A stretch of DNA of 64,000 nucleotides from contig NZ_CP047026.1 of assembly GCF_009796785.1 (NCBI RefSeq), positions 248,001-312,000 of the forward strand. Direction: 5' to 3'. Made by a program: the position numbers and the translations under genes. Shown piece after piece: positions 1 to 64,000 of the stretch; within the stretch, counting starts at the first letter, position 1, and every line of letters starts with the position of its first letter. Source of the stretch: Polaribacter sp. L3A8. GTDB lineage: Bacteria > Bacteroidota > Bacteroidia > Flavobacteriales > Flavobacteriaceae. Under the pieces are notes generated by a model that worked only from the letters and a program-made list of their open reading frames with translations, was not told the origin of the DNA and did no database searches.

Positions 1-199
1 TAATTTTACCACTTGGTTCAATATGTATAGTCCAAACAATAACCGTATTAAAGCCAGAGCTTCGTAATTCATTAATAGAAGTGTTGCTATTATAAATAGC
101 GCCTCCGCCGTATACAGCAGATACTTGGGCAATTAAAATATTATTTCCTGCAAAAAACAAAAGAGCTGCAAGAATAATACTGTTTACTAATTTTTTCAT
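1..199 (-). CDS. Secreted protein, N-terminal part only (runs off the window)
   Basis: Leftward reading frame starting with ATG at 199 and open to the window edge, about 66 codons. It begins with a clear Sec signal peptide (MKKLVNSIILAALLFFAGN, then a cut near IAQ), so the product is exported. The mature part starts VSAVYGGGAIYN and continues with a Leu-Arg-Ser-Ser-Gly-Phe-Asn-Thr-Val-Ile-Val-Trp stretch. That resembles the first beta-strand and helix of a secreted sugar-binding or glycosidase-like domain, but I cannot assign a family from so little. An upstream ATG at 204 is followed by a stop after two codons, so 199 is the start. The gene is transcribed away from the rest of the locus. Coding nature is fairly sure; function unknown. 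Confidence 0.7.
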   Translation of the reverse strand, partial: MKKLVNSIILAALLFFAGNNILIAQVSAVYGGGAIYNSNTSINELRSSGFNTVIVWTIHIEPSGKI

Positions 200-526
200 T
201 TCATTTAGTTTAAGTTAATTAATAAAATTTATTTATGGTATTAACTATTTGTTGCAAACCTTGTAGTACTTTTTTAATTAGTAACTAAAGGTTCTGAAGT
301 TTAATCAGAAAGAAAAATACTAGTTTAAAATAATTTTTCTTTTAAAGGTGTTAAGATTTATAGGGTTAGTTGTTATATAATAATTTTGATATAGTGCAGT
401 TGAGGGGGTGCTCTATACCAATAAGTAAGTCTGATTAAAACTTGTTAAATAGATAATATAGAAAATTATTGTATAGGGATGTTTATTTGATTAACACCAG
501 CCTATAAAATTTAATATTTTCTAGCT
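200..526. other. Gene-poor leader region
   Basis: No credible coding sequence. It probably holds the promoter or leader of the leftward secreted-protein gene. I see no clear terminator, repeat or riboswitch-like structure. Confidence 0.4.
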
Positions 527-745
527 TTAATAAGAATACGAATAAAATTGTGGCTTTCTGTCAAAATATTTTAAATTTTTGGTTAGGTTAGAGTAACTGA
601 TTTTTGAATCTACAGTAGCAATATACTGTTTAGATCTTTGTTTATGTGTTGCCTTTTCTAAATCATTTTTAAGAGAAATGGACATAAAGAGTAACAAGAC
701 TTTACTAAGTTTTGTTACTGTTAATAATTGAAATTTGTTTATCAT
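527..745 (-). CDS. Possible small hypothetical protein (72 aa)
   Basis: Leftward 72-residue frame, ATG at 745. It has a short hydrophobic stretch near the N-terminus (SKVLLLFMSISL) and a Lys/Gln/Tyr-rich, probably soluble, C-terminal half ending in YSYSY. I recognise no family. The only thing lifting it above a chance ORF in AT-rich DNA is the copy of the locus-wide CAGGAT motif lying 66 bp upstream on the same strand, the spacing seen in front of real genes here. It could equally be untranslated leader of the downstream secreted-protein gene. Low confidence. Confidence 0.25.
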   Translation of the reverse strand: MINKFQLLTVTKLSKVLLLFMSISLKNDLEKATHKQRSKQYIATVDSKISYSNLTKNLKYFDRKPQFYSYSY

Positions 746-808
746 TTTTAAGTTTAATTTAGTTATAAATCTTAACAGATCTAAATTACAGCACTATTTT
801 TTTAAGAA

Positions 809-817
809 TATCCTGTA
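809..817 (-). promoter_or_regulatory. CAGGA motif copy, leftward
   Basis: On the minus strand this reads TACAGGATA, preceded by CAG triplets 5 and 9 bp upstream. It is the same arrangement as the rightward copy at 1137. It lies 66 bp before the ATG at 745. Operator function is inferred from recurrence only. Confidence 0.45.
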
Positions 818-1136
818 CTGTCTGTACCTAGTTGTCTTTGGTTGTGTAGGTTACTTTAGAGTAATTGAAACAATAAAAAGCTTTTGTGTTTGTTTTTTTG
901 TTGATTTAAGAAAATGCTACACAAAAATTAGAAATTAAATAAGAATAAATGTTTTTTAAACCTATTTACAAGATATATTATTCCTTAAATTGAATATATT
1001 TAACAAATTGTTGTTTTTTTAAAGCTGAAATTTTATGTAAGAAGTTATAGAAAAAGACAATAAGATCGACCTTGTTTTAAAAGTAAAAACAAAATAAAAT
1101 GTTAATATTAATCGTATAAAAAAAATCTCAGTACAG

Positions 1137-1145
1137 TACAGGACG
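1137..1145 (+). promoter_or_regulatory. CAGGA motif copy upstream of GH78
   Basis: TACAGGACG core with CAGTA repeats starting 5 and 10 bp upstream (1129, 1134, 1139). The core ends 57 bp before the GH78 ATG at 1200. One of the recurrent intergenic copies. Confidence 0.55.
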
Positions 1146-1199
1146 ACGGTATAAAATTATAAGATTAATTTCATTTTTTATAAAATTAAAATATTAAAA

Positions 1200-4064
1200 A
1201 TGTATAAAATTAAATTTTTATTAGCACTCTTGTTAATTCCTTTTTTAAACACATCTTGCAACCAAGAAAAGGTAGATAAATTAGCATCAGTAACGTTTGA
1301 GTCGTTAACTTGTAATGCCAAAATAAACCCAACAGCTATTGAAAGTAAACAACCAATTTTTTCATGGATTGTAGCTGTAGAAGGTAACAATAAATCGCAA
1401 TCTGCTTATCAAATATTAGTAGCATCAAGTTTAGAAAAGTTAAATAACAATCAGGGAGATTTATGGAATTCTGGTAAAACGGAAGATGCTAAATCTACTT
1501 TTATAAAATATAAAGGAACAAAACTTAATGCAGTAACTGCGTATTACTGGAAAGTAAAAATTTGGGACGAGAAAAAACAAGAATCAGATTGGTCTAAACC
1601 TCAAAGTTTTCAAATGGGGTTGATAGATGAAGCAAATTGGGGAGACTCAAAATGGATAAGCCTAAATAAAGATACAAGAACATCAGAATATAGTTTTCGT
1701 GAATACAAAACAGGGCCAATGAAATCGCCTATTATGGTTAATGGGCAAGCAGCATCTTACTTTAGAAATGTTATTAATACAGAAAAAGAAATAGAAAATG
1801 CACAAGCTTATATTTGTGGATTGGGGTATTATGAGCTTTATTTAAATGGAGCTAAAGTAGGCGATCATGTTTTAGATCCTGCTCCTTCTAATTATGATAA
1901 GCAAGCTTATTATGTAAATTATGATATTTCAGAACAACTAAAATTAGGTAAAAATTCTTTTGGAATCATTTTAGGGAATGGTTTCTATGCGCAAGATATT
2001 TCTTGGAAAAGAGACCCAGAATCAGATAAAGATATGTCTTACGGCCCACCAACGGTTCGTTTTTTAATTAAAGTAACCTATAAAGATGGTAGTAAAAAAG
2101 ATTTTTATACAGATGAAAATTGGAAAGAATCTACGGGACCAATAGTATTTAATAATATTTATGGTGGTGATACTTATGATGCTCGTTATGAAATTAATGG
2201 TTGGAATACTTTAAATTATAATGATGAAAAATGGGGGAATGCAAAAGTTGTTTCGCCAAAATTAAAGAAGATTAGTGCACAACAAATTCCTGCAATTAAA
2301 AAATTAAAAGAATTTGAGCCTCAAAATGTATTTAAAGCTCCAAATGGAGATTGGATTGTAGATTTTGGTCAAAATATTGCTGGTTGGGTAAAGATTAATG
2401 TAAAAGAAAAAGAAGGCCAACTTATAGAAATTACAACTACAGAATCTTTGTTAAGAAACGGTAAAGATGTTTTTCAAGGTTCTACAGGTGGTGGAGCAAA
2501 TGGTATGGCTCAGATTTATAAATATATCTGTAAAGGAAATGACTTAGAGTCTTGGGAACCAAAGTTTAGTTATCACGGATTTCGTTATGCTAAAATAAAA
2601 GGCGTGTCTACAAAACCAGACAGCAAAATGATTAAAGCTGTTTTAGTGGCTACAGACATTCAAGAAAAAGGAAGTTTTAGCTCATCTGAACCTTTATTTA
2701 ATAAAATGCATAGTATTAGTAAATGGACTATTGTAGATAATGTACATGGTATTCCAGAAGATTGTCCGCATCGCGAAAAATGTGGTTGGTTAGGAGATGC
2801 ACACGCGTTTTGTGAATATGCATTATATAATTATGACATGTATGATTTCTATAAAAAATACATGGAAGATATTCGTACTCAAATGAGACCAACCAAAGGA
2901 CATAATAATCCTGAAATTAAATTTCAAGTACCAACCATGATTGCGCCAGGTAAAAGAACATCTTCTTATGCAAAACTAGATTGGGGTGTAGCAACAATGT
3001 ATTTACCTTGGTATAATTACTTGCATTATGGTGATGATGCTATTGTAAAAGACTACTATAAAGAAATGAAAGGTCTTACAAATTTTTATCTTTCATTTAA
3101 AGATGAAAATGGAATTATTCAAGACGGAATGGGAGATTGGTGTCCACCAAGGTGGGATAGAAGAAAGAACCCAGGTGCTATGGAGTGCGACCCAATTATT
3201 TCTGCCAATGCTTATTTCTATGATATTTTGGGTGTTATGGAAGGTTTTGCAAAAATAAATAAGGATGCTGCTTTTGAAGCAGAAATGAAAAAGGAAAAAG
3301 AGCAATTAAAAGCCGCTTTTAATAAAAACTTTTTAGTTGCTATGCCAAAAACAAACTTAAAATGGTATGGTAGTCAAACAGCAACTGTACAAGCATTACA
3401 GTTTGGTATGGTTCCAGAATTAGAAATAGAGCAAGTAGTAGATGGTTTGGTGTATGATATTACAGAAGTAAAAGGAGGGCATCATTCTACAGGTATTCAT
3501 GGTAATAGATATATTTACACTGTTTTAACTAAATATGGTAAAGCAGATTTGGCGTATCAAATTTTAACAACACCAGATTTTCCTAGTCAAACTTATATTA
3601 TGAATAATGGTTTTACCACTTGGCCAGAGCGCCAGTTTGAATGGGAAACTATGGAAGGACCATCTAATTCTTTAAACCATCCTATGCATAGTGGTTTTGC
3701 TGCTTATTTTTATGAGTCTTTAGGAGGAATTAAATCATCAAAAGATAATGTAGGTTATAAAGTATTTACAGTAAACCCAGAATTTCCAAAAAAAGTGACA
3801 TCAACTTCAGTTACTGTACCAACACCTTATGGAGATATTAAAAATGACTGGACTTTAAAAGAAAATGTTTTATCGATGGATCTTAAAGTGCCATTTAACA
3901 CCAAAGCAAAAGTTGTTTTAACCGATAATGAATTAAAGTCTGTTAAAATTAATGGCATCTCTGTTAAAGATTTTAAGAAAGAGAATGGTATTGAAATACA
4001 AGAAAAATCAGTAATGTTAGGATCAGGAAATTATAAAATTGAATATTCAAAAGATAAAGACTAA
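1200..4064 (+). CDS. GH78 family alpha-L-rhamnosidase, lipoprotein
   Basis: A 954-residue candidate alpha-L-rhamnosidase removing terminal rhamnose from oligosaccharides, probably in the periplasm or at the outer membrane. The signal peptide ends in a lipobox (LNTSC, Cys20). Residues about 30-145 form the fibronectin-like N-terminal domain of Bacteroidetes GH78 (FSW, YQILVASS, YYWKVKIWD). Then come beta-sandwich domains, the (alpha/alpha)6 catalytic barrel and a C-terminal beta-domain. The acidic active-site motif is DCPHREKCGWLGDA from residue 521, with Asp521, Glu526 (expected general acid) and Asp533 all present. Length is normal for the family. It is monocistronic: a CAGGA motif lies 57 bp upstream and a strong hairpin terminator follows. 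Family assignment is firm; substrate (ulvan-type rhamnose) is inferred from the neighbours. Confidence 0.9.
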   Translation: MYKIKFLLALLLIPFLNTSCNQEKVDKLASVTFESLTCNAKINPTAIESKQPIFSWIVAVEGNNKSQSAYQILVASSLEKLNNNQGDLWNSGKTEDAKSTFIKYKGTKLNAVTAYYWKVKIWDEKKQESDWSKPQSFQMGLIDEANWGDSKWISLNKDTRTSEYSFREYKTGPMKSPIMVNGQAASYFRNVINTEKEIENAQAYICGLGYYELYLNGAKVGDHVLDPAPSNYDKQAYYVNYDISEQLKLGKNSFGIILGNGFYAQDISWKRDPESDKDMSYGPPTVRFLIKVTYKDGSKKDFYTDENWKESTGPIVFNNIYGGDTYDARYEINGWNTLNYNDEKWGNAKVVSPKLKKISAQQIPAIKKLKEFEPQNVFKAPNGDWIVDFGQNIAGWVKINVKEKEGQLIEITTTESLLRNGKDVFQGSTGGGANGMAQIYKYICKGNDLESWEPKFSYHGFRYAKIKGVSTKPDSKMIKAVLVATDIQEKGSFSSSEPLFNKMHSISKWTIVDNVHGIPEDCPHREKCGWLGDAHAFCEYALYNYDMYDFYKKYMEDIRTQMRPTKGHNNPEIKFQVPTMIAPGKRTSSYAKLDWGVATMYLPWYNYLHYGDDAIVKDYYKEMKGLTNFYLSFKDENGIIQDGMGDWCPPRWDRRKNPGAMECDPIISANAYFYDILGVMEGFAKINKDAAFEAEMKKEKEQLKAAFNKNFLVAMPKTNLKWYGSQTATVQALQFGMVPELEIEQVVDGLVYDITEVKGGHHSTGIHGNRYIYTVLTKYGKADLAYQILTTPDFPSQTYIMNNGFTTWPERQFEWETMEGPSNSLNHPMHSGFAAYFYESLGGIKSSKDNVGYKVFTVNPEFPKKVTSTSVTVPTPYGDIKNDWTLKENVLSMDLKVPFNTKAKVVLTDNELKSVKINGISVKDFKKENGIEIQEKSVMLGSGNYKIEYSKDKD

Positions 4065-4154
4065 TAATAGTTTGTTAAATAAAACTTATTAGAGTGGTTA
4101 TACTTACTTTTAGTATCAATTAAATTGTAGCACTTTACAAAGTTTGTAAATTTT

Positions 4155-4187
4155 AAAAACTCAGAATTTAATAAATTCTGAGTTTTT
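4155..4187 (+). terminator. Hairpin terminator after GH78
   Basis: Perfect inverted repeat, arms 4155-4169 and 4173-4187 (core ACTCAGAATTT / AAATTCTGAGT), flanked by A-run and T-run. Works as a rho-independent terminator on the + strand. Confidence 0.8.
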
Positions 4188-4362
4188 AATTTTATGTTAG
4201 TATTGATTATTTTATTTGCAGTTTTTAAAGTTTAAGATCAACTAATAAATTACACAGATTAAAAAAATACGATAAACTTTCTGAATTAAATTTTGCATAA
4301 AATTTGGTTAATACTTAAAAAGTAAAAGAATTGTATTAATGTAAATGATACACCCCATATAG

Positions 4363-4371
4363 AGCAGGATA
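4363..4371 (+). promoter_or_regulatory. CAGGA motif copy upstream of T9SS binding protein
   Basis: AGCAGGATA core ending 56 bp before the ATG at 4425. Part of the recurrent set. Confidence 0.55.
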
Positions 4372-4424
4372 CTTAAAAGAGTCTTATTTTTTATCATTGT
4401 AATTAAACAATAACATTCTTAATA

Positions 4425-5381
4425 ATGAAAAAAAATACATTAATAATTTCTCTTTTATTACTAACAATAGTTTCTTCGCAACTATTCTCTCAAACATCAA
4501 CATGTAATGGTGAGCTACCTTTTGAAGAGAAAGATGGACTTTTAACCATAGAAATGGAATCTGGTATTATAAAAGATAGCCGATGGAAAATAGGAACAGA
4601 AACTATTAATAACGAAGAAATAAAATATTTACATTGGACAGGAGCAGAATCTTTTAGCGCACTTTCAGGTGCACCCATAGAATATAAAATTAAAATAAAT
4701 ACACCTGGAACTTACAGATTTGCTTGGAGAATGAGAGTAGGGAAAGGAACCAGTAAAGGTGAACACAATGATGCTTGGTTAAAAATAGATGCAGAAGATT
4801 TTTACGGAATTAAAGATGGTGCTAAAGTGTATCCAAAACCTTACTGTAATTCTAGTACAGATTTAACTTGTGCAGCTGGTACTTCTGTTAATAATTTTAT
4901 TAAAGCATTTGGTAATAGATTAGATTACGGTTTTGTAACCAATACAAACGACCACGTTGCACATAGAGTTTTTGTAACTTTTAACGAAGCCAAAGTGTAT
5001 ACGATTACTGTAGATGCTAGATCTTCTTATTTGTTTATTGATAAAATGGTTTTAAGAAGAAATGATATTTTAGATAGTGCAGCGTTTAATTTATCTAACA
5101 GCGAATCTTCTTGTTACGACGCATCCTTATCAACAGAAGATCAAAAAAAAAATAATCAAATAAAAATATATCCAAACCCAACAAAGGGTAAAGTAGATAT
5201 TAAAAATTTACCATTAAATTCTAGCTTGGTTATTTCTAATATTTATGGGGCAATCATTCGTACAATAAGCACAAAAGATATTAAGAATACAATTGATATA
5301 AGTGATTTAGAATCGGGGGTTTATTTTATTTCAAATAATGATAAAAAAAATAATTTTGTAAAAAAAATAATTAAAATATAG
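4425..5381 (+). CDS. Secreted carbohydrate-binding protein with T9SS sorting tail
   Basis: A 318-residue protein with a Sec signal (IISLLLLTIVSSQLFSQ). Residues about 30-220 form a beta-sandwich with CBM6/CBM35-like features: an EMESG start, a central YKIKINTPGTYRFAWRMRVG strand pair and a YLFIDKMVLRR end. Residues about 240-318 are a type A T9SS sorting tail (IKIYPNPTKGKVDI, then GVYFIS and KKIIKI). No catalytic domain is present, so it is likely a surface or released glycan-binding protein rather than an enzyme. It has its own CAGGA motif and terminator. T9SS export is well supported; the CBM family is a guess from strand pattern. Confidence 0.75.
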   Translation: MKKNTLIISLLLLTIVSSQLFSQTSTCNGELPFEEKDGLLTIEMESGIIKDSRWKIGTETINNEEIKYLHWTGAESFSALSGAPIEYKIKINTPGTYRFAWRMRVGKGTSKGEHNDAWLKIDAEDFYGIKDGAKVYPKPYCNSSTDLTCAAGTSVNNFIKAFGNRLDYGFVTNTNDHVAHRVFVTFNEAKVYTITVDARSSYLFIDKMVLRRNDILDSAAFNLSNSESSCYDASLSTEDQKKNNQIKIYPNPTKGKVDIKNLPLNSSLVISNIYGAIIRTISTKDIKNTIDISDLESGVYFISNNDKKNNFVKKIIKI

Positions 5382-5477
5382 TTTTTTAGACTTGAGAAGT
5401 TTTATTTAAATTGTAAATTTTATGAATAATTAGACTTTTTTTACATTAGATACTCTAAATAAAAAGCACAAAATTTT

Positions 5478-5515
5478 AATCCTGTAAGACAATATTAGTC
5501 TTACAGGATTTTTTT
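5478..5515 (+). terminator. Hairpin terminator
   Basis: Perfect 13-bp stem, arms 5478-5490 (AATCCTGTAAGAC) and 5498-5510, 7-nt loop, followed by five T. Terminates the T9SS binding-protein gene. The CAGGAT in its right arm is part of the stem and is not counted as a regulatory motif copy. Confidence 0.85.
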
Positions 5516-5622
5516 ATGACTGTGATTTTTGTTTGTTAAAAATGAGTTTATTAGTTTTAAAAAAGAACCCTATAATTGTATTAGAAATTAGAACTGATGT
5601 AAAAAAATAAACAATAATTGCT

Positions 5623-5661
5623 TACAGGTATGTACAGGATACCAAAGACTAGTGCAGGATA
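5623..5661 (+). promoter_or_regulatory. Tandem CAGGA motifs upstream of susC
   Basis: Three direct copies: CAGGTA at 5625, CAGGAT at 5635 and CAGGAT at 5655. Spacings of 10 and 20 bp place them on the same helical face. The last copy ends 60 bp before the susC ATG. Direct repeats of this kind suit a dimeric AraC/XylR-type activator, but that link is inferred. Confidence 0.6.
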
Positions 5662-5718
5662 GTTCGTAAAAATTATCATAATATATTTAGATATTATTAA
5701 CAATTAAACCAATATTTT

Positions 5719-8700
5719 ATGAATTTAAAAATTTTTTCAAGCAAATGCCTGAGATTTAAAAAAAGTTGGCTATTCTTTATGTTAGCTTTATGTTGTATAG
5801 GGATATCGAGTGCCCAAACAGTTAAAGGTACTGTATCTGCCGATGGAGAACCATTACCAGGAGCTTCTGTTTTGGTAAAAGGAACTTCTAATGGAACAGT
5901 TACAGATTTTGATGGTAATTATTCTGTTAATCTTAATTCTGGAACAACCTTAATATTTTCTTATTTAGGGTACGCATCTAAAGAAGTTGTTGTAGGTAAG
6001 CAAACCCAAATTAATATAATCTTAGAACAAGACAATCAACTTGATGAAATTGTTGTTATTGGGTATGGTACACAAAAAAAATCAGACTTAACAGGTTCTG
6101 TTTCTAGTGTAAGTGCAAAAGATATTGCAGCAGTACCTGTATCTAGAGTAGACCAAGCCTTACAAGGTAGAGCAGCAGGTGTGCAGGTAACACAAACAAG
6201 TGGTGCTCCTGGAGCAGGAACAGTAATTAGGGTAAGAGGAGGTAACTCTATAACTGGTAGTAATGAACCGCTTTGGGTTATTGATGGTATTGTAGTTGGT
6301 ACAAATTTTAATCTTAATAATATTAACAGTAATGATATTAAATCTATTGAAATTTTAAAAGACGCATCATCTATTGCAATTTATGGTTCTAGAGGAGCCA
6401 ATGGAGTTGTTTTAGTGTCTACAAAAAGTGGTACAAATGCAGGTTCTGGTAAACCACAAATAAGTGTAAACATGTATACAAGCATGCAATTGGTGCCAGA
6501 ATTGCCAAATATGCTTTCTCAAGCAGAGCAAATAGCGTTTACCAATGAAAGTGCTACGTTTAGATCTGCAGCAGAACCTTTTCCTAATGATCCGTCTACT
6601 TATGCAAACAATGACTGGTATGATATTATTTTAAATGACGCTCCAATACATAATGCAGATGTTTCAGTTTCTGGTTCATCTAAAGATGGAAACGTAAATT
6701 ATTATAATTCTTTAAATTACTTTAATCAAAAAGGGCTTGTTGTTAGTTCTGGTATCGAAAAATTTATTTTTCGTTCAAATTTAGATATAAAGTTAACAGA
6801 TAATTTAAAAACTGGTTTTAGGTTAAATTACTCTAGAATTAATCAAGACAATGGTTTAGCTAGTTTTGGTAATGCTTTTGCAACTTTATCTACGCAACCT
6901 ATTTATAATGAAGATGGTACGTTTAATGGTTTTGATGATGTAGTTGGTGCTCCGTTTTCTAACCCAGTTGCAAATGTAGCATTAAATACAAATGAAACAT
7001 TTACTAATAATTTATTAGCAACAGCTTTTTTAGAATATAGTCCTGCAGCAAATTGGGTTATTCGTTCTACATTTAGTCCAGAATTTAATAATACAAAACA
7101 AAATAGATTTACCTCTAGTCAAAGTCCAGATTTACTTGTTGTAGGAGATTTAGGTAGAGCAAGTGTTAGAACTCTTGCTAGTCAAGGTTGGAATAACGAA
7201 AACACAGTACAATATCAATCTGATTTTGGACAAAACCATAGTGTAACAGCATTGGCAGGAGCTTCGTTTCAAAAAGTATCAACAGAAATTACATTAGCAG
7301 AAGCATTTGGAATAACTAGTGATGCTACAGGTTTTAATAATTTGGCAAATTCAGATCCAAAGAGAGCTGTGGTAAGTAGTGATTATACTGGGTTTCAAAT
7401 AGCTTCCTTTTTTGGAAGATTAAATTATAGCTACAAAGATAAGTATCTATTAACTTTGGTTGGTAGAACAGATGGTAGTTCTGTTTTTGCAGCAGGAAAC
7501 AAGTACGAGTTTTATCCATCTATAGCAGGAGCTTGGAAAATTTCTGAAGAACCGTTTATGAAAGATCAAGATGTATTTAAAGATCTTAAATTAAGAGCAA
7601 GTTATGGTAAGTCTGGAAATCAGGCAATTGGACCATACAGAACCCTTGCTTTGCTAACAGAGGCAAACACAACACTTAATGGAGAAGAGGTAACAGGTTT
7701 AACATTAGGTAGACCTTCTAACCCAAAGTTACAATGGGAAACTACTAATTCTTTTGATTTAGCATTAGAAGCATCAATATTTAATGGTAGAATTTTTACA
7801 GAATTAAATTACTACTATAAAAAAACAAATGATTTATTGTTAGATGTAAGTATTCCTAGACAAACAGGTTTTACGAGTCAATTACAAAATGTAGGATCAT
7901 TAGAAAATAAAGGATGGGAATTTTTAATAAATACTAAAAACATTAGAACAGATAATTTTAGTTGGAATTCTACCTTATCATTATCTGCAAACAGAAATAA
8001 AATTTTAGATTTAGGAGGTGTAGATTTTATAGATGTAACAGTAGATGCTATTTTAGGATCAGGAAATACTAGATTAATTGTTGGAGAATCTGTGCCAGTG
8101 TTTACTGGGGTTAATTATTTAGGAACATGGAAAAGCCAAGAAGAAATAGATGCATCTGGGTATACAGACCCACAAGTTGTTGGAGGGCCAAAATTTGAAG
8201 ACTTAAATGGAGATGGTATTATTTCTACAGAAGATAATGTTGTTTTAGGAGATCCTACTCCAGATTTAATTTTTGGTTTTGAAAACTCATTTTCATACAA
8301 AAATTGGGATTTATCATTTTATTTTCAAGGTACTGTAGGTAATGAAGTTTATAATTTAAGAACCCGTAACCATTATTTTAATCGTGGAGAGACAACTAAA
8401 TTTGCAGAGTTAGCAGATCGTTGGACACCAGAAAACCCTACATCTAATATTCCTAGAGCAGGTGCAGATTCTGTAACCAATACGCCTAGTAATTCAGAAT
8501 ATGTAGAAGATGGATCTCATGTTCGTCTTAAAACAGCAAGGTTAGCTTATAATTTACCTGTAGATAAATTAGGTTTTGGAAGTGTAAAAAATGCAACTAT
8601 TTAATTTTCAGGAACTAACTTATTGCTTTTTTCTAATTTTAGGTTGATAGATCCAGAAACAAGTAATTTTGGTTCAAGTGGTTTAGGTAATATAGCGCAA

Positions 8701-8766
8701 GGTTATGCTAATGGAGAGTATCCTAACCCAAGAGTACTAACGTTAGGTATAAATGTAAATTTTTAA
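5719..8766 (+). pseudogene. susC: SusC-like TonB-dependent receptor, broken by premature stop
   Basis: Outer-membrane importer of glycan fragments, partner of the SusD lipoprotein that follows. The sequence shows a signal peptide, a carboxypeptidase-D-like repeat (about 35-110: VKGTVSADGEPLPGASVLVKG), the SusC signature LDEIVVIGYGTQKK, a plug domain and a long beta-barrel. An in-frame TAA at 8602-8604 ends the protein after 961 residues. The same frame continues with classical SusC C-terminal sequence (FSGTNLLLFSNF, then TLGINVNF) to a stop at 8764-8766, giving 1015 residues, the normal length and close to the 1019 of the second SusC here. A Tyr codon (TAT/TAC) probably mutated to TAA. The lost 54 residues include the last barrel strands and the C-terminal Phe, so insertion in the outer membrane should fail unless the stop is read through or is a sequencing error. 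Confidence 0.85.
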
Positions 8767-8776
8767 TAAAAGAAAT

Positions 8777-10360
8777 ATGAAAACAAAAAATATAATTTTA
8801 TTCGTATTCGCGATATTCTCTTTTTTTAGTTGTGAGAATTTCTTAGAAGAAGATCCAAGAGCTCTTATTGCTCCAGAAACGTTTTTTGCTTCAGAAAATG
8901 ATGCAAGACAAGCTGTTAATGGTATGTATGCTATTTTAAAAAATAATTCTATTTACGGTCAAGTAGGGTTAGATCATTTTTATGATAACGGAGCAGATAT
9001 TATAGAACCTAATCGTTCTGCAAATTTTGTAGAACCAATGGGTAATTATTCAATGAATGAAGCCTTAGCAGATGTATCTATTCAGAAAATGAGTGTTTCA
9101 GACACATGGAAAGATTTGTATAGAGTAATTTTTAATGCAAATATTATTATTAATCGTGTTACTGATAATGAAGCTATATCTAAAGTAGCACAAACAGATA
9201 TTATTGCAGATGCAACATTAATTAGATCTTTGTGTTATTGGCATATAACAAACCTTTGGGGAGCAGCACCGTATTATACAGAAGAGCTTAAGTTAGATGA
9301 AATTAAAATATTAGGTAGAACAGATGAAGCTACAATAATAGACGGAATTTTAATTGACTTAAAGTTTGTGATGGATAATTTGCAAAGTTCTTATACCGGA
9401 GATCAAAGTGGGCGTGCATCAAAATGGGTAGCAGCAATTATTATGGCTAAGATTTATATGCAACAAAAAGAGTGGGATTTAGCATTAAATATGTGTTTAG
9501 AAATTATCAATAAATCTGGGCATGAAATTTTGCCATCTTATGCTGCAGTTTTTGATCCTTCTAATGAATATAATGCAGAAATTATTTGGTCTTTAGATTT
9601 TGCAAGAGATATTAGAGGTCAATTTGAAGAAGGTACAGTAAAAGCAGATGGTACGCTAGCAAGTGTTTTTGGTAATGGAAATTGGAGACCAAGTATGTTT
9701 AATCCTCGTTTAAGAGATGAGCCAGCCAATACTTCTGAAAGAACAGCATTAAGTAATGCATTAACAGCAAGAGGAGAAGCTTTTAATGGTACAGCTTTAC
9801 AAGTAGCATCAAAAGATTTTGCAGAAAAATTTCCTTTAAATGATTTAAGAAGACCATTAAATATAATGGATAGTTATTTAGGTTTCGATTTAAATTTTCC
9901 ATACATGGCAAAATGGATGAACTTAAAGATAGATTCATCTCCTCGTTTTAATCATTCTGATAATCGAATGGTGTTTAGATTGGCAGATGTTTATTTAATG
10001 GCTGCAGAGTCTGAAAATGAGTTAAATGGACCAGGTAATGCGTATCAATACATTAATAAAATTAGAGAACGCGCATTTGTTACTAAAGTAGAATCTGAAC
10101 TTAAAGGGCTTTCTCAGCAATCGTTTAGAGAAGCAATTTATGATGAACGTAAATGGGAATTAGCCGGAGAAGCAAATAGAAGATATGATTTAATTAGATG
10201 GGGAATCTTGTTAGATGTTGTTCAGAATCTTGAATACCGTTTTTGGAAACCAAATGAAAACATTAAACCTTATCATGTTAAATTACCAATTCCATTACAA
10301 GAGTTGCAATTAAACCCAACTTTATTAGAATTTGACCCAACAAATAATGGGTATAGGTAA
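8777..10360 (+). CDS. susD: SusD-like glycan-binding lipoprotein
   Basis: A 527-residue surface lipoprotein (lipobox FFSC, Cys19) that caps SusC and binds oligosaccharide. The N-terminal FLEEDPRALIAPETFF motif, TPR-like helices with a LIRSLCYWHITNLWGAAPYY segment (about 150-170) and the C-terminal ERKWELAGEANRRYDLIRWG motif are typical of the SusD/RagB family. It starts 10 bp after the original end of susC, so the two are co-transcribed; a terminator follows. The SusD looks intact even though its SusC is interrupted. Confidence 0.92.
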   Translation: MKTKNIILFVFAIFSFFSCENFLEEDPRALIAPETFFASENDARQAVNGMYAILKNNSIYGQVGLDHFYDNGADIIEPNRSANFVEPMGNYSMNEALADVSIQKMSVSDTWKDLYRVIFNANIIINRVTDNEAISKVAQTDIIADATLIRSLCYWHITNLWGAAPYYTEELKLDEIKILGRTDEATIIDGILIDLKFVMDNLQSSYTGDQSGRASKWVAAIIMAKIYMQQKEWDLALNMCLEIINKSGHEILPSYAAVFDPSNEYNAEIIWSLDFARDIRGQFEEGTVKADGTLASVFGNGNWRPSMFNPRLRDEPANTSERTALSNALTARGEAFNGTALQVASKDFAEKFPLNDLRRPLNIMDSYLGFDLNFPYMAKWMNLKIDSSPRFNHSDNRMVFRLADVYLMAAESENELNGPGNAYQYINKIRERAFVTKVESELKGLSQQSFREAIYDERKWELAGEANRRYDLIRWGILLDVVQNLEYRFWKPNENIKPYHVKLPIPLQELQLNPTLLEFDPTNNGYR

Positions 10361-10382
10361 CTATTAATTTAAATTAATTTTT

Positions 10383-10416
10383 AAAGGTCGAAATATTTTT
10401 TATTTCGACCTTTTTT
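10383..10416 (+). terminator. Hairpin terminator after susCD
   Basis: Perfect stem AAAGGTCGAAATA (10383-10395) with its complement at 10401-10413, 5-nt loop, followed by Ts. Confidence 0.85.
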
Positions 10417-10439
10417 ATTTTAATATTTTAGATTACTTA

Positions 10440-10468
10440 TACAGTATGGAGCAGTACAGTGCAGGGTG
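10440..10468 (+). promoter_or_regulatory. CAGGA-like motif array upstream of GH3
   Basis: CAGTAT at 10442, CAGTAC at 10452, CAGTGC at 10456 and CAGGGT at 10462. The first and last are exactly 20 bp apart. The core deviates (CAGGG) and lies about 170 bp before the GH3 start, farther than usual. Confidence 0.4.
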
Positions 10469-10635
10469 CTATTTTAGTTTATGAAATTTATCTTGCATTA
10501 AATTTCGATGAAGTGACATTTTTTAGATTTTGATATCATTTTAATGATATCAATTTTTGCAGTTTATCTTAAAAAGTTGCTTCTTAAAAGAAGTCTAAAG
10601 TCAATAAAAACAATTAATTATAATAAATTAGATTA

Positions 10636-12810
10636 ATGAGAAAAATAGTTTTAGTAGGTTTTGCCCTAATCGCATTAATTGGCTGTAATTCAACAAAAAA
10701 CGAAAGCCAATCTTTAAGTAAAGAAGATTCAGAAATTGCTGCAAAAGTTAAAAGCTTAGTAAGCAAAATGACTTTAGAGGAAAAGATTGCAGAGATGACA
10801 CAAGATGCTCCTGCAAATGAGAGGTTAGGAATTCCATACATGAAATATGGAGAAGCACTGCATGGGTTGTGGCTTGTTTTGGATTATTATGGAAATACAA
10901 CAGTTTATCCTCAAGCTATTGCTGCAGCTTCTACTTGGCAACCTGAATTAGTCAAAAAAATGGCTTCACAAACAGCTATAGAAGCCAGAGCTTTAGGGGT
11001 TACACATACGTATTCGCCAAATTTAGATGTAATTTCTGGAGATCCAAGATATGGTAGAGTAGAAGAATCTTATGGAGAAGACCCTTATTTGGTGTCTAGA
11101 ATGGGAGTTGCATTTATACAAGGTTTACAAGGAATGGGTGATGAACGTTTTGATGAGAATCATGTAATGGCAACAGCGAAGCATTTTATTGGATATCCTG
11201 AAAATCGACGTGGAATTAACGGAGGTTTTAGTGATATGTCCGAGCGTCGTTTACGAGAAATCTATTTACCACCTTTTGAAGCTGCTATAAAGGAAGCAAA
11301 GATAGGTTCTCTTATGCCAGGTCATCAAGATTATAATGGGGTTCCAAACCATATGAATACTTGGTTACTTAAAGATATTTTACGAGATGAATTGGGTTTT
11401 GACGGTTTAATTGTTTCTGATAATAATGACATAGCAAGGTTAGGAACCATGCATTTTATAGCTGAAAACAGAACTAAATCAGCTCTCTTAGGATTAAAAG
11501 CAGGGGTAGATATGGATTTAGTGATTGGAAAGATTGAGGAATTAGCGGCATATAATACTAAAGTGTTGAAAGATACTATAACAAAGAATCCTAAATTGGA
11601 AAAGTATATTGACAAAGCTACTTCTCGTATTTTAACCGCAAAATATCAATTGGGTTTATTTGATGCAAAACCAAAAAAGATTGATAAAAAAACTGTATAC
11701 GCTGGTAAAAAAGAGCATCAAGAATTTGCTTATGAAATGGCTAAAAAGGCAATTATTTTGTTGAAAAATGATAATAATTTATTGCCATTAGATATGTCTA
11801 AAATTAAATCATTAGCGGTTATAGGACCAAATGCACATGAAAATAGACCAGAAAAAGGTACTTATTCTTTATTAGGTGGCTACTCTGGTTTACCTCCTTA
11901 TTATGTTTCTGTTTTAGATGGATTAAAAAGTAAAGTAGGAGAGAATGTAAAAATTAATTATGCAAAAGGGTGTGATTTATTAAATAACTCAAAAGCAGAT
12001 TTTTCTAACGCAGTTGCCGCAGCTAAAAATTCTGATGCCGTTGTGCTTGTTGTTGGTGGATCTCGTAGAACAGGTGGTGAAGGTGTAGATAGAGCAGATT
12101 TAAATTTATATGGAGTTCAAAATGAATTGGTAGAAGCGATTCATAAAACAGGAAAACCTGTTATTGTTGTTTTAATTAATGGGCGTCCATTATCTATTAA
12201 CTATATAGCAGAAAATATTCCTTCTGTTTTAGAAACTTGGTATTTAGGTATGCGTTCTGGAGATGCTATTGCAGATGCTCTTTTTGGAGACGCAAATCCT
12301 GGAGGAAAATTAACAGTTTCTTTTCCGCGTTCAGTAGGTCAAGTTCCTGTAACTTACTTAGAACGTCCAGATTTTATTGGATCAGGTAAAGGTCTATTTA
12401 GAGATGTAGATAAAACACCATTATTTCCTTTTGGTTATGGTTTAAGTTATACAAAATTTAAACTTGGTACTCCAAAATTAGAAAACTCTACAATTGCTAT
12501 AGATGGTACTACTTCTGTTTCTGTAGAAGTAACCAATATAGGTGAAAGAGAAGGAGATGAAGTGGTACAAATGTATGTTAGAGATGATTATGCTTCTGTG
12601 GGGCGTTATCTTAAAATGTTAAAAGGTTTTAAACGTATTACTTTAAAACCAGGAGAAACAAAAACAGTAAGCTTTAATTTAGGTTTTAATGAATTAAATG
12701 TATTAAATCAACAAATGAAAAAAGTTGTAGAGCCTGGTACTTTTACAATTTCTGTTGGAACTTCTTCTATGGAAAAAGATTTACAAACAGCTACTTTAAG
12801 AGCTAAATAG
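10636..12810 (+). CDS. GH3 beta-glycosidase, lipoprotein
   Basis: A 724-residue exo-acting GH3 enzyme; in a rhamnose/uronate/xylose PUL a beta-xylosidase or beta-glucosidase role is plausible. Lipobox LIGC gives Cys17. Domains: (beta/alpha)8 domain about 35-335, alpha/beta sandwich about 365-590 and a fibronectin-III-like domain about 625-715 (VEVTNIGEREGDEVVQMYV). The nucleophile is Asp262 in GFDGLIVSDNND. The acid/base candidate is Glu482 in RRTGGEGVDR. KHFIGYPENRRG in domain 1 is the usual substrate-binding stretch. It is first in a three-gene operon with a sulfatase (48 bp gap) and the GH2-like enzyme (61 bp gap). Specificity cannot be read from sequence. Confidence 0.9.
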   Translation: MRKIVLVGFALIALIGCNSTKNESQSLSKEDSEIAAKVKSLVSKMTLEEKIAEMTQDAPANERLGIPYMKYGEALHGLWLVLDYYGNTTVYPQAIAAASTWQPELVKKMASQTAIEARALGVTHTYSPNLDVISGDPRYGRVEESYGEDPYLVSRMGVAFIQGLQGMGDERFDENHVMATAKHFIGYPENRRGINGGFSDMSERRLREIYLPPFEAAIKEAKIGSLMPGHQDYNGVPNHMNTWLLKDILRDELGFDGLIVSDNNDIARLGTMHFIAENRTKSALLGLKAGVDMDLVIGKIEELAAYNTKVLKDTITKNPKLEKYIDKATSRILTAKYQLGLFDAKPKKIDKKTVYAGKKEHQEFAYEMAKKAIILLKNDNNLLPLDMSKIKSLAVIGPNAHENRPEKGTYSLLGGYSGLPPYYVSVLDGLKSKVGENVKINYAKGCDLLNNSKADFSNAVAAAKNSDAVVLVVGGSRRTGGEGVDRADLNLYGVQNELVEAIHKTGKPVIVVLINGRPLSINYIAENIPSVLETWYLGMRSGDAIADALFGDANPGGKLTVSFPRSVGQVPVTYLERPDFIGSGKGLFRDVDKTPLFPFGYGLSYTKFKLGTPKLENSTIAIDGTTSVSVEVTNIGEREGDEVVQMYVRDDYASVGRYLKMLKGFKRITLKPGETKTVSFNLGFNELNVLNQQMKKVVEPGTFTISVGTSSMEKDLQTATLRAK

Positions 12811-12858
12811 TTGTATAACCTTCCATGTTTTGTGTTAGAAAATTAAATAAAATTAGAT

Positions 12859-14598
12859 ATGAGAGTTTTATCGATAATATTTACAGCTTGTTTATTAATA
12901 ACGAGCTGTAAAACATCAGAAAAAAAAGAAGATACTTCTAATTTAGAAGCACCTCAAAGGCCTAATATTTTGTGGTTGGTAACAGAAGACATGGGAGCTT
13001 ATATTCCTCCCTTTGGAGATTTAACAGTAAAAACGCCTAATTTATCACGTTTAGCAAATGAAGGCGTAATTTATCCTAATTTATACTCAACCTCTGGAGT
13101 TTGTGCACCAAGTAGAGCTGCCATTGCAACAGGTATGTATCCTTCTAGTATTGGTGCAAATCATATGAGAACCAACTCTAATACTAAACAAACAGGTTTA
13201 CCTGCGTATGAAGCAGTACCGCCTTCTAATGTAAAAATGATTAGCGAATTAATGCGCTTACAAGGTTATTACTGTAGTAATAATTACAAGGAAGATTATC
13301 AGTTTAGAGCGCCAGCAACTGCTTGGGATGAAAGTAGTGCTTATGCACATTGGAGAAATAGAAAAGAAGGACAACCTTTTTTTTCTGTTTTTAATTTTAC
13401 AGAAACACATGAATCTGGGTTGTTTGAACCTTACGGGTTTAGACAAATAGAAACAAGACATTACCACGAAGGTGACCGTAATTATAAATGGATACAGAAC
13501 GGAAAACCAGATGCTAAAAATAGAATGACGGAAGCAGAAACACCTAAGTATTTATCTAAAGATACTAAGTTTAATATTCCGCCATATTTACCTGATACAG
13601 ATATTGTGCGTAACGATATGTGGAAACTGTATAACAATATTGGTGAAATGGACAGGCAAGTTGGTGCTGTTTTAAAACAATTAGAAGATGATGGATTGTT
13701 AGAAAATACAATTATTGTTTTTTATGGAGATCATGGAGGGCCGTTACCTAGAGAAAAACGTTTAATTTATGATTCTGGATTAAATACGCCAATGATTGTT
13801 CGTTTTCCTAAAAAAATGAATTCAGGTAAAAAAGATAATCAACTAATTAGTTTTGTAGATTTTGCACCAACATTATTATCTTTAATAGGAGTAGAACCAC
13901 CAAAATATATGCAAGGTCAAGCCTTTTTAGGAAAGTATAAAGCCAAAAAAGAACGTAATTATATTTATGGAGCAGCAGATCGTTTTGATGAAGTAACCGA
14001 TGCTATAAGAGCTGTAAGAGACGATCAGTTTAAATATATAAGAAACTACAGACCAGAACAAGGATATTATTTACCGCTTGGTTACAGAGAAAAAATACCA
14101 ACAATGCAAGAATTGTTAAGGTTGCGAGATGAAGGCAAACTAAATGCTGTTCAAATGCAATGGTTTAGAGATCATAAACCTAAAGAAGAATTATTTGATT
14201 GTAAAGCAGATCCTTTTGAGATAAACAATTTAGCAAGTAACCCAGAGTATCAAGAAAAATTAAAAGAGTTACGAGGTGAAATGGATAACTGGTTAAAGCA
14301 AATAGGAGATACACCAAATTTACCAGAAAATGAACTTATACAACAACTTTGGGCAGGAAACGATCATCAACCTGTAACCTCTATTCCTGTAATTAATTCA
14401 TCTAAAGAATTAATTACTATTAGTTGTGCAACAGAAGGCGCTTCTATTGGTTATCAAATTGTTTCTAAAGAAAGTAAAGCCCCTATAACATGGTCTATAT
14501 ATCAAAAACCATTTTTATTACCTAAAGGCAGCTTATTAAAAGTAAAAGCACATCGAATTGGTTTTAAAGCTAGTAAAATAGTTGAGCTAGCAAAATAA
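12859..14598 (+). CDS. S1 family sulfatase, lipoprotein
   Basis: A 579-residue formylglycine-dependent sulfatase removing sulfate from glycan fragments in the periplasm. The lipobox is LLITSC (Cys17). The formylglycine motif is C82-A-P-S-R86, followed by AAIATGMYPSSIGANHMR. The N-terminal metal-binding stretch is RPNILWLVTEDMG, and YGDHGG near residue 293 supplies further metal ligands. The last 75 residues look like a small beta-domain of the chitobiase C-terminal type, fairly common in Bacteroidetes sulfatases. The motif after the active site resembles the S1_8 group, but the subfamily call is tentative. Second gene of the GH3-S1-GH2 operon. Activity needs an anaerobic-type or FGE-type maturase encoded elsewhere. 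Confidence 0.9.
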   Translation: MRVLSIIFTACLLITSCKTSEKKEDTSNLEAPQRPNILWLVTEDMGAYIPPFGDLTVKTPNLSRLANEGVIYPNLYSTSGVCAPSRAAIATGMYPSSIGANHMRTNSNTKQTGLPAYEAVPPSNVKMISELMRLQGYYCSNNYKEDYQFRAPATAWDESSAYAHWRNRKEGQPFFSVFNFTETHESGLFEPYGFRQIETRHYHEGDRNYKWIQNGKPDAKNRMTEAETPKYLSKDTKFNIPPYLPDTDIVRNDMWKLYNNIGEMDRQVGAVLKQLEDDGLLENTIIVFYGDHGGPLPREKRLIYDSGLNTPMIVRFPKKMNSGKKDNQLISFVDFAPTLLSLIGVEPPKYMQGQAFLGKYKAKKERNYIYGAADRFDEVTDAIRAVRDDQFKYIRNYRPEQGYYLPLGYREKIPTMQELLRLRDEGKLNAVQMQWFRDHKPKEELFDCKADPFEINNLASNPEYQEKLKELRGEMDNWLKQIGDTPNLPENELIQQLWAGNDHQPVTSIPVINSSKELITISCATEGASIGYQIVSKESKAPITWSIYQKPFLLPKGSLLKVKAHRIGFKASKIVELAK

Positions 14599-14659
14599 AA
14601 GGTATAGAATCTTTGGTGTTTATAGTTGCTTTTTTAATGTAAAAAATAAAAACGGTATT

Positions 14660-17509
14660 TTGAAATATCATAATTTTAGAATTAGAAAAAGTATTCTAGC
14701 TTTTTTTATAATAGCATTGTTTTCATTAAAAACAAATGCTCAAAAAAAAGTGTATTTGTCTGGCGAAGATGCTAGCACTGCGGTAGATTGGGAGTTTAAA
14801 ATTAGTGACGGTCGTAATAGCGGTTTTTGGACCACCATCCCTGTTCCTTCTAATTGGGAAACAGAAGGATTTGGTTATTATCTATATGGTATGGATAAAA
14901 TGGATAAGAGAACTACTCCTGTTGGATTCTATAGACATACATTCAATTTTTCTAAAGCATCTACAAAGCGATATTTTATGGTGTTTCAAGGTGCCATGAC
15001 AGATACTAAAGTAACTTTAAATGGAAAAAATATAGGCTTCCACCAAGGTGGATTTACAGAGTTTAAGTTTGAAATAACAAATGCACTCAAAGAAGGTAAA
15101 AATAATCTTGAAGTTGAAGTAAATAGTTCATCATCTAATAAATCTATTGTAGAAGCAGAACGTTTTGCCGATTTTTGGATGTTTAGTGGTATTTTTAGAC
15201 CTGTATTTATAGAAGAAGTATCTGCTGAGTTTATAGAGCATGTAGCAATAGATGCACAAATGACGGGAGATTTTAATATGTGGGTGTATACCAATGGTAT
15301 TAAAGAAGCTAAAACAATAACCGCCCAAGTTTATGATAAGGCACATAACAAAGTTGGTAAGCCTTTTAAAACTAAAATATCTAAAGATAAAACAATATTA
15401 GCATCAAGTTTTAAAGGAGTTAATCTTTGGTCTAACGAATTTCCAAACTTGTATTCTGTTAAAATCGAATTAAAAAGTAAAACAAAAGTATTACATACTT
15501 ACAAACAAACATTTGGCTTTAGAACTTTTGAGGTACGAGACCATGATGGTTTTTACTTAAACGGAAAACGTATTTTATTAAAAGGCGCTAACATGCATAG
15601 TTTTAGACCCGAAACGGGTCGTACACTTAGTAAAACTGATATGGAGGAAACCCTACGTTTAATGCAAGATTTAAACTTTAATTGTGTTCGTCCTTGTCAT
15701 TACCCACCAGACTCTTATTTCTTTGAGCTTTGCGATTCTTTAGGTATGTTATCTATGGATGAAACTACAGGGTGGTACCGTCCGTTAGACACTCAAATAG
15801 GCACAAAGATTGTAAAAGAAATAGTAACGAGAGATGTAAATCATCCATCTGTAATTCTTTGGAGTAACGGAAATCACGTTGCGCATAATCCAGAATTAGA
15901 TCCTGTATTTCTTGAGTGGGATATACAAAAAAGAAGACCGTTAAAAAATGAAGCAAAAAACAATGATATTTTTGCCAATTATAATCCAGATTGGGATATT
16001 GTAAACACCACATATTACCCCAATTATAAAACCATTAACCACGCTTTATTTAAAGACAATCATATTTATCTTCCAAACGAAACCTTACATGCTTTGTATG
16101 ATGGAGGAGGAGGAGCAAACCTAAAAACCTATTGGGATTTATTTGAAAAATCTAAAGTAGGTGGTGGTCTTATGATTTGGGCTTTAAATGATGAAGGGTT
16201 GATGCGCACGGATATGGGGTATGTTGCCGATAATCAATTTAGCAAAGCTTCTGATGGTATTGTTGGACCTCATGGCGAAAAAGATGGTAGCTTTTATGCG
16301 GTAAGAGAAATTTGGTCGCCAGTGTTTATAGAAAATGATAAAATTAAAGCCGATTTTAATGGAGATTTAGATTTTATTAATAAATTTTATTTTACAAATC
16401 TTAATCAATGTAATATAAAATGGAAACTTATTAATTTTGCAAATCCAGATGGTACAATAAATGGACATCGTACTTTAGCTAAAGGTAAGGTAAGTGGTAA
16501 TGTGCTAGCAGGTAATACAGGTAAACTTAACGTATTATTACCAGCTTCGTTTGTAAATAATGATGCCCTTTCTATTGAGGTTTATGATCCTAAAGGAGGA
16601 TTGGTGTACAGTAAAAACATTCCAATTAAAACTTCTAAACGACCAACTTTTAGAACCTCTATAAACAATATGTTTGTACAAGATAAAGAAGATAAATTTA
16701 CTTTTTATTATGATAAAACAACATTTAAGTTCGATACAAAAAGTGCTGTGCTTTTATCAGTAAAAGATAATGGGAAAGCCACAAGTATTAAAAATTTTCC
16801 ATTTTTAACTTTTAAGTCTGTAGATTCTGTAGCTATAAATAATGCAAACCAATTATCAAAAGCAACTGTTACTAAATCTGGTAATAAATGGGTAATAGAG
16901 GTTAAAAATACAAAAGGGTTTGATTATTTAAAATGGACACTTCATTCTGGAGGAGAAATTGCTTTAGATTATGCATATACCTTGCCTTCTGGCGCGTATA
17001 ATTATGCGGGTATTGGTATGGCAGTAGATGCTAAAGATGTGTTACGAAAACGATGGTTAGGAGAAGGACCTACAAGGATATGGAATAATAGAACAGAAGG
17101 AGGAATATTGGATGTGTATGCAGTTGAAAAGCAAGTAAATATTCCCGGACAAGTGTATAACTCACCTGAGTTTGAAGGCTGTTTTGCTCCATGGAATTGG
17201 GCTGTGTTTTATTTAAAAGATAATTTAAACCTAGCTTTTAAAAACAGTACAAATGTAACTTTAGGTGTATTGAATCCTGTAAATGGTAAAGGAGCAAAAA
17301 AAGCTGCATGGCAGTATCCTAAAGAAGAAGGCTTCTTCTTCTTTGACTATATAGATTCAGTGGGGTCTAAATGGAAAGCAGCAACCGAGTTTGGTCCAGA
17401 TGCACAACCTCATAAAATAAATGGACAAATTAAAGGGGCGGTTTCTATGTATGTGAACTGGAATAAACCTTTAGTGAAAGCTAAACGAGTGGATGTAGAA
17501 ATAGAATAA
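14660..17509 (+). CDS. GH2-like glycosidase with altered acid/base site
   Basis: A 949-residue exported protein of the GH2 fold: sugar-binding domain (about 30-185), immunoglobulin-like domain (about 190-305), TIM barrel (about 310-610) and C-terminal domains ending in a beta-galactosidase small-chain-like region (LDYAYTL, RKRWLGEGP). It starts with TTG at 14660; no later ATG would keep the signal peptide (SILAFFIIALFSLKTNAQ). The canonical GH2 acid/base motif ends GNE; here NHPSVILWSNGNH has His406 in that place. The nucleophile region LPNETLHAL (Glu474) and GGGLMIWALNDEGL are retained. It may use a different mechanism, act on a charged substrate or be non-hydrolytic. The duplicate at 22576 has the same change. 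Last gene of the GH3-sulfatase operon. Confidence 0.85.
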   Translation: MKYHNFRIRKSILAFFIIALFSLKTNAQKKVYLSGEDASTAVDWEFKISDGRNSGFWTTIPVPSNWETEGFGYYLYGMDKMDKRTTPVGFYRHTFNFSKASTKRYFMVFQGAMTDTKVTLNGKNIGFHQGGFTEFKFEITNALKEGKNNLEVEVNSSSSNKSIVEAERFADFWMFSGIFRPVFIEEVSAEFIEHVAIDAQMTGDFNMWVYTNGIKEAKTITAQVYDKAHNKVGKPFKTKISKDKTILASSFKGVNLWSNEFPNLYSVKIELKSKTKVLHTYKQTFGFRTFEVRDHDGFYLNGKRILLKGANMHSFRPETGRTLSKTDMEETLRLMQDLNFNCVRPCHYPPDSYFFELCDSLGMLSMDETTGWYRPLDTQIGTKIVKEIVTRDVNHPSVILWSNGNHVAHNPELDPVFLEWDIQKRRPLKNEAKNNDIFANYNPDWDIVNTTYYPNYKTINHALFKDNHIYLPNETLHALYDGGGGANLKTYWDLFEKSKVGGGLMIWALNDEGLMRTDMGYVADNQFSKASDGIVGPHGEKDGSFYAVREIWSPVFIENDKIKADFNGDLDFINKFYFTNLNQCNIKWKLINFANPDGTINGHRTLAKGKVSGNVLAGNTGKLNVLLPASFVNNDALSIEVYDPKGGLVYSKNIPIKTSKRPTFRTSINNMFVQDKEDKFTFYYDKTTFKFDTKSAVLLSVKDNGKATSIKNFPFLTFKSVDSVAINNANQLSKATVTKSGNKWVIEVKNTKGFDYLKWTLHSGGEIALDYAYTLPSGAYNYAGIGMAVDAKDVLRKRWLGEGPTRIWNNRTEGGILDVYAVEKQVNIPGQVYNSPEFEGCFAPWNWAVFYLKDNLNLAFKNSTNVTLGVLNPVNGKGAKKAAWQYPKEEGFFFFDYIDSVGSKWKAATEFGPDAQPHKINGQIKGAVSMYVNWNKPLVKAKRVDVEIE

Positions 17510-17823
17510 ACTAGATTATTTTTATTACCTGATAGTACATTTTAACCTTTTTTCATTCTAAAATGTCAGTTTGAGTGATTTTGAGGTACGAAAAATTGTA
17601 TAGAGAACAGTTTTATAACTTAAAATTCTTATTCTGTATATAGATATAAATTTCATTCATTTCAATTGTAATAGAACTTCATCAATATGCACAACAGACT
17701 TTTTTAAAGAAGCTCTAACAAAAATTAGATTGCACAAATTGGATAAAAAATAACAGAAATAGGTTGGTTAAAAACGAATGAGCAACTTATTTTTGATAAC
17801 AAAATTAAAGAAAATAAAATAGG
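17510..17823. other. Intergenic region with candidate dispersed repeat
   Basis: No gene and no clear terminator. It holds the repeat-like stretch at 17564-17609 and presumably the promoter of the SDR gene. Confidence 0.4.
17564..17609. repeat. Candidate flavobacterial intergenic repeat
   Basis: The stretch starting TGTCAGTTTGAGTGATTTTG and ending TATAGAGAAC resembles a short dispersed intergenic repeat that I recall from flavobacterial genomes (usual form GTCAGTTCGAGTGATTTTGA). Only one copy is in this window, so repetitiveness cannot be shown here. Confidence 0.4.
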
Positions 17824-18579
17824 ATGAATATATTTAGTTTAGAAGGAAAAAATGCAGTAATTACTGGTGGAGGAAGTGGTATAGGTCTTGGTATTGCCAA
17901 AACATTTATAGAAGCAGGTGCTAAAGTTTTAATTATTGGTAGAAATGAAGAAAAATTAAGAGAAGCTAAATTATCTTTAGGTGATAACTGTAGCTACAAA
18001 TCTTTTGATGTAACTAATTTAGATGCAATTCCAGATTTTGTTACCGAAACAAAATCTAACTTAGGAAATGTAGATATTTTGATAAACTGTGCAGGTACTC
18101 ACTTAAAAAAATATGCAGTTGATACTACAGATAGTGAGTTTTTACAAGTTTTAAATGTTCATTTATTAAGTGTTTTTGCCCTAACTAGAGAGTTTTCTAA
18201 AGTTATGATTAAAAGGCAAAAAGGTTCTATTATCCTTATTAGTTCTATGACTGCCATTATGGGAATGAAACAAGTAGTGGCTTACTCAACAGCTAAAACA
18301 GCTATTTTGGGGTTAATGAGAAGTATGGTTGCAGAATTAGCTGTAGACAATGTTAGAATAAACGCTATTGCTCCTGGATGGATTGATACGCCAATGCTTC
18401 ATAAAGCTACGGATAATGATTTACCTCGAAAAACTAAAATTTTAAACAGAATACCATCAGGTAAATTTGGTATGCCAGAAGATATAGGGTATGCCGCACT
18501 TTATTTAGTTGCTGATGCAAGTAAATATGTAAATGGAGTTTTCCTTCCTGTAGATGGTGGGGCAGCAGGAGGTTTCTAA
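17824..18579 (+). CDS. SDR family oxidoreductase
   Basis: A 251-residue cytoplasmic NAD(P)-dependent dehydrogenase. The Rossmann motif is TGGGSGIG (residues 14-21), NCAG occupies 88-91 in place of NNAG, and the catalytic residues are Ser141, Tyr154 and Lys158 (YSTAK). The C-terminal end VNGVFLPVDGGAAGGF is typical of classical SDRs of the gluconate 5-dehydrogenase / KduD / 2-keto-3-deoxy-fuconate dehydrogenase type. Followed by UxaA-type subunits, so a role in oxidising a sugar acid or 2-keto-3-deoxy acid from the imported glycan is likely. The exact substrate is not readable. No signal peptide, in contrast to most neighbours. Confidence 0.88.
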   Translation: MNIFSLEGKNAVITGGGSGIGLGIAKTFIEAGAKVLIIGRNEEKLREAKLSLGDNCSYKSFDVTNLDAIPDFVTETKSNLGNVDILINCAGTHLKKYAVDTTDSEFLQVLNVHLLSVFALTREFSKVMIKRQKGSIILISSMTAIMGMKQVVAYSTAKTAILGLMRSMVAELAVDNVRINAIAPGWIDTPMLHKATDNDLPRKTKILNRIPSGKFGMPEDIGYAALYLVADASKYVNGVFLPVDGGAAGGF

Positions 18580-18596
18580 AACGTATAGTAAAGACC

Positions 18597-18644
18597 ACCA
18601 AAAATAGTATTATAGTAGCTTTAATACCTATTTTGGTAATTTTT
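18597..18644 (+). terminator. Imperfect hairpin, possible terminator after SDR
   Basis: ACCAAAAATAGTATTA at 18597 pairs with TAATACCTATTTTGGT ending at 18637, with bulges, followed by a T-rich stretch. It could terminate or attenuate before the UxaA genes. Confidence 0.45.
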
Positions 18645-18714
18645 AGTTTACTGTATTTATTAACTTAGTTGATATAAAAAAGATTCTTAAAATATAATCT
18701 ACAGATCTATAAAA

Positions 18715-18990
18715 ATGAAAAATTTTGTTCAATTACATGCCAACGATAATATTGTAATTGCTTTAATAAATTTTGAGGCAGGTGCTATTATTAAAGTAGG
18801 TGATAAAGAAATTATATTAAAAGATACTATTAATTTTGGTCATAAAATAGCTATTAAGGAAATAGCAAAAAAAGCTAAAATATTAAAATACGGACTTTCT
18901 ATTGGCAGTGCAACTCAAAATATAGTGGTTGGAGAACATGTGCATAGCCATAATTTAGAAACCGATTATTTAATGACCGATCCAAAGTAA
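18715..18990 (+). CDS. UxaA-type (altronate dehydratase-like) small subunit, SAF domain
   Basis: A 91-residue cytoplasmic protein equal to the N-terminal SAF domain of altronate/galactarate dehydratases. It contains LHANDNIVIAL and IKVGDKEIIL strands, the GHKIAIKEIAK motif (GHK is the family hallmark), a YGLSIG segment and the metal-binding GEHVHSHNL near the C-terminus. In E. coli UxaA this domain is fused to the large domain; here it is a separate gene 38 bp upstream of the large subunit. The pair probably acts on an acidic or deoxy sugar acid made by the neighbouring SDR. The substrate is inferred. Confidence 0.85.
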   Translation: MKNFVQLHANDNIVIALINFEAGAIIKVGDKEIILKDTINFGHKIAIKEIAKKAKILKYGLSIGSATQNIVVGEHVHSHNLETDYLMTDPK

Positions 18991-19028
18991 AAAATGTTTT
19001 GTAATAATTAAAGTATTAAGTCTATACA

Positions 19029-20213
19029 ATGAAAGGATATTTAAGAAAAGACGGACAAAAAGGAATTAGAAATGTTATTGTTGTAGCTTATTTAGTAGAA
19101 TGTGCGCATCATGTAGCACGTCAAATTGTTGCAGAGTTTGCAGGACAAGAAGTTCATTTAATTGGCTTTAGTGGTTGTGCACCCAATGATTATGCACATA
19201 AAATGATGCAAAACCTTTGTACACATCCTAATGTTGGTGCTGTATTGTTAACGTCTTTAGGATGTGAAAACTTTAATAGAAATGACTTAGCTAATTATAT
19301 TTTAGAAACAGGGAGACCTGTAGAAAAATTAGTAATACAAGAATGTGGAGGTACTTTAACATCGGTACAAAAAGGAAAAAAGATTATAAATGGTTTTTTC
19401 TCTGAATTAAAAAATACAGAAAAAGTAGACTTTAAACTTACAGATCTTATAGTGGGTACTATTTGTGGAGGTTCTGATGCAACGAGTGGTTTTACAGCAA
19501 ACCCATCAATAGGTAAAGCTTTTGATAAGTTAGTTGTAAAAGGAGCTATTTGTATGTTCGAAGAACCAGGAGAATTAATGGGGTGCGAGCATTTAATGGC
19601 AGAAAGAGCAGTAAATAAAGAAGTGGGTAAACAGTTAGTAGATTGTATTAAAAAGGCTGATAATTATTACAAAAAAATGGGTCACGATAGTTTTTCTGCA
19701 GGTAATGCCGTTGGTGGCTTAACTACCATAGAAGAAAAATCTTTAGGGTCTTATTCTAAAAGCGGAAGTTTACCTATAAAAGCGTTAATAAAACCAGGAG
19801 AAAGACCAACAGAATCTGGTTTATATTTTATGGATGTAGTTCCAGATGGTGAAGCTTTATGGGGTTTTCCTAACATTAATGACAATGCAGAAATTGTAGA
19901 AATGATTGCAAGCGGGTGTCATATTATATTATTTTCAACAGGTCGTGGTTCTGTTGTTGGTTCAGCAATATCTCCAGTAGTTAAAGTTTGTGGTAATCCT
20001 AAAACGTATAAAAATCTTTCTGGTGATATGGATATCAATTCTGGAAAAATTATCACAGAAGGGACTTCTTTAGAGCAACTTGGCGATGAAATTGTAACCC
20101 TTGTAGAAAAGGTTATTAGTGGGCAAAAAACAAAATCGGAACAACTAGGACATCAAGAATTTAGCCTTGGCTATAAATATTTTGAGTATGGTAAGAAAAA
20201 CTGTGATATGTAA
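19029..20213 (+). CDS. UxaA family dehydratase/hydrolase, large subunit
   Basis: A 394-residue cytoplasmic partner of the small SAF protein. Family signatures: GYLRKDGQKGIRNVIVV at the start, GCAPNDYA, LTSLGCEN, IQECGGT, GTICGGSDATSG and a late IILFSTGRGSVVG stretch. Conserved cysteines fit the Fe/Mn-binding site of altronate/galactarate dehydratases. In Bacteroidetes, UxaA-like proteins also sit beside SDRs in deoxysugar (fucose/rhamnose) oxidation clusters, which would fit a rhamnose-rich glycan. It ends 3 bp before the convergent regulator gene. Family sure; reaction not. Confidence 0.88.
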   Translation: MKGYLRKDGQKGIRNVIVVAYLVECAHHVARQIVAEFAGQEVHLIGFSGCAPNDYAHKMMQNLCTHPNVGAVLLTSLGCENFNRNDLANYILETGRPVEKLVIQECGGTLTSVQKGKKIINGFFSELKNTEKVDFKLTDLIVGTICGGSDATSGFTANPSIGKAFDKLVVKGAICMFEEPGELMGCEHLMAERAVNKEVGKQLVDCIKKADNYYKKMGHDSFSAGNAVGGLTTIEEKSLGSYSKSGSLPIKALIKPGERPTESGLYFMDVVPDGEALWGFPNINDNAEIVEMIASGCHIILFSTGRGSVVGSAISPVVKVCGNPKTYKNLSGDMDINSGKIITEGTSLEQLGDEIVTLVEKVISGQKTKSEQLGHQEFSLGYKYFEYGKKNCDM

Positions 20214-20216
20214 TTT

Positions 20217-21362
20217 TTATGTATTTTCATTCCTCCATTTTAAAGGAGCAATGCCTTCTATATTCGAAAACCACCTGCTTATATGCGTAGCATCATCAAA
20301 ACCAAGACTATAGGCAATTTCTTTAACAGATAAATTTTTATTTCTTAGTAGGTCTTTAAATTTTTTTAGTTTTTGTAATTGTATTTCGTCGTAGATCGTA
20401 TTTTTTGTAACCTCCTTAAATCTAGAATACAAACTTCTTCTACTTATATTAGTAGCATTTACAACCTGTGTTACACTTATATTTAAATGTATATTATTTC
20501 TAATGTAATGAAGTGCTTTAATAACTTCTTTATCATTACAAGCAATAATATCTGTAGAGGTACGTACAACTACATCTAGTGGTTCTGTAGGAATAATATA
20601 ATTATCAATAACTTCATTATTCATCATCTTGTCTAAAATTTTACAGGCACTAAAAGCGGCTTTGGTATGGTTTCTTGCAATACTAGATAATTTTGGATGT
20701 GTTAAATTACACAGTAATTGGTCATTATCAATACCTAAAACAGCAACTTCATAAGGTATTTTTATATTCCCCATAGAGCAAGCTCTAATTAACATTTGTC
20801 CAAAATCATCATTACAACATAGAATTCCTATAGGTTTTGGTAATGATTTTAACCATTTTATAATATCTTCAAAATTATAATTTAACCCTTTTTTAGGTTT
20901 AATTTCAGCTAAATATTGATAAACATTAATACTGTTTAATTTAGCATGATTTTTAAAACTTTGATACCTACCATCAGACCATGCTAAATCTTTAACACCA
21001 AAAAAAGCTAGTTTTTTAAAACCAACCGCTAAAAAGTAATTCACAGCTACTTTGCCATCAGCTTCGTAATTTCCTTTTAAATAGGGCGTGTTATCAATAT
21101 AGTTTAAGCTGTTGGCTTGTATAAACGGAATTCCGAGTTTAGAAATCATAGACATATTGTCTATATTTTCAAGAATACAACCATCTGGTTTCATTAATGT
21201 TATAAGTTTATTAATGTCTTCTGTTTTAGATTTTTTTAGATAATAAGCAGGTTCAAAAATAATCTCCCAATTAAAAAATTGATTATTGTATTGATGTATC
21301 CCTTTTAATAAATCTCTACCATAGCCACGGCCTGCTTCTAGCTGAACAAAAACTTTTTTCAT
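20217..21362 (-). CDS. XylR-like transcription regulator (periplasmic-binding-like domain + AraC HTH)
   Basis: A 381-residue cytoplasmic regulator. Residues about 3-270 form a LacI/periplasmic-binding-protein-like sugar sensor (VFVQLEAGRGYGRDLLKGI, GILCCNDDFGQMLIRAC, VAVLGIDND). Residues about 285-378 are an AraC-type double helix-turn-helix (ISRRSLYSRFKEV, LSVKEIAYSLGFDDATHISRWF). This architecture matches E. coli XylR, an activator using direct repeats. It is the only regulator in the window. It is transcribed leftward, convergent with the UxaA gene, and originally divergent from the GH2-like pseudogene; an IS982 element now lies between them, starting 83 bp upstream of its start codon. It is a candidate reader of the CAGGA motif, untested. 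Confidence 0.9.
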   Translation of the reverse strand: MKKVFVQLEAGRGYGRDLLKGIHQYNNQFFNWEIIFEPAYYLKKSKTEDINKLITLMKPDGCILENIDNMSMISKLGIPFIQANSLNYIDNTPYLKGNYEADGKVAVNYFLAVGFKKLAFFGVKDLAWSDGRYQSFKNHAKLNSINVYQYLAEIKPKKGLNYNFEDIIKWLKSLPKPIGILCCNDDFGQMLIRACSMGNIKIPYEVAVLGIDNDQLLCNLTHPKLSSIARNHTKAAFSACKILDKMMNNEVIDNYIIPTEPLDVVVRTSTDIIACNDKEVIKALHYIRNNIHLNISVTQVVNATNISRRSLYSRFKEVTKNTIYDEIQLQKLKKFKDLLRNKNLSVKEIAYSLGFDDATHISRWFSNIEGIAPLKWRNENT

Positions 21363-21440
21363 GATATGTACTTGATGTCTAAACTTTATATTAAGAGTTG
21401 TATTTGCACTAAAAGGCTATAAACCTACAAAAATAGACTT

Positions 21441-21444
21441 ATTA
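21441..21444. repeat. Target-site duplication, left (ATTA)
   Basis: ATTA directly outside the left inverted repeat; the same tetranucleotide follows the right repeat at 22466-22469. Only 4 bp in AT-rich DNA, so moderate confidence. Confidence 0.5.
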
Positions 21445-21487
21445 AACGTGAGTTCGATGTAAGAAATTTTAATTAAACCTATAAAAA

Positions 21488-21547
21488 AAGCAGAATATTT
21501 AGTATATTAAAGTACTGAATTCTAATATATTAATAAATATCCTGCTT
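21488..21547. other. Inverted repeat at the left end of the IS
   Basis: AAGCAGAATATTTA at 21488 pairs imperfectly with AATATCCTGCTT ending at 21547, immediately before the transposase ATG. Such stem-loops in other IS elements limit translation from outside transcripts; that role here is inference. Confidence 0.4.
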
Positions 21548-22451
21548 ATGATTTCTGATAGTAAAATTATAGAAATTTTCTGTTCTTTAGATGATTTTAT
21601 GAAAGAATTTAACTTAATTCTTAATAAAAACAGCATTTCTGATGGTTCAACAACTAAAAAACGTAATAGAAAGTTCAAAATGTCTGATAGTGAAGTGATG
21701 ACCATACTTGTTATATTTCACCTAAAGTCTTACCGAAACCTTAAACACTTTTACTTAAACCATATTTGTAAATACAGACAAGATCTGTTTCCAGATTGTG
21801 TTTCTTATAATAGATTTGTAGAACTTCAAAAAAGGTTACACAACCTTTAGCCGTTTTTATGAAAATGTATTGTTTAGGCGATTGCACAGGTATCTCTTTT
21901 ATTGATTCTACTCCTTTAAAAGTATGTCACTATAAAGAGAAAAACAACATCAAGTATTTAAAGATATTGCCAAAAAAAGCTATGGAACTATGGGGTGGTA
22001 TTTTGGATTTAAACTACATATTGTCTGCAATGACAAAGGAGAAATTATTGATTTTATGTTCACTCCAGCCAATGTAGACGACAGATTCCCTCTCAAACAA
22101 AAGAAGTTTCACGACAAATTATTTGGAAAAATTTTTGGAGACAAAGGATATATTGGGAAAGATTTATTTGAAAGACTTTTTGTAGACGGAATTCATTTAA
22201 TAACTAAAGTTCGAAAAAACATGAAAAAGAAAGCAATGGACTATATGGATAAAGTTATCCTAAGAAAAAGAGCAATCATCGAAACAGTAAATGATGTACT
22301 AAAAAACACTTGCCAAATTGAACATTCTAGACATAGATCTTTTGATAATTTCATAACAAATATGATCTCTGGATTAATTGCATATTCTTTTTTACCTAAA
22401 AAACCTTCTATAAAAATCCCGAATATGTTACCGAATATTGCGATTGATTAG
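21548..22451 (+). pseudogene. IS982-family DDE transposase, two frameshifts
   Basis: Joined over three frames the protein is about 300 residues, the IS982 norm. Frame one (21548-21850) carries the N-terminal part (SDSEVMTILVIFHLKSYRNL). The frame slips by -1 at the A6 run 21828-21833. The second segment carries FIDSTPLKVC with catalytic Asp (21904). Another -1 slip near 21925-21945 removes part of an expected Lys-Arg-Glu-Lys stretch. The third segment carries IFGDKGYIG (Asp at 22140) and AIIETVND (Glu at 22281). All three DDE residues survive. The A6 run is not in the phase of a classical A-AAA-AAG slippery site, so I read both as inactivating mutations (or sequencing errors) rather than programmed frameshifting. 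Confidence 0.85.
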
Positions 22452-22465
22452 CTCGAACTCACGTT

Positions 22466-22469
22466 ATTA
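22466..22469. repeat. Target-site duplication, right (ATTA)
   Basis: Matches ATTA at 21441-21444 across the IS. Confidence 0.5.
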
Positions 22470-22575
22470 AGTATGTGGTATTCACTTATTTTTGTTTTAG
22501 AAAAGTATTTTACTAAAATTATTCTAGACCTATTCTTATTAAAAGTTATTCTTTCTTCTTTTCAAAATCTATAAA

Positions 22576-25407
22576 ATGAAATTACAAGATTTAATTTGCC
22601 TGTTTTTTATTACTTTCTTTTCCTTTAACACTGAAGCCCAGCAAAAAATATACCTTTCTGGAGAAGACGCTACTACAGCGGTAAATTGGGGTTTTAAAAT
22701 AGATAAAGGCCGTAACAGTGGTTTTTGGACCACCATTCCTGTCCCTTCTAATTGGGAAATGGAAGGTTTTGGGTTTTATTTGTATGGTATGGATAGGGTA
22801 GAACAACGAATAACTAGTATTGGTAATTATCGTCATGAATTCGATTTTAAGAAAACGTCTAATAAAAGATATTTTATCACCTTTCAAGGATCAATGACCG
22901 ATACAAAAGTAATCCTAAATAAAAAAGAAGTAGGTTTCCACCAAGGTGGGCATACGGAGTTTAAATTTGAAATAACAAATTTTCTAAAAGAAGGGACAAA
23001 CCTTCTTGAGGTTAACGTTAACAACGCTTCTTTAAATGAATCAATAAATGCTGCCGAAAGATTTGCAGACTATTGGTTGTTTAGCGGAATTTTTAGACCT
23101 GTTTATATCGAAGAAGTACCTAAAGAATTTATAGAACGTGTAGCTATTAACGCTCAAATGACTGGTGATTTTACTATGAACGTTTTTACTAAAGGTATTA
23201 AAAACGCTAAAACTGTGTTAGCACAAATTTACGATGCCAATAACAATAAAGTAGGGGCACCTATAGAAACCAAAATATTAGACAATTACACTGTTGTTAA
23301 AGGTAATTTTAATAATATAAACCTTTGGTCGCACGAATTCCCTAACTTATATACGGTAGAAATAGCATTAAAAAATAAGAAAGAAATAGTACATACATAC
23401 AAACAAAAATTTGGTTTTAGAACTTTTGAAGTTCGGGATCATGATGGTTTTTATCTAAACAATAAACGAATTTTACTTAAAGGTGCAAGTATGCATAGTT
23501 TTCGTCCAGAAACAGGACGTACACTTTCTAAGCAAGATATGGAAGATAATGTTCAGTTTATGAAAGCTTAAATTTCAATTTTGTACGTTCCATTTGTTAT
23601 CCTGCAGATACCCATTTCTTTGATTTATGTGATTCTCTTGGGTTACTAGTACTAGATGAATTACCTGGTTGGTGGCGCCCTTTAGATAAAGAAGTTGGAC
23701 CCAAAATATTAAAAGAATTAGTGGTGCGAGATGTAAATCATCCAAGTATCATTTTATGGGGTAACGGTAATCATATGGCACATACACCAGAATTTGATGA
23801 GTTATTTGCCAAATGGTATATTCAAAACAGAAGACCTTTAAAAAAATGAAGCGAAAGCAAATGATATTTTTGCAAATTATAACCCTAAGTGGGATATTGT
23901 AAATACCACTTATTATCCAGATTACGAATCGATAAAGAAAAATCTCTTTGAAGAAAATCACGTATATCTTCCCAACGAGGTATTACATGCCTTGTATGAT
24001 GGCGGTGGGGCTGCAAACCTAAAAACCTATTGGAATTTGTTTGAAACATCTAAAGTAGGTGGAGGTATGACTATTTGGGCACTTTATGATGAAGGGTTGA
24101 TGAGAAATGATTTGGGATATACAGTCGATAATCAAGACAATAAAGCTGCCGATGGTATTGCTGGTCCTAGTGCCGAGAAAAAAGGTAGCTCTAATGCTGT
24201 GCGCGAAATTTGGTCGCCAGTTGTAATCGCAAACAATAAAATCGATGCCAATTTTGATGGCTTTTTACAAGTACATAATAAATTTTCATTTGTTAATCTT
24301 AACCAATGCACCATTAATTGGAAATTGATAGACTTTGCAAACCCAGATGCTGCAAGTAACGGACATAGAACGATAAAAACAGGAACAGTAAATAAAGCGA
24401 ATATAAAGGCAGGAGAAAAAGGACAATTAGTAGTTACATTGCCAAATTCATTTATTAAAAATGATGCACTTGTTATCGAAGTATTTGATAACCAAGGTCG
24501 CTTAGTGTATGATAAACGCTTACCTATTACAGAACCTAAAAACGGTTTTAGAGTATCAGAAAATAAAGCATTTGTGCAAGATAAAAAAGATGCATTTACA
24601 TTTCATAGAGGAAAAACAACACTTCGTTTTAATGAGTCTAGTGGAATATTAGTATCCGTTTTAGACAATGATAAAGCAACTAGTTTAGCTAACTTTCCTT
24701 TTCTTACCTTTAAGGCAGACGATGTATCTATAAACAACCAGACAACATCAACATCAAAAGCAACTATTACAAAACAAGAAAATCAATTTATAATTGAAGC
24801 AACAAATACTAAAGGTTTTGATACTCTTAAATGGACATTAAAAGCTAATGGAGAAATAGCTCTAGATTATGCCTATACTTTAACAAAAAGCAAATATCAT
24901 TATTCAGGTATAGGAATTGAAGTTGCAGCAAAAGAGGTTAATAGAAAACGTTGGTTAGGCGAAGGGCCTTGGAGAATTTATAACAACCGAACACAAGGCG
25001 GTATTTTAGATGTTTATGCTATTGATAAAAAAATAAATATTCCGGGACAAGTTTATAATGGCCCCGAATTTGAAGGTTATTTTGCGCCTTGGCATTGGGC
25101 TGTATTCTATTTAACTAACAATCTAAATGTTGGTTTTAAAAACAAAACAGATGTAACTTTAGGTGTACTAAACCCTGTAAATGGTAATGATCCTAAAAAA
25201 GCAACTTGGCATTATCCAAAACAAGAAGGGTTTTTCTTTTTTGATGAAATTTCAGCAGTAGGTTCTAAATGGAAACCAGCTAAAGTATTTGGTCCAGACG
25301 CACAGCCAATTCTAATAGAAAAACAAATAAAAGGTGCTGTATCAATGTTTATTAATTGGAATAAACCCTCTTTAAAAGCAGAACGTACCAAGTTAGAAAT
25401 AGAATAA
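22576..25407 (+). pseudogene. GH2-like glycosidase, second copy, two compensating frameshifts
   Basis: Paralogue of the gene at 14660 along its whole length, starting with a signal peptide (LICLFFITFFSFNTEAQ) and matching domain by domain. Reading stops at TAA 23569-23571, where one T is missing from an expected Ala-Leu-Asn-Phe stretch. The frame then continues at -1 through FDLCDSLGLL and NHPSIILWGNGNHMAH until an extra A in the A7 run at 23840-23846 restores the original frame. From there it is open to 25407 (DGGGAANLKTYWNLF, RKRWLGEGPWRIYNN). The scrambled 280 bp contain the acid/base region, so no active enzyme is expected. The gene otherwise looks well conserved, so the damage is recent or an assembly error. 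The IS lies just upstream. Confidence 0.88.
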
Positions 25408-25814
25408 CAAAATAATAAAGTAGAAGACTTCAGGGGCACAAAATTTTAATATTACTTATCAAATAGGTGACTTTGTGTTTAAATATAAGATTTATAACCA
25501 TAATTATCTGGTGACTCTTCCTTGTTAATTTTAATATTTTTTTGGAAAACTATCATGTAAAAAAGAATAAATACTTGTTAGTCTATGTGCTTTGCAAGAC
25601 CTAAGTATAGATTTATTTTTTTAAAACATTTCCGTATTTATTTATATCGGTATATAAAAAAATCATACAACAAATCATTTTAACTATTAACATCAAACAA
25701 AATAATATACACAGGTCAAACCAAGACAAGATTTAATTTGATAAACAATATTTTTAAGGAATTATTAACCTAAAATTTAAAAAAAAATAATAAACAAATT
25801 AAACTAAAAAGAAA
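25408..25814. other. Intergenic region before second susCD
   Basis: No gene. No good CAGGA motif (only an ACACAGGTC near 25709). A weak CACAAAA...TTTGTG pair near 25437-25473 could be a poor terminator. Presumably contains the susC promoter. Confidence 0.4.
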
Positions 25815-28800
25815 ATGAATGACCAACAATTAACTAAAAAGCCGCATTTAAAATTTTTGTTTCTCTTATGTTTTTTTACAAGCTTACTCAGCTTTGGACA
25901 AAAATCAATAAGGGGTACTATAACGGGGGTAGATGGCTCTCCGTTACCAGATGCTACCGTTCTAGAAAAAGGAACAACTAATGGAGTACAATCTGATATG
26001 GAGGGAAAATTCTCTTTAGATATAGCTAATGGTAATGCCACATTAGTAATATCCTATCTAGGTTATTTATCTAAAGAATTAGCTGTTAATAACCAAACAA
26101 ATATTACAATTGTATTAGAGGAAGATGCTTCTGAATTAGACGAAGTTGTTATTATTGGCTATGGATCACAAAACAAATCAAAAATAACAGGGTCTGTTGG
26201 CTTTGTGGATAGTGCAGAATTAGATGATGCCATATTTACAGATGTCAGTCAAGTTCTTCAAGGAAGAACATCAGGAGTAAACATTATTAATGGTACTGGA
26301 GAGCCAGGTTCTCCTGCACGTATTCGTATTAGGGGTAATAATTCTATTAATGGTGATAATAATCCACTTTGGGTGGTAGATGGTGTGCCTGTAAGTGGTA
26401 TTCCTAGTTTTAGTCCTCGAGACATTGCTTCTTTTGAAGTGTTAAAAGATGCAGCTGCAACATCTATTTATGGAGCAAGAGGGGCTAACGGTGTTGTTAT
26501 CGTAAATACAAAAAGAGGTAAGAAAGGAGAAACTCAAATTAATGCATCTTCTACCATAGGTTTCTCAGAACCATTAGCAAGGTTTAATGTATTAAATGGG
26601 CAAACTTATGCAGAGTATAGAAATGAGGCTGCAGCAAATGGAGGTGGTGCCATCCCTTTTGCAAATCCATCTGATTTTGCTGGACAAGGGGTAGATTGGC
26701 AAGACCTTGTATCACAAACCGGAATAAGAAAAGAGTTTGATGTATCTATGAGTGGTGGTGCAGAAAAAATGAATTTCTTTACTGCGGTAAACTATATAAA
26801 TGAAAAGGGTATTTTCAAAAACAATGATTATGAAAGAGCTAATCTTCGTGCAAATATAGATTTTAAAGCCTTAAATGGTCTTTTAGATGTTAAATTAAGT
26901 AATGCCTTAACGCATACGGTAAGAAAAGGAGGTAGCTTTTCTGAAGGTGGTGAACTAAGTAAAAATCAAGGAGGTATTTTTAGTGCAGCTGCTTCAGAGC
27001 CATTGGTGCCTATCGATTTTACTGGAAATGCATCAAATGGTCTCTTATTTCAAAACCCTTATCTTTATTTTACAGAAAGTCAAAGAAGAAGAGCCGAAAC
27101 TAGAATTTTATCTAGTATTCAATCAACTATAGATATAACAGAAGGATTAACCTTTACAAATAATAGTAGTGTAGATTTTTTTAATTCAAGTAATGGATTA
27201 TTTACACCTGCACAACTGGGTGGAGAAGCATTTTTGGTTAATGGTAGAATTAGAACTTCTAGTGCAGAGCAATTTAATTTTGTTATTAGTAACTATTTAA
27301 AATATAGCAAGATATTTTCTGAGAAACATGATTTTAATATTCTTGTAGGGCAGGAGTATAATGGGTTTAATACTAGAAGTGTAAGTACTATCTCAGAAAA
27401 TTTATCTACCAATCTTTTTGGTTTAGATAATGTTGGCGTTGCCGGAAGTCAACTTGCTAGTAGTAACAGAGTTGAGGCTAATTTACAATCCTTTTTTGGA
27501 AGGTTAGACTATAGTTTTAGTGACCGATATTTATTAAACGCTACTTATAGAGCAGATGGGTCTTCTCGTTTTTCTGAGAATAATAAATGGGGATTTTTCC
27601 CTTCTTTTGGAGGAGCATGGTTGGTGTCTAACGAAGAGTTTTTAGAAGATTCTAAGATATCTAATCTTAAATTTCGTGTCTCTTGGGGGCAGGTAGGTAG
27701 TCAAGCTATTGAGCCATACCAATCCTTAAACCAGTTTCAATCAAACAATGTTTTCTCTACAATAGGTAATACTTCTAGCATTGGTATTCAGCCTGCCAAC
27801 ACAGCTGGTAATTCAGAATTGAAATGGGAAACCACTACCACTTTTGATATTGGTTTTGATCTTGGTTTGTTTAATAATGCTTTAGAATTTAATGTATCCT
27901 ACTATAATAAGAAAACTCAAGATTTATTACAACTTGTAGGCCTGCCTGCTCAAGATGGGTTTAGAAATATTTTAGTAAACCTTGGTGAGGTTGAAAACAA
28001 AGGATTGGAAATTGGTATTTTTGCTGATATTCTTAGAAATAAAGAATTTAATTGGTCTAGTAGTCTTAATTTAAGTATGAATAGATCAAAAGTTTTGGAT
28101 ATCGGTACAGCACCTAGATTATTCCCAGCAGATGGACAAGCATTTACAAATGTGTTTGTAAATACTAATGTATACGAGGTGGGGCAGCCAATAGGTGCTT
28201 TTTATGGTTGGAAAGCCGATGGTTTAATTCAAGAATCAGATTTTGATACCAGTGGAAACCCAACATTTTCTCCATTTAATGGAGGAGAAACTCTAGGAGG
28301 AAATAAATATGTTGATGTTACTAAAGATGGTGTTCTTAATATTGATGATAGAGTGGTTATTGGTGATCCAAACCCTGATGCTATTATTGGATGGAATAAT
28401 GATTTATCGTATAAAGATTTTTCACTAAATCTGTTTTTTCAAGCTTCTATTGGTAATGATATAGCAAATGCGTCGAGGTACATATTATCTACCAACTCTG
28501 CAAACACTTTACAAGAATACTATGATAACCGTTGGACGCCTTCTAACCCAACAAATAATCCTCGTTATCCTAGACCTGGTATTAACAACCCAGATACTTT
28601 TAATAGTTCTATTATAGAAGATGGTAGTTACTTAAGATTAAAGAATGTAACCCTGAAATATAATATATCTCTGCCAGAAAGATGGAAAACTCTTTCTGCT
28701 CTAGAAGTATCTCTTACTGGTACTAATTTATTAACAATAACTAATTATTCTGGTTTAGATCCAGAAGTTGATTCTTTTGATTCGTTTAGAGGTCAAGGTG

Positions 28801-28874
28801 GTTTATTTGGTCTTGATTTTGGTACCTATCCTACTACTCGTTTGATAAGTTTTGGAATAAATGCACAATTTTAA
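25815..28874 (+). CDS. susC: SusC-like TonB-dependent receptor, intact
   Basis: A 1019-residue outer-membrane importer. Signal peptide FLFLLCFFTSLLSFGQ, carboxypeptidase-D-like repeat (about 32-110: IRGTITGVDGSPLPDATV), SusC signature LDEVVIIGYGSQNKSKITGSV, plug (WVVDGVPVSG, ASFEVLKDAAATSIYGARGANGV) and barrel ending LISFGINAQF with the terminal Phe. It is full length, unlike the first SusC. It pairs with the SusD gene 15 bp downstream. Sequence differs clearly from SusC 1, so the two systems probably take different fragments. With SusC 1 interrupted, this may be the only working importer in the window. No copy of the CAGGA motif is obvious upstream. Confidence 0.93.
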   Translation: MNDQQLTKKPHLKFLFLLCFFTSLLSFGQKSIRGTITGVDGSPLPDATVLEKGTTNGVQSDMEGKFSLDIANGNATLVISYLGYLSKELAVNNQTNITIVLEEDASELDEVVIIGYGSQNKSKITGSVGFVDSAELDDAIFTDVSQVLQGRTSGVNIINGTGEPGSPARIRIRGNNSINGDNNPLWVVDGVPVSGIPSFSPRDIASFEVLKDAAATSIYGARGANGVVIVNTKRGKKGETQINASSTIGFSEPLARFNVLNGQTYAEYRNEAAANGGGAIPFANPSDFAGQGVDWQDLVSQTGIRKEFDVSMSGGAEKMNFFTAVNYINEKGIFKNNDYERANLRANIDFKALNGLLDVKLSNALTHTVRKGGSFSEGGELSKNQGGIFSAAASEPLVPIDFTGNASNGLLFQNPYLYFTESQRRRAETRILSSIQSTIDITEGLTFTNNSSVDFFNSSNGLFTPAQLGGEAFLVNGRIRTSSAEQFNFVISNYLKYSKIFSEKHDFNILVGQEYNGFNTRSVSTISENLSTNLFGLDNVGVAGSQLASSNRVEANLQSFFGRLDYSFSDRYLLNATYRADGSSRFSENNKWGFFPSFGGAWLVSNEEFLEDSKISNLKFRVSWGQVGSQAIEPYQSLNQFQSNNVFSTIGNTSSIGIQPANTAGNSELKWETTTTFDIGFDLGLFNNALEFNVSYYNKKTQDLLQLVGLPAQDGFRNILVNLGEVENKGLEIGIFADILRNKEFNWSSSLNLSMNRSKVLDIGTAPRLFPADGQAFTNVFVNTNVYEVGQPIGAFYGWKADGLIQESDFDTSGNPTFSPFNGGETLGGNKYVDVTKDGVLNIDDRVVIGDPNPDAIIGWNNDLSYKDFSLNLFFQASIGNDIANASRYILSTNSANTLQEYYDNRWTPSNPTNNPRYPRPGINNPDTFNSSIIEDGSYLRLKNVTLKYNISLPERWKTLSALEVSLTGTNLLTITNYSGLDPEVDSFDSFRGQGGLFGLDFGTYPTTRLISFGINAQF

Positions 28875-28889
28875 TTAAAAAAAAAGAAA

Positions 28890-30431
28890 ATGTTATACTT
28901 AAATAAAACTAAAATTTTTTCAGTACTAATTGTACTTTCTATTTTCCTCTATTCATGTAACGACTTGAAAGAAGAAGTGTTCTCATTTAATACCCAATCT
29001 AATGCAATTGTAGATATAAAAGGTGTTGATCTGGCAATGAATGGTGTTTACGATGCTTGGATTTCTGCATTAGGTAACAGGTTATTTAGATGGTCTATTT
29101 GCTCTGGACCAAGCCAGTATACGGTTTGTAGATTTGATCCTACTAATAGAGATGCACGTTATGTATCCTACCTTTGGGATCCTTCAGATCGATTTTTTAC
29201 AACCCGAATTTGGACATTAGCTTATCAAACCATACAACGAGCAAATATTGTTATTGATGCAATTCCAAATGCAGATATATCTGAAGCACAGGCCGAAAAT
29301 AGACTAGCAGAAGCTAGATTTTTAAGAGCAAACGAGTATTTTTTTATGGTTAGGTTGTTTGGTGGAGTGCCTTTACATTTAGTACCTACTAGTGAAGTAA
29401 ATAGCGATTTACTTAATGGTAATTCATTGCCTAGAAATAGTGCACAAGAAGTATATGATGCTATTATTGCCGATTTAGAATATGCGCAAGATAAGTTACC
29501 AGCTACAAGACCAACAAATGAAAATGGACGTCCAACCTCTGGAGCCGTAAAAAGTTTATTAGGTGAGGTATATCTTCAAATGGCAGGTTTAAAACAGTCT
29601 AATCCTAGTTTAGGAATAACTGGAGGTAGCTACCAAATGGCTGTAGATAAATTATTAGAAGTGGTAAACTCTAATGTTTATGATTTACAACCAACTTACA
29701 AAGATGTATTTGATACTAACAATGAATTTAATAATGAAATTATATGGGCTCAGCCAAATATAATTGGTAATACATTTGCAGGAAATCTAATACCATGGGC
29801 TCTACGACCACCTAATACACCAGGTGCTGGTTCTGCTGGGGTAGGTGCCTTTAATGAATGGGCACTTTCATTAGAGTTTTACGAATCATTTGAACCTACT
29901 GACCCAAGGAGAGACGTTACCATGGCTTATAGTTATGAAGCATTTAATGGAGAAACGATTACATTTAATCAACCTCCATTTCCAGTTTTTGAAAACGGAA
30001 TTACTACTTATGATGAAACTACAGGATTAGGTTTTAATAAGTGGTTTGAAGGTGGCGGTAACGGAACAAATTCAAATGAAAATGATGAAGTTTTTATTCG
30101 TTACGCAGATGTGTTGCTTATGCTAGCAGAGGCTTATGTGGGGGCAGGGAACTCTACTCAAGCTTTACCACATATTAATAGAGTTAGAAGCAGAGTTGGT
30201 CTAGCCTCATTGGGTAGTGTAACCTTAGAAAATATTAAGCAAGAACGAGCTTGGGAACTAGCAGGAGAATATCAAGAATATTTTGATTTACAGCGCTGGG
30301 GTGATGTTGAAAAGGCTATGCAAGAGGGGCCAGATGCTGTTGCAGATTATGCAGAAAGGTATGAAACCATGCCATTGCCGTCTGATGCCTTACAAGGTAA
30401 TGGAAATCTTGTACAAAATGCTGGATGGTAA
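28890..30431 (+). CDS. susD: SusD-like glycan-binding lipoprotein, second copy
   Basis: A 513-residue surface lipoprotein (lipobox LYSC, Cys23), lid of the second SusC. Family signs are ARFLRANEYFFMVRLFGGVPL near 140-160, KSLLGEVYLQMAG, FIRYADVLLMLAEAYVGAG and ERAWELAGEYQEYFDLQRWG near the C-terminus. The C-terminus (PLPSDALQGNGNLVQNAGW) is the usual SusD ending. It ends the susCD transcript at a long hairpin. Intact. Confidence 0.93.
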   Translation: MLYLNKTKIFSVLIVLSIFLYSCNDLKEEVFSFNTQSNAIVDIKGVDLAMNGVYDAWISALGNRLFRWSICSGPSQYTVCRFDPTNRDARYVSYLWDPSDRFFTTRIWTLAYQTIQRANIVIDAIPNADISEAQAENRLAEARFLRANEYFFMVRLFGGVPLHLVPTSEVNSDLLNGNSLPRNSAQEVYDAIIADLEYAQDKLPATRPTNENGRPTSGAVKSLLGEVYLQMAGLKQSNPSLGITGGSYQMAVDKLLEVVNSNVYDLQPTYKDVFDTNNEFNNEIIWAQPNIIGNTFAGNLIPWALRPPNTPGAGSAGVGAFNEWALSLEFYESFEPTDPRRDVTMAYSYEAFNGETITFNQPPFPVFENGITTYDETTGLGFNKWFEGGGNGTNSNENDEVFIRYADVLLMLAEAYVGAGNSTQALPHINRVRSRVGLASLGSVTLENIKQERAWELAGEYQEYFDLQRWGDVEKAMQEGPDAVADYAERYETMPLPSDALQGNGNLVQNAGW

Positions 30432-30490
30432 TTATAAACTAGATAATTTAATAGATTCTAAACAATAGAGTTTATTTAGTCTTTATAAGA

Positions 30491-30541
30491 AAACAGAGAT
30501 AAGTTCAATCAAATATGGTATTGAATTTATCTCTGTTTTTT
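30491..30541 (+). terminator. Long hairpin terminator after second susCD
   Basis: 19-bp near-perfect stem, arms 30491-30509 (AAACAGAGATAAGTTCAAT) and 30520-30538, ending in a T run. Confidence 0.88.
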
Positions 30542-30689
30542 GTATTTATACGATATAAAAAATACATAAACTTATGAATGATTAAAAAAACAAACTTTAA
30601 AAAATGCAAAATCATAAGTACCGATACGTTGAAACTTTTTTTATAACTCTTAATGTATCATCAATTTTTTACGATGCAAATTTGGTAGC

Positions 30690-30925
30690 ACAGGAAAAAT
30701 TGAATATTTTTTTCTATTATAGAAGACATTCCACATCAGTTTATTGGTTGTTATGGAAATTAACAAGCCGAGCATGAGCAATTGACAAACAAGCAAATGA
30801 AGGGTTAAGGTTTTGTAAACCTTTTTAAAGATTTTCGATATGGATGGACGTGATTATAAAGTAAGAGCAGCTTGTTATGTTTTTATGAGAATGCAAAATA
30901 TAGGAGCAAAAAATTTCACTTACAA
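30690..30925 (+). pseudogene. Relic of an S1 sulfatase N-terminus
   Basis: Pieces of sulfatase sequence appear in order but in shifting frames with stops. IFFSIIEDIPHQFIGCYGN (around 30701-30757) matches the N-terminal metal-binding and CYGN region. IDKQANEGLRF (around 30781-30813) matches the following [14 protein letters not shown] motif. A stretch around 30850-30910 (RAAC...RMQNIGAKNF) resembles the segment after the formylglycine site. No functional reading frame remains and the rest of the gene is gone. Family recognised by motif order; not a chance ORF in my view. Confidence 0.6.
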
Positions 30926-31155
30926 AAGGAAAAAAAATAAATAGACTTATTAGAAACTTTTAAAAATATCATTTTGTATAATAAACATATCAGAATGTAT
31001 ATAGTAAAACGAAATACTATTCTTTAATTTTGGGTGTTATACATTTTAGAAGTCAATATCTCTTTTTCTAAAACTTTCAGAATTAAAAAGTTAACAAATA
31101 AATTGTTAAAAACAGCCTATAAAATTTATAGTAACAAAAATTAAAGTTGATAAAA

Positions 31156-32655
31156 ATGAATACAAATAAGGTACTAGGTGTTTTTTTTATAGTAGCCATA
31201 GCGTTATCAAGTTGTGCTAATATCAAGAAAAATAAAAACACAAAACCTGTAATAGAATCTAAGAAGAAACCTAATATCGTTTATATTTTAACCGATCAAT
31301 GGAGAGGTTCGGCTTTAGGGTATGCTGGAGATACCAATGTTAAAACACCTAATCTAGATAAGTTTGCTAAGGAGTCTGTAAATTTTACAAACGCAGTTTC
31401 GGTAACACCGGTTTGTACACCGCACAGAGCTGCATTACTTACCGGAAAGTACCCAACTACTACAGGTATGTTTATAAACGATTTGTATTTGCCAGAAGAG
31501 GAATTATGTATGGCCGAAATTTTTAAATCAGAAGGCTATTCTACTGCTTATTGGGGTAAATGGCATTTAGATGGTCATGGACGATCTAATTACATCCCAA
31601 AAGAAAGACGTCAGGGTTTTGACTATTGGAAAGCATTAGAATGTTCTCACGATTATAATAAAATGCCTTATTATGATAATGAAGATACAAACATTAAATA
31701 TTGGGACGAATATTCGCCTTTTGCTATTACCAAAGATGCTAATAAATATTTGAGTGAACACGCAAATGATGAAAATCCATTTTTAATGTTTATTTCTATA
31801 GCTACGCCTCATTTTCCGCACTATAGTGCACCTCAGAAGTATAAAGACATGTATCCAACGGAAGCGTTAAAAATCAACCCAAATGTTCCTAAAAATTTAG
31901 AAGAAAAAACACGTAAAGAATTACAAGGCTACTATGCACATTGTACAGCAACAGATGAAGCTATTGGTAGTGTTTTAGCAAAAATTAAAGCATTAAATTT
32001 ATCAGATAATACTATTATAGTGTTTTCTGCAGATCACGGAGAAATGATGGGTGGGCACGGAGAAGTGCCTTTTACAAAACAATTAGCTTGGGATGAATCT
32101 ACTAGAGTTCCGTTTTTAATAAGCTACCCAGGTATTCATCAAAATAAAGGAGCTGTAGTAAATGCACCCATAAATACACCAGATATTTTACCTTCTTTGT
32201 TGGGTTTAACAAACAGTAAAGTACCAAATAGTATAGAGGGCGAAGACATCTCTCAGTTAATAAAAAATCCTGATCCAAATGCAGATCGTGTTGCTTTATT
32301 AATGGGTGTTAGTCCTTTTGCAAACAGTTATAAAGATGCTTCTTACAGAGCTATTAGAACTAAGCAATATAGTTATACATGCAGTCCACAAGGCGCAAGT
32401 CAACTTTTTGACAACGTTAAAGATCCGTATCAAATGAATAATTTACTGGATAAACCAGAGTTTGAAACACTACAAAAAGAGTTAGATGCTAAACTTCAAA
32501 AAGCATTAAAAGATGTGGGAGATGATTTTAAACCCAAAGAATTTTATCTAAAAAAATGGAGTTATGTATTGGATGAAAACAGAAAGTCTATAGATTATTG
32601 GAGCTGGGAAAAAGGAAACGGCGTAGTACAATCACCAAAAGCAGTTTCTAATTAA
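31156..32655 (+). CDS. S1 family sulfatase, lipoprotein
   Basis: A 499-residue formylglycine sulfatase. I place the start at ATG 31156; the frame can be extended to a TTG at 31147, but the ATG gives a clean lipoprotein signal (VLGVFFIVAIALSSC). The active-site motif is C87-T-P-H-R91, followed by AALLTGKYPTTTG; His in place of the commoner Ser still satisfies C-x-P-x-R. Metal-binding segments are KPNIVYILTDQWRG and FSADHGEMMGGHGE, and AYWGKWHLDG is the typical central motif. It probably desulfates imported oligosaccharides in the periplasm. Followed after 8 bp by a GH78 gene, so sulfatase and rhamnosidase form one operon and may act in sequence on sulfated rhamnose. Confidence 0.92.
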   Translation: MNTNKVLGVFFIVAIALSSCANIKKNKNTKPVIESKKKPNIVYILTDQWRGSALGYAGDTNVKTPNLDKFAKESVNFTNAVSVTPVCTPHRAALLTGKYPTTTGMFINDLYLPEEELCMAEIFKSEGYSTAYWGKWHLDGHGRSNYIPKERRQGFDYWKALECSHDYNKMPYYDNEDTNIKYWDEYSPFAITKDANKYLSEHANDENPFLMFISIATPHFPHYSAPQKYKDMYPTEALKINPNVPKNLEEKTRKELQGYYAHCTATDEAIGSVLAKIKALNLSDNTIIVFSADHGEMMGGHGEVPFTKQLAWDESTRVPFLISYPGIHQNKGAVVNAPINTPDILPSLLGLTNSKVPNSIEGEDISQLIKNPDPNADRVALLMGVSPFANSYKDASYRAIRTKQYSYTCSPQGASQLFDNVKDPYQMNNLLDKPEFETLQKELDAKLQKALKDVGDDFKPKEFYLKKWSYVLDENRKSIDYWSWEKGNGVVQSPKAVSN

Positions 32656-32663
32656 TTAAACAG

Positions 32664-35414
32664 ATGGATTATAGAATTCGAAATTTTCTAGTAATACTTT
32701 GTTTAACTTTTTTGAATGTATGTTGTGCTCAAAAGGTTAAACCTATAGACGTAAAAGAATTAAGATGTGAATATTTGGTAAATCCTTTAGGTATAGACAC
32801 TAATAAACCACGTTTAAGTTGGCAAATAATTGACGAAGCCTATGTTAGAGGTCAAAAGCAAACGGGGTATCATATACTTGTAGCTAGTAGCCCAGAACTT
32901 TTAACTAAAAACGAAGGCGATTTATGGGATAGTGGTAAAATTAAATCATCGCAATCTGCTTTGGTCTCTTATGCAGGCAAAACATTAGTTTCAAATCAAG
33001 ATTGTTATTGGAAAGTTCGTGTTTTTGATAAAGATGGAAAAGCTAGCAATTGGAGTAAATCTGCTCGTTTTTCTATAGGATTACTTGCAGATAAAGATTG
33101 GACAGCTTCTTGGATTAGACATCCCAATATGGATAAAGTTGCTAAGACTGCTGATAAAGAAAAAACAACTGAATTAGCAACAGATCACAAAACAAATCTT
33201 CCGGTAGAACAACATTTATGGTTTCGAAAAAATCTAAAATTATCTGCTCCGGCTAAAAAAGCATTTCTTCATGTGGCTTCATGTGGTTATCACGAGTTGT
33301 ATGTAAATGGCAAAAAAGCAGATAATCGGTTTTTGGCACCTGCTCAAACGCGTTTAGACAAACGTATTTTGTATGTTACTTACGATATTAGTGATTTATT
33401 GGTGAAAGGCGATAATGTTATAGCATTTTGGACAGGCCCAGGGTGGTCTCGTTACACAACCTTCAATACATTCCAAGCGCTACGTGTTCAACTTAATGGC
33501 GAAGATGAAAAAGGAAAGTCGTTGTCTTTAGAAACAGGAAAAGATTGGAGATGCCATGCGGCTAACAGTAAAAACCGAGGGAAAATAAAATATAGAGATC
33601 ACGGTGGTGAAATTGTGGATGCACAACAATATATACAAGGATGGAATCTTACTGAGTTTGATGATACAAATTGGGATTTAGCAGAAGAAACAACCATTAA
33701 AGCAAAGCTTTCGTCTCAAATGATGGAACCAACTCGTATAATTGAAACAATTTCGGCTAAAAATATTTCTGGTGAAGAGACTTACTTTGTAGATTTAGGT
33801 AAGAATTTTACAGGTTGGGTAGAACTAAAAATAAGAGGTCAGCAAGCAGGCGATGTCATAAAAATTAAAGTGGCCGATGATGATAAAACTGGGCAAGATT
33901 TTGGACAGCTCAATGAATATATTTGTACAGGAATAGGGGAAGAGGTCTTTAGAAACCGATTTAATTATATCGCAGGACGTTATGTAACTATTGAAGGTTT
34001 AAGGCAAAAACCAAAACTTAGTGATGTAAAAGGTTTGGTGCTTGCAACCGATATTAAACAGGTTGGGCATTTTACGTCATCAAAAGAATTATTCAATAAA
34101 ATTTATGAGGCAGATTTATGGACCTATCGTGCAAACACGGTAGAAGGTTTTACCATGGATTGCCCACATAGAGAACGATTAGGGTATGGCGAAGTAGCCT
34201 TTGCAACCTCTTGGGGTATAGCGTTGCCAAATTATCAAAGTGGCGCATTGTATATGAAACATGTGCGAGATTGGGCAGATGTACAAACAGAAAACGGATG
34301 GTTTTATCATACTGCACCACAAATTAACCATCATTTTGGAGGGCCAATGTGGAGTAGTGCAGGACTTAATATTGCTACAGCATTTTATCAAGTTTATGGT
34401 GATCAGCAAATATTTGAACGCATTTATCCAGAAGCCATTAAGTGGTTGGAGTATTTAAATGAGAATGTAAAAAATGGCGTTCTTGTTAATTATTCAGAAA
34501 ATAGAGGGAAATTTCTTGGAGATTGGGCTGCACCCAAAAAACGTAAAGAATGGGGAGATACACCAGAAGCACAATATTTTAATAACTGTGTGTATGCCAT
34601 GAACTTGGCAGATGTGGTTCGTATGGCTCAAATACAAGGTAAAGAAAAAGATGCTGAGTTTTATCAAAAACGCTTAGATGCATTGCGCAAGGCCATACAT
34701 CAACACTTTTTTAATTCTGAAACAAATACCTATTCAAACGGAACTCAGGTACAACAAGCTTTTGCTTTAATGACAGGCGTTGCACCTAAAAACCTTCGTG
34801 ATAAAGTATTTGCTAACATAGAAAAAGAACTTACAGATAATCAGGCTTATTTAGATATGGGAAGTTCTGGCTTACCCGTTTTATTTAAGTATATGATTGA
34901 AGAATCTGGACGAAGTGATTTGTTTTTTAAAGCACTTTCTAGTAAGGTACAACCTAGTTACGGGTACTTTCTTGAACGCGGAGAAAATACTTGGCCAGAA
35001 TATTGGAATGTAGATGTACCTAGTCGTATTCATACCTGTTACACTGGTGTAGCGTCTTGGATGACCAAAAGTCTTGCGGGTATTCGTCCAGATCCTTTGT
35101 CTCCTGGTTTTCAATCTTTCATTATTCAACCTATACTAGCAGGCGATTTGAGTTTTGTAGAAGGAAGTACAACATCCCTTTATGGGAAAATAAGTAGCCG
35201 TTGGGAGCGTAATGATAAACAATTTACATTAAATGTAAGTATTCCTCCTAATTCTCAGGCTACAGTTTATATACCAACAAATAATTTAAAAAGTATTACC
35301 GAAAACGGAAAACCAATGAAAAAAAGTGAAGTAGTAACCTTCCTTCGTTTTGAAAACGGAAATGCTGTATATAGAGTAGAATCGGGTAAATATAAATTTA
35401 AAGCTAGTATCTAA
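32664..35414 (+). CDS. GH78-family rhamnosidase-like protein with divergent active-site motif
   Basis: A 916-residue exported protein with signal peptide FLVILCLTFLNVCCAQ. It has the GH78 layout: N-terminal fibronectin-like domain (LRCEYLVNPLGID, GYHILVASSPELL), beta-sandwich domains (FLHVASCGYHELYVNGKK), the (alpha/alpha)6 barrel and C-terminal beta-domain. The active-site motif is MDCPHRERLGYGEVAF. Asp499 and Glu504 (expected acid) are present, but the usual G-x-GDA end is GYGEVA, so the third carboxylate is missing or shifted to Glu510. This is a separate branch from the other three GH78 proteins of the window and may have a different aglycone preference. Co-transcribed with the sulfatase 8 bp upstream. 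Confidence 0.85.
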   Translation: MDYRIRNFLVILCLTFLNVCCAQKVKPIDVKELRCEYLVNPLGIDTNKPRLSWQIIDEAYVRGQKQTGYHILVASSPELLTKNEGDLWDSGKIKSSQSALVSYAGKTLVSNQDCYWKVRVFDKDGKASNWSKSARFSIGLLADKDWTASWIRHPNMDKVAKTADKEKTTELATDHKTNLPVEQHLWFRKNLKLSAPAKKAFLHVASCGYHELYVNGKKADNRFLAPAQTRLDKRILYVTYDISDLLVKGDNVIAFWTGPGWSRYTTFNTFQALRVQLNGEDEKGKSLSLETGKDWRCHAANSKNRGKIKYRDHGGEIVDAQQYIQGWNLTEFDDTNWDLAEETTIKAKLSSQMMEPTRIIETISAKNISGEETYFVDLGKNFTGWVELKIRGQQAGDVIKIKVADDDKTGQDFGQLNEYICTGIGEEVFRNRFNYIAGRYVTIEGLRQKPKLSDVKGLVLATDIKQVGHFTSSKELFNKIYEADLWTYRANTVEGFTMDCPHRERLGYGEVAFATSWGIALPNYQSGALYMKHVRDWADVQTENGWFYHTAPQINHHFGGPMWSSAGLNIATAFYQVYGDQQIFERIYPEAIKWLEYLNENVKNGVLVNYSENRGKFLGDWAAPKKRKEWGDTPEAQYFNNCVYAMNLADVVRMAQIQGKEKDAEFYQKRLDALRKAIHQHFFNSETNTYSNGTQVQQAFALMTGVAPKNLRDKVFANIEKELTDNQAYLDMGSSGLPVLFKYMIEESGRSDLFFKALSSKVQPSYGYFLERGENTWPEYWNVDVPSRIHTCYTGVASWMTKSLAGIRPDPLSPGFQSFIIQPILAGDLSFVEGSTTSLYGKISSRWERNDKQFTLNVSIPPNSQATVYIPTNNLKSITENGKPMKKSEVVTFLRFENGNAVYRVESGKYKFKASI

Positions 35415-35596
35415 GCATGTTGATTTTTTATTAATAAGATCAACAAATAAAATAGTTGTGAATTTTAAAATTCAAAATTATGAGCTTTATATATTATTGT
35501 TACAACCTATAGCGATAATATATGAATATAGATATTATGCTTTTTGTGTTAAAATAAATAAAACACAAACAATTAACTAATTAAATAACTAAACTT

Positions 35597-37744
35597 ATGA
35601 ATGATTTAAAAGAACAAACATTAACTAATGCAAAAATTAGGATTACCTACACAATCAAACTATTTGCGATAGTACTATTTTTATTATCCTTTAAAAATAC
35701 TTTTGCTCAAAAAGTAGAATTTTTAGAAAGAAGTGAAGTAACAAATGAGGCATTATATTTTTGGTATCCAAATAAAAACGGAGAAAAAGTAAAAGCATTT
35801 CATTATGCACCAAGCATAAGTCCGAGAGGAGATTGTTTAACAGTTGTTAATGGATATATTTTCTTTGGCTGGTACAAAGGCGGTATGAAAAATGGTAGAG
35901 ATTTAATGATTTCTCGTAAAAAAATAGGATCAGGTAAATGGGTTACAGTTCAATTACCTCATAAAAATACATTAATTGGCCCTAAGGTAAATAGCTGGGG
36001 AGATTCTCATAAAACTATAAGTGTTGGTGTTAGTAAAACAGACGGTACAGTTCATGTTTTTTACGATCATCATAATGATCCGCTTAAGTATATTGTATCT
36101 AAAAAGAATACTGCTTTTGCAAAAGATAGCGACTTTAAAATAGGTATGTTTAATAGAACGAGAGGGTATTTAGCTGTAGGAGAAAATGTTACAATTACAT
36201 ATCCAGCGGTTACCGAAAATGACAAAGGTAACTTGATTGTTAATTACAGAAAAGGATCTGCAGTTGGTGGTAATGAAATGGTTCATGTATATAATGGATC
36301 TACAAGTACCTGGTCTAAAGCTAAAATGGTAATTAGAGGTTCTGGTAAAGGATTTGTAGAAACAAAAGATAGAAATTATGCCTATGCACCAGCACCTGTT
36401 TTGGCAGGAGGTGATTTATATTATGGTTTTTCTGTAAGATGGGCAAGAAAAAAAGCAGACGATGTACTTAATGAAGGGGTGTATGTGGCAAACGCTGGAC
36501 CTACAATGACCGGTGCTTGGAAAGACGTAGACGGAAAAACACAACCTATGCCAATTCAAGATTATTCTCCACTTTTAATAGATTTACCAGCAACTAAAGA
36601 TGGTAAAGGATCTAGCGGAGGACCTTCAATGGCAGTAAGTGATAAAGGAGATATTCATATTAGTTATAGAGGTAGAGGTAACGATACTAAATATCATTAT
36701 ACCTATGTGCGTAAAGCCGGACAAACTGAATTTACAAAACACTCAGGAGTAGGTAAAACAGGTATTGCTTATGGAGACCGTATTTACAACACTTCTATTA
36801 ATAAATCTAAAGGAATTATAACAATACAGAGTACAGCAGCAGGAGAATTTAAATACAGAAATGATCTTGTTTATCAAACAAAAGATACCTTAGGAAGCTC
36901 TGGTGTACGTATAGTTGATGGTAATCTTGTTGTTATAGCAGAAGACAGAGGTGATACCAAAACAGATAGCCAAGGTATATTTTCTTATGTTTTTAAAATA
37001 AGTGATGATAATGTGTCTACACCTCCGCCAACTATTGGAGATATAACAGCATCTTGGTATAAAGTAAAAAATGTATCAACAGGTAGGTTTTTACAAGGTG
37101 TGCCTAGTAGTACTGTTATTCAGACTAATACAGGGCAAAGTGGGTACGATAAACAATGGAGACTTGTAAGAACAGGTACGGGTAGTTATTTTAATATAGA
37201 TAACAGAAAAGCAAGTAACAGTAATAGTTCTGGTATGCTAGCAGAAGGTGCTAATAACACTATTGTAGGAACCCAAACAGAACCTGTAAAATTTCAAAGT
37301 GATAAGCAATGGTCTGTAATTAGTTTAGGTAATAATATTTATCAATTTAAATTAAAAAAGAATAATAGATTCTTATCTCAAAATAGCAGTAATAAAGGTG
37401 TGTTGGTAACATCTGGTAGTGCTAATACTACTAAATGGCAGTTAATAGCAACAAGTACAGCTTTAAGTAAAACATCAGAAAAAGAAAATATTTTACAAAC
37501 TGATGATATTACTACGGTAGCAGTTTACCCAAACCCTGCAAGAAGTAGTTTTAATATTTCTTTAAAAGGCATTAAAAAGGCGGATATTTCAATTAGTAAC
37601 ATGCTAGGTAAATTAATTTATAAAAACACAACTACTAGTGGTACTCTAGAAATAATAAATGAAGAAAAATTTGCTCCAGGCATTTATCTAATAAATGTTG
37701 TAGGTGATGGAAAATCTTATCAAAGAAAATTAGTAATTGAATAA
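35597..37744 (+). CDS. BNR_4-type candidate polysaccharide lyase with lectin domain and T9SS tail
   Basis: A 715-residue secreted protein. After the signal peptide (LFAIVLFLLSFKNTFAQ), residues about 40-475 form a BNR_4 beta-propeller as in PL24/PL25 ulvan lyases. WGDSHKTISVGV (His138) and VFYDHHND (His158/His159) form a conserved His pair also found in the paralogue at 37968; in characterised ulvan lyases of this fold a His pair with Tyr/Arg does catalysis. Residues about 490-625 are a ricin-type beta-trefoil-like domain (WYKVKNVSTGRFLQG, KKNNRFLSQNSS). The last 75 residues are a T9SS sorting tail (VAVYPNPARSSFNI). Likely an extracellular endo-lyase starting polymer breakdown. The fold call is firm; ulvan specificity is inferred. 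Own terminator follows. Confidence 0.8.
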   Translation: MNDLKEQTLTNAKIRITYTIKLFAIVLFLLSFKNTFAQKVEFLERSEVTNEALYFWYPNKNGEKVKAFHYAPSISPRGDCLTVVNGYIFFGWYKGGMKNGRDLMISRKKIGSGKWVTVQLPHKNTLIGPKVNSWGDSHKTISVGVSKTDGTVHVFYDHHNDPLKYIVSKKNTAFAKDSDFKIGMFNRTRGYLAVGENVTITYPAVTENDKGNLIVNYRKGSAVGGNEMVHVYNGSTSTWSKAKMVIRGSGKGFVETKDRNYAYAPAPVLAGGDLYYGFSVRWARKKADDVLNEGVYVANAGPTMTGAWKDVDGKTQPMPIQDYSPLLIDLPATKDGKGSSGGPSMAVSDKGDIHISYRGRGNDTKYHYTYVRKAGQTEFTKHSGVGKTGIAYGDRIYNTSINKSKGIITIQSTAAGEFKYRNDLVYQTKDTLGSSGVRIVDGNLVVIAEDRGDTKTDSQGIFSYVFKISDDNVSTPPPTIGDITASWYKVKNVSTGRFLQGVPSSTVIQTNTGQSGYDKQWRLVRTGTGSYFNIDNRKASNSNSSGMLAEGANNTIVGTQTEPVKFQSDKQWSVISLGNNIYQFKLKKNNRFLSQNSSNKGVLVTSGSANTTKWQLIATSTALSKTSEKENILQTDDITTVAVYPNPARSSFNISLKGIKKADISISNMLGKLIYKNTTTSGTLEIINEEKFAPGIYLINVVGDGKSYQRKLVIE

Positions 37745-37772
37745 TTTTTTTTGATAAAAAATAGTTTTTTAT

Positions 37773-37806
37773 AAAAGCCAGAGAAATTAATTTCTCTGGC
37801 TTTTAT
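37773..37806 (+). terminator. Hairpin terminator
   Basis: Perfect palindromic stem AAAAGCCAGAGAAA (37773-37786) with its complement at 37791-37804 and flanking Ts. Confidence 0.85.
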
Positions 37807-37888
37807 TTATTTTAAAAGTAAGCTAAAAAAAGGTTATATTGTTTTTAATCTATGCCCTCTTTTAAGAACTGCAAAATTTATTAAGTAA

Positions 37889-37897
37889 TACAGGACA
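37889..37897 (+). promoter_or_regulatory. CAGGA motif copy upstream of second BNR_4 lyase
   Basis: TACAGGACA core ending about 73 bp before the ATG at 37968, with CAGTAT and CAGTTT at +5 and +15. Confidence 0.5.
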
Positions 37898-37967
37898 GTA
37901 TATAACAGTTTGTTGATGTATTTTAATGAAATTTGTTGTAAATAAAATTTTTACTAATTAAAATAAA

Positions 37968-40418
37968 ATGATAAAAACTACAATTAAAAAATATTTTAAG
38001 TTTTCCAACGAAAAACTAATATTGACTTTATTTCTTTTTTTAGGATTTAATAGCTCTATAAATGCACAGGTAATTTTAGAAAAAGAAGTTAAAATTTCTG
38101 ATATTGCTTTACATTTTGATGGTGTTAAAGTTGGAGATGGTGCTACAAATACGGGCGTAAATGCTCCCTTTGATTATTTTTATGGACGTAATATATCTGC
38201 GCATGGAGATTGTATAAAAACCTATGGTAAATATGTTTTTATGACATGGTATAGAGGGGGTAAGGCAGATCGTCATGTTATGTTAACACGTTATAATACA
38301 GAAACGGGTACTATGGCTACAATAGAATTTCCTCATACACATACAGGGTTTAATAATCAATGGTGGATAGGTGAGTCTCATAATACAATAGGTATTGGTA
38401 TTAGTCCAATAGATGGAACTATTCATCTATTATATGATATGCATGCCTACCATAGAACTAGACCATCTGATGGAAGTTTAGCTAAAGACTATTTTAGATA
38501 TTCTTATTCTAAGAAAAATATAGTATCAGTTTCTGATGCAGAATTTACCTTAAGTCAGTTTGAGCAAAATAACGAAGGAGGATACAAGCACCTTAGTCTT
38601 AATGGAGGTGAAGATTACTCTAATTTTCAAGGCTTAACATATCCGCAGTTTTTTGTGAATGACTCTGGAGACCTTTTTATGTATATGAGAGAAGGAGGTA
38701 ACAATAATGGTGCTTATAAATTTTCTAAATACACAGCAAGTACTTCTACCTGGTCTAGTTTTACACATTTTAATGTTTTAAACGCTAAGAATAAAGGAGG
38801 TGATGTTAACTGGGGGTTATATGGTAATATGAAATATATAAACGGTAAAATTAGAGTAGGTTTTCAGAGAAGAGCTAATAAAGATGATAAGTACCAATAT
38901 CAAAATGGAGTATATTACGCGTATTCCGATAACCAAAGTGGAGCCGATAGTTGGAAGAATCATAAAGGTACTGAGTTTAATTTACCTTTAATAGACGCAG
39001 ATTTTGCAAAGGTTATGGAACCTGGAGATTATGTACAAACTACCCAAAAAGACAAGGTTTACATTGTTCAAGGTTTTGATTGGACCGTGACAGATAAAGG
39101 TGACGTGCATATTATTAGTCAAGTAAAAGATAACGAATTTAATGTTACTAAATATTTACATACTTATAAACCAGCAGGAGCTAATGATTCTGATGAGTTT
39201 ACTACTTCCGAAGATTTTGCAGGAGGATCTTCAATTTATACCTTTGGAGATGATGTTTACATAATAGGGTTAACAGGAGGAAGAGTTTATGTAGAGAAAG
39301 CTAAAGGAGGTACAAATAATTTTACTAGAGTATATCAAGCAACTTCAGGAAAGGTTTTTGACCACGGTAGAGTACATATTGCAGATGGTAAATTATATTA
39401 CTATTTAATGGAAAGAAAAACAGGGAATGCACAACCTATTTATTTACAAATAATAGATTTAGGAATTTTGCCTAAACCTTTTAATGTTTCTTTAGCAGCC
39501 CCTTATGATAATCAAGTTTTTAATACCACAGAAACTATTCAATTACGTGCTAATTCATCTACAAATTCTGGTACAATTTCTAAAGTTGAATTTTGGGTTG
39601 ATGGGCAATTGTATAGTGAAGATACAACTTCTCCTTATACAGGAGAATGGAGTACTCAAACACCAGGTACGCACACTGTAAAAGCAATAGCTTATAATGA
39701 TAAAAATGAAAGTTTGTCTTCTACAGAAGTTACCATAACAGTTAATGTTAAAGATTTTAATGATTTATCAGGAGATATTTATAGAATTAAAAATGTGGCA
39801 ACAGGTAGGTATTTAGATTCTGAAGAATCAGCAGTAATTACAAGTGAAGTAGCTACAGGTGAGGATAAAGAATGGAAATTTGTAAAATCTGGAGATTTTT
39901 ATAATATTGATAGTAGTGTAAAAGGAATTTTAAGGTTTGCAGGAGGATCTGCAGGAACAATTATAAATACTGGTTTTGCACCACCAAGAGCAGATGTAGA
40001 TAAAATATGGACGGTAATTTATGAAGGAAATGGAGTTTATACTTTTGAAACCAAAAATTCTGGAAGATATTTGTATAATGAAGAAGACAATACTGTTAGT
40101 CATTCATTAAATAAAGATGATAGAAGCAAATGGATTGTAGAATCAACAACAGCTATTCTTAGTGTAAATGATAATCAACTTATTTTACCATCTATAAATG
40201 TATATCCAAACCCAGTAAAAGATCAGTTTACAATTTCTTTAAAAGGAATTACAAATGCAAAAATATTTATTAGTGATATGTTAGGTAAAATTGTTTACAA
40301 AACAGTTACAAATAAAGAGAATGTATTGGTTACAGAAAAACTGAATTCTGGTATTTATATTATAAGAGTAATTAGTGATCATAATAAAGTATACAATCAT
40401 AAAATTATTGTAAAATAA
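37968..40418 (+). CDS. BNR_4-type candidate polysaccharide lyase with Ig-like, lectin and T9SS domains
   Basis: An 816-residue secreted protein, larger paralogue of the preceding gene. Signal peptide LTLFLFLGFNSSINAQ. The BNR_4 propeller spans about 45-505 (GRNISAHGDCIKTYGKYVFMTW; WIGESHNTIGIGI with His138; LLYDMHAYH with His159). Then an Ig-like domain, about 507-595 (VSLAAPYDNQVF, VEFWVDGQLYSEDT), a beta-trefoil-like lectin domain, about 600-730 (IYRIKNVATGRYLDS), and a T9SS tail (INVYPNPVKDQFTI). The lyase core resembles PL24/PL25-type ulvan lyases. The extra modules suggest anchoring to insoluble or cell-wall glycan. CAGGA motif upstream, strong terminator downstream, so monocistronic. 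Confidence 0.8.
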   Translation: MIKTTIKKYFKFSNEKLILTLFLFLGFNSSINAQVILEKEVKISDIALHFDGVKVGDGATNTGVNAPFDYFYGRNISAHGDCIKTYGKYVFMTWYRGGKADRHVMLTRYNTETGTMATIEFPHTHTGFNNQWWIGESHNTIGIGISPIDGTIHLLYDMHAYHRTRPSDGSLAKDYFRYSYSKKNIVSVSDAEFTLSQFEQNNEGGYKHLSLNGGEDYSNFQGLTYPQFFVNDSGDLFMYMREGGNNNGAYKFSKYTASTSTWSSFTHFNVLNAKNKGGDVNWGLYGNMKYINGKIRVGFQRRANKDDKYQYQNGVYYAYSDNQSGADSWKNHKGTEFNLPLIDADFAKVMEPGDYVQTTQKDKVYIVQGFDWTVTDKGDVHIISQVKDNEFNVTKYLHTYKPAGANDSDEFTTSEDFAGGSSIYTFGDDVYIIGLTGGRVYVEKAKGGTNNFTRVYQATSGKVFDHGRVHIADGKLYYYLMERKTGNAQPIYLQIIDLGILPKPFNVSLAAPYDNQVFNTTETIQLRANSSTNSGTISKVEFWVDGQLYSEDTTSPYTGEWSTQTPGTHTVKAIAYNDKNESLSSTEVTITVNVKDFNDLSGDIYRIKNVATGRYLDSEESAVITSEVATGEDKEWKFVKSGDFYNIDSSVKGILRFAGGSAGTIINTGFAPPRADVDKIWTVIYEGNGVYTFETKNSGRYLYNEEDNTVSHSLNKDDRSKWIVESTTAILSVNDNQLILPSINVYPNPVKDQFTISLKGITNAKIFISDMLGKIVYKTVTNKENVLVTEKLNSGIYIIRVISDHNKVYNHKIIVK

Positions 40419-40444
40419 TTTTTAAATAGATTATAAAATTGATG

Positions 40445-40478
40445 AAGCTAGCATTGTAAAAAATGCTAGCTTTTTTTT
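40445..40478 (+). terminator. Hairpin terminator
   Basis: Perfect 11-bp stem AAGCTAGCATT (40445-40455) and its complement (40462-40472), 6-nt loop, eight Ts. Confidence 0.9.
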
Positions 40479-40549
40479 ATACAGCAAAGTTTTTTTTTAG
40501 AGGAGTGTATTTTATCAAATTTTAAAAAGCATTTAACCAATAACGATAA

Positions 40550-40558
40550 TGCAGGACA
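40550..40558 (+). promoter_or_regulatory. CAGGA motif copy upstream of lyase-like gene
   Basis: TGCAGGACA core ending 59 bp before the ATG at 40615. Confidence 0.55.
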
Positions 40559-40614
40559 ATGTTTTTTATAAAATAAATTAATTTTAAAGCTTAATTGTTA
40601 AATAAGGTATAAAC

Positions 40615-42525
40615 ATGAAAAGACGCTCATTTATTCAGGTATCCACATGGGGGAGTTTGGGGCTAATTTTACCAATATATTCGTGCAACAAAAATGGTTT
40701 TAAAAAGCTAGATTTAAAAAGCATGACCGAGTTTGAAAAGCAATCTTTTAATTTGCTAAAAACATGGTGTGATGCTATGATTAGAGATCAAGTAAATAAC
40801 CCAAACGATTCCGTTACAGATGGGGCATTGTACTGTTATGCCTGTAATGTTGTGCATGGTAGGTGCAACGATGCTGTTTACCCGTTTATGTATATGGCAG
40901 ATGTTACTGGTGAGCAAAAATATTTAGATGCGGCCTTAAAACTAATGGATTGGTCTGTAAATGTAGATAACCCAGATGGAAGTTGGACCAATATGATAGA
41001 TCCAAAATCTTGGAATGGGATTACTGTTTTTGGAGCCATAGCTTTAGGCGAAGCTTTACATCATCACGGGCATTTGCTATCTAAAGAGTTAAAAGAAAAA
41101 TGGGATACACGATTAAAAGCTGCAATAGAATTTGTTTATAAAAAGTTCGACATGCATTTTAGTCACATCAACTATCGTTTTACAGCTATTTATGCCCTGT
41201 ATTTTTTAGGAAAATATTTTAAAGAAGAAAAATATATTGTCCGCAGTAAAGAATTTGTAACATTAATTCCCGAGTATTTAACAACTCCCAATAAATTGAT
41301 ATTTGGAGAAGATAAACCAGATAACGATAAAAGTGCTAAAGGCTTTTATCCTGTAGATTTGGGGTATAATGTAGAAGAAACTTTAAATGCTTTAGTACAA
41401 TATGCTGTTCTGGAAAAAGATGAAGAATTACTAGTGTTACTTACAGAATCTATGAATGGGCATCTAGAATTTATGTTGCCAGATGGTGCTTGGGATAATA
41501 GTTGGGGTACTCGTCAAAATAAATGGAGTTATTGGGGTAGTAGAACTACAGATGGTTGTCAACCCGCATTTTCGTTAATGGCAAATAGAAATGCTGCATT
41601 TGGTACGGCAGCTGTTTTAAACACAGAGTTATTAGAGCGTTGTACCGTAAACGGCCTTTTAGCTGGTGGTTTGCACTTTGAGTCTCATGGTGTAAAACCA
41701 TGCATACATCATACTTTTTCTCATGCAAAAAATTTAGCATTTGTTTTAGATAATACAGCGCATATAAAAAATGTAAATAAAGCTACTCCAATTCCTAGAA
41801 GTAGTAAAGATGGTGTAAAACACTTTGCAGAACTAGATGTGTGGCTAGCCTCAAGAGGCCCTTGGAGAAGTACAGTTTCTTCTTACGATCAAATTTGGAA
41901 AAAGAAATATTCTGTTGCAGCCACAGGCGGATCTTTAGCTGTTTTATGGCACGAAAAAGTTGGTCCGTTATTTACAGCAAGTATGGCAGAATATCTCTTA
42001 GTAGAAGATTATAACCAGCAACCACAACCAGAAGAAGGTTTTTGTTTAACACCAAGAGTAGAGCGTTTTGTTGATGAGGTTTGGTATACAAATATTCATG
42101 ATTTAAAAGCAAAAGTATCAGTAATTGATACTAAAGAAACTATAGATTTTACTATAGATGCAGTGTTAACCAATCGTGAAAAAGAAACTTTAAAAACAGC
42201 AGGTAATATTAAATTGAATTACCTTTTTGATAAAGAAAAAACAACCATTAAAGCAGTAAGAACAGCGTCAAATTTTAATAAAGACACCTTAGTGTTACCT
42301 CTAGTTTCTGCAAGTGGCGAAAAAGTGGCTCAATTAACCGAGTATAAAATAGCAATTCATAAAAAAGAAGGTGTGGTTGTTATTAATGCAAATGTGCCTT
42401 TAATCATTAAAAAACATAATAGAGAGCGCATATTTAATCAAGTTCCTGGTATGGAGGTAGTGCCCATTTTGGCAATGTTTCCAGAAGGAGTTAAAGAGGT
42501 TATTTGTACAATAAAAATAATATAA
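40615..42525 (+). CDS. Tat-type lipoprotein, (alpha/alpha)-toroid plus beta-sandwich lyase- or dehydratase-like
   Basis: A 636-residue protein. The N-terminus KRRSFIQ plus hydrophobic stretch and LPIYSC lipobox indicates twin-arginine export as a lipoprotein, unlike the Sec signals of its neighbours. Residues about 40-335 are helical repeats of an (alpha/alpha) toroid (YPFMYMADVTGEQKYLDAALKLMDW, GYNVEETLNALVQYAV). Residues about 350-636 are mostly beta, with CIHHTFSHAK and ATGGSLAVLWHEKVGPLF. The layout resembles heparinase II/III-type and other two-domain lyases. A dehydratase role on ulvan oligosaccharides, as reported for a protein of the Formosa agariphila ulvan locus, is an alternative I cannot test. 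No family is assigned firmly. It has its own CAGGA motif and is followed by a probable terminator. Confidence 0.65.
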   Translation: MKRRSFIQVSTWGSLGLILPIYSCNKNGFKKLDLKSMTEFEKQSFNLLKTWCDAMIRDQVNNPNDSVTDGALYCYACNVVHGRCNDAVYPFMYMADVTGEQKYLDAALKLMDWSVNVDNPDGSWTNMIDPKSWNGITVFGAIALGEALHHHGHLLSKELKEKWDTRLKAAIEFVYKKFDMHFSHINYRFTAIYALYFLGKYFKEEKYIVRSKEFVTLIPEYLTTPNKLIFGEDKPDNDKSAKGFYPVDLGYNVEETLNALVQYAVLEKDEELLVLLTESMNGHLEFMLPDGAWDNSWGTRQNKWSYWGSRTTDGCQPAFSLMANRNAAFGTAAVLNTELLERCTVNGLLAGGLHFESHGVKPCIHHTFSHAKNLAFVLDNTAHIKNVNKATPIPRSSKDGVKHFAELDVWLASRGPWRSTVSSYDQIWKKKYSVAATGGSLAVLWHEKVGPLFTASMAEYLLVEDYNQQPQPEEGFCLTPRVERFVDEVWYTNIHDLKAKVSVIDTKETIDFTIDAVLTNREKETLKTAGNIKLNYLFDKEKTTIKAVRTASNFNKDTLVLPLVSASGEKVAQLTEYKIAIHKKEGVVVINANVPLIIKKHNRERIFNQVPGMEVVPILAMFPEGVKEVICTIKII

Positions 42526-42547
42526 ATTAATTATCGATTTTACGAGA

Positions 42548-42612
42548 CAGAGCAGGATGGTTTTAAAAGAAAAAAAATCAATCTTGCTCTGATGAGTTTT
42601 AATTTTTTTTTG
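42548..42612 (+). terminator. Probable terminator whose stem contains a CAGGA motif
   Basis: Left arm 42548-42558 (core AGAGCAGGAT) pairs with 42581-42591 (core ATCTTGCTCT) with one G-U pair and a 22-nt loop, followed by T-rich DNA after a short gap. AGCAGGATG at 42551-42559 also matches the regulatory motif, 195 bp before the next gene, so stem and motif overlap and the site is ambiguous. Confidence 0.45.
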
Positions 42613-42751
42613 ATGATTTTTTTATGAAAAAATGCATACAAAATCTATGTGTCAAATAATAAAAAATAAATCGAATAATCTTTTAATACAGTTTAAAGCA
42701 TATCCGTTTTAATCTAAAAAAAAAACTAAAATTTAAAGAATTCAATTAAAA

Positions 42752-45529
42752 ATGAAGCAGCAATATTTTTATTACATAGTTAGTTTTCTAACCCTATCAA
42801 TTTTTATTTCATGTGAAAAACCTGAAATTTCAAAACCTATAGAACTTAGGGTTTCAGAGAATTTTAAAAACCCTATTGGGTTTTATAATAACAAACCTAC
42901 TTTTTCATGGGTATTACCTGTTTCAGAAAATGTAAAAAGTCAATCTGCATATCAAATTGTTGCAGCTAGTTCACCTAGTTTATTACCAGATAACCCAGAT
43001 ATTTGGGATTCAAAAAAACAAGTAAAAAATCAATCTACATGGATTAATTATAAAGGGAAACCTTTGCAATCTAGACAAAAAGTATACTGGCAAGTGCGCT
43101 ATTGGGATCAAGACAAAACCGCATCTACATGGAGTGCTATAAATACTTTTGAATTAGGTTTACTAAATAATAAAGATTGGAAAGCAAAATGGGCAGGTTT
43201 AGATACTGCAAAAGATAGTATTAAAGGCGTTAGAAAATTTTTAATGCATAGACCTCAATATTTAAGAAAAGGTTTTGAAGTATCTAAGGAAGTAGAATCT
43301 GCAAGGTTATATATTACAGCAAAAGGAATTTTTGATGTGCATTTAAACGGAAAAAATGTAAGTGATGATGTAATGCCTCCGGGTTGGACACCTTATAACC
43401 ACCGTATAGAAACACTTACTTACGATGTTACAACGTTATTAGAAACAGGTAAAAATGCCATAGCGGTAGCGTTGGCTTCAGGATGGCATTCCGGAAGAAT
43501 TAGTAGAGGTAAAGCACTTTACGAAAACTTTGCATCACCTAAAATATTATGTCAGTTAGAAATAACCTTAAAAGACGGATCTAAACAAATTATTATATCT
43601 GATGAAAGTTGGAAAGGAACCACAAATGGTCCTATTCGATTAGCAGGTATTTATGATGGAGAAACTTATGATGCTAATCTTGAAATACCGAATTGGTCTG
43701 CTGCAAATTTTAACGATGCTACTTGGCAAAATACAGAAATAGATGCGGTTGTAGATTCTGTTAAACTAGCTCCTAAACGCCATACAACAGTAAAACAAAA
43801 ATCATTAATTAGTAATGTAGAGGTTGTTTCTGTAAAAGAGAACATAGCAATATTTAACTTAAAGCAAAATATGGTAGGCGTACCAAAGGTAAAAGTGCCT
43901 ATGAAAAAAGGTGATACCTTAAAAATTCGTTTTTCAGAAATGTTGTTAAGTGATGGCTCGTTTTATACCACCAATTACCGTTCGGCACAATCTACCGATT
44001 ATTATATCGCTGCGGCGGATGGAATTATAAACTATACACCAAAATTTACGTTTCACGGATTTCAGTTTGTAGAATTAAGTGGATTTGATAAACAAGGAAA
44101 ACCAGATTCAACTTGGGTACAAGGATTGGTGCAGCATTCAGATTTTGAAGTAAATGGAACGTTTACATCATCACACGAAAAATTAAATCAATTACAAAGT
44201 AACATTACTTGGGGCTTACGCGATAATTTTTTCGATGTTCCTACAGATTGTCCGCAACGAGACGAACGCTTAGGGTGGACAGGCGATGCACAAGTAATCT
44301 CTCCAACAGCCATGTTTAATTTTAAGACACATGCTTTTTGGACAGCTTGGTTACAAAGTATGCGAGAAACTCAGTCTGAGCATAAAGACGGTTTAATCCC
44401 TTTTATCATACCAGACGTACTACAAAATAACAATGCAAGTTCTGGTTGGGGAGACGCAGGTGTAATTATCCCTTGGGATATTTATAATATTACAGGAGAT
44501 ATAAGTGTGCTTCAAGAAAATTACGAAATGTCTAAAAAGTGGGTTGGTTATTACCAATCTAAGGCTAAAAATTATATTTCTTATGTGCATTCTTTTGCAG
44601 ATTGGTTACAACCTTACCCAGAAAAAACAGGTAAAATAGGGAATAGAGGCGATACACCAAAAGAGTTTATAAACACAGCTTATTTTGCACACTCTGCTCA
44701 TTTACTATCTAAAATTGCAAGTGTTTTAGGTAAAACAGAAGACGAAAAAAAATACAAAAATTTATACAAAGAAATAGCCAATGCTTTTGAAAACAAGTTT
44801 TTTGATGAAAACGGAATGTTTATAAACACAAAACAAACGCAAACAAGTTATTTACTAGCGATACATTTTAATTTATTAAAACCAGAAACCAAAGTAAAAG
44901 CACAAAAGCATTTGCTAGAAGAACTTAAAAAAGCAGATTACCATTTAGGAACAGGTTTTTTAGGAACACCAATATTACCTAAGGTTTTAGATGATATGGG
45001 CGAGATAGATTTAATGTATAAAATTTTATTTAAAGAAACCTATCCATCTTGGTTTTATTCTATAAATCAAGGAGCAACCACTATGTGGGAACGTTGGAAT
45101 AGCTTTAGTAAAGCAGATGGTTTTAACCCACAAAGCATGAATAGTCTTAACCATTATGCGTACGGAGCAGTAGGACAATGGATGTACGAGCGTATTGCGG
45201 GTATTGCATCATTAGCACCAGGCTATAAAAAAATTAGAATTGCTCCAATACCTAATGAAAGATTATCTTCTGCATCAGCATCTTTAAACACCTCTTACGG
45301 AGAAGTTTCTTCTGCATGGAAAATTGAAAATAAAACGTTTCAATTAGATGTTGTTATTCCACCAAATACAACGGCAGAAGTTCATATTCCTTTAGGAAAT
45401 CTAGAAGAATTACTTGTAAACGGAAGCGCTATAAAAGAAAATATTAATATAAAATTATTAAATACAGATAAAGAATCTTTAGTAATTTTAGTGAATTCAG
45501 GAACTTATAAATTTCAAAATAAATTTTAA
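42752..45529 (+). CDS. GH78 family alpha-L-rhamnosidase, lipoprotein
   Basis: A 925-residue candidate exo-rhamnosidase. Lipobox FISC (Cys21). N-terminal fibronectin-like domain with ENFKNPIGFYNNKPTFSWVLP and YQIVAASSPSLLPD, beta-sandwich domains with the PPGWTPYNHRIETLTYDVT segment, catalytic (alpha/alpha)6 barrel and C-terminal beta-domain. The active-site motif DCPQRDERLGWTGDA starts at Asp499 and includes Glu505 and Asp512. TTMWERWNS supplies the later acidic residue. It is the first gene of a tightly spaced six-gene operon running to 57170, and a tandem paralogue follows 18 bp downstream. Intact and of normal length. Confidence 0.92.
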   Translation: MKQQYFYYIVSFLTLSIFISCEKPEISKPIELRVSENFKNPIGFYNNKPTFSWVLPVSENVKSQSAYQIVAASSPSLLPDNPDIWDSKKQVKNQSTWINYKGKPLQSRQKVYWQVRYWDQDKTASTWSAINTFELGLLNNKDWKAKWAGLDTAKDSIKGVRKFLMHRPQYLRKGFEVSKEVESARLYITAKGIFDVHLNGKNVSDDVMPPGWTPYNHRIETLTYDVTTLLETGKNAIAVALASGWHSGRISRGKALYENFASPKILCQLEITLKDGSKQIIISDESWKGTTNGPIRLAGIYDGETYDANLEIPNWSAANFNDATWQNTEIDAVVDSVKLAPKRHTTVKQKSLISNVEVVSVKENIAIFNLKQNMVGVPKVKVPMKKGDTLKIRFSEMLLSDGSFYTTNYRSAQSTDYYIAAADGIINYTPKFTFHGFQFVELSGFDKQGKPDSTWVQGLVQHSDFEVNGTFTSSHEKLNQLQSNITWGLRDNFFDVPTDCPQRDERLGWTGDAQVISPTAMFNFKTHAFWTAWLQSMRETQSEHKDGLIPFIIPDVLQNNNASSGWGDAGVIIPWDIYNITGDISVLQENYEMSKKWVGYYQSKAKNYISYVHSFADWLQPYPEKTGKIGNRGDTPKEFINTAYFAHSAHLLSKIASVLGKTEDEKKYKNLYKEIANAFENKFFDENGMFINTKQTQTSYLLAIHFNLLKPETKVKAQKHLLEELKKADYHLGTGFLGTPILPKVLDDMGEIDLMYKILFKETYPSWFYSINQGATTMWERWNSFSKADGFNPQSMNSLNHYAYGAVGQWMYERIAGIASLAPGYKKIRIAPIPNERLSSASASLNTSYGEVSSAWKIENKTFQLDVVIPPNTTAEVHIPLGNLEELLVNGSAIKENINIKLLNTDKESLVILVNSGTYKFQNKF

Positions 45530-45547
45530 TTAATACTTTATATAAAC

Positions 45548-48310
45548 ATGTTTAAATATCTTTTTTCCACAATTTGTTGTTTTACCTTATTTACTTTGGT
45601 ATCATGTAAGGAAGCAGAAATTCTACAGACTCCTAAAAACTTAACCGTTTCAGAAGGATTTGAAAACCCTATTGGTTTTTATGAATCAAACCCTACATTT
45701 TCTTGGCAATTACCTATTTTAGATGAGGTAAAAAGTCAATCTGCTTATCAAATAGTTGTAGCTAGTAGTCCCGATTTATTGCCTGATAATGCTGATGTTT
45801 GGGATTCTAAAAAACAGAAAACAGCTCAATCTGCATGGATTAAGTATGGTGGAGATGCTTTAAAATCTCGTCAAAAAGTGTATTGGCAAGTTAAGTATTG
45901 GAACCAAGATGATAATGCTTCAGATTGGAGTGATACCAATAATTTTGAATTAGGTTTATTAAACAATACAGATTGGAAAGCCCAATGGATAGGTTTATCA
46001 ACCAAAGAAGAAGGAGTTATTGGAAGTCAAGATAACATTATTCACAGACCACAATATTTAAGAAAAGGTTTTGAGTTATCTAACGATGTTGCTTCGGCAA
46101 GATTATATATTACCGCAAAAGGTGTTTTTGATGTGGCAATAAATGGCGAAGACGTTAGTGATGATGTAATGCCTCCGGGATATACCCCGTATAAAAAACG
46201 TATTGAAACCATTACTTATGATGTTACAGATTTAATAAAACCTGGTAAAAATACTATTGGAATAGAATTGGCTGCAGGATGGCATTCTGGTAGATTAGGT
46301 TGGATGAAATCCTATTGGAGTGATACAGAATCGCCTAAAGTTTTATCTCAGTTAGAATTAACAATGAAAGACGGTTCTAAAGAAGTTATTATTTCTGATG
46401 ATTCTTGGAGAGGAACTACAAATGGTCCAATAAGATTGTCTGAAATTTATGACGGAGAAACTTATGATGCCAATCTAGAAATGGCAGCTTGGACAACAAG
46501 TAATTTTGATGATAAAGACTGGTTAACTGTTAACGCAACTAAGGTTACTAATGCTATAAAATTAGAGCCAAAAAGACATACAACAGTAAAGTCTAAAATT
46601 GAATTAGAAACAAAAGAAATTATTAAAAAAGAGGGTGCTGTTATTTTTGATTTACAGCAAAATATGGTGGGTGTACCTCTAGTAAAAGTACCTATGAAAA
46701 AAGGGCAAATACTTAAAATTAGATTTGCAGAAATGTTATCGCCAGATGGTACATTTTACACAGAAAATTATAGAAGTGCTCTGTCAACAAATTATTATAC
46801 AGCATCAAAAGATGGTGTGGTAGAGTGGATGCCAAAATTTACGTTTCACGGATTTAGATATGTAGAGTTAAGCGGATTTGATACAGCAATAGAACCATCA
46901 AAAGATTGGGTAACAGGAATCGTTCAATATTCTGATTTTGATGAAAACGGAACATTTACAACTTCTCATAAAAAGTTAAACCAACTACAAAGTAATATTG
47001 TTTGGGGACTTCGTGGTAATTTCTTTGATATACCAACAGATTGCCCACAACGAGACGAACGAATGGGGTGGACGGGCGATGCTCAGGTTTTTGGACCAAC
47101 GTCTATTTTTAATGCAGATGTATATAAATTTTGGGCTAGCTGGTTACAAAGTGTTAGAGAATCTCAATACGATAATGGTGGTATTCCTTGGGTAGTACCA
47201 GATGTTTTAAATAATAATAAAGTAAGTTCTGGTTGGGGAGATGTATGTACTATTATTCCGTGGAAAATCTACTTTAGAACAGGTGATAAAAAGATTCTTG
47301 AAGAAAATTTTGAAACAATGAAAGCATGGGTGGCGCATCATAAAGCAACATCTGAAAATTATATTTCGTCTATGAACACGTTTGCAGATTGGCTACAACC
47401 AAATGCTGAAAACGGTAAAGTAAAAGGAGACACATCTCATAATTTAATTGGTACAGCTTTTTTTGCACATTCGGCTAAATTAACAGCACAAACGGCAGAA
47501 GTTTTAGGTAAAACTGAAGAAGCTAAAATGTATCAGAAATTATATGAAACAGTAGCAAAAGCTTTTGATAATGAGTACTTTGATGATCAGGGTAATGTTA
47601 AAGGTGTAAAGGCTACGCAAACATCATATTTATTAGCATTAGCATTCGATTTATTACCTGAAGGAAAGCAAAAACAAGCGCAGCAAAATTTATTAGTTAA
47701 AATTAGTGAAGCAGACGATCATTTAAAAACAGGTTTTTTAGGAACACCGCTTTTATCTCAAGTTTTAGATAATATGGGAGAAACAGACCTAGTTTACAAG
47801 TTGTTATTTAACGAAACTTATCCATCTTGGTTTTACTCTATTAATCAAGGAGCAACAACTATTTGGGAACGTTGGAATAGCTATAGTAAAGAAGAAGGAT
47901 TTAATCCTCAAAATATGAATAGTTTAAACCATTATGCTTACGGAGCAATAGGAGAATGGATGTACGAGCGTATTGCTGGTATTGCACCTTTAGAAGCAGG
48001 GTATAAAACTATTAGAATAGCACCAAAAACAAATAAAAAATTAACTTCGGCTTCTGCTTCTTTAAATACAACCTATGGTGAAATTGCTTCATCTTGGGAA
48101 ATTAAAGCGGGTACTTTTTCTTTAGAAGCTACAATTCCACCTAACACAACAGCAAAAGTAAGTGTTCAAGGAAATACAAACAAACCATTGTTAGTAAATG
48201 GTAAAAATGTAGAAGATGTAAAAGAGGTAAAGCTAGTAAAAACAAATGCAGATTCATTTGAATTGTTAGCACAACCAGGTACTTATAAGTTTCAATCGAC
48301 AGTTAAATAA
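45548..48310 (+). CDS. GH78 family alpha-L-rhamnosidase, tandem paralogue
   Basis: A 920-residue lipoprotein (lipobox LVSC, Cys20) closely similar to the preceding gene across its full length, for example EGFENPIGFYESNPTFSWQLP, PPGYTPYKKRIETITYDVT and TTIWERWNSYSKEEGFNPQ. The active site DCPQRDERMGWTGDA starts at Asp498 with Glu504 and Asp511. The pair arose by tandem duplication and has since diverged. The main visible difference near the N-terminal sugar-binding region is an insert-like GSQDNIIHRPQ segment versus GVRKFLMHRPQ. Sub-specialisation (for example sulfated versus plain rhamnose, or different linkage) is plausible but unproven. 23 bp separate it from the next gene. Confidence 0.92.
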   Translation: MFKYLFSTICCFTLFTLVSCKEAEILQTPKNLTVSEGFENPIGFYESNPTFSWQLPILDEVKSQSAYQIVVASSPDLLPDNADVWDSKKQKTAQSAWIKYGGDALKSRQKVYWQVKYWNQDDNASDWSDTNNFELGLLNNTDWKAQWIGLSTKEEGVIGSQDNIIHRPQYLRKGFELSNDVASARLYITAKGVFDVAINGEDVSDDVMPPGYTPYKKRIETITYDVTDLIKPGKNTIGIELAAGWHSGRLGWMKSYWSDTESPKVLSQLELTMKDGSKEVIISDDSWRGTTNGPIRLSEIYDGETYDANLEMAAWTTSNFDDKDWLTVNATKVTNAIKLEPKRHTTVKSKIELETKEIIKKEGAVIFDLQQNMVGVPLVKVPMKKGQILKIRFAEMLSPDGTFYTENYRSALSTNYYTASKDGVVEWMPKFTFHGFRYVELSGFDTAIEPSKDWVTGIVQYSDFDENGTFTTSHKKLNQLQSNIVWGLRGNFFDIPTDCPQRDERMGWTGDAQVFGPTSIFNADVYKFWASWLQSVRESQYDNGGIPWVVPDVLNNNKVSSGWGDVCTIIPWKIYFRTGDKKILEENFETMKAWVAHHKATSENYISSMNTFADWLQPNAENGKVKGDTSHNLIGTAFFAHSAKLTAQTAEVLGKTEEAKMYQKLYETVAKAFDNEYFDDQGNVKGVKATQTSYLLALAFDLLPEGKQKQAQQNLLVKISEADDHLKTGFLGTPLLSQVLDNMGETDLVYKLLFNETYPSWFYSINQGATTIWERWNSYSKEEGFNPQNMNSLNHYAYGAIGEWMYERIAGIAPLEAGYKTIRIAPKTNKKLTSASASLNTTYGEIASSWEIKAGTFSLEATIPPNTTAKVSVQGNTNKPLLVNGKNVEDVKEVKLVKTNADSFELLAQPGTYKFQSTVK

Positions 48311-48333
48311 TTTAGAAGAAAAATAAACTCATC

Positions 48334-49179
48334 ATGAGAGAATTAAAATTAGTGTTAATTGGTTTGTTATTGACTAGTTGTGCAGTAACATCGCAAACTG
48401 TAAATGCTCCTGCGGGTAGAATTGCTATTGTAGCAGATGGTAACTCTCCAGATCCGGATGATTTAGGTGGTACCGCCATTTCTTTAGCTTTATTAAGGGC
48501 AACAGGTTTAGAAAGTAGGTTGGTGCATTATTCTCATAGTTGCGATTTGGTTCGTGTAAATAGAATATCGGAAAAAGCAGAAAAAGAACGACATGCATTA
48601 ATGCAAAGTGCTTGTGATGTTACTGCAAGAAGATGGGGAGGTTTTGATGAACTTACTTTTTTAGATGCAAAGTGGCAATTAGATGAAACGATAAAAGATT
48701 TAGCAAAGGCAATAAATTTATCTACAGAGAAAGATCCTCTTTGGATTATTGAAGCAGGAGAACCAGATATTATTGGTTTTGCTTTAGAAGCATCTAAAAA
48801 AAATAAACACAAATATGTAAAAGTGGTTACTCATCACCCTGCTAATGATAATGCAGGAGATTTTTATAAATGGCAACAGATATTAGATTTTGGTGTAGAA
48901 GAAGTTAGAATTCCAGATCAAAATATAAATTTAAAAGCAAAATTAGCTGATTGGGATTGGGCAAAAAATCATAAAGATGAACGCTTACAACAAGTATGGA
49001 TTCAAGGTAAAATTGCAGAAAATGATGATGTAGTTAAGTTTCAAAAAGGAAGTTGGGATTGTTCTGATGCAGGAATGGTGTTGTATTGGGTAACAGGAGC
49101 AAACCAAAATAATGGATTGAAAATGGGAACCGTAACGGATGTTAAAAATATCTTATTAGAATATGTTAAACGTAAATAA
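48334..49179 (+). CDS. Nucleoside-hydrolase-like lipoprotein of unknown function
   Basis: A 281-residue lipoprotein (LLLTSC, Cys16). After [26 protein letters not shown] (Asp35, Asp40, Asp42, Asp43), which resembles the Asp-rich calcium/ribose site of nucleoside hydrolases (DxDxxxDD), it has an alpha/beta core: [37 protein letters not shown] and [17 protein letters not shown]. It lacks other parts of classical inosine-uridine hydrolases and is shorter than most. Embedded in an operon of rhamnosidases and sulfatases, it likely cleaves or binds a carbohydrate in the periplasm. I can name the fold tentatively but not the substrate. Its stop is 1 bp before the next start. Confidence 0.7.
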
Positions 49180-49180
49180 A

Positions 49181-50623
49181 ATGAAAAAAATTATAATTGT
49201 ATTTTTTGTAGCTTTTAGTTTTGCAAACTTTCAGGCTCAAAATGAAAAACCAAATGTATTGGTTTTTTACGTAGATGATTTAAGAGCAGAATTAGGTTGT
49301 TATGGAAGCGAAACAGCAATAACACCTAATATAGATAAATTAGCAAAAGATGGAGTACGGTTTAATAAGGCGTATGTACAGCAAGCTATATGTGCTCCTT
49401 CTAGAATGAGTACATTAACTGGGTTAAGACCAGAAACTATAGGTATTTACAGTATTTTTACGCCACTTCGTAAAGTAAATAAAGAGGTGGTTTCTTTGCC
49501 GCAACTTTTTAATAAAAATGGATACAAAACAATAAGTATAGGTAAAGTATATCATCATGGTGTAGATGATAAAAATGTATGGTCTACTTATTTTGAAAAA
49601 GAACCAAATGCTTACTTAAAACCAGAAAACAAAGCACTTATAGAGGCACAGATAAAAGCAGGAAGTAAAAGAATTAAAGGACCTGCTTTTGAAGATGCAG
49701 ATGTACCAGATGAAGGTTATAAAGATGGGCGAGCAGCACAACATGCTATAGAAACACTTAAACAATTAAAAGAGGATAATTTTTTAATGTTTGTGGGGTT
49801 AAGTAAGCCACATTTACCATATAATTCTCCAAAAAAATATTGGGATTTATACAATAAAAACGACTTTAAAATTCCGTCTAGAGAAAAGCCTCAAGGCATG
49901 TATAAATTAGCTTTAAGTAATTGGGGAGAGCTAAAAGGATATTCTAATATTCCTAATAAAGGAGACTTAAATGATGATTTAACAAGAGATTTAATTCATG
50001 GTTATCATGCATCAATTAGTTATATAGATGCCCAAGTGGGTAAAGTAATGCAAACGTTAGAAGACTTAGATTTAAGAAAAAAAACATTTGTAATTTTTAT
50101 GAGTGATCATGGTTATAAAATAGGCGAATATGGATCTTGGTGTAAACAATCTAATGTAGAAATAGATGTTAGAGTACCTTTAATTATTAGCCGAGAAACA
50201 GGTTATAAAAACAGGGTTACAAACAAAACTTCTGATGCTTTGGTAGAAAATGTAGATATTTTTTCAACTTTAGTTGATTTATGTAACTTAAAATCTGCTC
50301 CTGTATCAGACGGAAAAAGTATTTTATCTGTAATAGATAATCCTAATAAAAAATGGGACGAAGCAGCATATAGTATGTATGCCAGAGGTAAAAAAATAAT
50401 GGGAGTTACAGCAACAGATGGTGAGTGGAGATATACAGAATGGCGTAATGCAGTTACACAACAAGTATTAGACGCAGAGTTATATCATCATAAAAAAAGT
50501 TTACTTGCTTTTAAAAATTTATCAGGAAATAAAAAATATAAAAAAGTAGAAAAGAGAATGAAAAAGCTTTTAGATATTAAATTTCCAACAGATAAAGGAC
50601 CGTTTTTACAGAACGATAAATAG
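49181..50623 (+). CDS. S1 family sulfatase, iduronate-2-sulfatase-like
   Basis: A 480-residue exported sulfatase. I choose ATG 49181, which gives the signal peptide [20 protein letters not shown]; an earlier in-frame ATG at 49163 would overlap the previous gene. The formylglycine motif is C71-A-P-S-R75 followed by [35 protein letters not shown] at the N-terminus, SKPHLPY in the middle and [18 protein letters not shown] are features of the S1_7 (iduronate-sulfatase-like) group. Ulvan contains iduronate and rhamnose-3-sulfate, so the family fits the locus, but specificity is inferred. Signal ends in AQ without a Cys, so probably soluble in the periplasm. Confidence 0.92.
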
Positions 50624-50662
50624 CATTTATTGATATTAACAAATAATAGAAGAAATATTAAA

Positions 50663-53600
50663 ATGAAAAAACAAGTTTTAGAAGTAAACCTTAATAAAAA
50701 ACACTTTTTATTTTTACTATTATTTTTAATAGCACTAGTTAGTTTTTCACAACGTACAGAAGTAAATTTCAACAACAATTGGCACTTTATTTTAGAGGAT
50801 AACTCCTCCTTTTCTAAAGAAAATTTTGATGATTCTAGTTGGAAAACGTTAAATGTTCCTCACGATTGGTCTTTCGAGAAAGGAGTTAGAAAAGGTGGAG
50901 ATCAAGGTCAAGGTGGTGGTTATCATGATGGAGGTATTGGTTGGTATAGAAAAACTTTTAAGGTAAAAAAGCAAAGCCTATCAAATGTAACTTACATCAA
51001 TTTTGATGGGGTTTACATGAATAGCGAAGTTTGGATAAATGGCAACCATTTAGGGAAACGCCCTTATGGCTACATTAGTTTTAGATACGATATTTCAAAG
51101 TATTTAAAAGAAGGAAAAAATACCATTGCAGTTAGAGTAGATAATGCTTTAGAGCCATCAGCAAGATGGTATCATCCTTGTGGAATTTATGCTCCAGTAA
51201 AATTAGTAGTCGTAAATCCAACACATTTTAAACCCAATAGTATCTTTATAAAAACGCCTTCTATTAAAGAAGATAAAGCAACTGTTTCTATTGATGCAGA
51301 AATTAATGGCGATGTAAACAAGCTAAAATATGAAGTAAAATTGTTTTCTCCAGAGGGAAAAGAATTGACTAAAAAAATTGAAAGCTTAAAAGGATCAAAT
51401 CCAACTTATCAATTTGAAATAGAAAACCCACAATTATGGAGTCCAGAAACGCCAACCTTATATAGAGCTATTACCAAAATTTTAGAGGGTAAAAAAGTAA
51501 TTGATGAGGTAGAAACAACATTTGGCTTTAAAACGGTAAAATGGGAAACTAAAACTGGTTTTTGGTTAAATGGCGAAAACGTAAAATTAAAAGGTGTTTG
51601 TGAGCATTGGGAAGGCGGACCTGTTGGAGGCGCTTGGACAAAGCCTTTGTTACGCTGGAAATTACAATCTTTAAAAGATATGGGCATCAATGCCATTCGC
51701 CCCTCACACAACCCAACTCCGCCAATGTTTTATGATTTATGTGATGAAATTGGTCTGTTGGTGATGGATGAAATTTTTGATGGATGGCACAAAAAAGCAC
51801 CTCAAGATTATGGCAAACAAGCCTTTGATGAATGGTGGCAACGAGATGTAAAAGAATGGATTACCAGAGACAGAAATCATCCAAGTATTTTTGTGTGGAG
51901 TTTAGGTAACGAAACCCATAGTGATGTTGCACCAGAATTGGTGAAATTCGGAAAAAGTTTAGACCCAACACGATTATTTACATCAGGTGCAGGAAATCCA
52001 GAAGATATGGATATTACAGGTGTAAATGGAGGATCAGAAACCAAATCATTTATAGAAAGTAAAACCTTTGATAAACCATTTATTTCTACCGAAGCGCCAC
52101 ATACTTGGCAAACAAGAGGTTATTACAGAACACAAACATGGTGGCGTGATAACGAATTACCAGGAACTTACGAATTGCCAAATTTAACCGAAAAAGAAAT
52201 CTTTTTTTACGAAGGAATTAACCCTAAAAATTGGCGAAACAGAAAACAAAGTTTCAATTCGTCTTATGATAATGCTACGGTAAGAGTATCAGCTAGAAAA
52301 TACTGGGAAGTAATGCGAGATAATCCTTGGCATAGTGGTCATTTCCGTTGGACAGGTTTCGATTATTACGGTGAAGCAGGTTTAGTACATGGAGGTTTAC
52401 CATTCAATTTATTTATGGGAGGTGCTTTAGATGTAGCAGGATTTAAAAAAGATTTGTTTTATTTCTATCAAAGTCAATGGACCAAAGAAACTATGATTCA
52501 TATGCTTCCTCATTGGACGCATCCCAGAATGGAAAAAGGAACGCTTATTCCGGTTTGGGTATATTCTAATGCAGATGAAGTTGAATTATTTTTAAATGGA
52601 AAATCACTTGGAAAAGACAAACCAGGAACTGTTTGGAACGAAATGCAATGCGAATGGATGGTACCTTATGAAGCGGGTAAGTTAGAAGCCGTTGCTTATA
52701 TTGAAGGAAAAGAAGTAAAACGAATGTCTTTTAGCACAAGTAAGCAACCTTCAAAATTAAAGACAAGTATTCAAAAGTTAGCTGCCGAAGATTCTTTTAC
52801 CACAAGTTATATTATCACTTCAGAGGGATTAGACGAAAATGATAATTTATATCCCTACGGCGAAAATAAAGTCTACTATAATATTCAAGGTGATGTAAAG
52901 AAAATTTCTATGGAAAATGGAAATCCTATTGACCCTACAAGTAGAACAAAATCTGATTTTAGAGCCTTGTTTTTCGGGAAAACGAGATTGTTTTTAAGAG
53001 CGTTACCAAATGCAGAAAAAGCATCAATTATTACTGCATCAATTTTAGGAGATAAGGCATTATACACTTCAAATAAAATTTCCATTGATGCCAAACAGAT
53101 TCAAGTTTTTGGTACTTCAAATACAGATGATTTAGAAATTCTTTATACTGTAAATGGCGAAAATCCAGAAACAAAAGGTGTTATTTATAAAGGTGCTTTT
53201 AAAGTTGCAGATGCTACAATAGTAAAAGCAGTAGTAAAACAAAATGGCAAAGTTGTTTTAAATATGGAAGAAACCTTTGGTAAAAACGAAGGCTTATTTT
53301 GGGGAGATGAACATTCTAAAGATCTATGGGTTGGTAGAGGAGTAAATATTTCTGCGGAAGAAGGTATTTTAAAAGGAAATGCAAAAGCAAGTAATGCGGC
53401 ACATCATTTTAAAGGTACTGGCTTTGTCGCATTTGATGGCAAAGAAGGATCGGTTACGTTTTACAACGAAAATGATGGAGCGGGTAAAGAATATGCAATA
53501 AGATTTAGATATATGCATAATGATGAAGGAAAGACTTATCCAATGAAACTCTTTGTTAACGATACCTATATAAAAACGTTTGAATTTGAACCAACAGGAG

Positions 53601-53722
53601 GTTGGGTACAGAATTGGAAATTTGTAAACGCGAAGGTGTTTTTTAAATCTGGCGCAAATAATATTAGAATAGAAACAACAGGTAAAAGCGGCCCTTTTAT
53701 TGATGAAATGTTTATCGATTAA
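50663..53722 (+). CDS. GH2 family beta-glycosidase
   Basis: A 1019-residue exported GH2 enzyme with complete catalytic residues. ATG 50663 gives the signal peptide (KKHFLFLLLFLIALVSFSQ); an in-frame ATG at 50630 adds only a hydrophilic leader. Domains: sugar-binding jelly-roll about 25-195, Ig-like about 200-300, TIM barrel about 305-600 and additional C-terminal beta-domains to 1019. The acid/base is Glu417 in NHPSIFVWSLGNE; the nucleophile is Glu477 in FISTEAPHTW. The C-terminal 150 residues (SVTFYNENDGAGKEYAIRF) look like a carbohydrate-binding module. Activity could be beta-galactosidase, beta-glucuronidase or related. It contrasts with the two GH2-like proteins at 14660 and 22576, which lack the acid/base Glu. 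Fifth gene of the 42752-57170 operon. Confidence 0.9.
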   Translation: MKKQVLEVNLNKKHFLFLLLFLIALVSFSQRTEVNFNNNWHFILEDNSSFSKENFDDSSWKTLNVPHDWSFEKGVRKGGDQGQGGGYHDGGIGWYRKTFKVKKQSLSNVTYINFDGVYMNSEVWINGNHLGKRPYGYISFRYDISKYLKEGKNTIAVRVDNALEPSARWYHPCGIYAPVKLVVVNPTHFKPNSIFIKTPSIKEDKATVSIDAEINGDVNKLKYEVKLFSPEGKELTKKIESLKGSNPTYQFEIENPQLWSPETPTLYRAITKILEGKKVIDEVETTFGFKTVKWETKTGFWLNGENVKLKGVCEHWEGGPVGGAWTKPLLRWKLQSLKDMGINAIRPSHNPTPPMFYDLCDEIGLLVMDEIFDGWHKKAPQDYGKQAFDEWWQRDVKEWITRDRNHPSIFVWSLGNETHSDVAPELVKFGKSLDPTRLFTSGAGNPEDMDITGVNGGSETKSFIESKTFDKPFISTEAPHTWQTRGYYRTQTWWRDNELPGTYELPNLTEKEIFFYEGINPKNWRNRKQSFNSSYDNATVRVSARKYWEVMRDNPWHSGHFRWTGFDYYGEAGLVHGGLPFNLFMGGALDVAGFKKDLFYFYQSQWTKETMIHMLPHWTHPRMEKGTLIPVWVYSNADEVELFLNGKSLGKDKPGTVWNEMQCEWMVPYEAGKLEAVAYIEGKEVKRMSFSTSKQPSKLKTSIQKLAAEDSFTTSYIITSEGLDENDNLYPYGENKVYYNIQGDVKKISMENGNPIDPTSRTKSDFRALFFGKTRLFLRALPNAEKASIITASILGDKALYTSNKISIDAKQIQVFGTSNTDDLEILYTVNGENPETKGVIYKGAFKVADATIVKAVVKQNGKVVLNMEETFGKNEGLFWGDEHSKDLWVGRGVNISAEEGILKGNAKASNAAHHFKGTGFVAFDGKEGSVTFYNENDGAGKEYAIRFRYMHNDEGKTYPMKLFVNDTYIKTFEFEPTGGWVQNWKFVNAKVFFKSGANNIRIETTGKSGPFIDEMFID

Positions 53723-53774
53723 GTTCTAATTAGAAAAGGCATCTAAATTAATGAATTATAATATTACTATTAAA

Positions 53775-56700
53775 ATGAGTAAAGTAATAGCACAGTTGAC
53801 GATGTTTATACTCTGTTTGAGTATTTATGGTCAAGAAGTAACTAAAACCAATTTAGAAAACGGTTTTAAAAACCCACCTCATTCTGCAAAACCATTAACG
53901 TGGATGCATGTTATGGGCGGAAATATGAGTAAAGTAGGAATGACCAAAGATTTAGAAGCTATTGCCGATGCAGGTATTGGCGGCATTATTCTTTTTAATG
54001 TAACTCATAGAATACCAAACGGACCTGTTGATTTTAATTCACCAGAATATATTGAAATTACTGCACACGCTGCTGCGGAATGTGAACGTTTAGGGTTGAG
54101 TTTTGGGATTCATAATTGCGATGGATGGACTTCTAGCGGTGGACCTTGGGTACCTGTAGAGCATTCTATGAAGCAAGTGGTGCATCGTGAAATTATTGTA
54201 AATGGTGGTGACGTTGAAGTGTATTTGCCTAGCCCTAGTAAAATTGGAGGATTTTATAAAGAGATTGCCGTTTTAGCTTATCCAGCTTTGGAGTCAGAAA
54301 TTATAGATTCAGAAAATCCAACGATTATCACGAGTTCAAATAAAGATTTTGATATTAATATTGCTACCAATGGTAAAATTGATGAACGTACAGAGTTAAG
54401 AGTTCCTAAAGATGGTAAGGCTTGGATACAATGGAATTTTGGAAAACCATTAACCGTACAATCGTTTCTTCTTAAAACACAAAGACAACGTTATAAAGTA
54501 CCGCAACTTTTACAAAGTTCTAACGATGGTATCAATTTTAAAGACGAATTTGTTATTAAAATGTCTAGACATGGTAAGTATGAATATACAATTGATAAGA
54601 CTTTTAAAGGTATAACTGCGCAATATTTTCGTTTTGTAACAGATGTGCCTTTAGATATTGCAGAAATTAGCCTTACAAATACAGCTCGTTATGATAATAT
54701 GATTTCTCGTACCAATATTCATAGAGCCAATAATGGAGGGTTACCAAAGTTAGAGGAAGTAGATGCTAGTAAGGTTATTAAGAAATCTGAAATTTTAAAT
54801 TTAACTAAATATGTTGATGATAAAGGAGTGTTAAAAACAACATTGCCTAAAGGAAAGTGGACAATTATGCGTGTGGGTTATACTACAACAGGTGCTTTAA
54901 ATGACCCTGCTTCTGTTGCAGGTACGGGTTGGGAAGTAGATAAATTTAGCCGTGAATCTTTTAAAATATTTTACGATGGTCATGTAAGAAAGGTGATTGA
55001 TGCTACTAGTAAAATAGCACCAAATGCCTTACAGTATGTAGAAATTGATAGCTATGAAGTAGGTGGACAAAATTGGACAAAAGATTATGAAATACAATTT
55101 AAAGCAGAACACGGTTACGATATTATAAATTTCTTGCCATTGTACGCAGGTCGTTATGTAGGTAATGCAGATACTACAGAACGTGTACTTTGGGATATTA
55201 GAAATTTTAATAGTAAGCTAATGTGTGAAAATTATTTTGATTATGCTACAGAACTTATTCATGCAGATGGCTTAAAAAGTTATGTAGAACCTTACGGAAA
55301 TGGTCCTTTTAATACTTTAGATGCCGCTCGTAGTTTTGATATACCAATGGGCGAATTTCACGCGAGTGGAAAGTCAATGACCGGTGTAGCCGTATCAGCA
55401 GGTCATATTTATGGTCGTAATATTATTTCTGCAGAAGCTTTTACTTCGGGACCTAATGTTAATTTTGAAGGACACCCTGGGTTTTTTAAAGAATTTGGAG
55501 ATAAAGGTTGGATTGATGGTATTAACGAAATAGTTTTTCATCGCTTTGCACACCAAGCAAATACAAAAGTAAAACCTGGTATGGGTATGAGTGGTTTTGG
55601 TTCGCATATAGATCGTACACAAACCTGGTGGGATAATGCGGGTAAAAGTTGGTTTAAGTATTTAACTCGCGGACAGTATCTTTTGCGTCAGGGAGTGCCC
55701 GTGTCTGATGTACTAGCTTTTGTAGGTGATGGTTCTCCTAATACTACTGCATCACGCAAAGGAGTAAGAGATTTGCCAAACCATATCAATTATGATGGTG
55801 TAAATACAGATGTTCTTTTAAACCGTATTTCGGTAGAAAACGGACAACTTGTTTTACCAGAAGGTACACGTTATCGTGTACTTTATTTAGGCAACCAAAA
55901 AGAAATGCGTCTTGCTACCTTAAAAAGAATAGCAGAATTGGCGAATCAAGGTGTAATTATTATAGGAAATAAACCCGGTAAAATTGGAGGCTATTTAGTG
56001 TCAGAAAAAGACGAGATTGAGTTTTCTAAATTATTAGAACAAGTATGGAGTAAACCAACCACAAGTACAAACTATAATTGGAATGAGATTTATAAAAAAT
56101 ATAATATTCCTGTAGATTTAAAGATAAAAGGAGGCGAGCAAATTAATTATGCACATCGTACATCTGCAAATGAAGATATTTATTTTTTCTTCAATCCAGA
56201 GAAAGAAAAACGTACCTACGAATGTACCTTTAACGTAGAAGGAAAAATTCCTGAGTTTTGGAATCCAATGGATGGATCTATTACAAAATTAGTGGGGTTT
56301 GAGCATAGCAATGGTAAAACTAAAGTAGCTATTACACTTCCTTCTCAGGGTTCTGGTTTTGTAGTTTTTAGAGAATCATCCGCATCTATAAATTCAATTG
56401 CTACGGCTAGTGTTATAGATAATCCAGAACTTAGCTTTAAGTTAAATTCTTTGGGTAAAGCAGAAATTGAAGCCAGCAAAAACGGTGCGTATGCTATTTC
56501 TTATGCAGATGGTAAACAACAAAAATTAGAGGTTAAAAATCTTCTAGAGCCAATTGAAATAAAAGGTGATTGGGAAGTTGCTTTTCCAGATTTAAAAGCA
56601 GGTGTGCAAAGTTTTACTTTTCCAAAATTGATTGATTGGACTTCTCATAATTTTGAAGGGATAAAGTATTACTCCGGAACAGCTATTTATCAAAAAACGT

Positions 56701-57170
56701 TTAAGGTCGATAAGAAAAGACTAACTTCTAATAACAAGTTTATACTTGATTTAGGGAAGGTTTACGAAATAGCACGGGTTATTTTAAATGGAAAAGACTT
56801 AGGTGTTCTTTGGAAAGCACCCCACACAATTGATATTACTTCTGTTTTAAAAGCAGGTAAAAATAACTTAAAGATAGAAGTTACAAACCAATGGACAAAC
56901 CGTTTAATTGGTGACGAAAACTTCCCTAATGTTTCTGGTTATAATTTACAACCACACCTTAAAACACCATTGTTAATTAAAAATCCACAGTTATCGCTTA
57001 TCAATAGAAATAAGATGGTAGATTGGTATACAAATAATGAACCAGCACCTTTAGGGCAGCGATCTACGTTTACCACCTATCCATTTTATAAAAAAGGAGA
57101 CAAATTATTACCTGCAGGTTTGGTAGGACCAGTTAAAATTAAACAGGTTAAAATAAAAAGTATTAATTAA
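53775..57170 (+). CDS. GH106 family alpha-L-rhamnosidase with embedded F5/8-type domain
   Basis: About 1131 residues; I prefer ATG 53775 (MSKVIAQLTMFILCLSIYGQ) over the in-frame ATG at 53751. GH106 signatures: GFKNPPHSAKPLTWMHVMGGNMSKVGMTKDLEAIADAGIGG in parts at the N-terminus, CDGWTSSGGPW, EIDSYEVGGQNW, YVEPYGNGPF and the MGEFHASG region, which carry the acidic residues of the family. Residues about 185-300 form an inserted discoidin/CBM32-like beta-domain (IQWNFGKPLTVQSFLL, LLQSSNDGINF, AQYFRFVTD) absent from the other GH106 here. The C-terminus carries a GH2-type sugar-binding domain (YYSGTAIYQKTFKV, LDLGKVYEIARVILNGKDLG). Last gene of the large operon; no terminator was clear. Confidence 0.88.
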   Translation: MSKVIAQLTMFILCLSIYGQEVTKTNLENGFKNPPHSAKPLTWMHVMGGNMSKVGMTKDLEAIADAGIGGIILFNVTHRIPNGPVDFNSPEYIEITAHAAAECERLGLSFGIHNCDGWTSSGGPWVPVEHSMKQVVHREIIVNGGDVEVYLPSPSKIGGFYKEIAVLAYPALESEIIDSENPTIITSSNKDFDINIATNGKIDERTELRVPKDGKAWIQWNFGKPLTVQSFLLKTQRQRYKVPQLLQSSNDGINFKDEFVIKMSRHGKYEYTIDKTFKGITAQYFRFVTDVPLDIAEISLTNTARYDNMISRTNIHRANNGGLPKLEEVDASKVIKKSEILNLTKYVDDKGVLKTTLPKGKWTIMRVGYTTTGALNDPASVAGTGWEVDKFSRESFKIFYDGHVRKVIDATSKIAPNALQYVEIDSYEVGGQNWTKDYEIQFKAEHGYDIINFLPLYAGRYVGNADTTERVLWDIRNFNSKLMCENYFDYATELIHADGLKSYVEPYGNGPFNTLDAARSFDIPMGEFHASGKSMTGVAVSAGHIYGRNIISAEAFTSGPNVNFEGHPGFFKEFGDKGWIDGINEIVFHRFAHQANTKVKPGMGMSGFGSHIDRTQTWWDNAGKSWFKYLTRGQYLLRQGVPVSDVLAFVGDGSPNTTASRKGVRDLPNHINYDGVNTDVLLNRISVENGQLVLPEGTRYRVLYLGNQKEMRLATLKRIAELANQGVIIIGNKPGKIGGYLVSEKDEIEFSKLLEQVWSKPTTSTNYNWNEIYKKYNIPVDLKIKGGEQINYAHRTSANEDIYFFFNPEKEKRTYECTFNVEGKIPEFWNPMDGSITKLVGFEHSNGKTKVAITLPSQGSGFVVFRESSASINSIATASVIDNPELSFKLNSLGKAEIEASKNGAYAISYADGKQQKLEVKNLLEPIEIKGDWEVAFPDLKAGVQSFTFPKLIDWTSHNFEGIKYYSGTAIYQKTFKVDKKRLTSNNKFILDLGKVYEIARVILNGKDLGVLWKAPHTIDITSVLKAGKNNLKIEVTNQWTNRLIGDENFPNVSGYNLQPHLKTPLLIKNPQLSLINRNKMVDWYTNNEPAPLGQRSTFTTYPFYKKGDKLLPAGLVGPVKIKQVKIKSIN

Positions 57171-57498
57171 TTTTTTTTATCACTTATTTAATTCTTCTTA
57201 TTGGGGTAAGATTGTCTTTTTTTATTTCAAAAAATGATAGTAAAAATGCATTATTTTTTTTAGATAATTATTCCTCTTTCTTAGGTATAACAGAACAGAA
57301 CAGTTTGCAGCAGGATGGTTAAGTTGTTAATTGTAAATAATTTAGTGAATCTAAAATAGTTACGCAACTTATTTTTTAATGAACTTTATAATAACCCCTA
57401 AAACTAAACATATGTAATAAAGAAAATTAAGAGACACACTAAACGTTTAATTACAACTAATTAAACATTAAATTATTTTAACCAAACTAAATTAAAAA
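57171..57498. other. Intergenic region with CAGGA motif
   Basis: No gene. Contains the CAG-rich motif array at 57291-57317 about 184 bp before the next start. No good hairpin terminator for the operon upstream. Confidence 0.4.
57291..57317 (+). promoter_or_regulatory. CAG array with CAGGA motif
   Basis: CAG triplets start at 57291, 57296, 57301, 57308 and 57311, the last being CAGGATG. 57291 and 57301 are exactly 20 and 10 bp upstream of it. About 184 bp before the ATG at 57499. Confidence 0.45.
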
Positions 57499-59289
57499 AT
57501 GAAAATTAATATTAAAAAAACAGCAATTACGGTAGGTCTTTTCTTAGCGTATTCTAGCGCAATTACTGCGCAGAGTTATCCTTTTCCACTTCCTGCTACA
57601 GTTAGTGCAACACTAAATATCAAAACAGGAACAAAGGTAAAATACAAAAATGCTCAATTAGGGTTAAACCTTACACGTTTATCAGATAGTAATGGTAAAG
57701 ATCTTTTTAGAAAATGGGGTACCTTAGGCGCTCGTTTTCCACACGGATTATTTTCTAACTGGTACGATTGGAGAACTGATGAAACAAAGCTTTTTGGAAG
57801 TGAAATGATAACGCTTCAAAATGCCAGAAATCAAACAGTACAAAGAGAAGTAGATAAATTATCTAGTATTAAAACATTTGAAACATCTCATTCAAAAGTT
57901 GGTATTGGAGTATTAGAGTCTTTATATAAAGAAAGAACTGCTAAATTTGATATTGTATGGACTTTTAATATGAGTGCAGATGGAAGAGATGTTAATAATA
58001 GCAATGAAACAAAGGCAAGATATGACGATTTAAAAAGGAGAGGATTACCTGTAGATTTTGTTGAAATGGGTAATGAGAATTTTTATCCAGGTCAAAGAAG
58101 TACTATTATTCCAAATACTTGGAATTATATTGCACGCGCTAAAGCAATGTCTAAAGCATTAAAAGCCAAAAATAGAAATATACAAGTTTCTGTACCTATG
58201 CTAAGACGAGGTAATGCATTTAACCCAAACTGGAATGCTGCTTTGGCAAGAGATCAATCTTTTTTTGATGCTGTAACGGTGCATTCATATCAAGGAGAAG
58301 ATCCAGATGGTAACGCTTCTAGTGATGGTATTGAATATGGACTTATAGCTAGAAAAACGTTAAAAGAATCTATAGACAACTATGCAAGAAAAGTAACAAG
58401 CAAACCAATTTGGTTAACAGAATGGGGTGTAAAATCTGCCGGTGGTTCAAATGCAGTTTCTGCTTTAGGAGCAGCAGATTGTTACCTTTATATGAGTGAA
58501 AATATGGATACATACCATAGAGCAACATGGTTTACGCCAACAGGTAGCTTAAATTCTTTTTATCCTACAATAACAAATAGTAAAGGTAGACCTGTTCCAG
58601 ATCCTACAAGAAAAACGGTTTTTGCCGCTATGTATGAGGCTGTTAAAAGTGTTTTTGCTTATAGTGAAGTTTATACAACTTCTATTTTAACGTCTCCTAA
58701 TATTACTTCTGGTGTAAAAGGAGTTAGCGCAAGAGCTACATTAAAAGGAGGTAGAATTAAAATTATTGCTGTAAATTTAACAAGTAAACCAGCTGCTTTT
58801 GTTATAAAAATTAATGGTGTTAAGTATACTAAAAACTTTAATCATAAAGCAATTAAATTTAATAATTTGACAGATACACCTCTTTATAATATAGGAGATA
58901 ATGCTTTAAAAGACGTAAGAAACGGAAGAGGTCACGTTACTTCTTTACCTAAATTTTCAATAAACGTTATTACACTTAGCTCAACTAGTGCTAAGGGAGT
59001 TGTTTTAAATGATAAAAATATTTCTGTAGAAACTGAAGAAACAGACGAAAGTTTACTTAGATCTGTAAACGTGTTTCCAAACCCAACTACAAAAGATTTT
59101 AATATATCTTTATTTGGTATGGAAAAAGCAGATATTACAATTACAGATATGTTAGGTAAAGTTATTTATAAAAAATCAACTATAGAACCTAATGTTAATA
59201 TTGGACAAGCATTTAAGTCTGGTCTTTATTTAATAAAGGTTGTAGATGATAACAAGAAAGAGTACATTAAAAAATTAATTATTAATTAA
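57499..59289 (+). CDS. Secreted clan GH-A glycoside hydrolase with T9SS tail
   Basis: A 596-residue extracellular enzyme. Signal peptide TVGLFLAYSSAITAQ. Residues about 45-395 look like a TIM barrel of clan GH-A: VEMGNENFY has the Asn-Glu pair with Glu193 (acid/base) and IWLTEWGV has Glu308 (nucleophile). DAVTVHSYQGE is the usual strand-6 motif. The GNEN form recalls GH51/GH79, not GH39. After a beta-domain (IKIIAVNLTSKPAAFVIKI, about 405-500), a T9SS tail begins at VNVFPNPTTKDFNI. It could be an exported endo-glycosidase acting with the lyases; substrate unknown. Family not assigned. Strong terminator follows; monocistronic. Confidence 0.72.
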   Translation: MKINIKKTAITVGLFLAYSSAITAQSYPFPLPATVSATLNIKTGTKVKYKNAQLGLNLTRLSDSNGKDLFRKWGTLGARFPHGLFSNWYDWRTDETKLFGSEMITLQNARNQTVQREVDKLSSIKTFETSHSKVGIGVLESLYKERTAKFDIVWTFNMSADGRDVNNSNETKARYDDLKRRGLPVDFVEMGNENFYPGQRSTIIPNTWNYIARAKAMSKALKAKNRNIQVSVPMLRRGNAFNPNWNAALARDQSFFDAVTVHSYQGEDPDGNASSDGIEYGLIARKTLKESIDNYARKVTSKPIWLTEWGVKSAGGSNAVSALGAADCYLYMSENMDTYHRATWFTPTGSLNSFYPTITNSKGRPVPDPTRKTVFAAMYEAVKSVFAYSEVYTTSILTSPNITSGVKGVSARATLKGGRIKIIAVNLTSKPAAFVIKINGVKYTKNFNHKAIKFNNLTDTPLYNIGDNALKDVRNGRGHVTSLPKFSINVITLSSTSAKGVVLNDKNISVETEETDESLLRSVNVFPNPTTKDFNISLFGMEKADITITDMLGKVIYKKSTIEPNVNIGQAFKSGLYLIKVVDDNKKEYIKKLIIN

Positions 59290-59308
59290 TTTTAATCAGA
59301 ATAATTTT

Positions 59309-59345
59309 AAAAGCCCAAATATTAATTTATTTGGGCTTTTTTTTT
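59309..59345 (+). terminator. Hairpin terminator
   Basis: Stem AAAAGCCCAAATA (59309-59321) with its complement at 59328-59340, then a T run. Confidence 0.88.
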
Positions 59346-59360
59346 GGAATACCATAACAT

Positions 59361-59369
59361 TACAGGATA
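59361..59369 (+). promoter_or_regulatory. CAGGA motif copy upstream of GH106
   Basis: TACAGGATA core, 134 bp before ATG 59501 (77 bp before an in-frame ATG at 59444). Confidence 0.5.
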
Positions 59370-59500
59370 CCTTATAGGCTATAAATAAATAAGTTTACCG
59401 TAGTAAAATTTATTAGAACGAGAGCTTATGTAAAATAAGTAAATTGTTAAGTATTTTACTAATATGCAACTTAAAAAATAAAAGAATCTTAATGTTAAAT

Positions 59501-62500
59501 ATGAAACAAATTGTATTAGTAATATCTGCGATTATTTTATTTACATGTTCAATATTTGGACAAAATTTTGGACATCAAAATAATATTTCAACTAAAACAG
59601 ATTTCCTTCAAGAAGGATTTAAAACCCCACCAAATGAAGCCAAAGCAAGAACGTGGTGGCATTGGATTAGCGGAAACGTATCTAAATCTGGAATTACAAA
59701 AGATTTAGAAGCGATGAAAGAAGTTGGTATTCAAGAAGCACAATTGTTTAATGTTAAATTAGAATTTCCAGATGGACCTGTAAAATATTTAAGTGAAGAG
59801 TGGTTAGATTTATTTCATTTTTCTGCAAAAGAAGCTAAAAGATTAGGTTTAGAACTTACGTTTCATAACAGTGCAGGTTGGTCATCTTCAGGTGGTCCAT
59901 GGATTACACCAGAATATGCTATGCAAACAACCGTATTTACGGAAGTTACGGTACAAGGCGGAAAATTATTTAAAGATCAATTACCACAACCTAAAACCAA
60001 ATTAAATTATTACAAAGATATTGCAGTATTGGCATTTCCTAAACCTCAAACAGATATAAAAATAGATGGTTTAGATTATAAAAATTTAACAGATCGTATT
60101 CGAAATCATTTGTTACCAGATACAAAAACGATTACTGCTTCTGCCGTTATTAATAAAAATGACATTATTGATTTAACTTCAAAAATTACAAAAGACGGAT
60201 TTATTGAATGGAACGTCCCAAAAGGAGAATGGATTATTTTAAGATTAGGACACACGCCAACAGGTAAAAGTAACCATCCTGCACCAGAAGGAGGCCGTGG
60301 TTTAGAAGTTGATAAAATGAGTAAAAAAGCAGTTGATGTCTATTGGGAAGGCGGCATACAACCTATTATTAATAAATTGGGAGATTTAATAGGAACAACT
60401 GTTAATAATTGTTTGATAGATAGTTATGAAGTAGGAACTACCAATTGGACTGCCGGATTTGATGCTGAATTTAAAAAATTAAGAGGTTATAATTTAACAA
60501 GCTATTTACCAACTTTAGCAGGTTATTACGTAGAAAGTGGTGAAGTATCAGAACGTTTTTTATGGGATTTTAGAAGAACGATAGGAGATTTAATGGCAAA
60601 AAATTATTATGCTCATTTTGGCGAATTATGTCATGAAAACGGCATGAAATTTTCTGTAGAACCATACTGGGGACCTTTTGATAATATGCAAGTTGGTGCA
60701 ACTGGAGATATAGTAATGTGTGAGTTTTGGAGTGGTGGCTATCCGTTTTTCGATTCGCCTAAATTCGTTTCTTCGATAGCACATTTAAACGGAAGTTCTA
60801 TTGTTGGTGCCGAGTCTTTTACAGGAATTGGTGGTTGGGACGAGCATCCTGCTGTTTTAAAATCTATAGGAGACCAAGCTTGGGCACAAGGTATTACGCG
60901 TTTTATTTTTCATACGTATGTACACCAACCTTGGGATGCAGCTCCTGGTTTAGCGTTAAGTTATCATGGTACAGATTTTAACCGATTAAATACATGGTGG
61001 AGTCAAGGAAAAGGTTTTATGGATTATATTGCTAGGTCTCAATTTTTACTTCAACAAGGTCAAAATGTAGCCGATGTTTTGGTTTTTACAGGAGAATCAT
61101 CTCCTAACACAGCTTTTTTAATGCCAGAAATTAAAGCGATGGGTTTTGATTATGATTTAATTGGAGCCAATAAATTAGCAGGATTAACTGTTAAAAATGG
61201 AGATATTTATACATCAGTTGGTAATAAATACAAAGTTTTAGTTTTACCAACTTCTAGTTGGATGAAACCTGAAACACTTTCTAAAATAGCAGCACTTACA
61301 AAAGCTGGTGCAAAGGTAATTGGTGAGCGTCCTTATAAATCTCCAAGTTTGGAGAATTACCCAGAAAGTGATGATAAGATTGATAAACTTGCAGAAAACT
61401 TATGGAATTCTGGTTTGGTAAAAAAAATAACAATAGAAGAATTTTTATCAAAAAGTAAAACACCTTCTGATTTTAGAATTGAAGAAGGAGATGCATCAGA
61501 CATCAGTTTTATCCACAGAAAAACAGAAGATGCAGATATCTATTTTATTGCCAATGCTAAAAAAGAAAGTAGAGAAATTACAGGACGATTTAGAGTTAAT
61601 GGAAAGCAACCAGAATTATGGAATTCAGAAAGTGGTGAGGTTAAAAGTCTTGCTGTTTGGGTAGATAATGAAGACGGAACAACAAGCGTGCCTATTCAAT
61701 TAGGTATGGAAGCATCTGTTTTTGTTATATTTAGAAAACCAGTTGCTGCATCTGCTCATATTACAAAAATTTCGGAAACACTTAAAAAACCTCAGTTAGA
61801 ACCTTTATCTAATTTAAAAATTATTAAGGCAGAATATGGCTCGTTTTTACAAGACGGATTGGTAGATATCACCGATAAGGTAAAGGCAGCTGTAGTGGAT
61901 AATAAGTTAAAACTACAGGCTGGAAGGCAATTTTGCGATTGTGATCCTGCAATGGGGTACAAAAAGGAATTTCGAATGGAATATAAAATAGGTGAAGAAA
62001 TCAAGCGAATATACGTAGAAGAAAGAGAGTTTGTAAATATAGATGCTACTGATAAAGGATCTTTAACCATTTTAAAAGCAGTTTTTGGAAAGTTTAAGCC
62101 AGAAACTAAAGAGGTACCTAAATATTATAAAATATTTGATATTACAGAGAAAATTAAAGGCATGGTATCCTCTGGAGTTTTAGAAATTCCGATAGAAAAA
62201 TCTTTAATAGATGGTAATGTTCCCGAAGGTAAAAACAAAGTATTGCGTGTTACTTTTTCTACGGATGGGGTAGAGCATGTTGTTTCTGTTCCGGAAGGAA
62301 GAGTGCTTAATCTGTCTAAAGATATTTCTAAAACAAAACTGGTTAATACTAATGGAAAAGTAAATTGGGTAACACCTTATCCAGGAGAAATAACATACCA
62401 AACTTCTTTGGGTAAGAATAAAACGATTAAAGTAAAATCGGTTCCAAAACCAATAGAGTTAGTAGGTGACTGGAATATAGAATTTAAAGAAAATTTAAGT

Positions 62501-63016
62501 ACACCAATTAAAACCGTATTTAATAATTTGGTATCGTGGTCTAATTCAGATAATAATGCTATTAAATATTATTCAGGAACAGCAGCATATCAAAAAAACT
62601 TTAATATTTCTAAAAAGATATTTAAAAAAGACACCTCTTTTGAGTTAGATTTAGGAAGTGTTGGTGTAATAGCAGAAGTAATTATAAATGGTAAAAATGC
62701 AGGTATATTGTGGAAAGCACCGTTTAGAATTAATATTGATGATTTTGTAAAAGCAGGACAAAATACGCTAGAAGTTAGGGTAACCAACCTGTGGCCAAAT
62801 CGTTTAATTGGAGACGAAAATTTATCGTTAGATTTTGAAAGAAAAGGAGAAAAAACAAAAAGCTTACCAGATTGGTTGCTAAATAATACACAACGACCTT
62901 CAAATAGAACTACGTTTTCATCATGGAAGCATTATAATAAAAATGATGCATTGTTAACTTCAGGACTTTTAGGGCCTGTTAAAATTAATATATCAGTAGT
63001 AAAAAATATAAAATAA
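59501..63016 (+). CDS. GH106 family alpha-L-rhamnosidase with tandem accessory domains
   Basis: About 1171 residues from ATG 59501, which gives a clean signal peptide (QIVLVISAIILFTCSIFGQ); in-frame ATGs at 59444 and 59492 are alternatives. GH106 hallmarks: GFKTPPNEAKARTWWHWIS, GNVSKSGITKDLEAMKEVGI, LIDSYEVGTTNWTAGF, FSVEPYWGPFDN and CEFWSGGY. Residues about 771-850 and 855-945 are two diverged copies of one beta-domain, each beginning I(I/L)KAxxGxF and containing DIT(D/E)K(V/I)K. The other GH106 here lacks them. The C-terminal GH2-like sugar-binding domain (YYSGTAAYQKNFNI) is shared. Followed 25 bp later by a lyase-like gene in the same direction, so probably an operon. Confidence 0.88.
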   Translation: MKQIVLVISAIILFTCSIFGQNFGHQNNISTKTDFLQEGFKTPPNEAKARTWWHWISGNVSKSGITKDLEAMKEVGIQEAQLFNVKLEFPDGPVKYLSEEWLDLFHFSAKEAKRLGLELTFHNSAGWSSSGGPWITPEYAMQTTVFTEVTVQGGKLFKDQLPQPKTKLNYYKDIAVLAFPKPQTDIKIDGLDYKNLTDRIRNHLLPDTKTITASAVINKNDIIDLTSKITKDGFIEWNVPKGEWIILRLGHTPTGKSNHPAPEGGRGLEVDKMSKKAVDVYWEGGIQPIINKLGDLIGTTVNNCLIDSYEVGTTNWTAGFDAEFKKLRGYNLTSYLPTLAGYYVESGEVSERFLWDFRRTIGDLMAKNYYAHFGELCHENGMKFSVEPYWGPFDNMQVGATGDIVMCEFWSGGYPFFDSPKFVSSIAHLNGSSIVGAESFTGIGGWDEHPAVLKSIGDQAWAQGITRFIFHTYVHQPWDAAPGLALSYHGTDFNRLNTWWSQGKGFMDYIARSQFLLQQGQNVADVLVFTGESSPNTAFLMPEIKAMGFDYDLIGANKLAGLTVKNGDIYTSVGNKYKVLVLPTSSWMKPETLSKIAALTKAGAKVIGERPYKSPSLENYPESDDKIDKLAENLWNSGLVKKITIEEFLSKSKTPSDFRIEEGDASDISFIHRKTEDADIYFIANAKKESREITGRFRVNGKQPELWNSESGEVKSLAVWVDNEDGTTSVPIQLGMEASVFVIFRKPVAASAHITKISETLKKPQLEPLSNLKIIKAEYGSFLQDGLVDITDKVKAAVVDNKLKLQAGRQFCDCDPAMGYKKEFRMEYKIGEEIKRIYVEEREFVNIDATDKGSLTILKAVFGKFKPETKEVPKYYKIFDITEKIKGMVSSGVLEIPIEKSLIDGNVPEGKNKVLRVTFSTDGVEHVVSVPEGRVLNLSKDISKTKLVNTNGKVNWVTPYPGEITYQTSLGKNKTIKVKSVPKPIELVGDWNIEFKENLSTPIKTVFNNLVSWSNSDNNAIKYYSGTAAYQKNFNISKKIFKKDTSFELDLGSVGVIAEVIINGKNAGILWKAPFRINIDDFVKAGQNTLEVRVTNLWPNRLIGDENLSLDFERKGEKTKSLPDWLLNNTQRPSNRTTFSSWKHYNKNDALLTSGLLGPVKINISVVKNIK

Positions 63017-63041
63017 TATTTAAAATATTAAACTAAATAAA

Positions 63042-64000
63042 ATGAAAAAAATATTATTAACTTTATTTTTGCTTAAGGTGTTGTTTCTATCAGCACAATC
63101 TCTGCAACATCCAGTTATTTGGACAACGGCTTCAGATAAATCAGAGGTTTTATCTAAAATTAATGATTACAACTGGGCAAGTAGTATTGTAACAAAAGCA
63201 AAAGCTGCTGTAGATGATAAAGTTTCAACCCACATTACAAATCCTTTAGCAATTCTTAATACAATACCAGCATTAGCTACAGATGATAACTTGTCAGAAT
63301 CTCAGGCTATAACAAATGGGGCACATTCAAAAGTACTTAATTATGCATCATACGCAGCGATGATTTATCATCTTACTGGAGAAGAAAAATATGCACAGTT
63401 TGCATCAGATATTCTTTGGTATTATATAGAGCAAATTGCTTCACGAACGCCAAGTAATACAGCAATGAGTGGAAGTGATTTTTATGATCCCAGATCTGGC
63501 TACGCACAATTTGCAATAGCTTATGATTTTATGGTAAACTACTTAAAGTTACCAAGTACACAAGTGTATCAGAAATCTACAGGTACTAAGATTGCATTTG
63601 ATAACACAAAGGCACAAACAGCTGTTTATAATATAGCTATGAATGCATTGCATGAACATGGTGGAGCAGATACTAAATATGGAAAAACGGTTAGCAATCA
63701 TCCTATATTAAGAGCGCCAGGTGTGTTGTTTAGCATTCTTTGTGTAGAAGATGATACCGAACGAGAACGTATGTTTAATGTGTTTTGGAATGTAGGTACA
63801 AAAGAGCAAAATTCGTTTACTAAAACCATCTTACCTATGTTTGGAGAACAAGGTATATGGCCTGAAGCAGTGAGTTACAGTTTTATGCAGAATATTACAT
63901 TGGTATTGAACCTAGTGGATAGACTTAAACCAGAATTAAATGTAATGAATAATAATATGCATATTCTAGATGGGAACTTTTTGTTTGATAACTTAAGAAT
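63042..64000 (+). CDS. Exported (alpha/alpha)-toroid lyase-like protein, N-terminal part
   Basis: About 319 codons, open at the window edge. Signal peptide KKILLTLFLLKVLFLSAQ. The mature part is helical-repeat-rich: LNYASYAAMIYHLTGEEKYAQFASDIL, GYAQFAIAYDFM and EQGIWPEAVSYSFMQNITLVLNLVD. These resemble the toroid of heparinase II/III-like and alginate/ulvan lyase families (a PL40-like assignment is possible). The C-terminal beta-domain lies beyond the window. Start chosen at ATG 63042, 25 bp after GH106. Lyase role is inferred from fold and context. Confidence 0.75.
   Translation, partial: MKKILLTLFLLKVLFLSAQSLQHPVIWTTASDKSEVLSKINDYNWASSIVTKAKAAVDDKVSTHITNPLAILNTIPALATDDNLSESQAITNGAHSKVLNYASYAAMIYHLTGEEKYAQFASDILWYYIEQIASRTPSNTAMSGSDFYDPRSGYAQFAIAYDFMVNYLKLPSTQVYQKSTGTKIAFDNTKAQTAVYNIAMNALHEHGGADTKYGKTVSNHPILRAPGVLFSILCVEDDTERERMFNVFWNVGTKEQNSFTKTILPMFGEQGIWPEAVSYSFMQNITLVLNLVDRLKPELNVMNNNMHILDGNFLFDNLR

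Follow-up and report, generated by a model that had tools for sequence, protein, structure and literature searches.

The best explanation of the data is that a GntR-type regulator with a LacI-type sensor activates transcription in response to rhamnose through the promoter element CAGK-N6-CAGGAY, and we assign this reading as a whole a probability of roughly 0.7. The computed basis for it is a 10-bp direct repeat, an exact 21-bp distance to the TAnnTTTR promoter box, the way in which the element travels with one clade of GntR proteins, and a core sequence that changes with the recognition helix of these proteins. In the following, the window is the whole stretch of 64,000 nt that was analysed.

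The original prediction was a shared intergenic CAGGAY motif, and all of its 11 cores were found at their positions and on their strands, the degenerate one at 10462 reading CAGTACAGTGCAGGGT. The bare hexamer was present 38 times in the window compared to 29.5 ± 4.8 expected, a count reached in 7 of 100 shuffles, and it was rejected as the motif because this is chance level. Equal frequency in unrelated intergenic regions or inside genes had been named in advance as refuting the motif, and the hexamer does not pass this test. The extended form WRCAGGAY was present 31 times against 11.0 ± 3.4 expected, which none of 100 shuffles reached, and was concentrated between open reading frames (14 matches in 6,945 bp, as opposed to 17 in 57,055 bp within them; Fisher 1.4e-6). 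Since these 17 make up more than half of the 31 matches, the statement that all cores are intergenic holds only for the cores originally selected. Among the unlisted intergenic matches, the pair 5479(-)/5502(+) makes up both arms of a hairpin resembling a terminator, and 21539(-) and 23599(-) lie within broken-gene remnants. The distance from the end of the core to the start codon was 55 (1139), 54 (4365), 58 (5655), 71 (37891) and 57 (40552) bases, and for 59363 it was 75 bases to a TTG and 123 to the first ATG. The distance of 56-73 bp before the ATG given for the clearest cases is thus roughly right for these, whereas the gaps at 10462, 42553 and 57311 are larger (168, 193 and 182 bases, respectively).

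The full element consists of CAGK-N6-CAGGAY, a 10-bp direct repeat with CAGGAY as the promoter-proximal half, followed after exactly 21 bp by the Bacteroidota -7 box TAnnTTTR. TAnnTT is located exactly 21 bp downstream in six of the 11 cores (1139, 5655, 40552, 57311, 59363 and 815 on the minus strand). The same slot reads TATCATTG and TATCTTGC for cores 4365 and 10462, where other offsets score higher; core 37891 has its best -7 box at 22 bp, core 42553 has no good one, and core 5635 belongs to a double element, as the repeat upstream of 5655. When 30 sites were scored for repeats, the 10-bp direct repeat reached 3.54 and the palindrome score never exceeded 0.08, for which reason a palindromic site was rejected. 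An extra CAG in phase was found at -20 in three of the 30 sites and at -30 in three. In the -7 boxes of 43 rhaD sites (from 42 GntR genomes and G078, selected for having TA..TT) the next base was T in 29 and the last base G in 41. The -33 slot of the regulon promoters is mostly TAG or TAC, and among the ordinary promoters in the DNA that was scanned, too, TTTG at -33 was not enriched before TAnnTTTG. The sites in the window are as follows.

781 to 825, minus strand: element ACAGACAGTACAGGAT-N21-TAATTTAG, followed on the minus strand only by a short open frame (remnant)
1129 to 1173, plus strand: element CAGTACAGTACAGGAC-N21-TAATTTCA, 30.5 bits, before GH78 (1200-4064)
4355 to 4399, plus strand: element CCATATAGAGCAGGAT-N21-TATCATTG, 21.9 bits, before a T9SS-secreted protein (4425-5381)
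5625 to 5689, plus strand: double element with CAGGAT at 5635 and 5655 (20 bp apart) and N21-TATATTTA after the second, 24.6 bits (5655), before susC (5719-8604) and susD (8777-10360)
10452 to 10496, plus strand: one-mismatch element CAGTACAGTGCAGGGT-N21-TATCTTGC, 20.0 bits, before GH3 (10636-12810)
25712 to 25756, plus strand: degenerate candidate CAGGTCAAACCAAGAC-N21-TATTTTTA, 18.4 bits, before the second susC (25815-28874)
37881 to 37926, plus strand: core TACAGGAC with N22-TATTTTAA, scoring less than 11 bits when the spacing is fixed at 21 bp, before an endo-ulvan-lyase-like BNR_4/beta-trefoil protein (37968-40418)
40542 to 40586, plus strand: element AACGATAATGCAGGAC-N21-TAATTTTA, 25.4 bits, before 40615-42525 (no Pfam match)
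42543 to 42587, plus strand: weak element CGAGACAGAGCAGGAT with no good -7 box, 16.6 bits, before GH78 (42752-45529)
57301 to 57345, plus strand: element CAGTTTGCAGCAGGAT-N21-TAATTTAG, 27.1 bits, before 57499-59289 (Glyco_hydro_cc, T9SS tail)
59353 to 59397, plus strand: element CATAACATTACAGGAT-N21-TAAGTTTA, 23.8 bits, before GH106 (59444/59492-63016)

For the SDR gene, the sulfatase-GH78 pair and the first BNR_4 lyase, the DNA in front contained neither a bare core nor any match of at least 11 bits with the fixed-spacing matrix. The proposed division of the locus into two regulatory classes is supported only in part: these genes agree with it, but the second susC has the degenerate candidate at 25722 (18.4 bits) with the 21-bp spacing.

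It is clear from the genome-wide scans that the element extends beyond this locus. The long form was found 16 times in the own genome and never in the reversed control, and a matrix scan at 18 bits or more gave 38 sites, 30 of them training sites of the matrix, against none in reversed DNA. The element also precedes rhaD (rhamnose catabolism), GntR regulator genes, and PL28 ulvan lyases approximately 540 kb from the window locus. Among 397 Flavobacteriaceae genomes we found 249 sites in 73 genomes, with two matches in the reversed control; in other genera the element again precedes rhamnose and ulvan genes and also pectin-type genes, while in G303 the single element precedes an oxidoreductase gene (L029). 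The predicted cis-element of a PUL regulon is thus a regulon element, recurring in other genera, of a regulon that is genome-wide and covers more than one PUL. The short pattern was uninformative in relatives, matching in 59 of 59 genomes. A class-wide scan matched in 10 of 277 genomes against two reversed-control matches; three of the 10 belong to the own family (G000, G185, G374) and the other seven have one match each, placing the element near background outside the family.

One GntR subfamily, present in 79 of the 397 genomes, was found in 69 of the 73 genomes with the element, counts that ignore kinship except in genus contrasts (genera read off the table) and that use an E-value cut chosen after the gap was seen. 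The GntR gene usually adjoins rhaD. Among rhaD-positive genomes the presence of the element still tracks GntR, and the idea that it simply accompanies rhamnose catabolism is therefore not supported. A strong GntR is missing from four genomes that carry the element (G078, G303, G306, G382), and 10 GntR genomes lack the strict element; for the latter, the rhaD region contained CAGGAY in all seven checked, i.e. all except G138, G247 and G313. Five genomes have a diverged rhaD-adjacent GntR with Glu58 changed to Val in the recognition helix and a Pro in the wing, and their rhaD site is CAGAAC (four) or CATAAC (one) with the same 21-bp spacing, which may represent one single change. CAGAAC occurs once per genome and before rhaD only, which suggests that the regulon of the diverged regulators is a local one. 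G168 has a rhaD-adjacent GntR with Gln58 and the Pro wing, but its rhaD site is CAGGAT, and a second GntR of the clade is present; in G102 the wing has Ser. Among rhaD genomes without a strong GntR, eight of the 15 inspected showed no GntR in the vicinity and no site of any of these forms, and G185 and G374 have a GntR near rhaD, yet no site there. The candidate readers all lie outside the window.

G000:C1:320174-321223: candidate reader GntR, tandem paralog of 321312-322358
G000:C1:321312-322358: candidate reader GntR, tandem paralog of 320174-321223
G000:C1:2447346-2448392: third candidate reader GntR

PF00392 was found in all three scanned G000 regulators bearing the recognition helix of the clade, and the scores in G000 were 41.2 (321312), 38.3 (320174), 27.6 (189362) and 45.5 (2447346) bits, with a cut-off of 27. 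The DNA-binding domain of the clade is related to AraR 4egy (E 1.6e-6). Residues 87-348 are modelled as a LacI-type fold like the LacI family and AraR 3tb6, the fold comparisons covering these residues or little more, and the Pfam scan of the candidates found no aminotransferase family. In galactose-operon paralogs of the clade (~40% identity), a palindrome ACTAG-N6-CTAGT can be seen by eye in seven aligned regions; ACTAGT is its own reverse complement, so that a direct repeat can also be read in these sites. From comparison of the genomes we consider it very probable, and well supported, that the GntR clade reads the element.

The site would span about -49 to -34 (counted from the typical start) and abut or overlap the -33 element. 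A GntR protein over the -33 region would occupy both tandem half-sites from the same side of the helix; once bound, it might contact RNA polymerase or substitute for a poor -33 element, and we regard activation of this class II type as fairly likely. Binding of the ligand, probably L-rhamnose or a derivative, to the sensor would turn transcription on. One signal could thereby switch on the attack on the polysaccharide, uptake and the catabolism of rhamnose from many scattered loci, and also feed back on the regulator gene. A point against this explanation is that GntR proteins are for the most part repressors with palindromic sites.

The same GntR protein and site could instead act in repression, with the apo-protein over the -33 region and rhamnose releasing it. 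The site is placed where occlusion would work, the regulator and target genes are divergently arranged, and repression is the usual mode of GntR sugar regulators equipped with a LacI-type sensor. However, the rigid 21-bp distance, the directional non-palindromic site and the in-phase extra repeats fit contact with RNA polymerase better, and we find repression rather unlikely. It is improbable that another activator, an AraC-type regulator or a hybrid two-component system (HTCS), reads the element and GntR merely accompanies the rhamnose genes. Direct repeats next to the -35 element are a frequent target of AraC-type activators, RhaS and XylR of E. coli being established cases, and the window encodes an AraC-type regulator with a LacI-like sensor (20217-21362). 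This protein was rejected as the reader since relatives (E 1e-60 or better) are found in only two of the 397 genomes, compared to 73 with the element; moreover, the element follows GntR even among rhaD-positive genomes and its core changes with the GntR helix. For an HTCS, the spacing of about 21 bp between its repeats in Bacteroides thetaiotaomicron (see below) speaks against it. If the element were instead a promoter form recognised by an alternative sigma factor, the fixed distance to the -7 box would be explained, but this is highly improbable given the second half-site 10 bp upstream, the dependence on the presence of GntR and a -7 box of the ordinary TAnnTTTR type. Accidental clustering of a short word, in line with the hexamer count and the 17 WRCAGGAY matches inside open reading frames, is refuted for the long form by 16 to 0 matches in the own genome and by 249 sites in 73 of 397 genomes with two control matches.

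The proposed activation by the GntR clade differs from the known systems in several respects. Bacillus subtilis AraR has the same layout of a GntR winged helix and a LacI-type sensor, and reads a palindrome and represses, whereas the site here has a direct repeat of 10 bp and is not palindromic. The MocR-subfamily GntR activators (GabR, TauR, PdxR) share the GntR-type DNA binding and, according to PMC5320631, often use direct repeats and are transcribed divergently from the genes that they control. In place of the LacI-type sensor they have an aminotransferase-like domain, and their repeats lie two or three helical turns apart rather than one. In Bacteroides thetaiotaomicron, RhaR (AraC), FucR (GntR), HTCS and SusR-like proteins also regulate rhamnose, fucose or polysaccharide genes, but the RhaR and FucR regulons are single operons and the rhamnose regulator is AraC-type. 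The HTCS and SusR motifs there are direct repeats at an average distance of 21 bp for HTCS and of 67 or 77 bp for SusR-like proteins (PMC3878776). The carrageenan regulon of Zobellia galactanivorans likewise has members far from its PUL; the transcription factor named for it is of the AraC family, and the accessible sections of PMC5698469 show no shared promoter element for it.

In a library of open-access literature, subscription papers and regulon databases being outside the search, we found neither a described regulator of ulvan breakdown in Bacteroidota nor a description of the GntR clade paired with CAGK-N6-CAGGAY. The chances seem evenly balanced for a wider proposal, in which a GntR clade that once read palindromes and repressed has turned to class II activation. 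It would use direct repeats spaced by one helical turn (10 bp) and set at an invariable distance from the -7 box of Bacteroidota. In dozens of genera of the Flavobacteriaceae it would govern a regulon for rhamnose glycans in which a monosaccharide and not an oligosaccharide starts polysaccharide breakdown, and a Glu-to-Val change in the recognition helix would re-tune the site. If the GntR reading is true, it gives a name to the probable regulator, to the site and to the genes of the regulon, among them enzymes encoded at a distance from any PUL; unannotated ulvan and rhamnogalacturonan genes would be findable by their promoter, and the clade would offer a natural experiment on how a GntR protein changes its site and its mode of action.

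The original prediction took CAGGA(T/C) cores in intergenic DNA for the cis-element of a PUL regulon, and all of the cores that it listed are found in the window. As an intergenic marker the short motif fares less well, since 17 of the 31 matches to WRCAGGAY in the window lie within called ORFs, leaving 14 between ORFs, two of which are the arms of one strong, terminator-like hairpin (window 5478-5510; -18.5 kcal/mol, z -5.6). These arms read CAGGAT and count as spurious hits to the short motif. CAGGAY by itself is uninformative (38 copies in the window where 29.5 are expected, a count reached in 7 of 100 shuffles); the 31 copies of WRCAGGAY compare with 11.0 expected, and no shuffle in 100 reached that count.

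Alignment of the cores shows that the distance to a TAnnTT box is constant, at 21 bp. CAGGAY-N21-TANNTT occurs 52 times in the genome and 13 times in the reversed control, while pooling spacings of 20 to 22 gives 90 against 41. Several of the N20 hits are copies of one 32-mer, CAGGATTGTTCAAATCCTGAGTTTTTTATTTT, which is present at least six times at scattered places on the contig and inflates the N20 count; the spacing excess therefore sits at 21. Twenty stretches of this genome were fetched. Base counts were taken over 30 sites that a crude ORF call places between genes, with 205497 added and 3113202 left out; they revealed another half-site, CAG(G/T), lying exactly 10 bp before the core, and RG after the core. 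The resulting CAGK-N6-CAGGAY-N21-TANNTT is found 16 times in the genome and not at all in the control. A weight matrix gave 38 sites of at least 18 bits in 439 kb, namely the 30 training sites and 8 others, and none in the same 439 kb reversed; leave-one-out scores range from 14.8 to 35.1. Period 10 is the only one at which a direct repeat scores, and no palindrome scores in the sites.

Genes with the element in this genome (G000, contig C1).
Window: GH78, T9SS protein, susC/susD, Glyco_hydro_cc protein and GH106
Window: GH3; one mismatch in the element
Window: endo-ulvan-lyase-like BNR_4 protein; spacing 22
Window: protein without Pfam match; element upstream
Window: second GH78; weak element
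Window: second susC; degenerate candidate element upstream
851-854 kb (fetched stretch L009, 8087-11122): two PL28 ulvan lyase genes, each with elements
212 kb: endo-ulvan-lyase-like gene
Near 2443 kb: susC
Outside the window: GH2, GH78, GH39 and sulfatase genes
L-rhamnose operon including rhaD, and its divergent GntR gene
GntR gene preceding xylulokinase, xylose isomerase and a xylose transporter

Ulvan is composed of rhamnose sulfate, xylose and uronic acids, and this set of genes therefore fits an ulvan programme. The predicted regulon is real in an improved form, with a longer motif, but its extent is not that of one PUL: the element marks a larger, genome-wide regulon, whose PL28 pair lies approximately 540 kb from the PUL.

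Some further loci deserve mention. A gene at 4073 kb (L018, 8374-9267), by eye a PL28 relative, has the element upstream and no Pfam match. A good element at window 781-825 (minus strand, 22.0 bits) is followed by no more than a short open frame, with the next minus-strand gene about 600 bp further on, and looks like a promoter left over from a lost gene. A transposase-like gene at window ~21546-22451 is in pieces, and proteins encoded at 2101986, 2417770 and 3433641 share its N-terminus. One enzyme-like frame at window 22576-25407 is split into two ORFs, 22576-23571 and 23992-25407; the DNA separating them looks coding, and this is probably a broken gene. The GntR gene of the xylose operon (L003, 1362-2363; 189362 in the genome) encodes a divergent helix, SRDTVFKAY, and a Pro wing, yet has a CAGGAT element upstream, which may reflect either cross-control by the rhamnose regulators or a site of its own.

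The strict element and relatives of the GntR protein at 321312-322358, which carries a LacI-type sensor, were counted in one set of 397 Flavobacteriaceae genomes. The best GntR match is at or below 5e-115 in 79 genomes and the next best is 3e-76; the cut was placed inside this gap after the gap was seen. Element and GntR occur together in 69 genomes, the element alone in 4, GntR alone in 10 and neither in 314. GntR-positive genomes hold 245 of the 249 strict sites, and both control hits (n=2) fall in GntR-negative ones. Among the 95 genomes with rhaD at 1e-100 or better, the element is present in 68 of 78 with GntR against 3 of 17 without. In 23 genera the genome table holds both GntR-positive and GntR-negative members; the element follows GntR in 21 and is absent from both in 2, with no reverse case. 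The AraC regulator of the window was rejected as a candidate: just 2 of the 397 genomes encode a relative at 1e-60. We consider the GntR clade the likely reader of the element.

DNA upstream of rhaD was fetched from 60 genomes; 45 of them have the GntR, and the other 15 lack a strong one. CAGGAY is present in 43 of the 45, and TAnnTT at 21 bp in 42; G274 has CATATTTG where the box is expected, and no site was found upstream of rhaD in G185 and G374, whose rhaD is ~65% identical. The fetched 2.5 kb includes a GntR of this clade in 35 of the 45, and in 7 of the 15 a diverged GntR lies near rhaD. In five of these the site reads CAGAAC (G166, G441, G414, G279) or CATAAC (G364), with an unchanged 21 bp between core and TAnnTTTR box. 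The recognition helix of the five is SRDTVVKAY, SRDTVVRAY or SRDTIVRAY, and elsewhere SRDTVEKAY or SRDTIEKAY, except for SRHTVEKAY (G274) and SRDTVQKAY (one G168 protein). The wing carries Pro in the five and Arg or Lys in most others, the exceptions being Ser in one G102 protein and Pro in the G168 SRDTVQKAY protein. The remaining two diverged GntRs (G078, G122) retain Glu58 and have CAGGAT and CAGGAA sites at 21 bp. The rhaD site and the GntR protein change together, and the five genomes may descend from a single change. Glu would face the C opposite G, and Val the T methyl opposite A, which would suit protein-DNA chemistry. GntR paralogs in seven other fetched stretches (L148, L150, L154, L156, L162, L164, L167) adjoin galactokinase-like and transporter genes and have an ACTAG-N6-CTAGT-like site common to the divergent gaps, a contrast inside one clade.

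No description of this GntR-element pair was found in the open-access literature searched. According to PMC5320631, GntR proteins of the MocR subfamily activate via direct repeats, but they carry an aminotransferase-like domain and the repeats are two or three turns apart. In B. theta, according to PMC3878776, RhaR (AraC-type) and FucR (GntR-type) each have a single-operon regulon, and the HTCS and SusR-like regulons have spacings other than those found here. PMC12125979 describes a xylose-sensing activator of a Vibrio xylan locus and terms monosaccharide sensing of polysaccharide loci uncommon. A carrageenan regulon is described in PMC5698469, and the E. coli RhaS system has been used for tracking ulvan breakdown (PMC12858550, in whose text the word 'GntR' is absent).

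Thirty element loci were fetched from other genomes, and 29 have a downstream ORF of at least 100 aa, 6 of these being rhaD by position. A Pfam scan of 20 downstream ORFs at such loci gave single cases of rhaM, GH78, GH106, PL28, PL11 and an oligogalacturonate-lyase-type protein, along with sulfatases, SusC-like receptors, GH31, SDR, other enzymes and an NrtR/AraR-type regulator. Some targets are without an obvious link to rhamnose; even so, it looks as if rhamnose, and not ulvan, is the common denominator of the targets.
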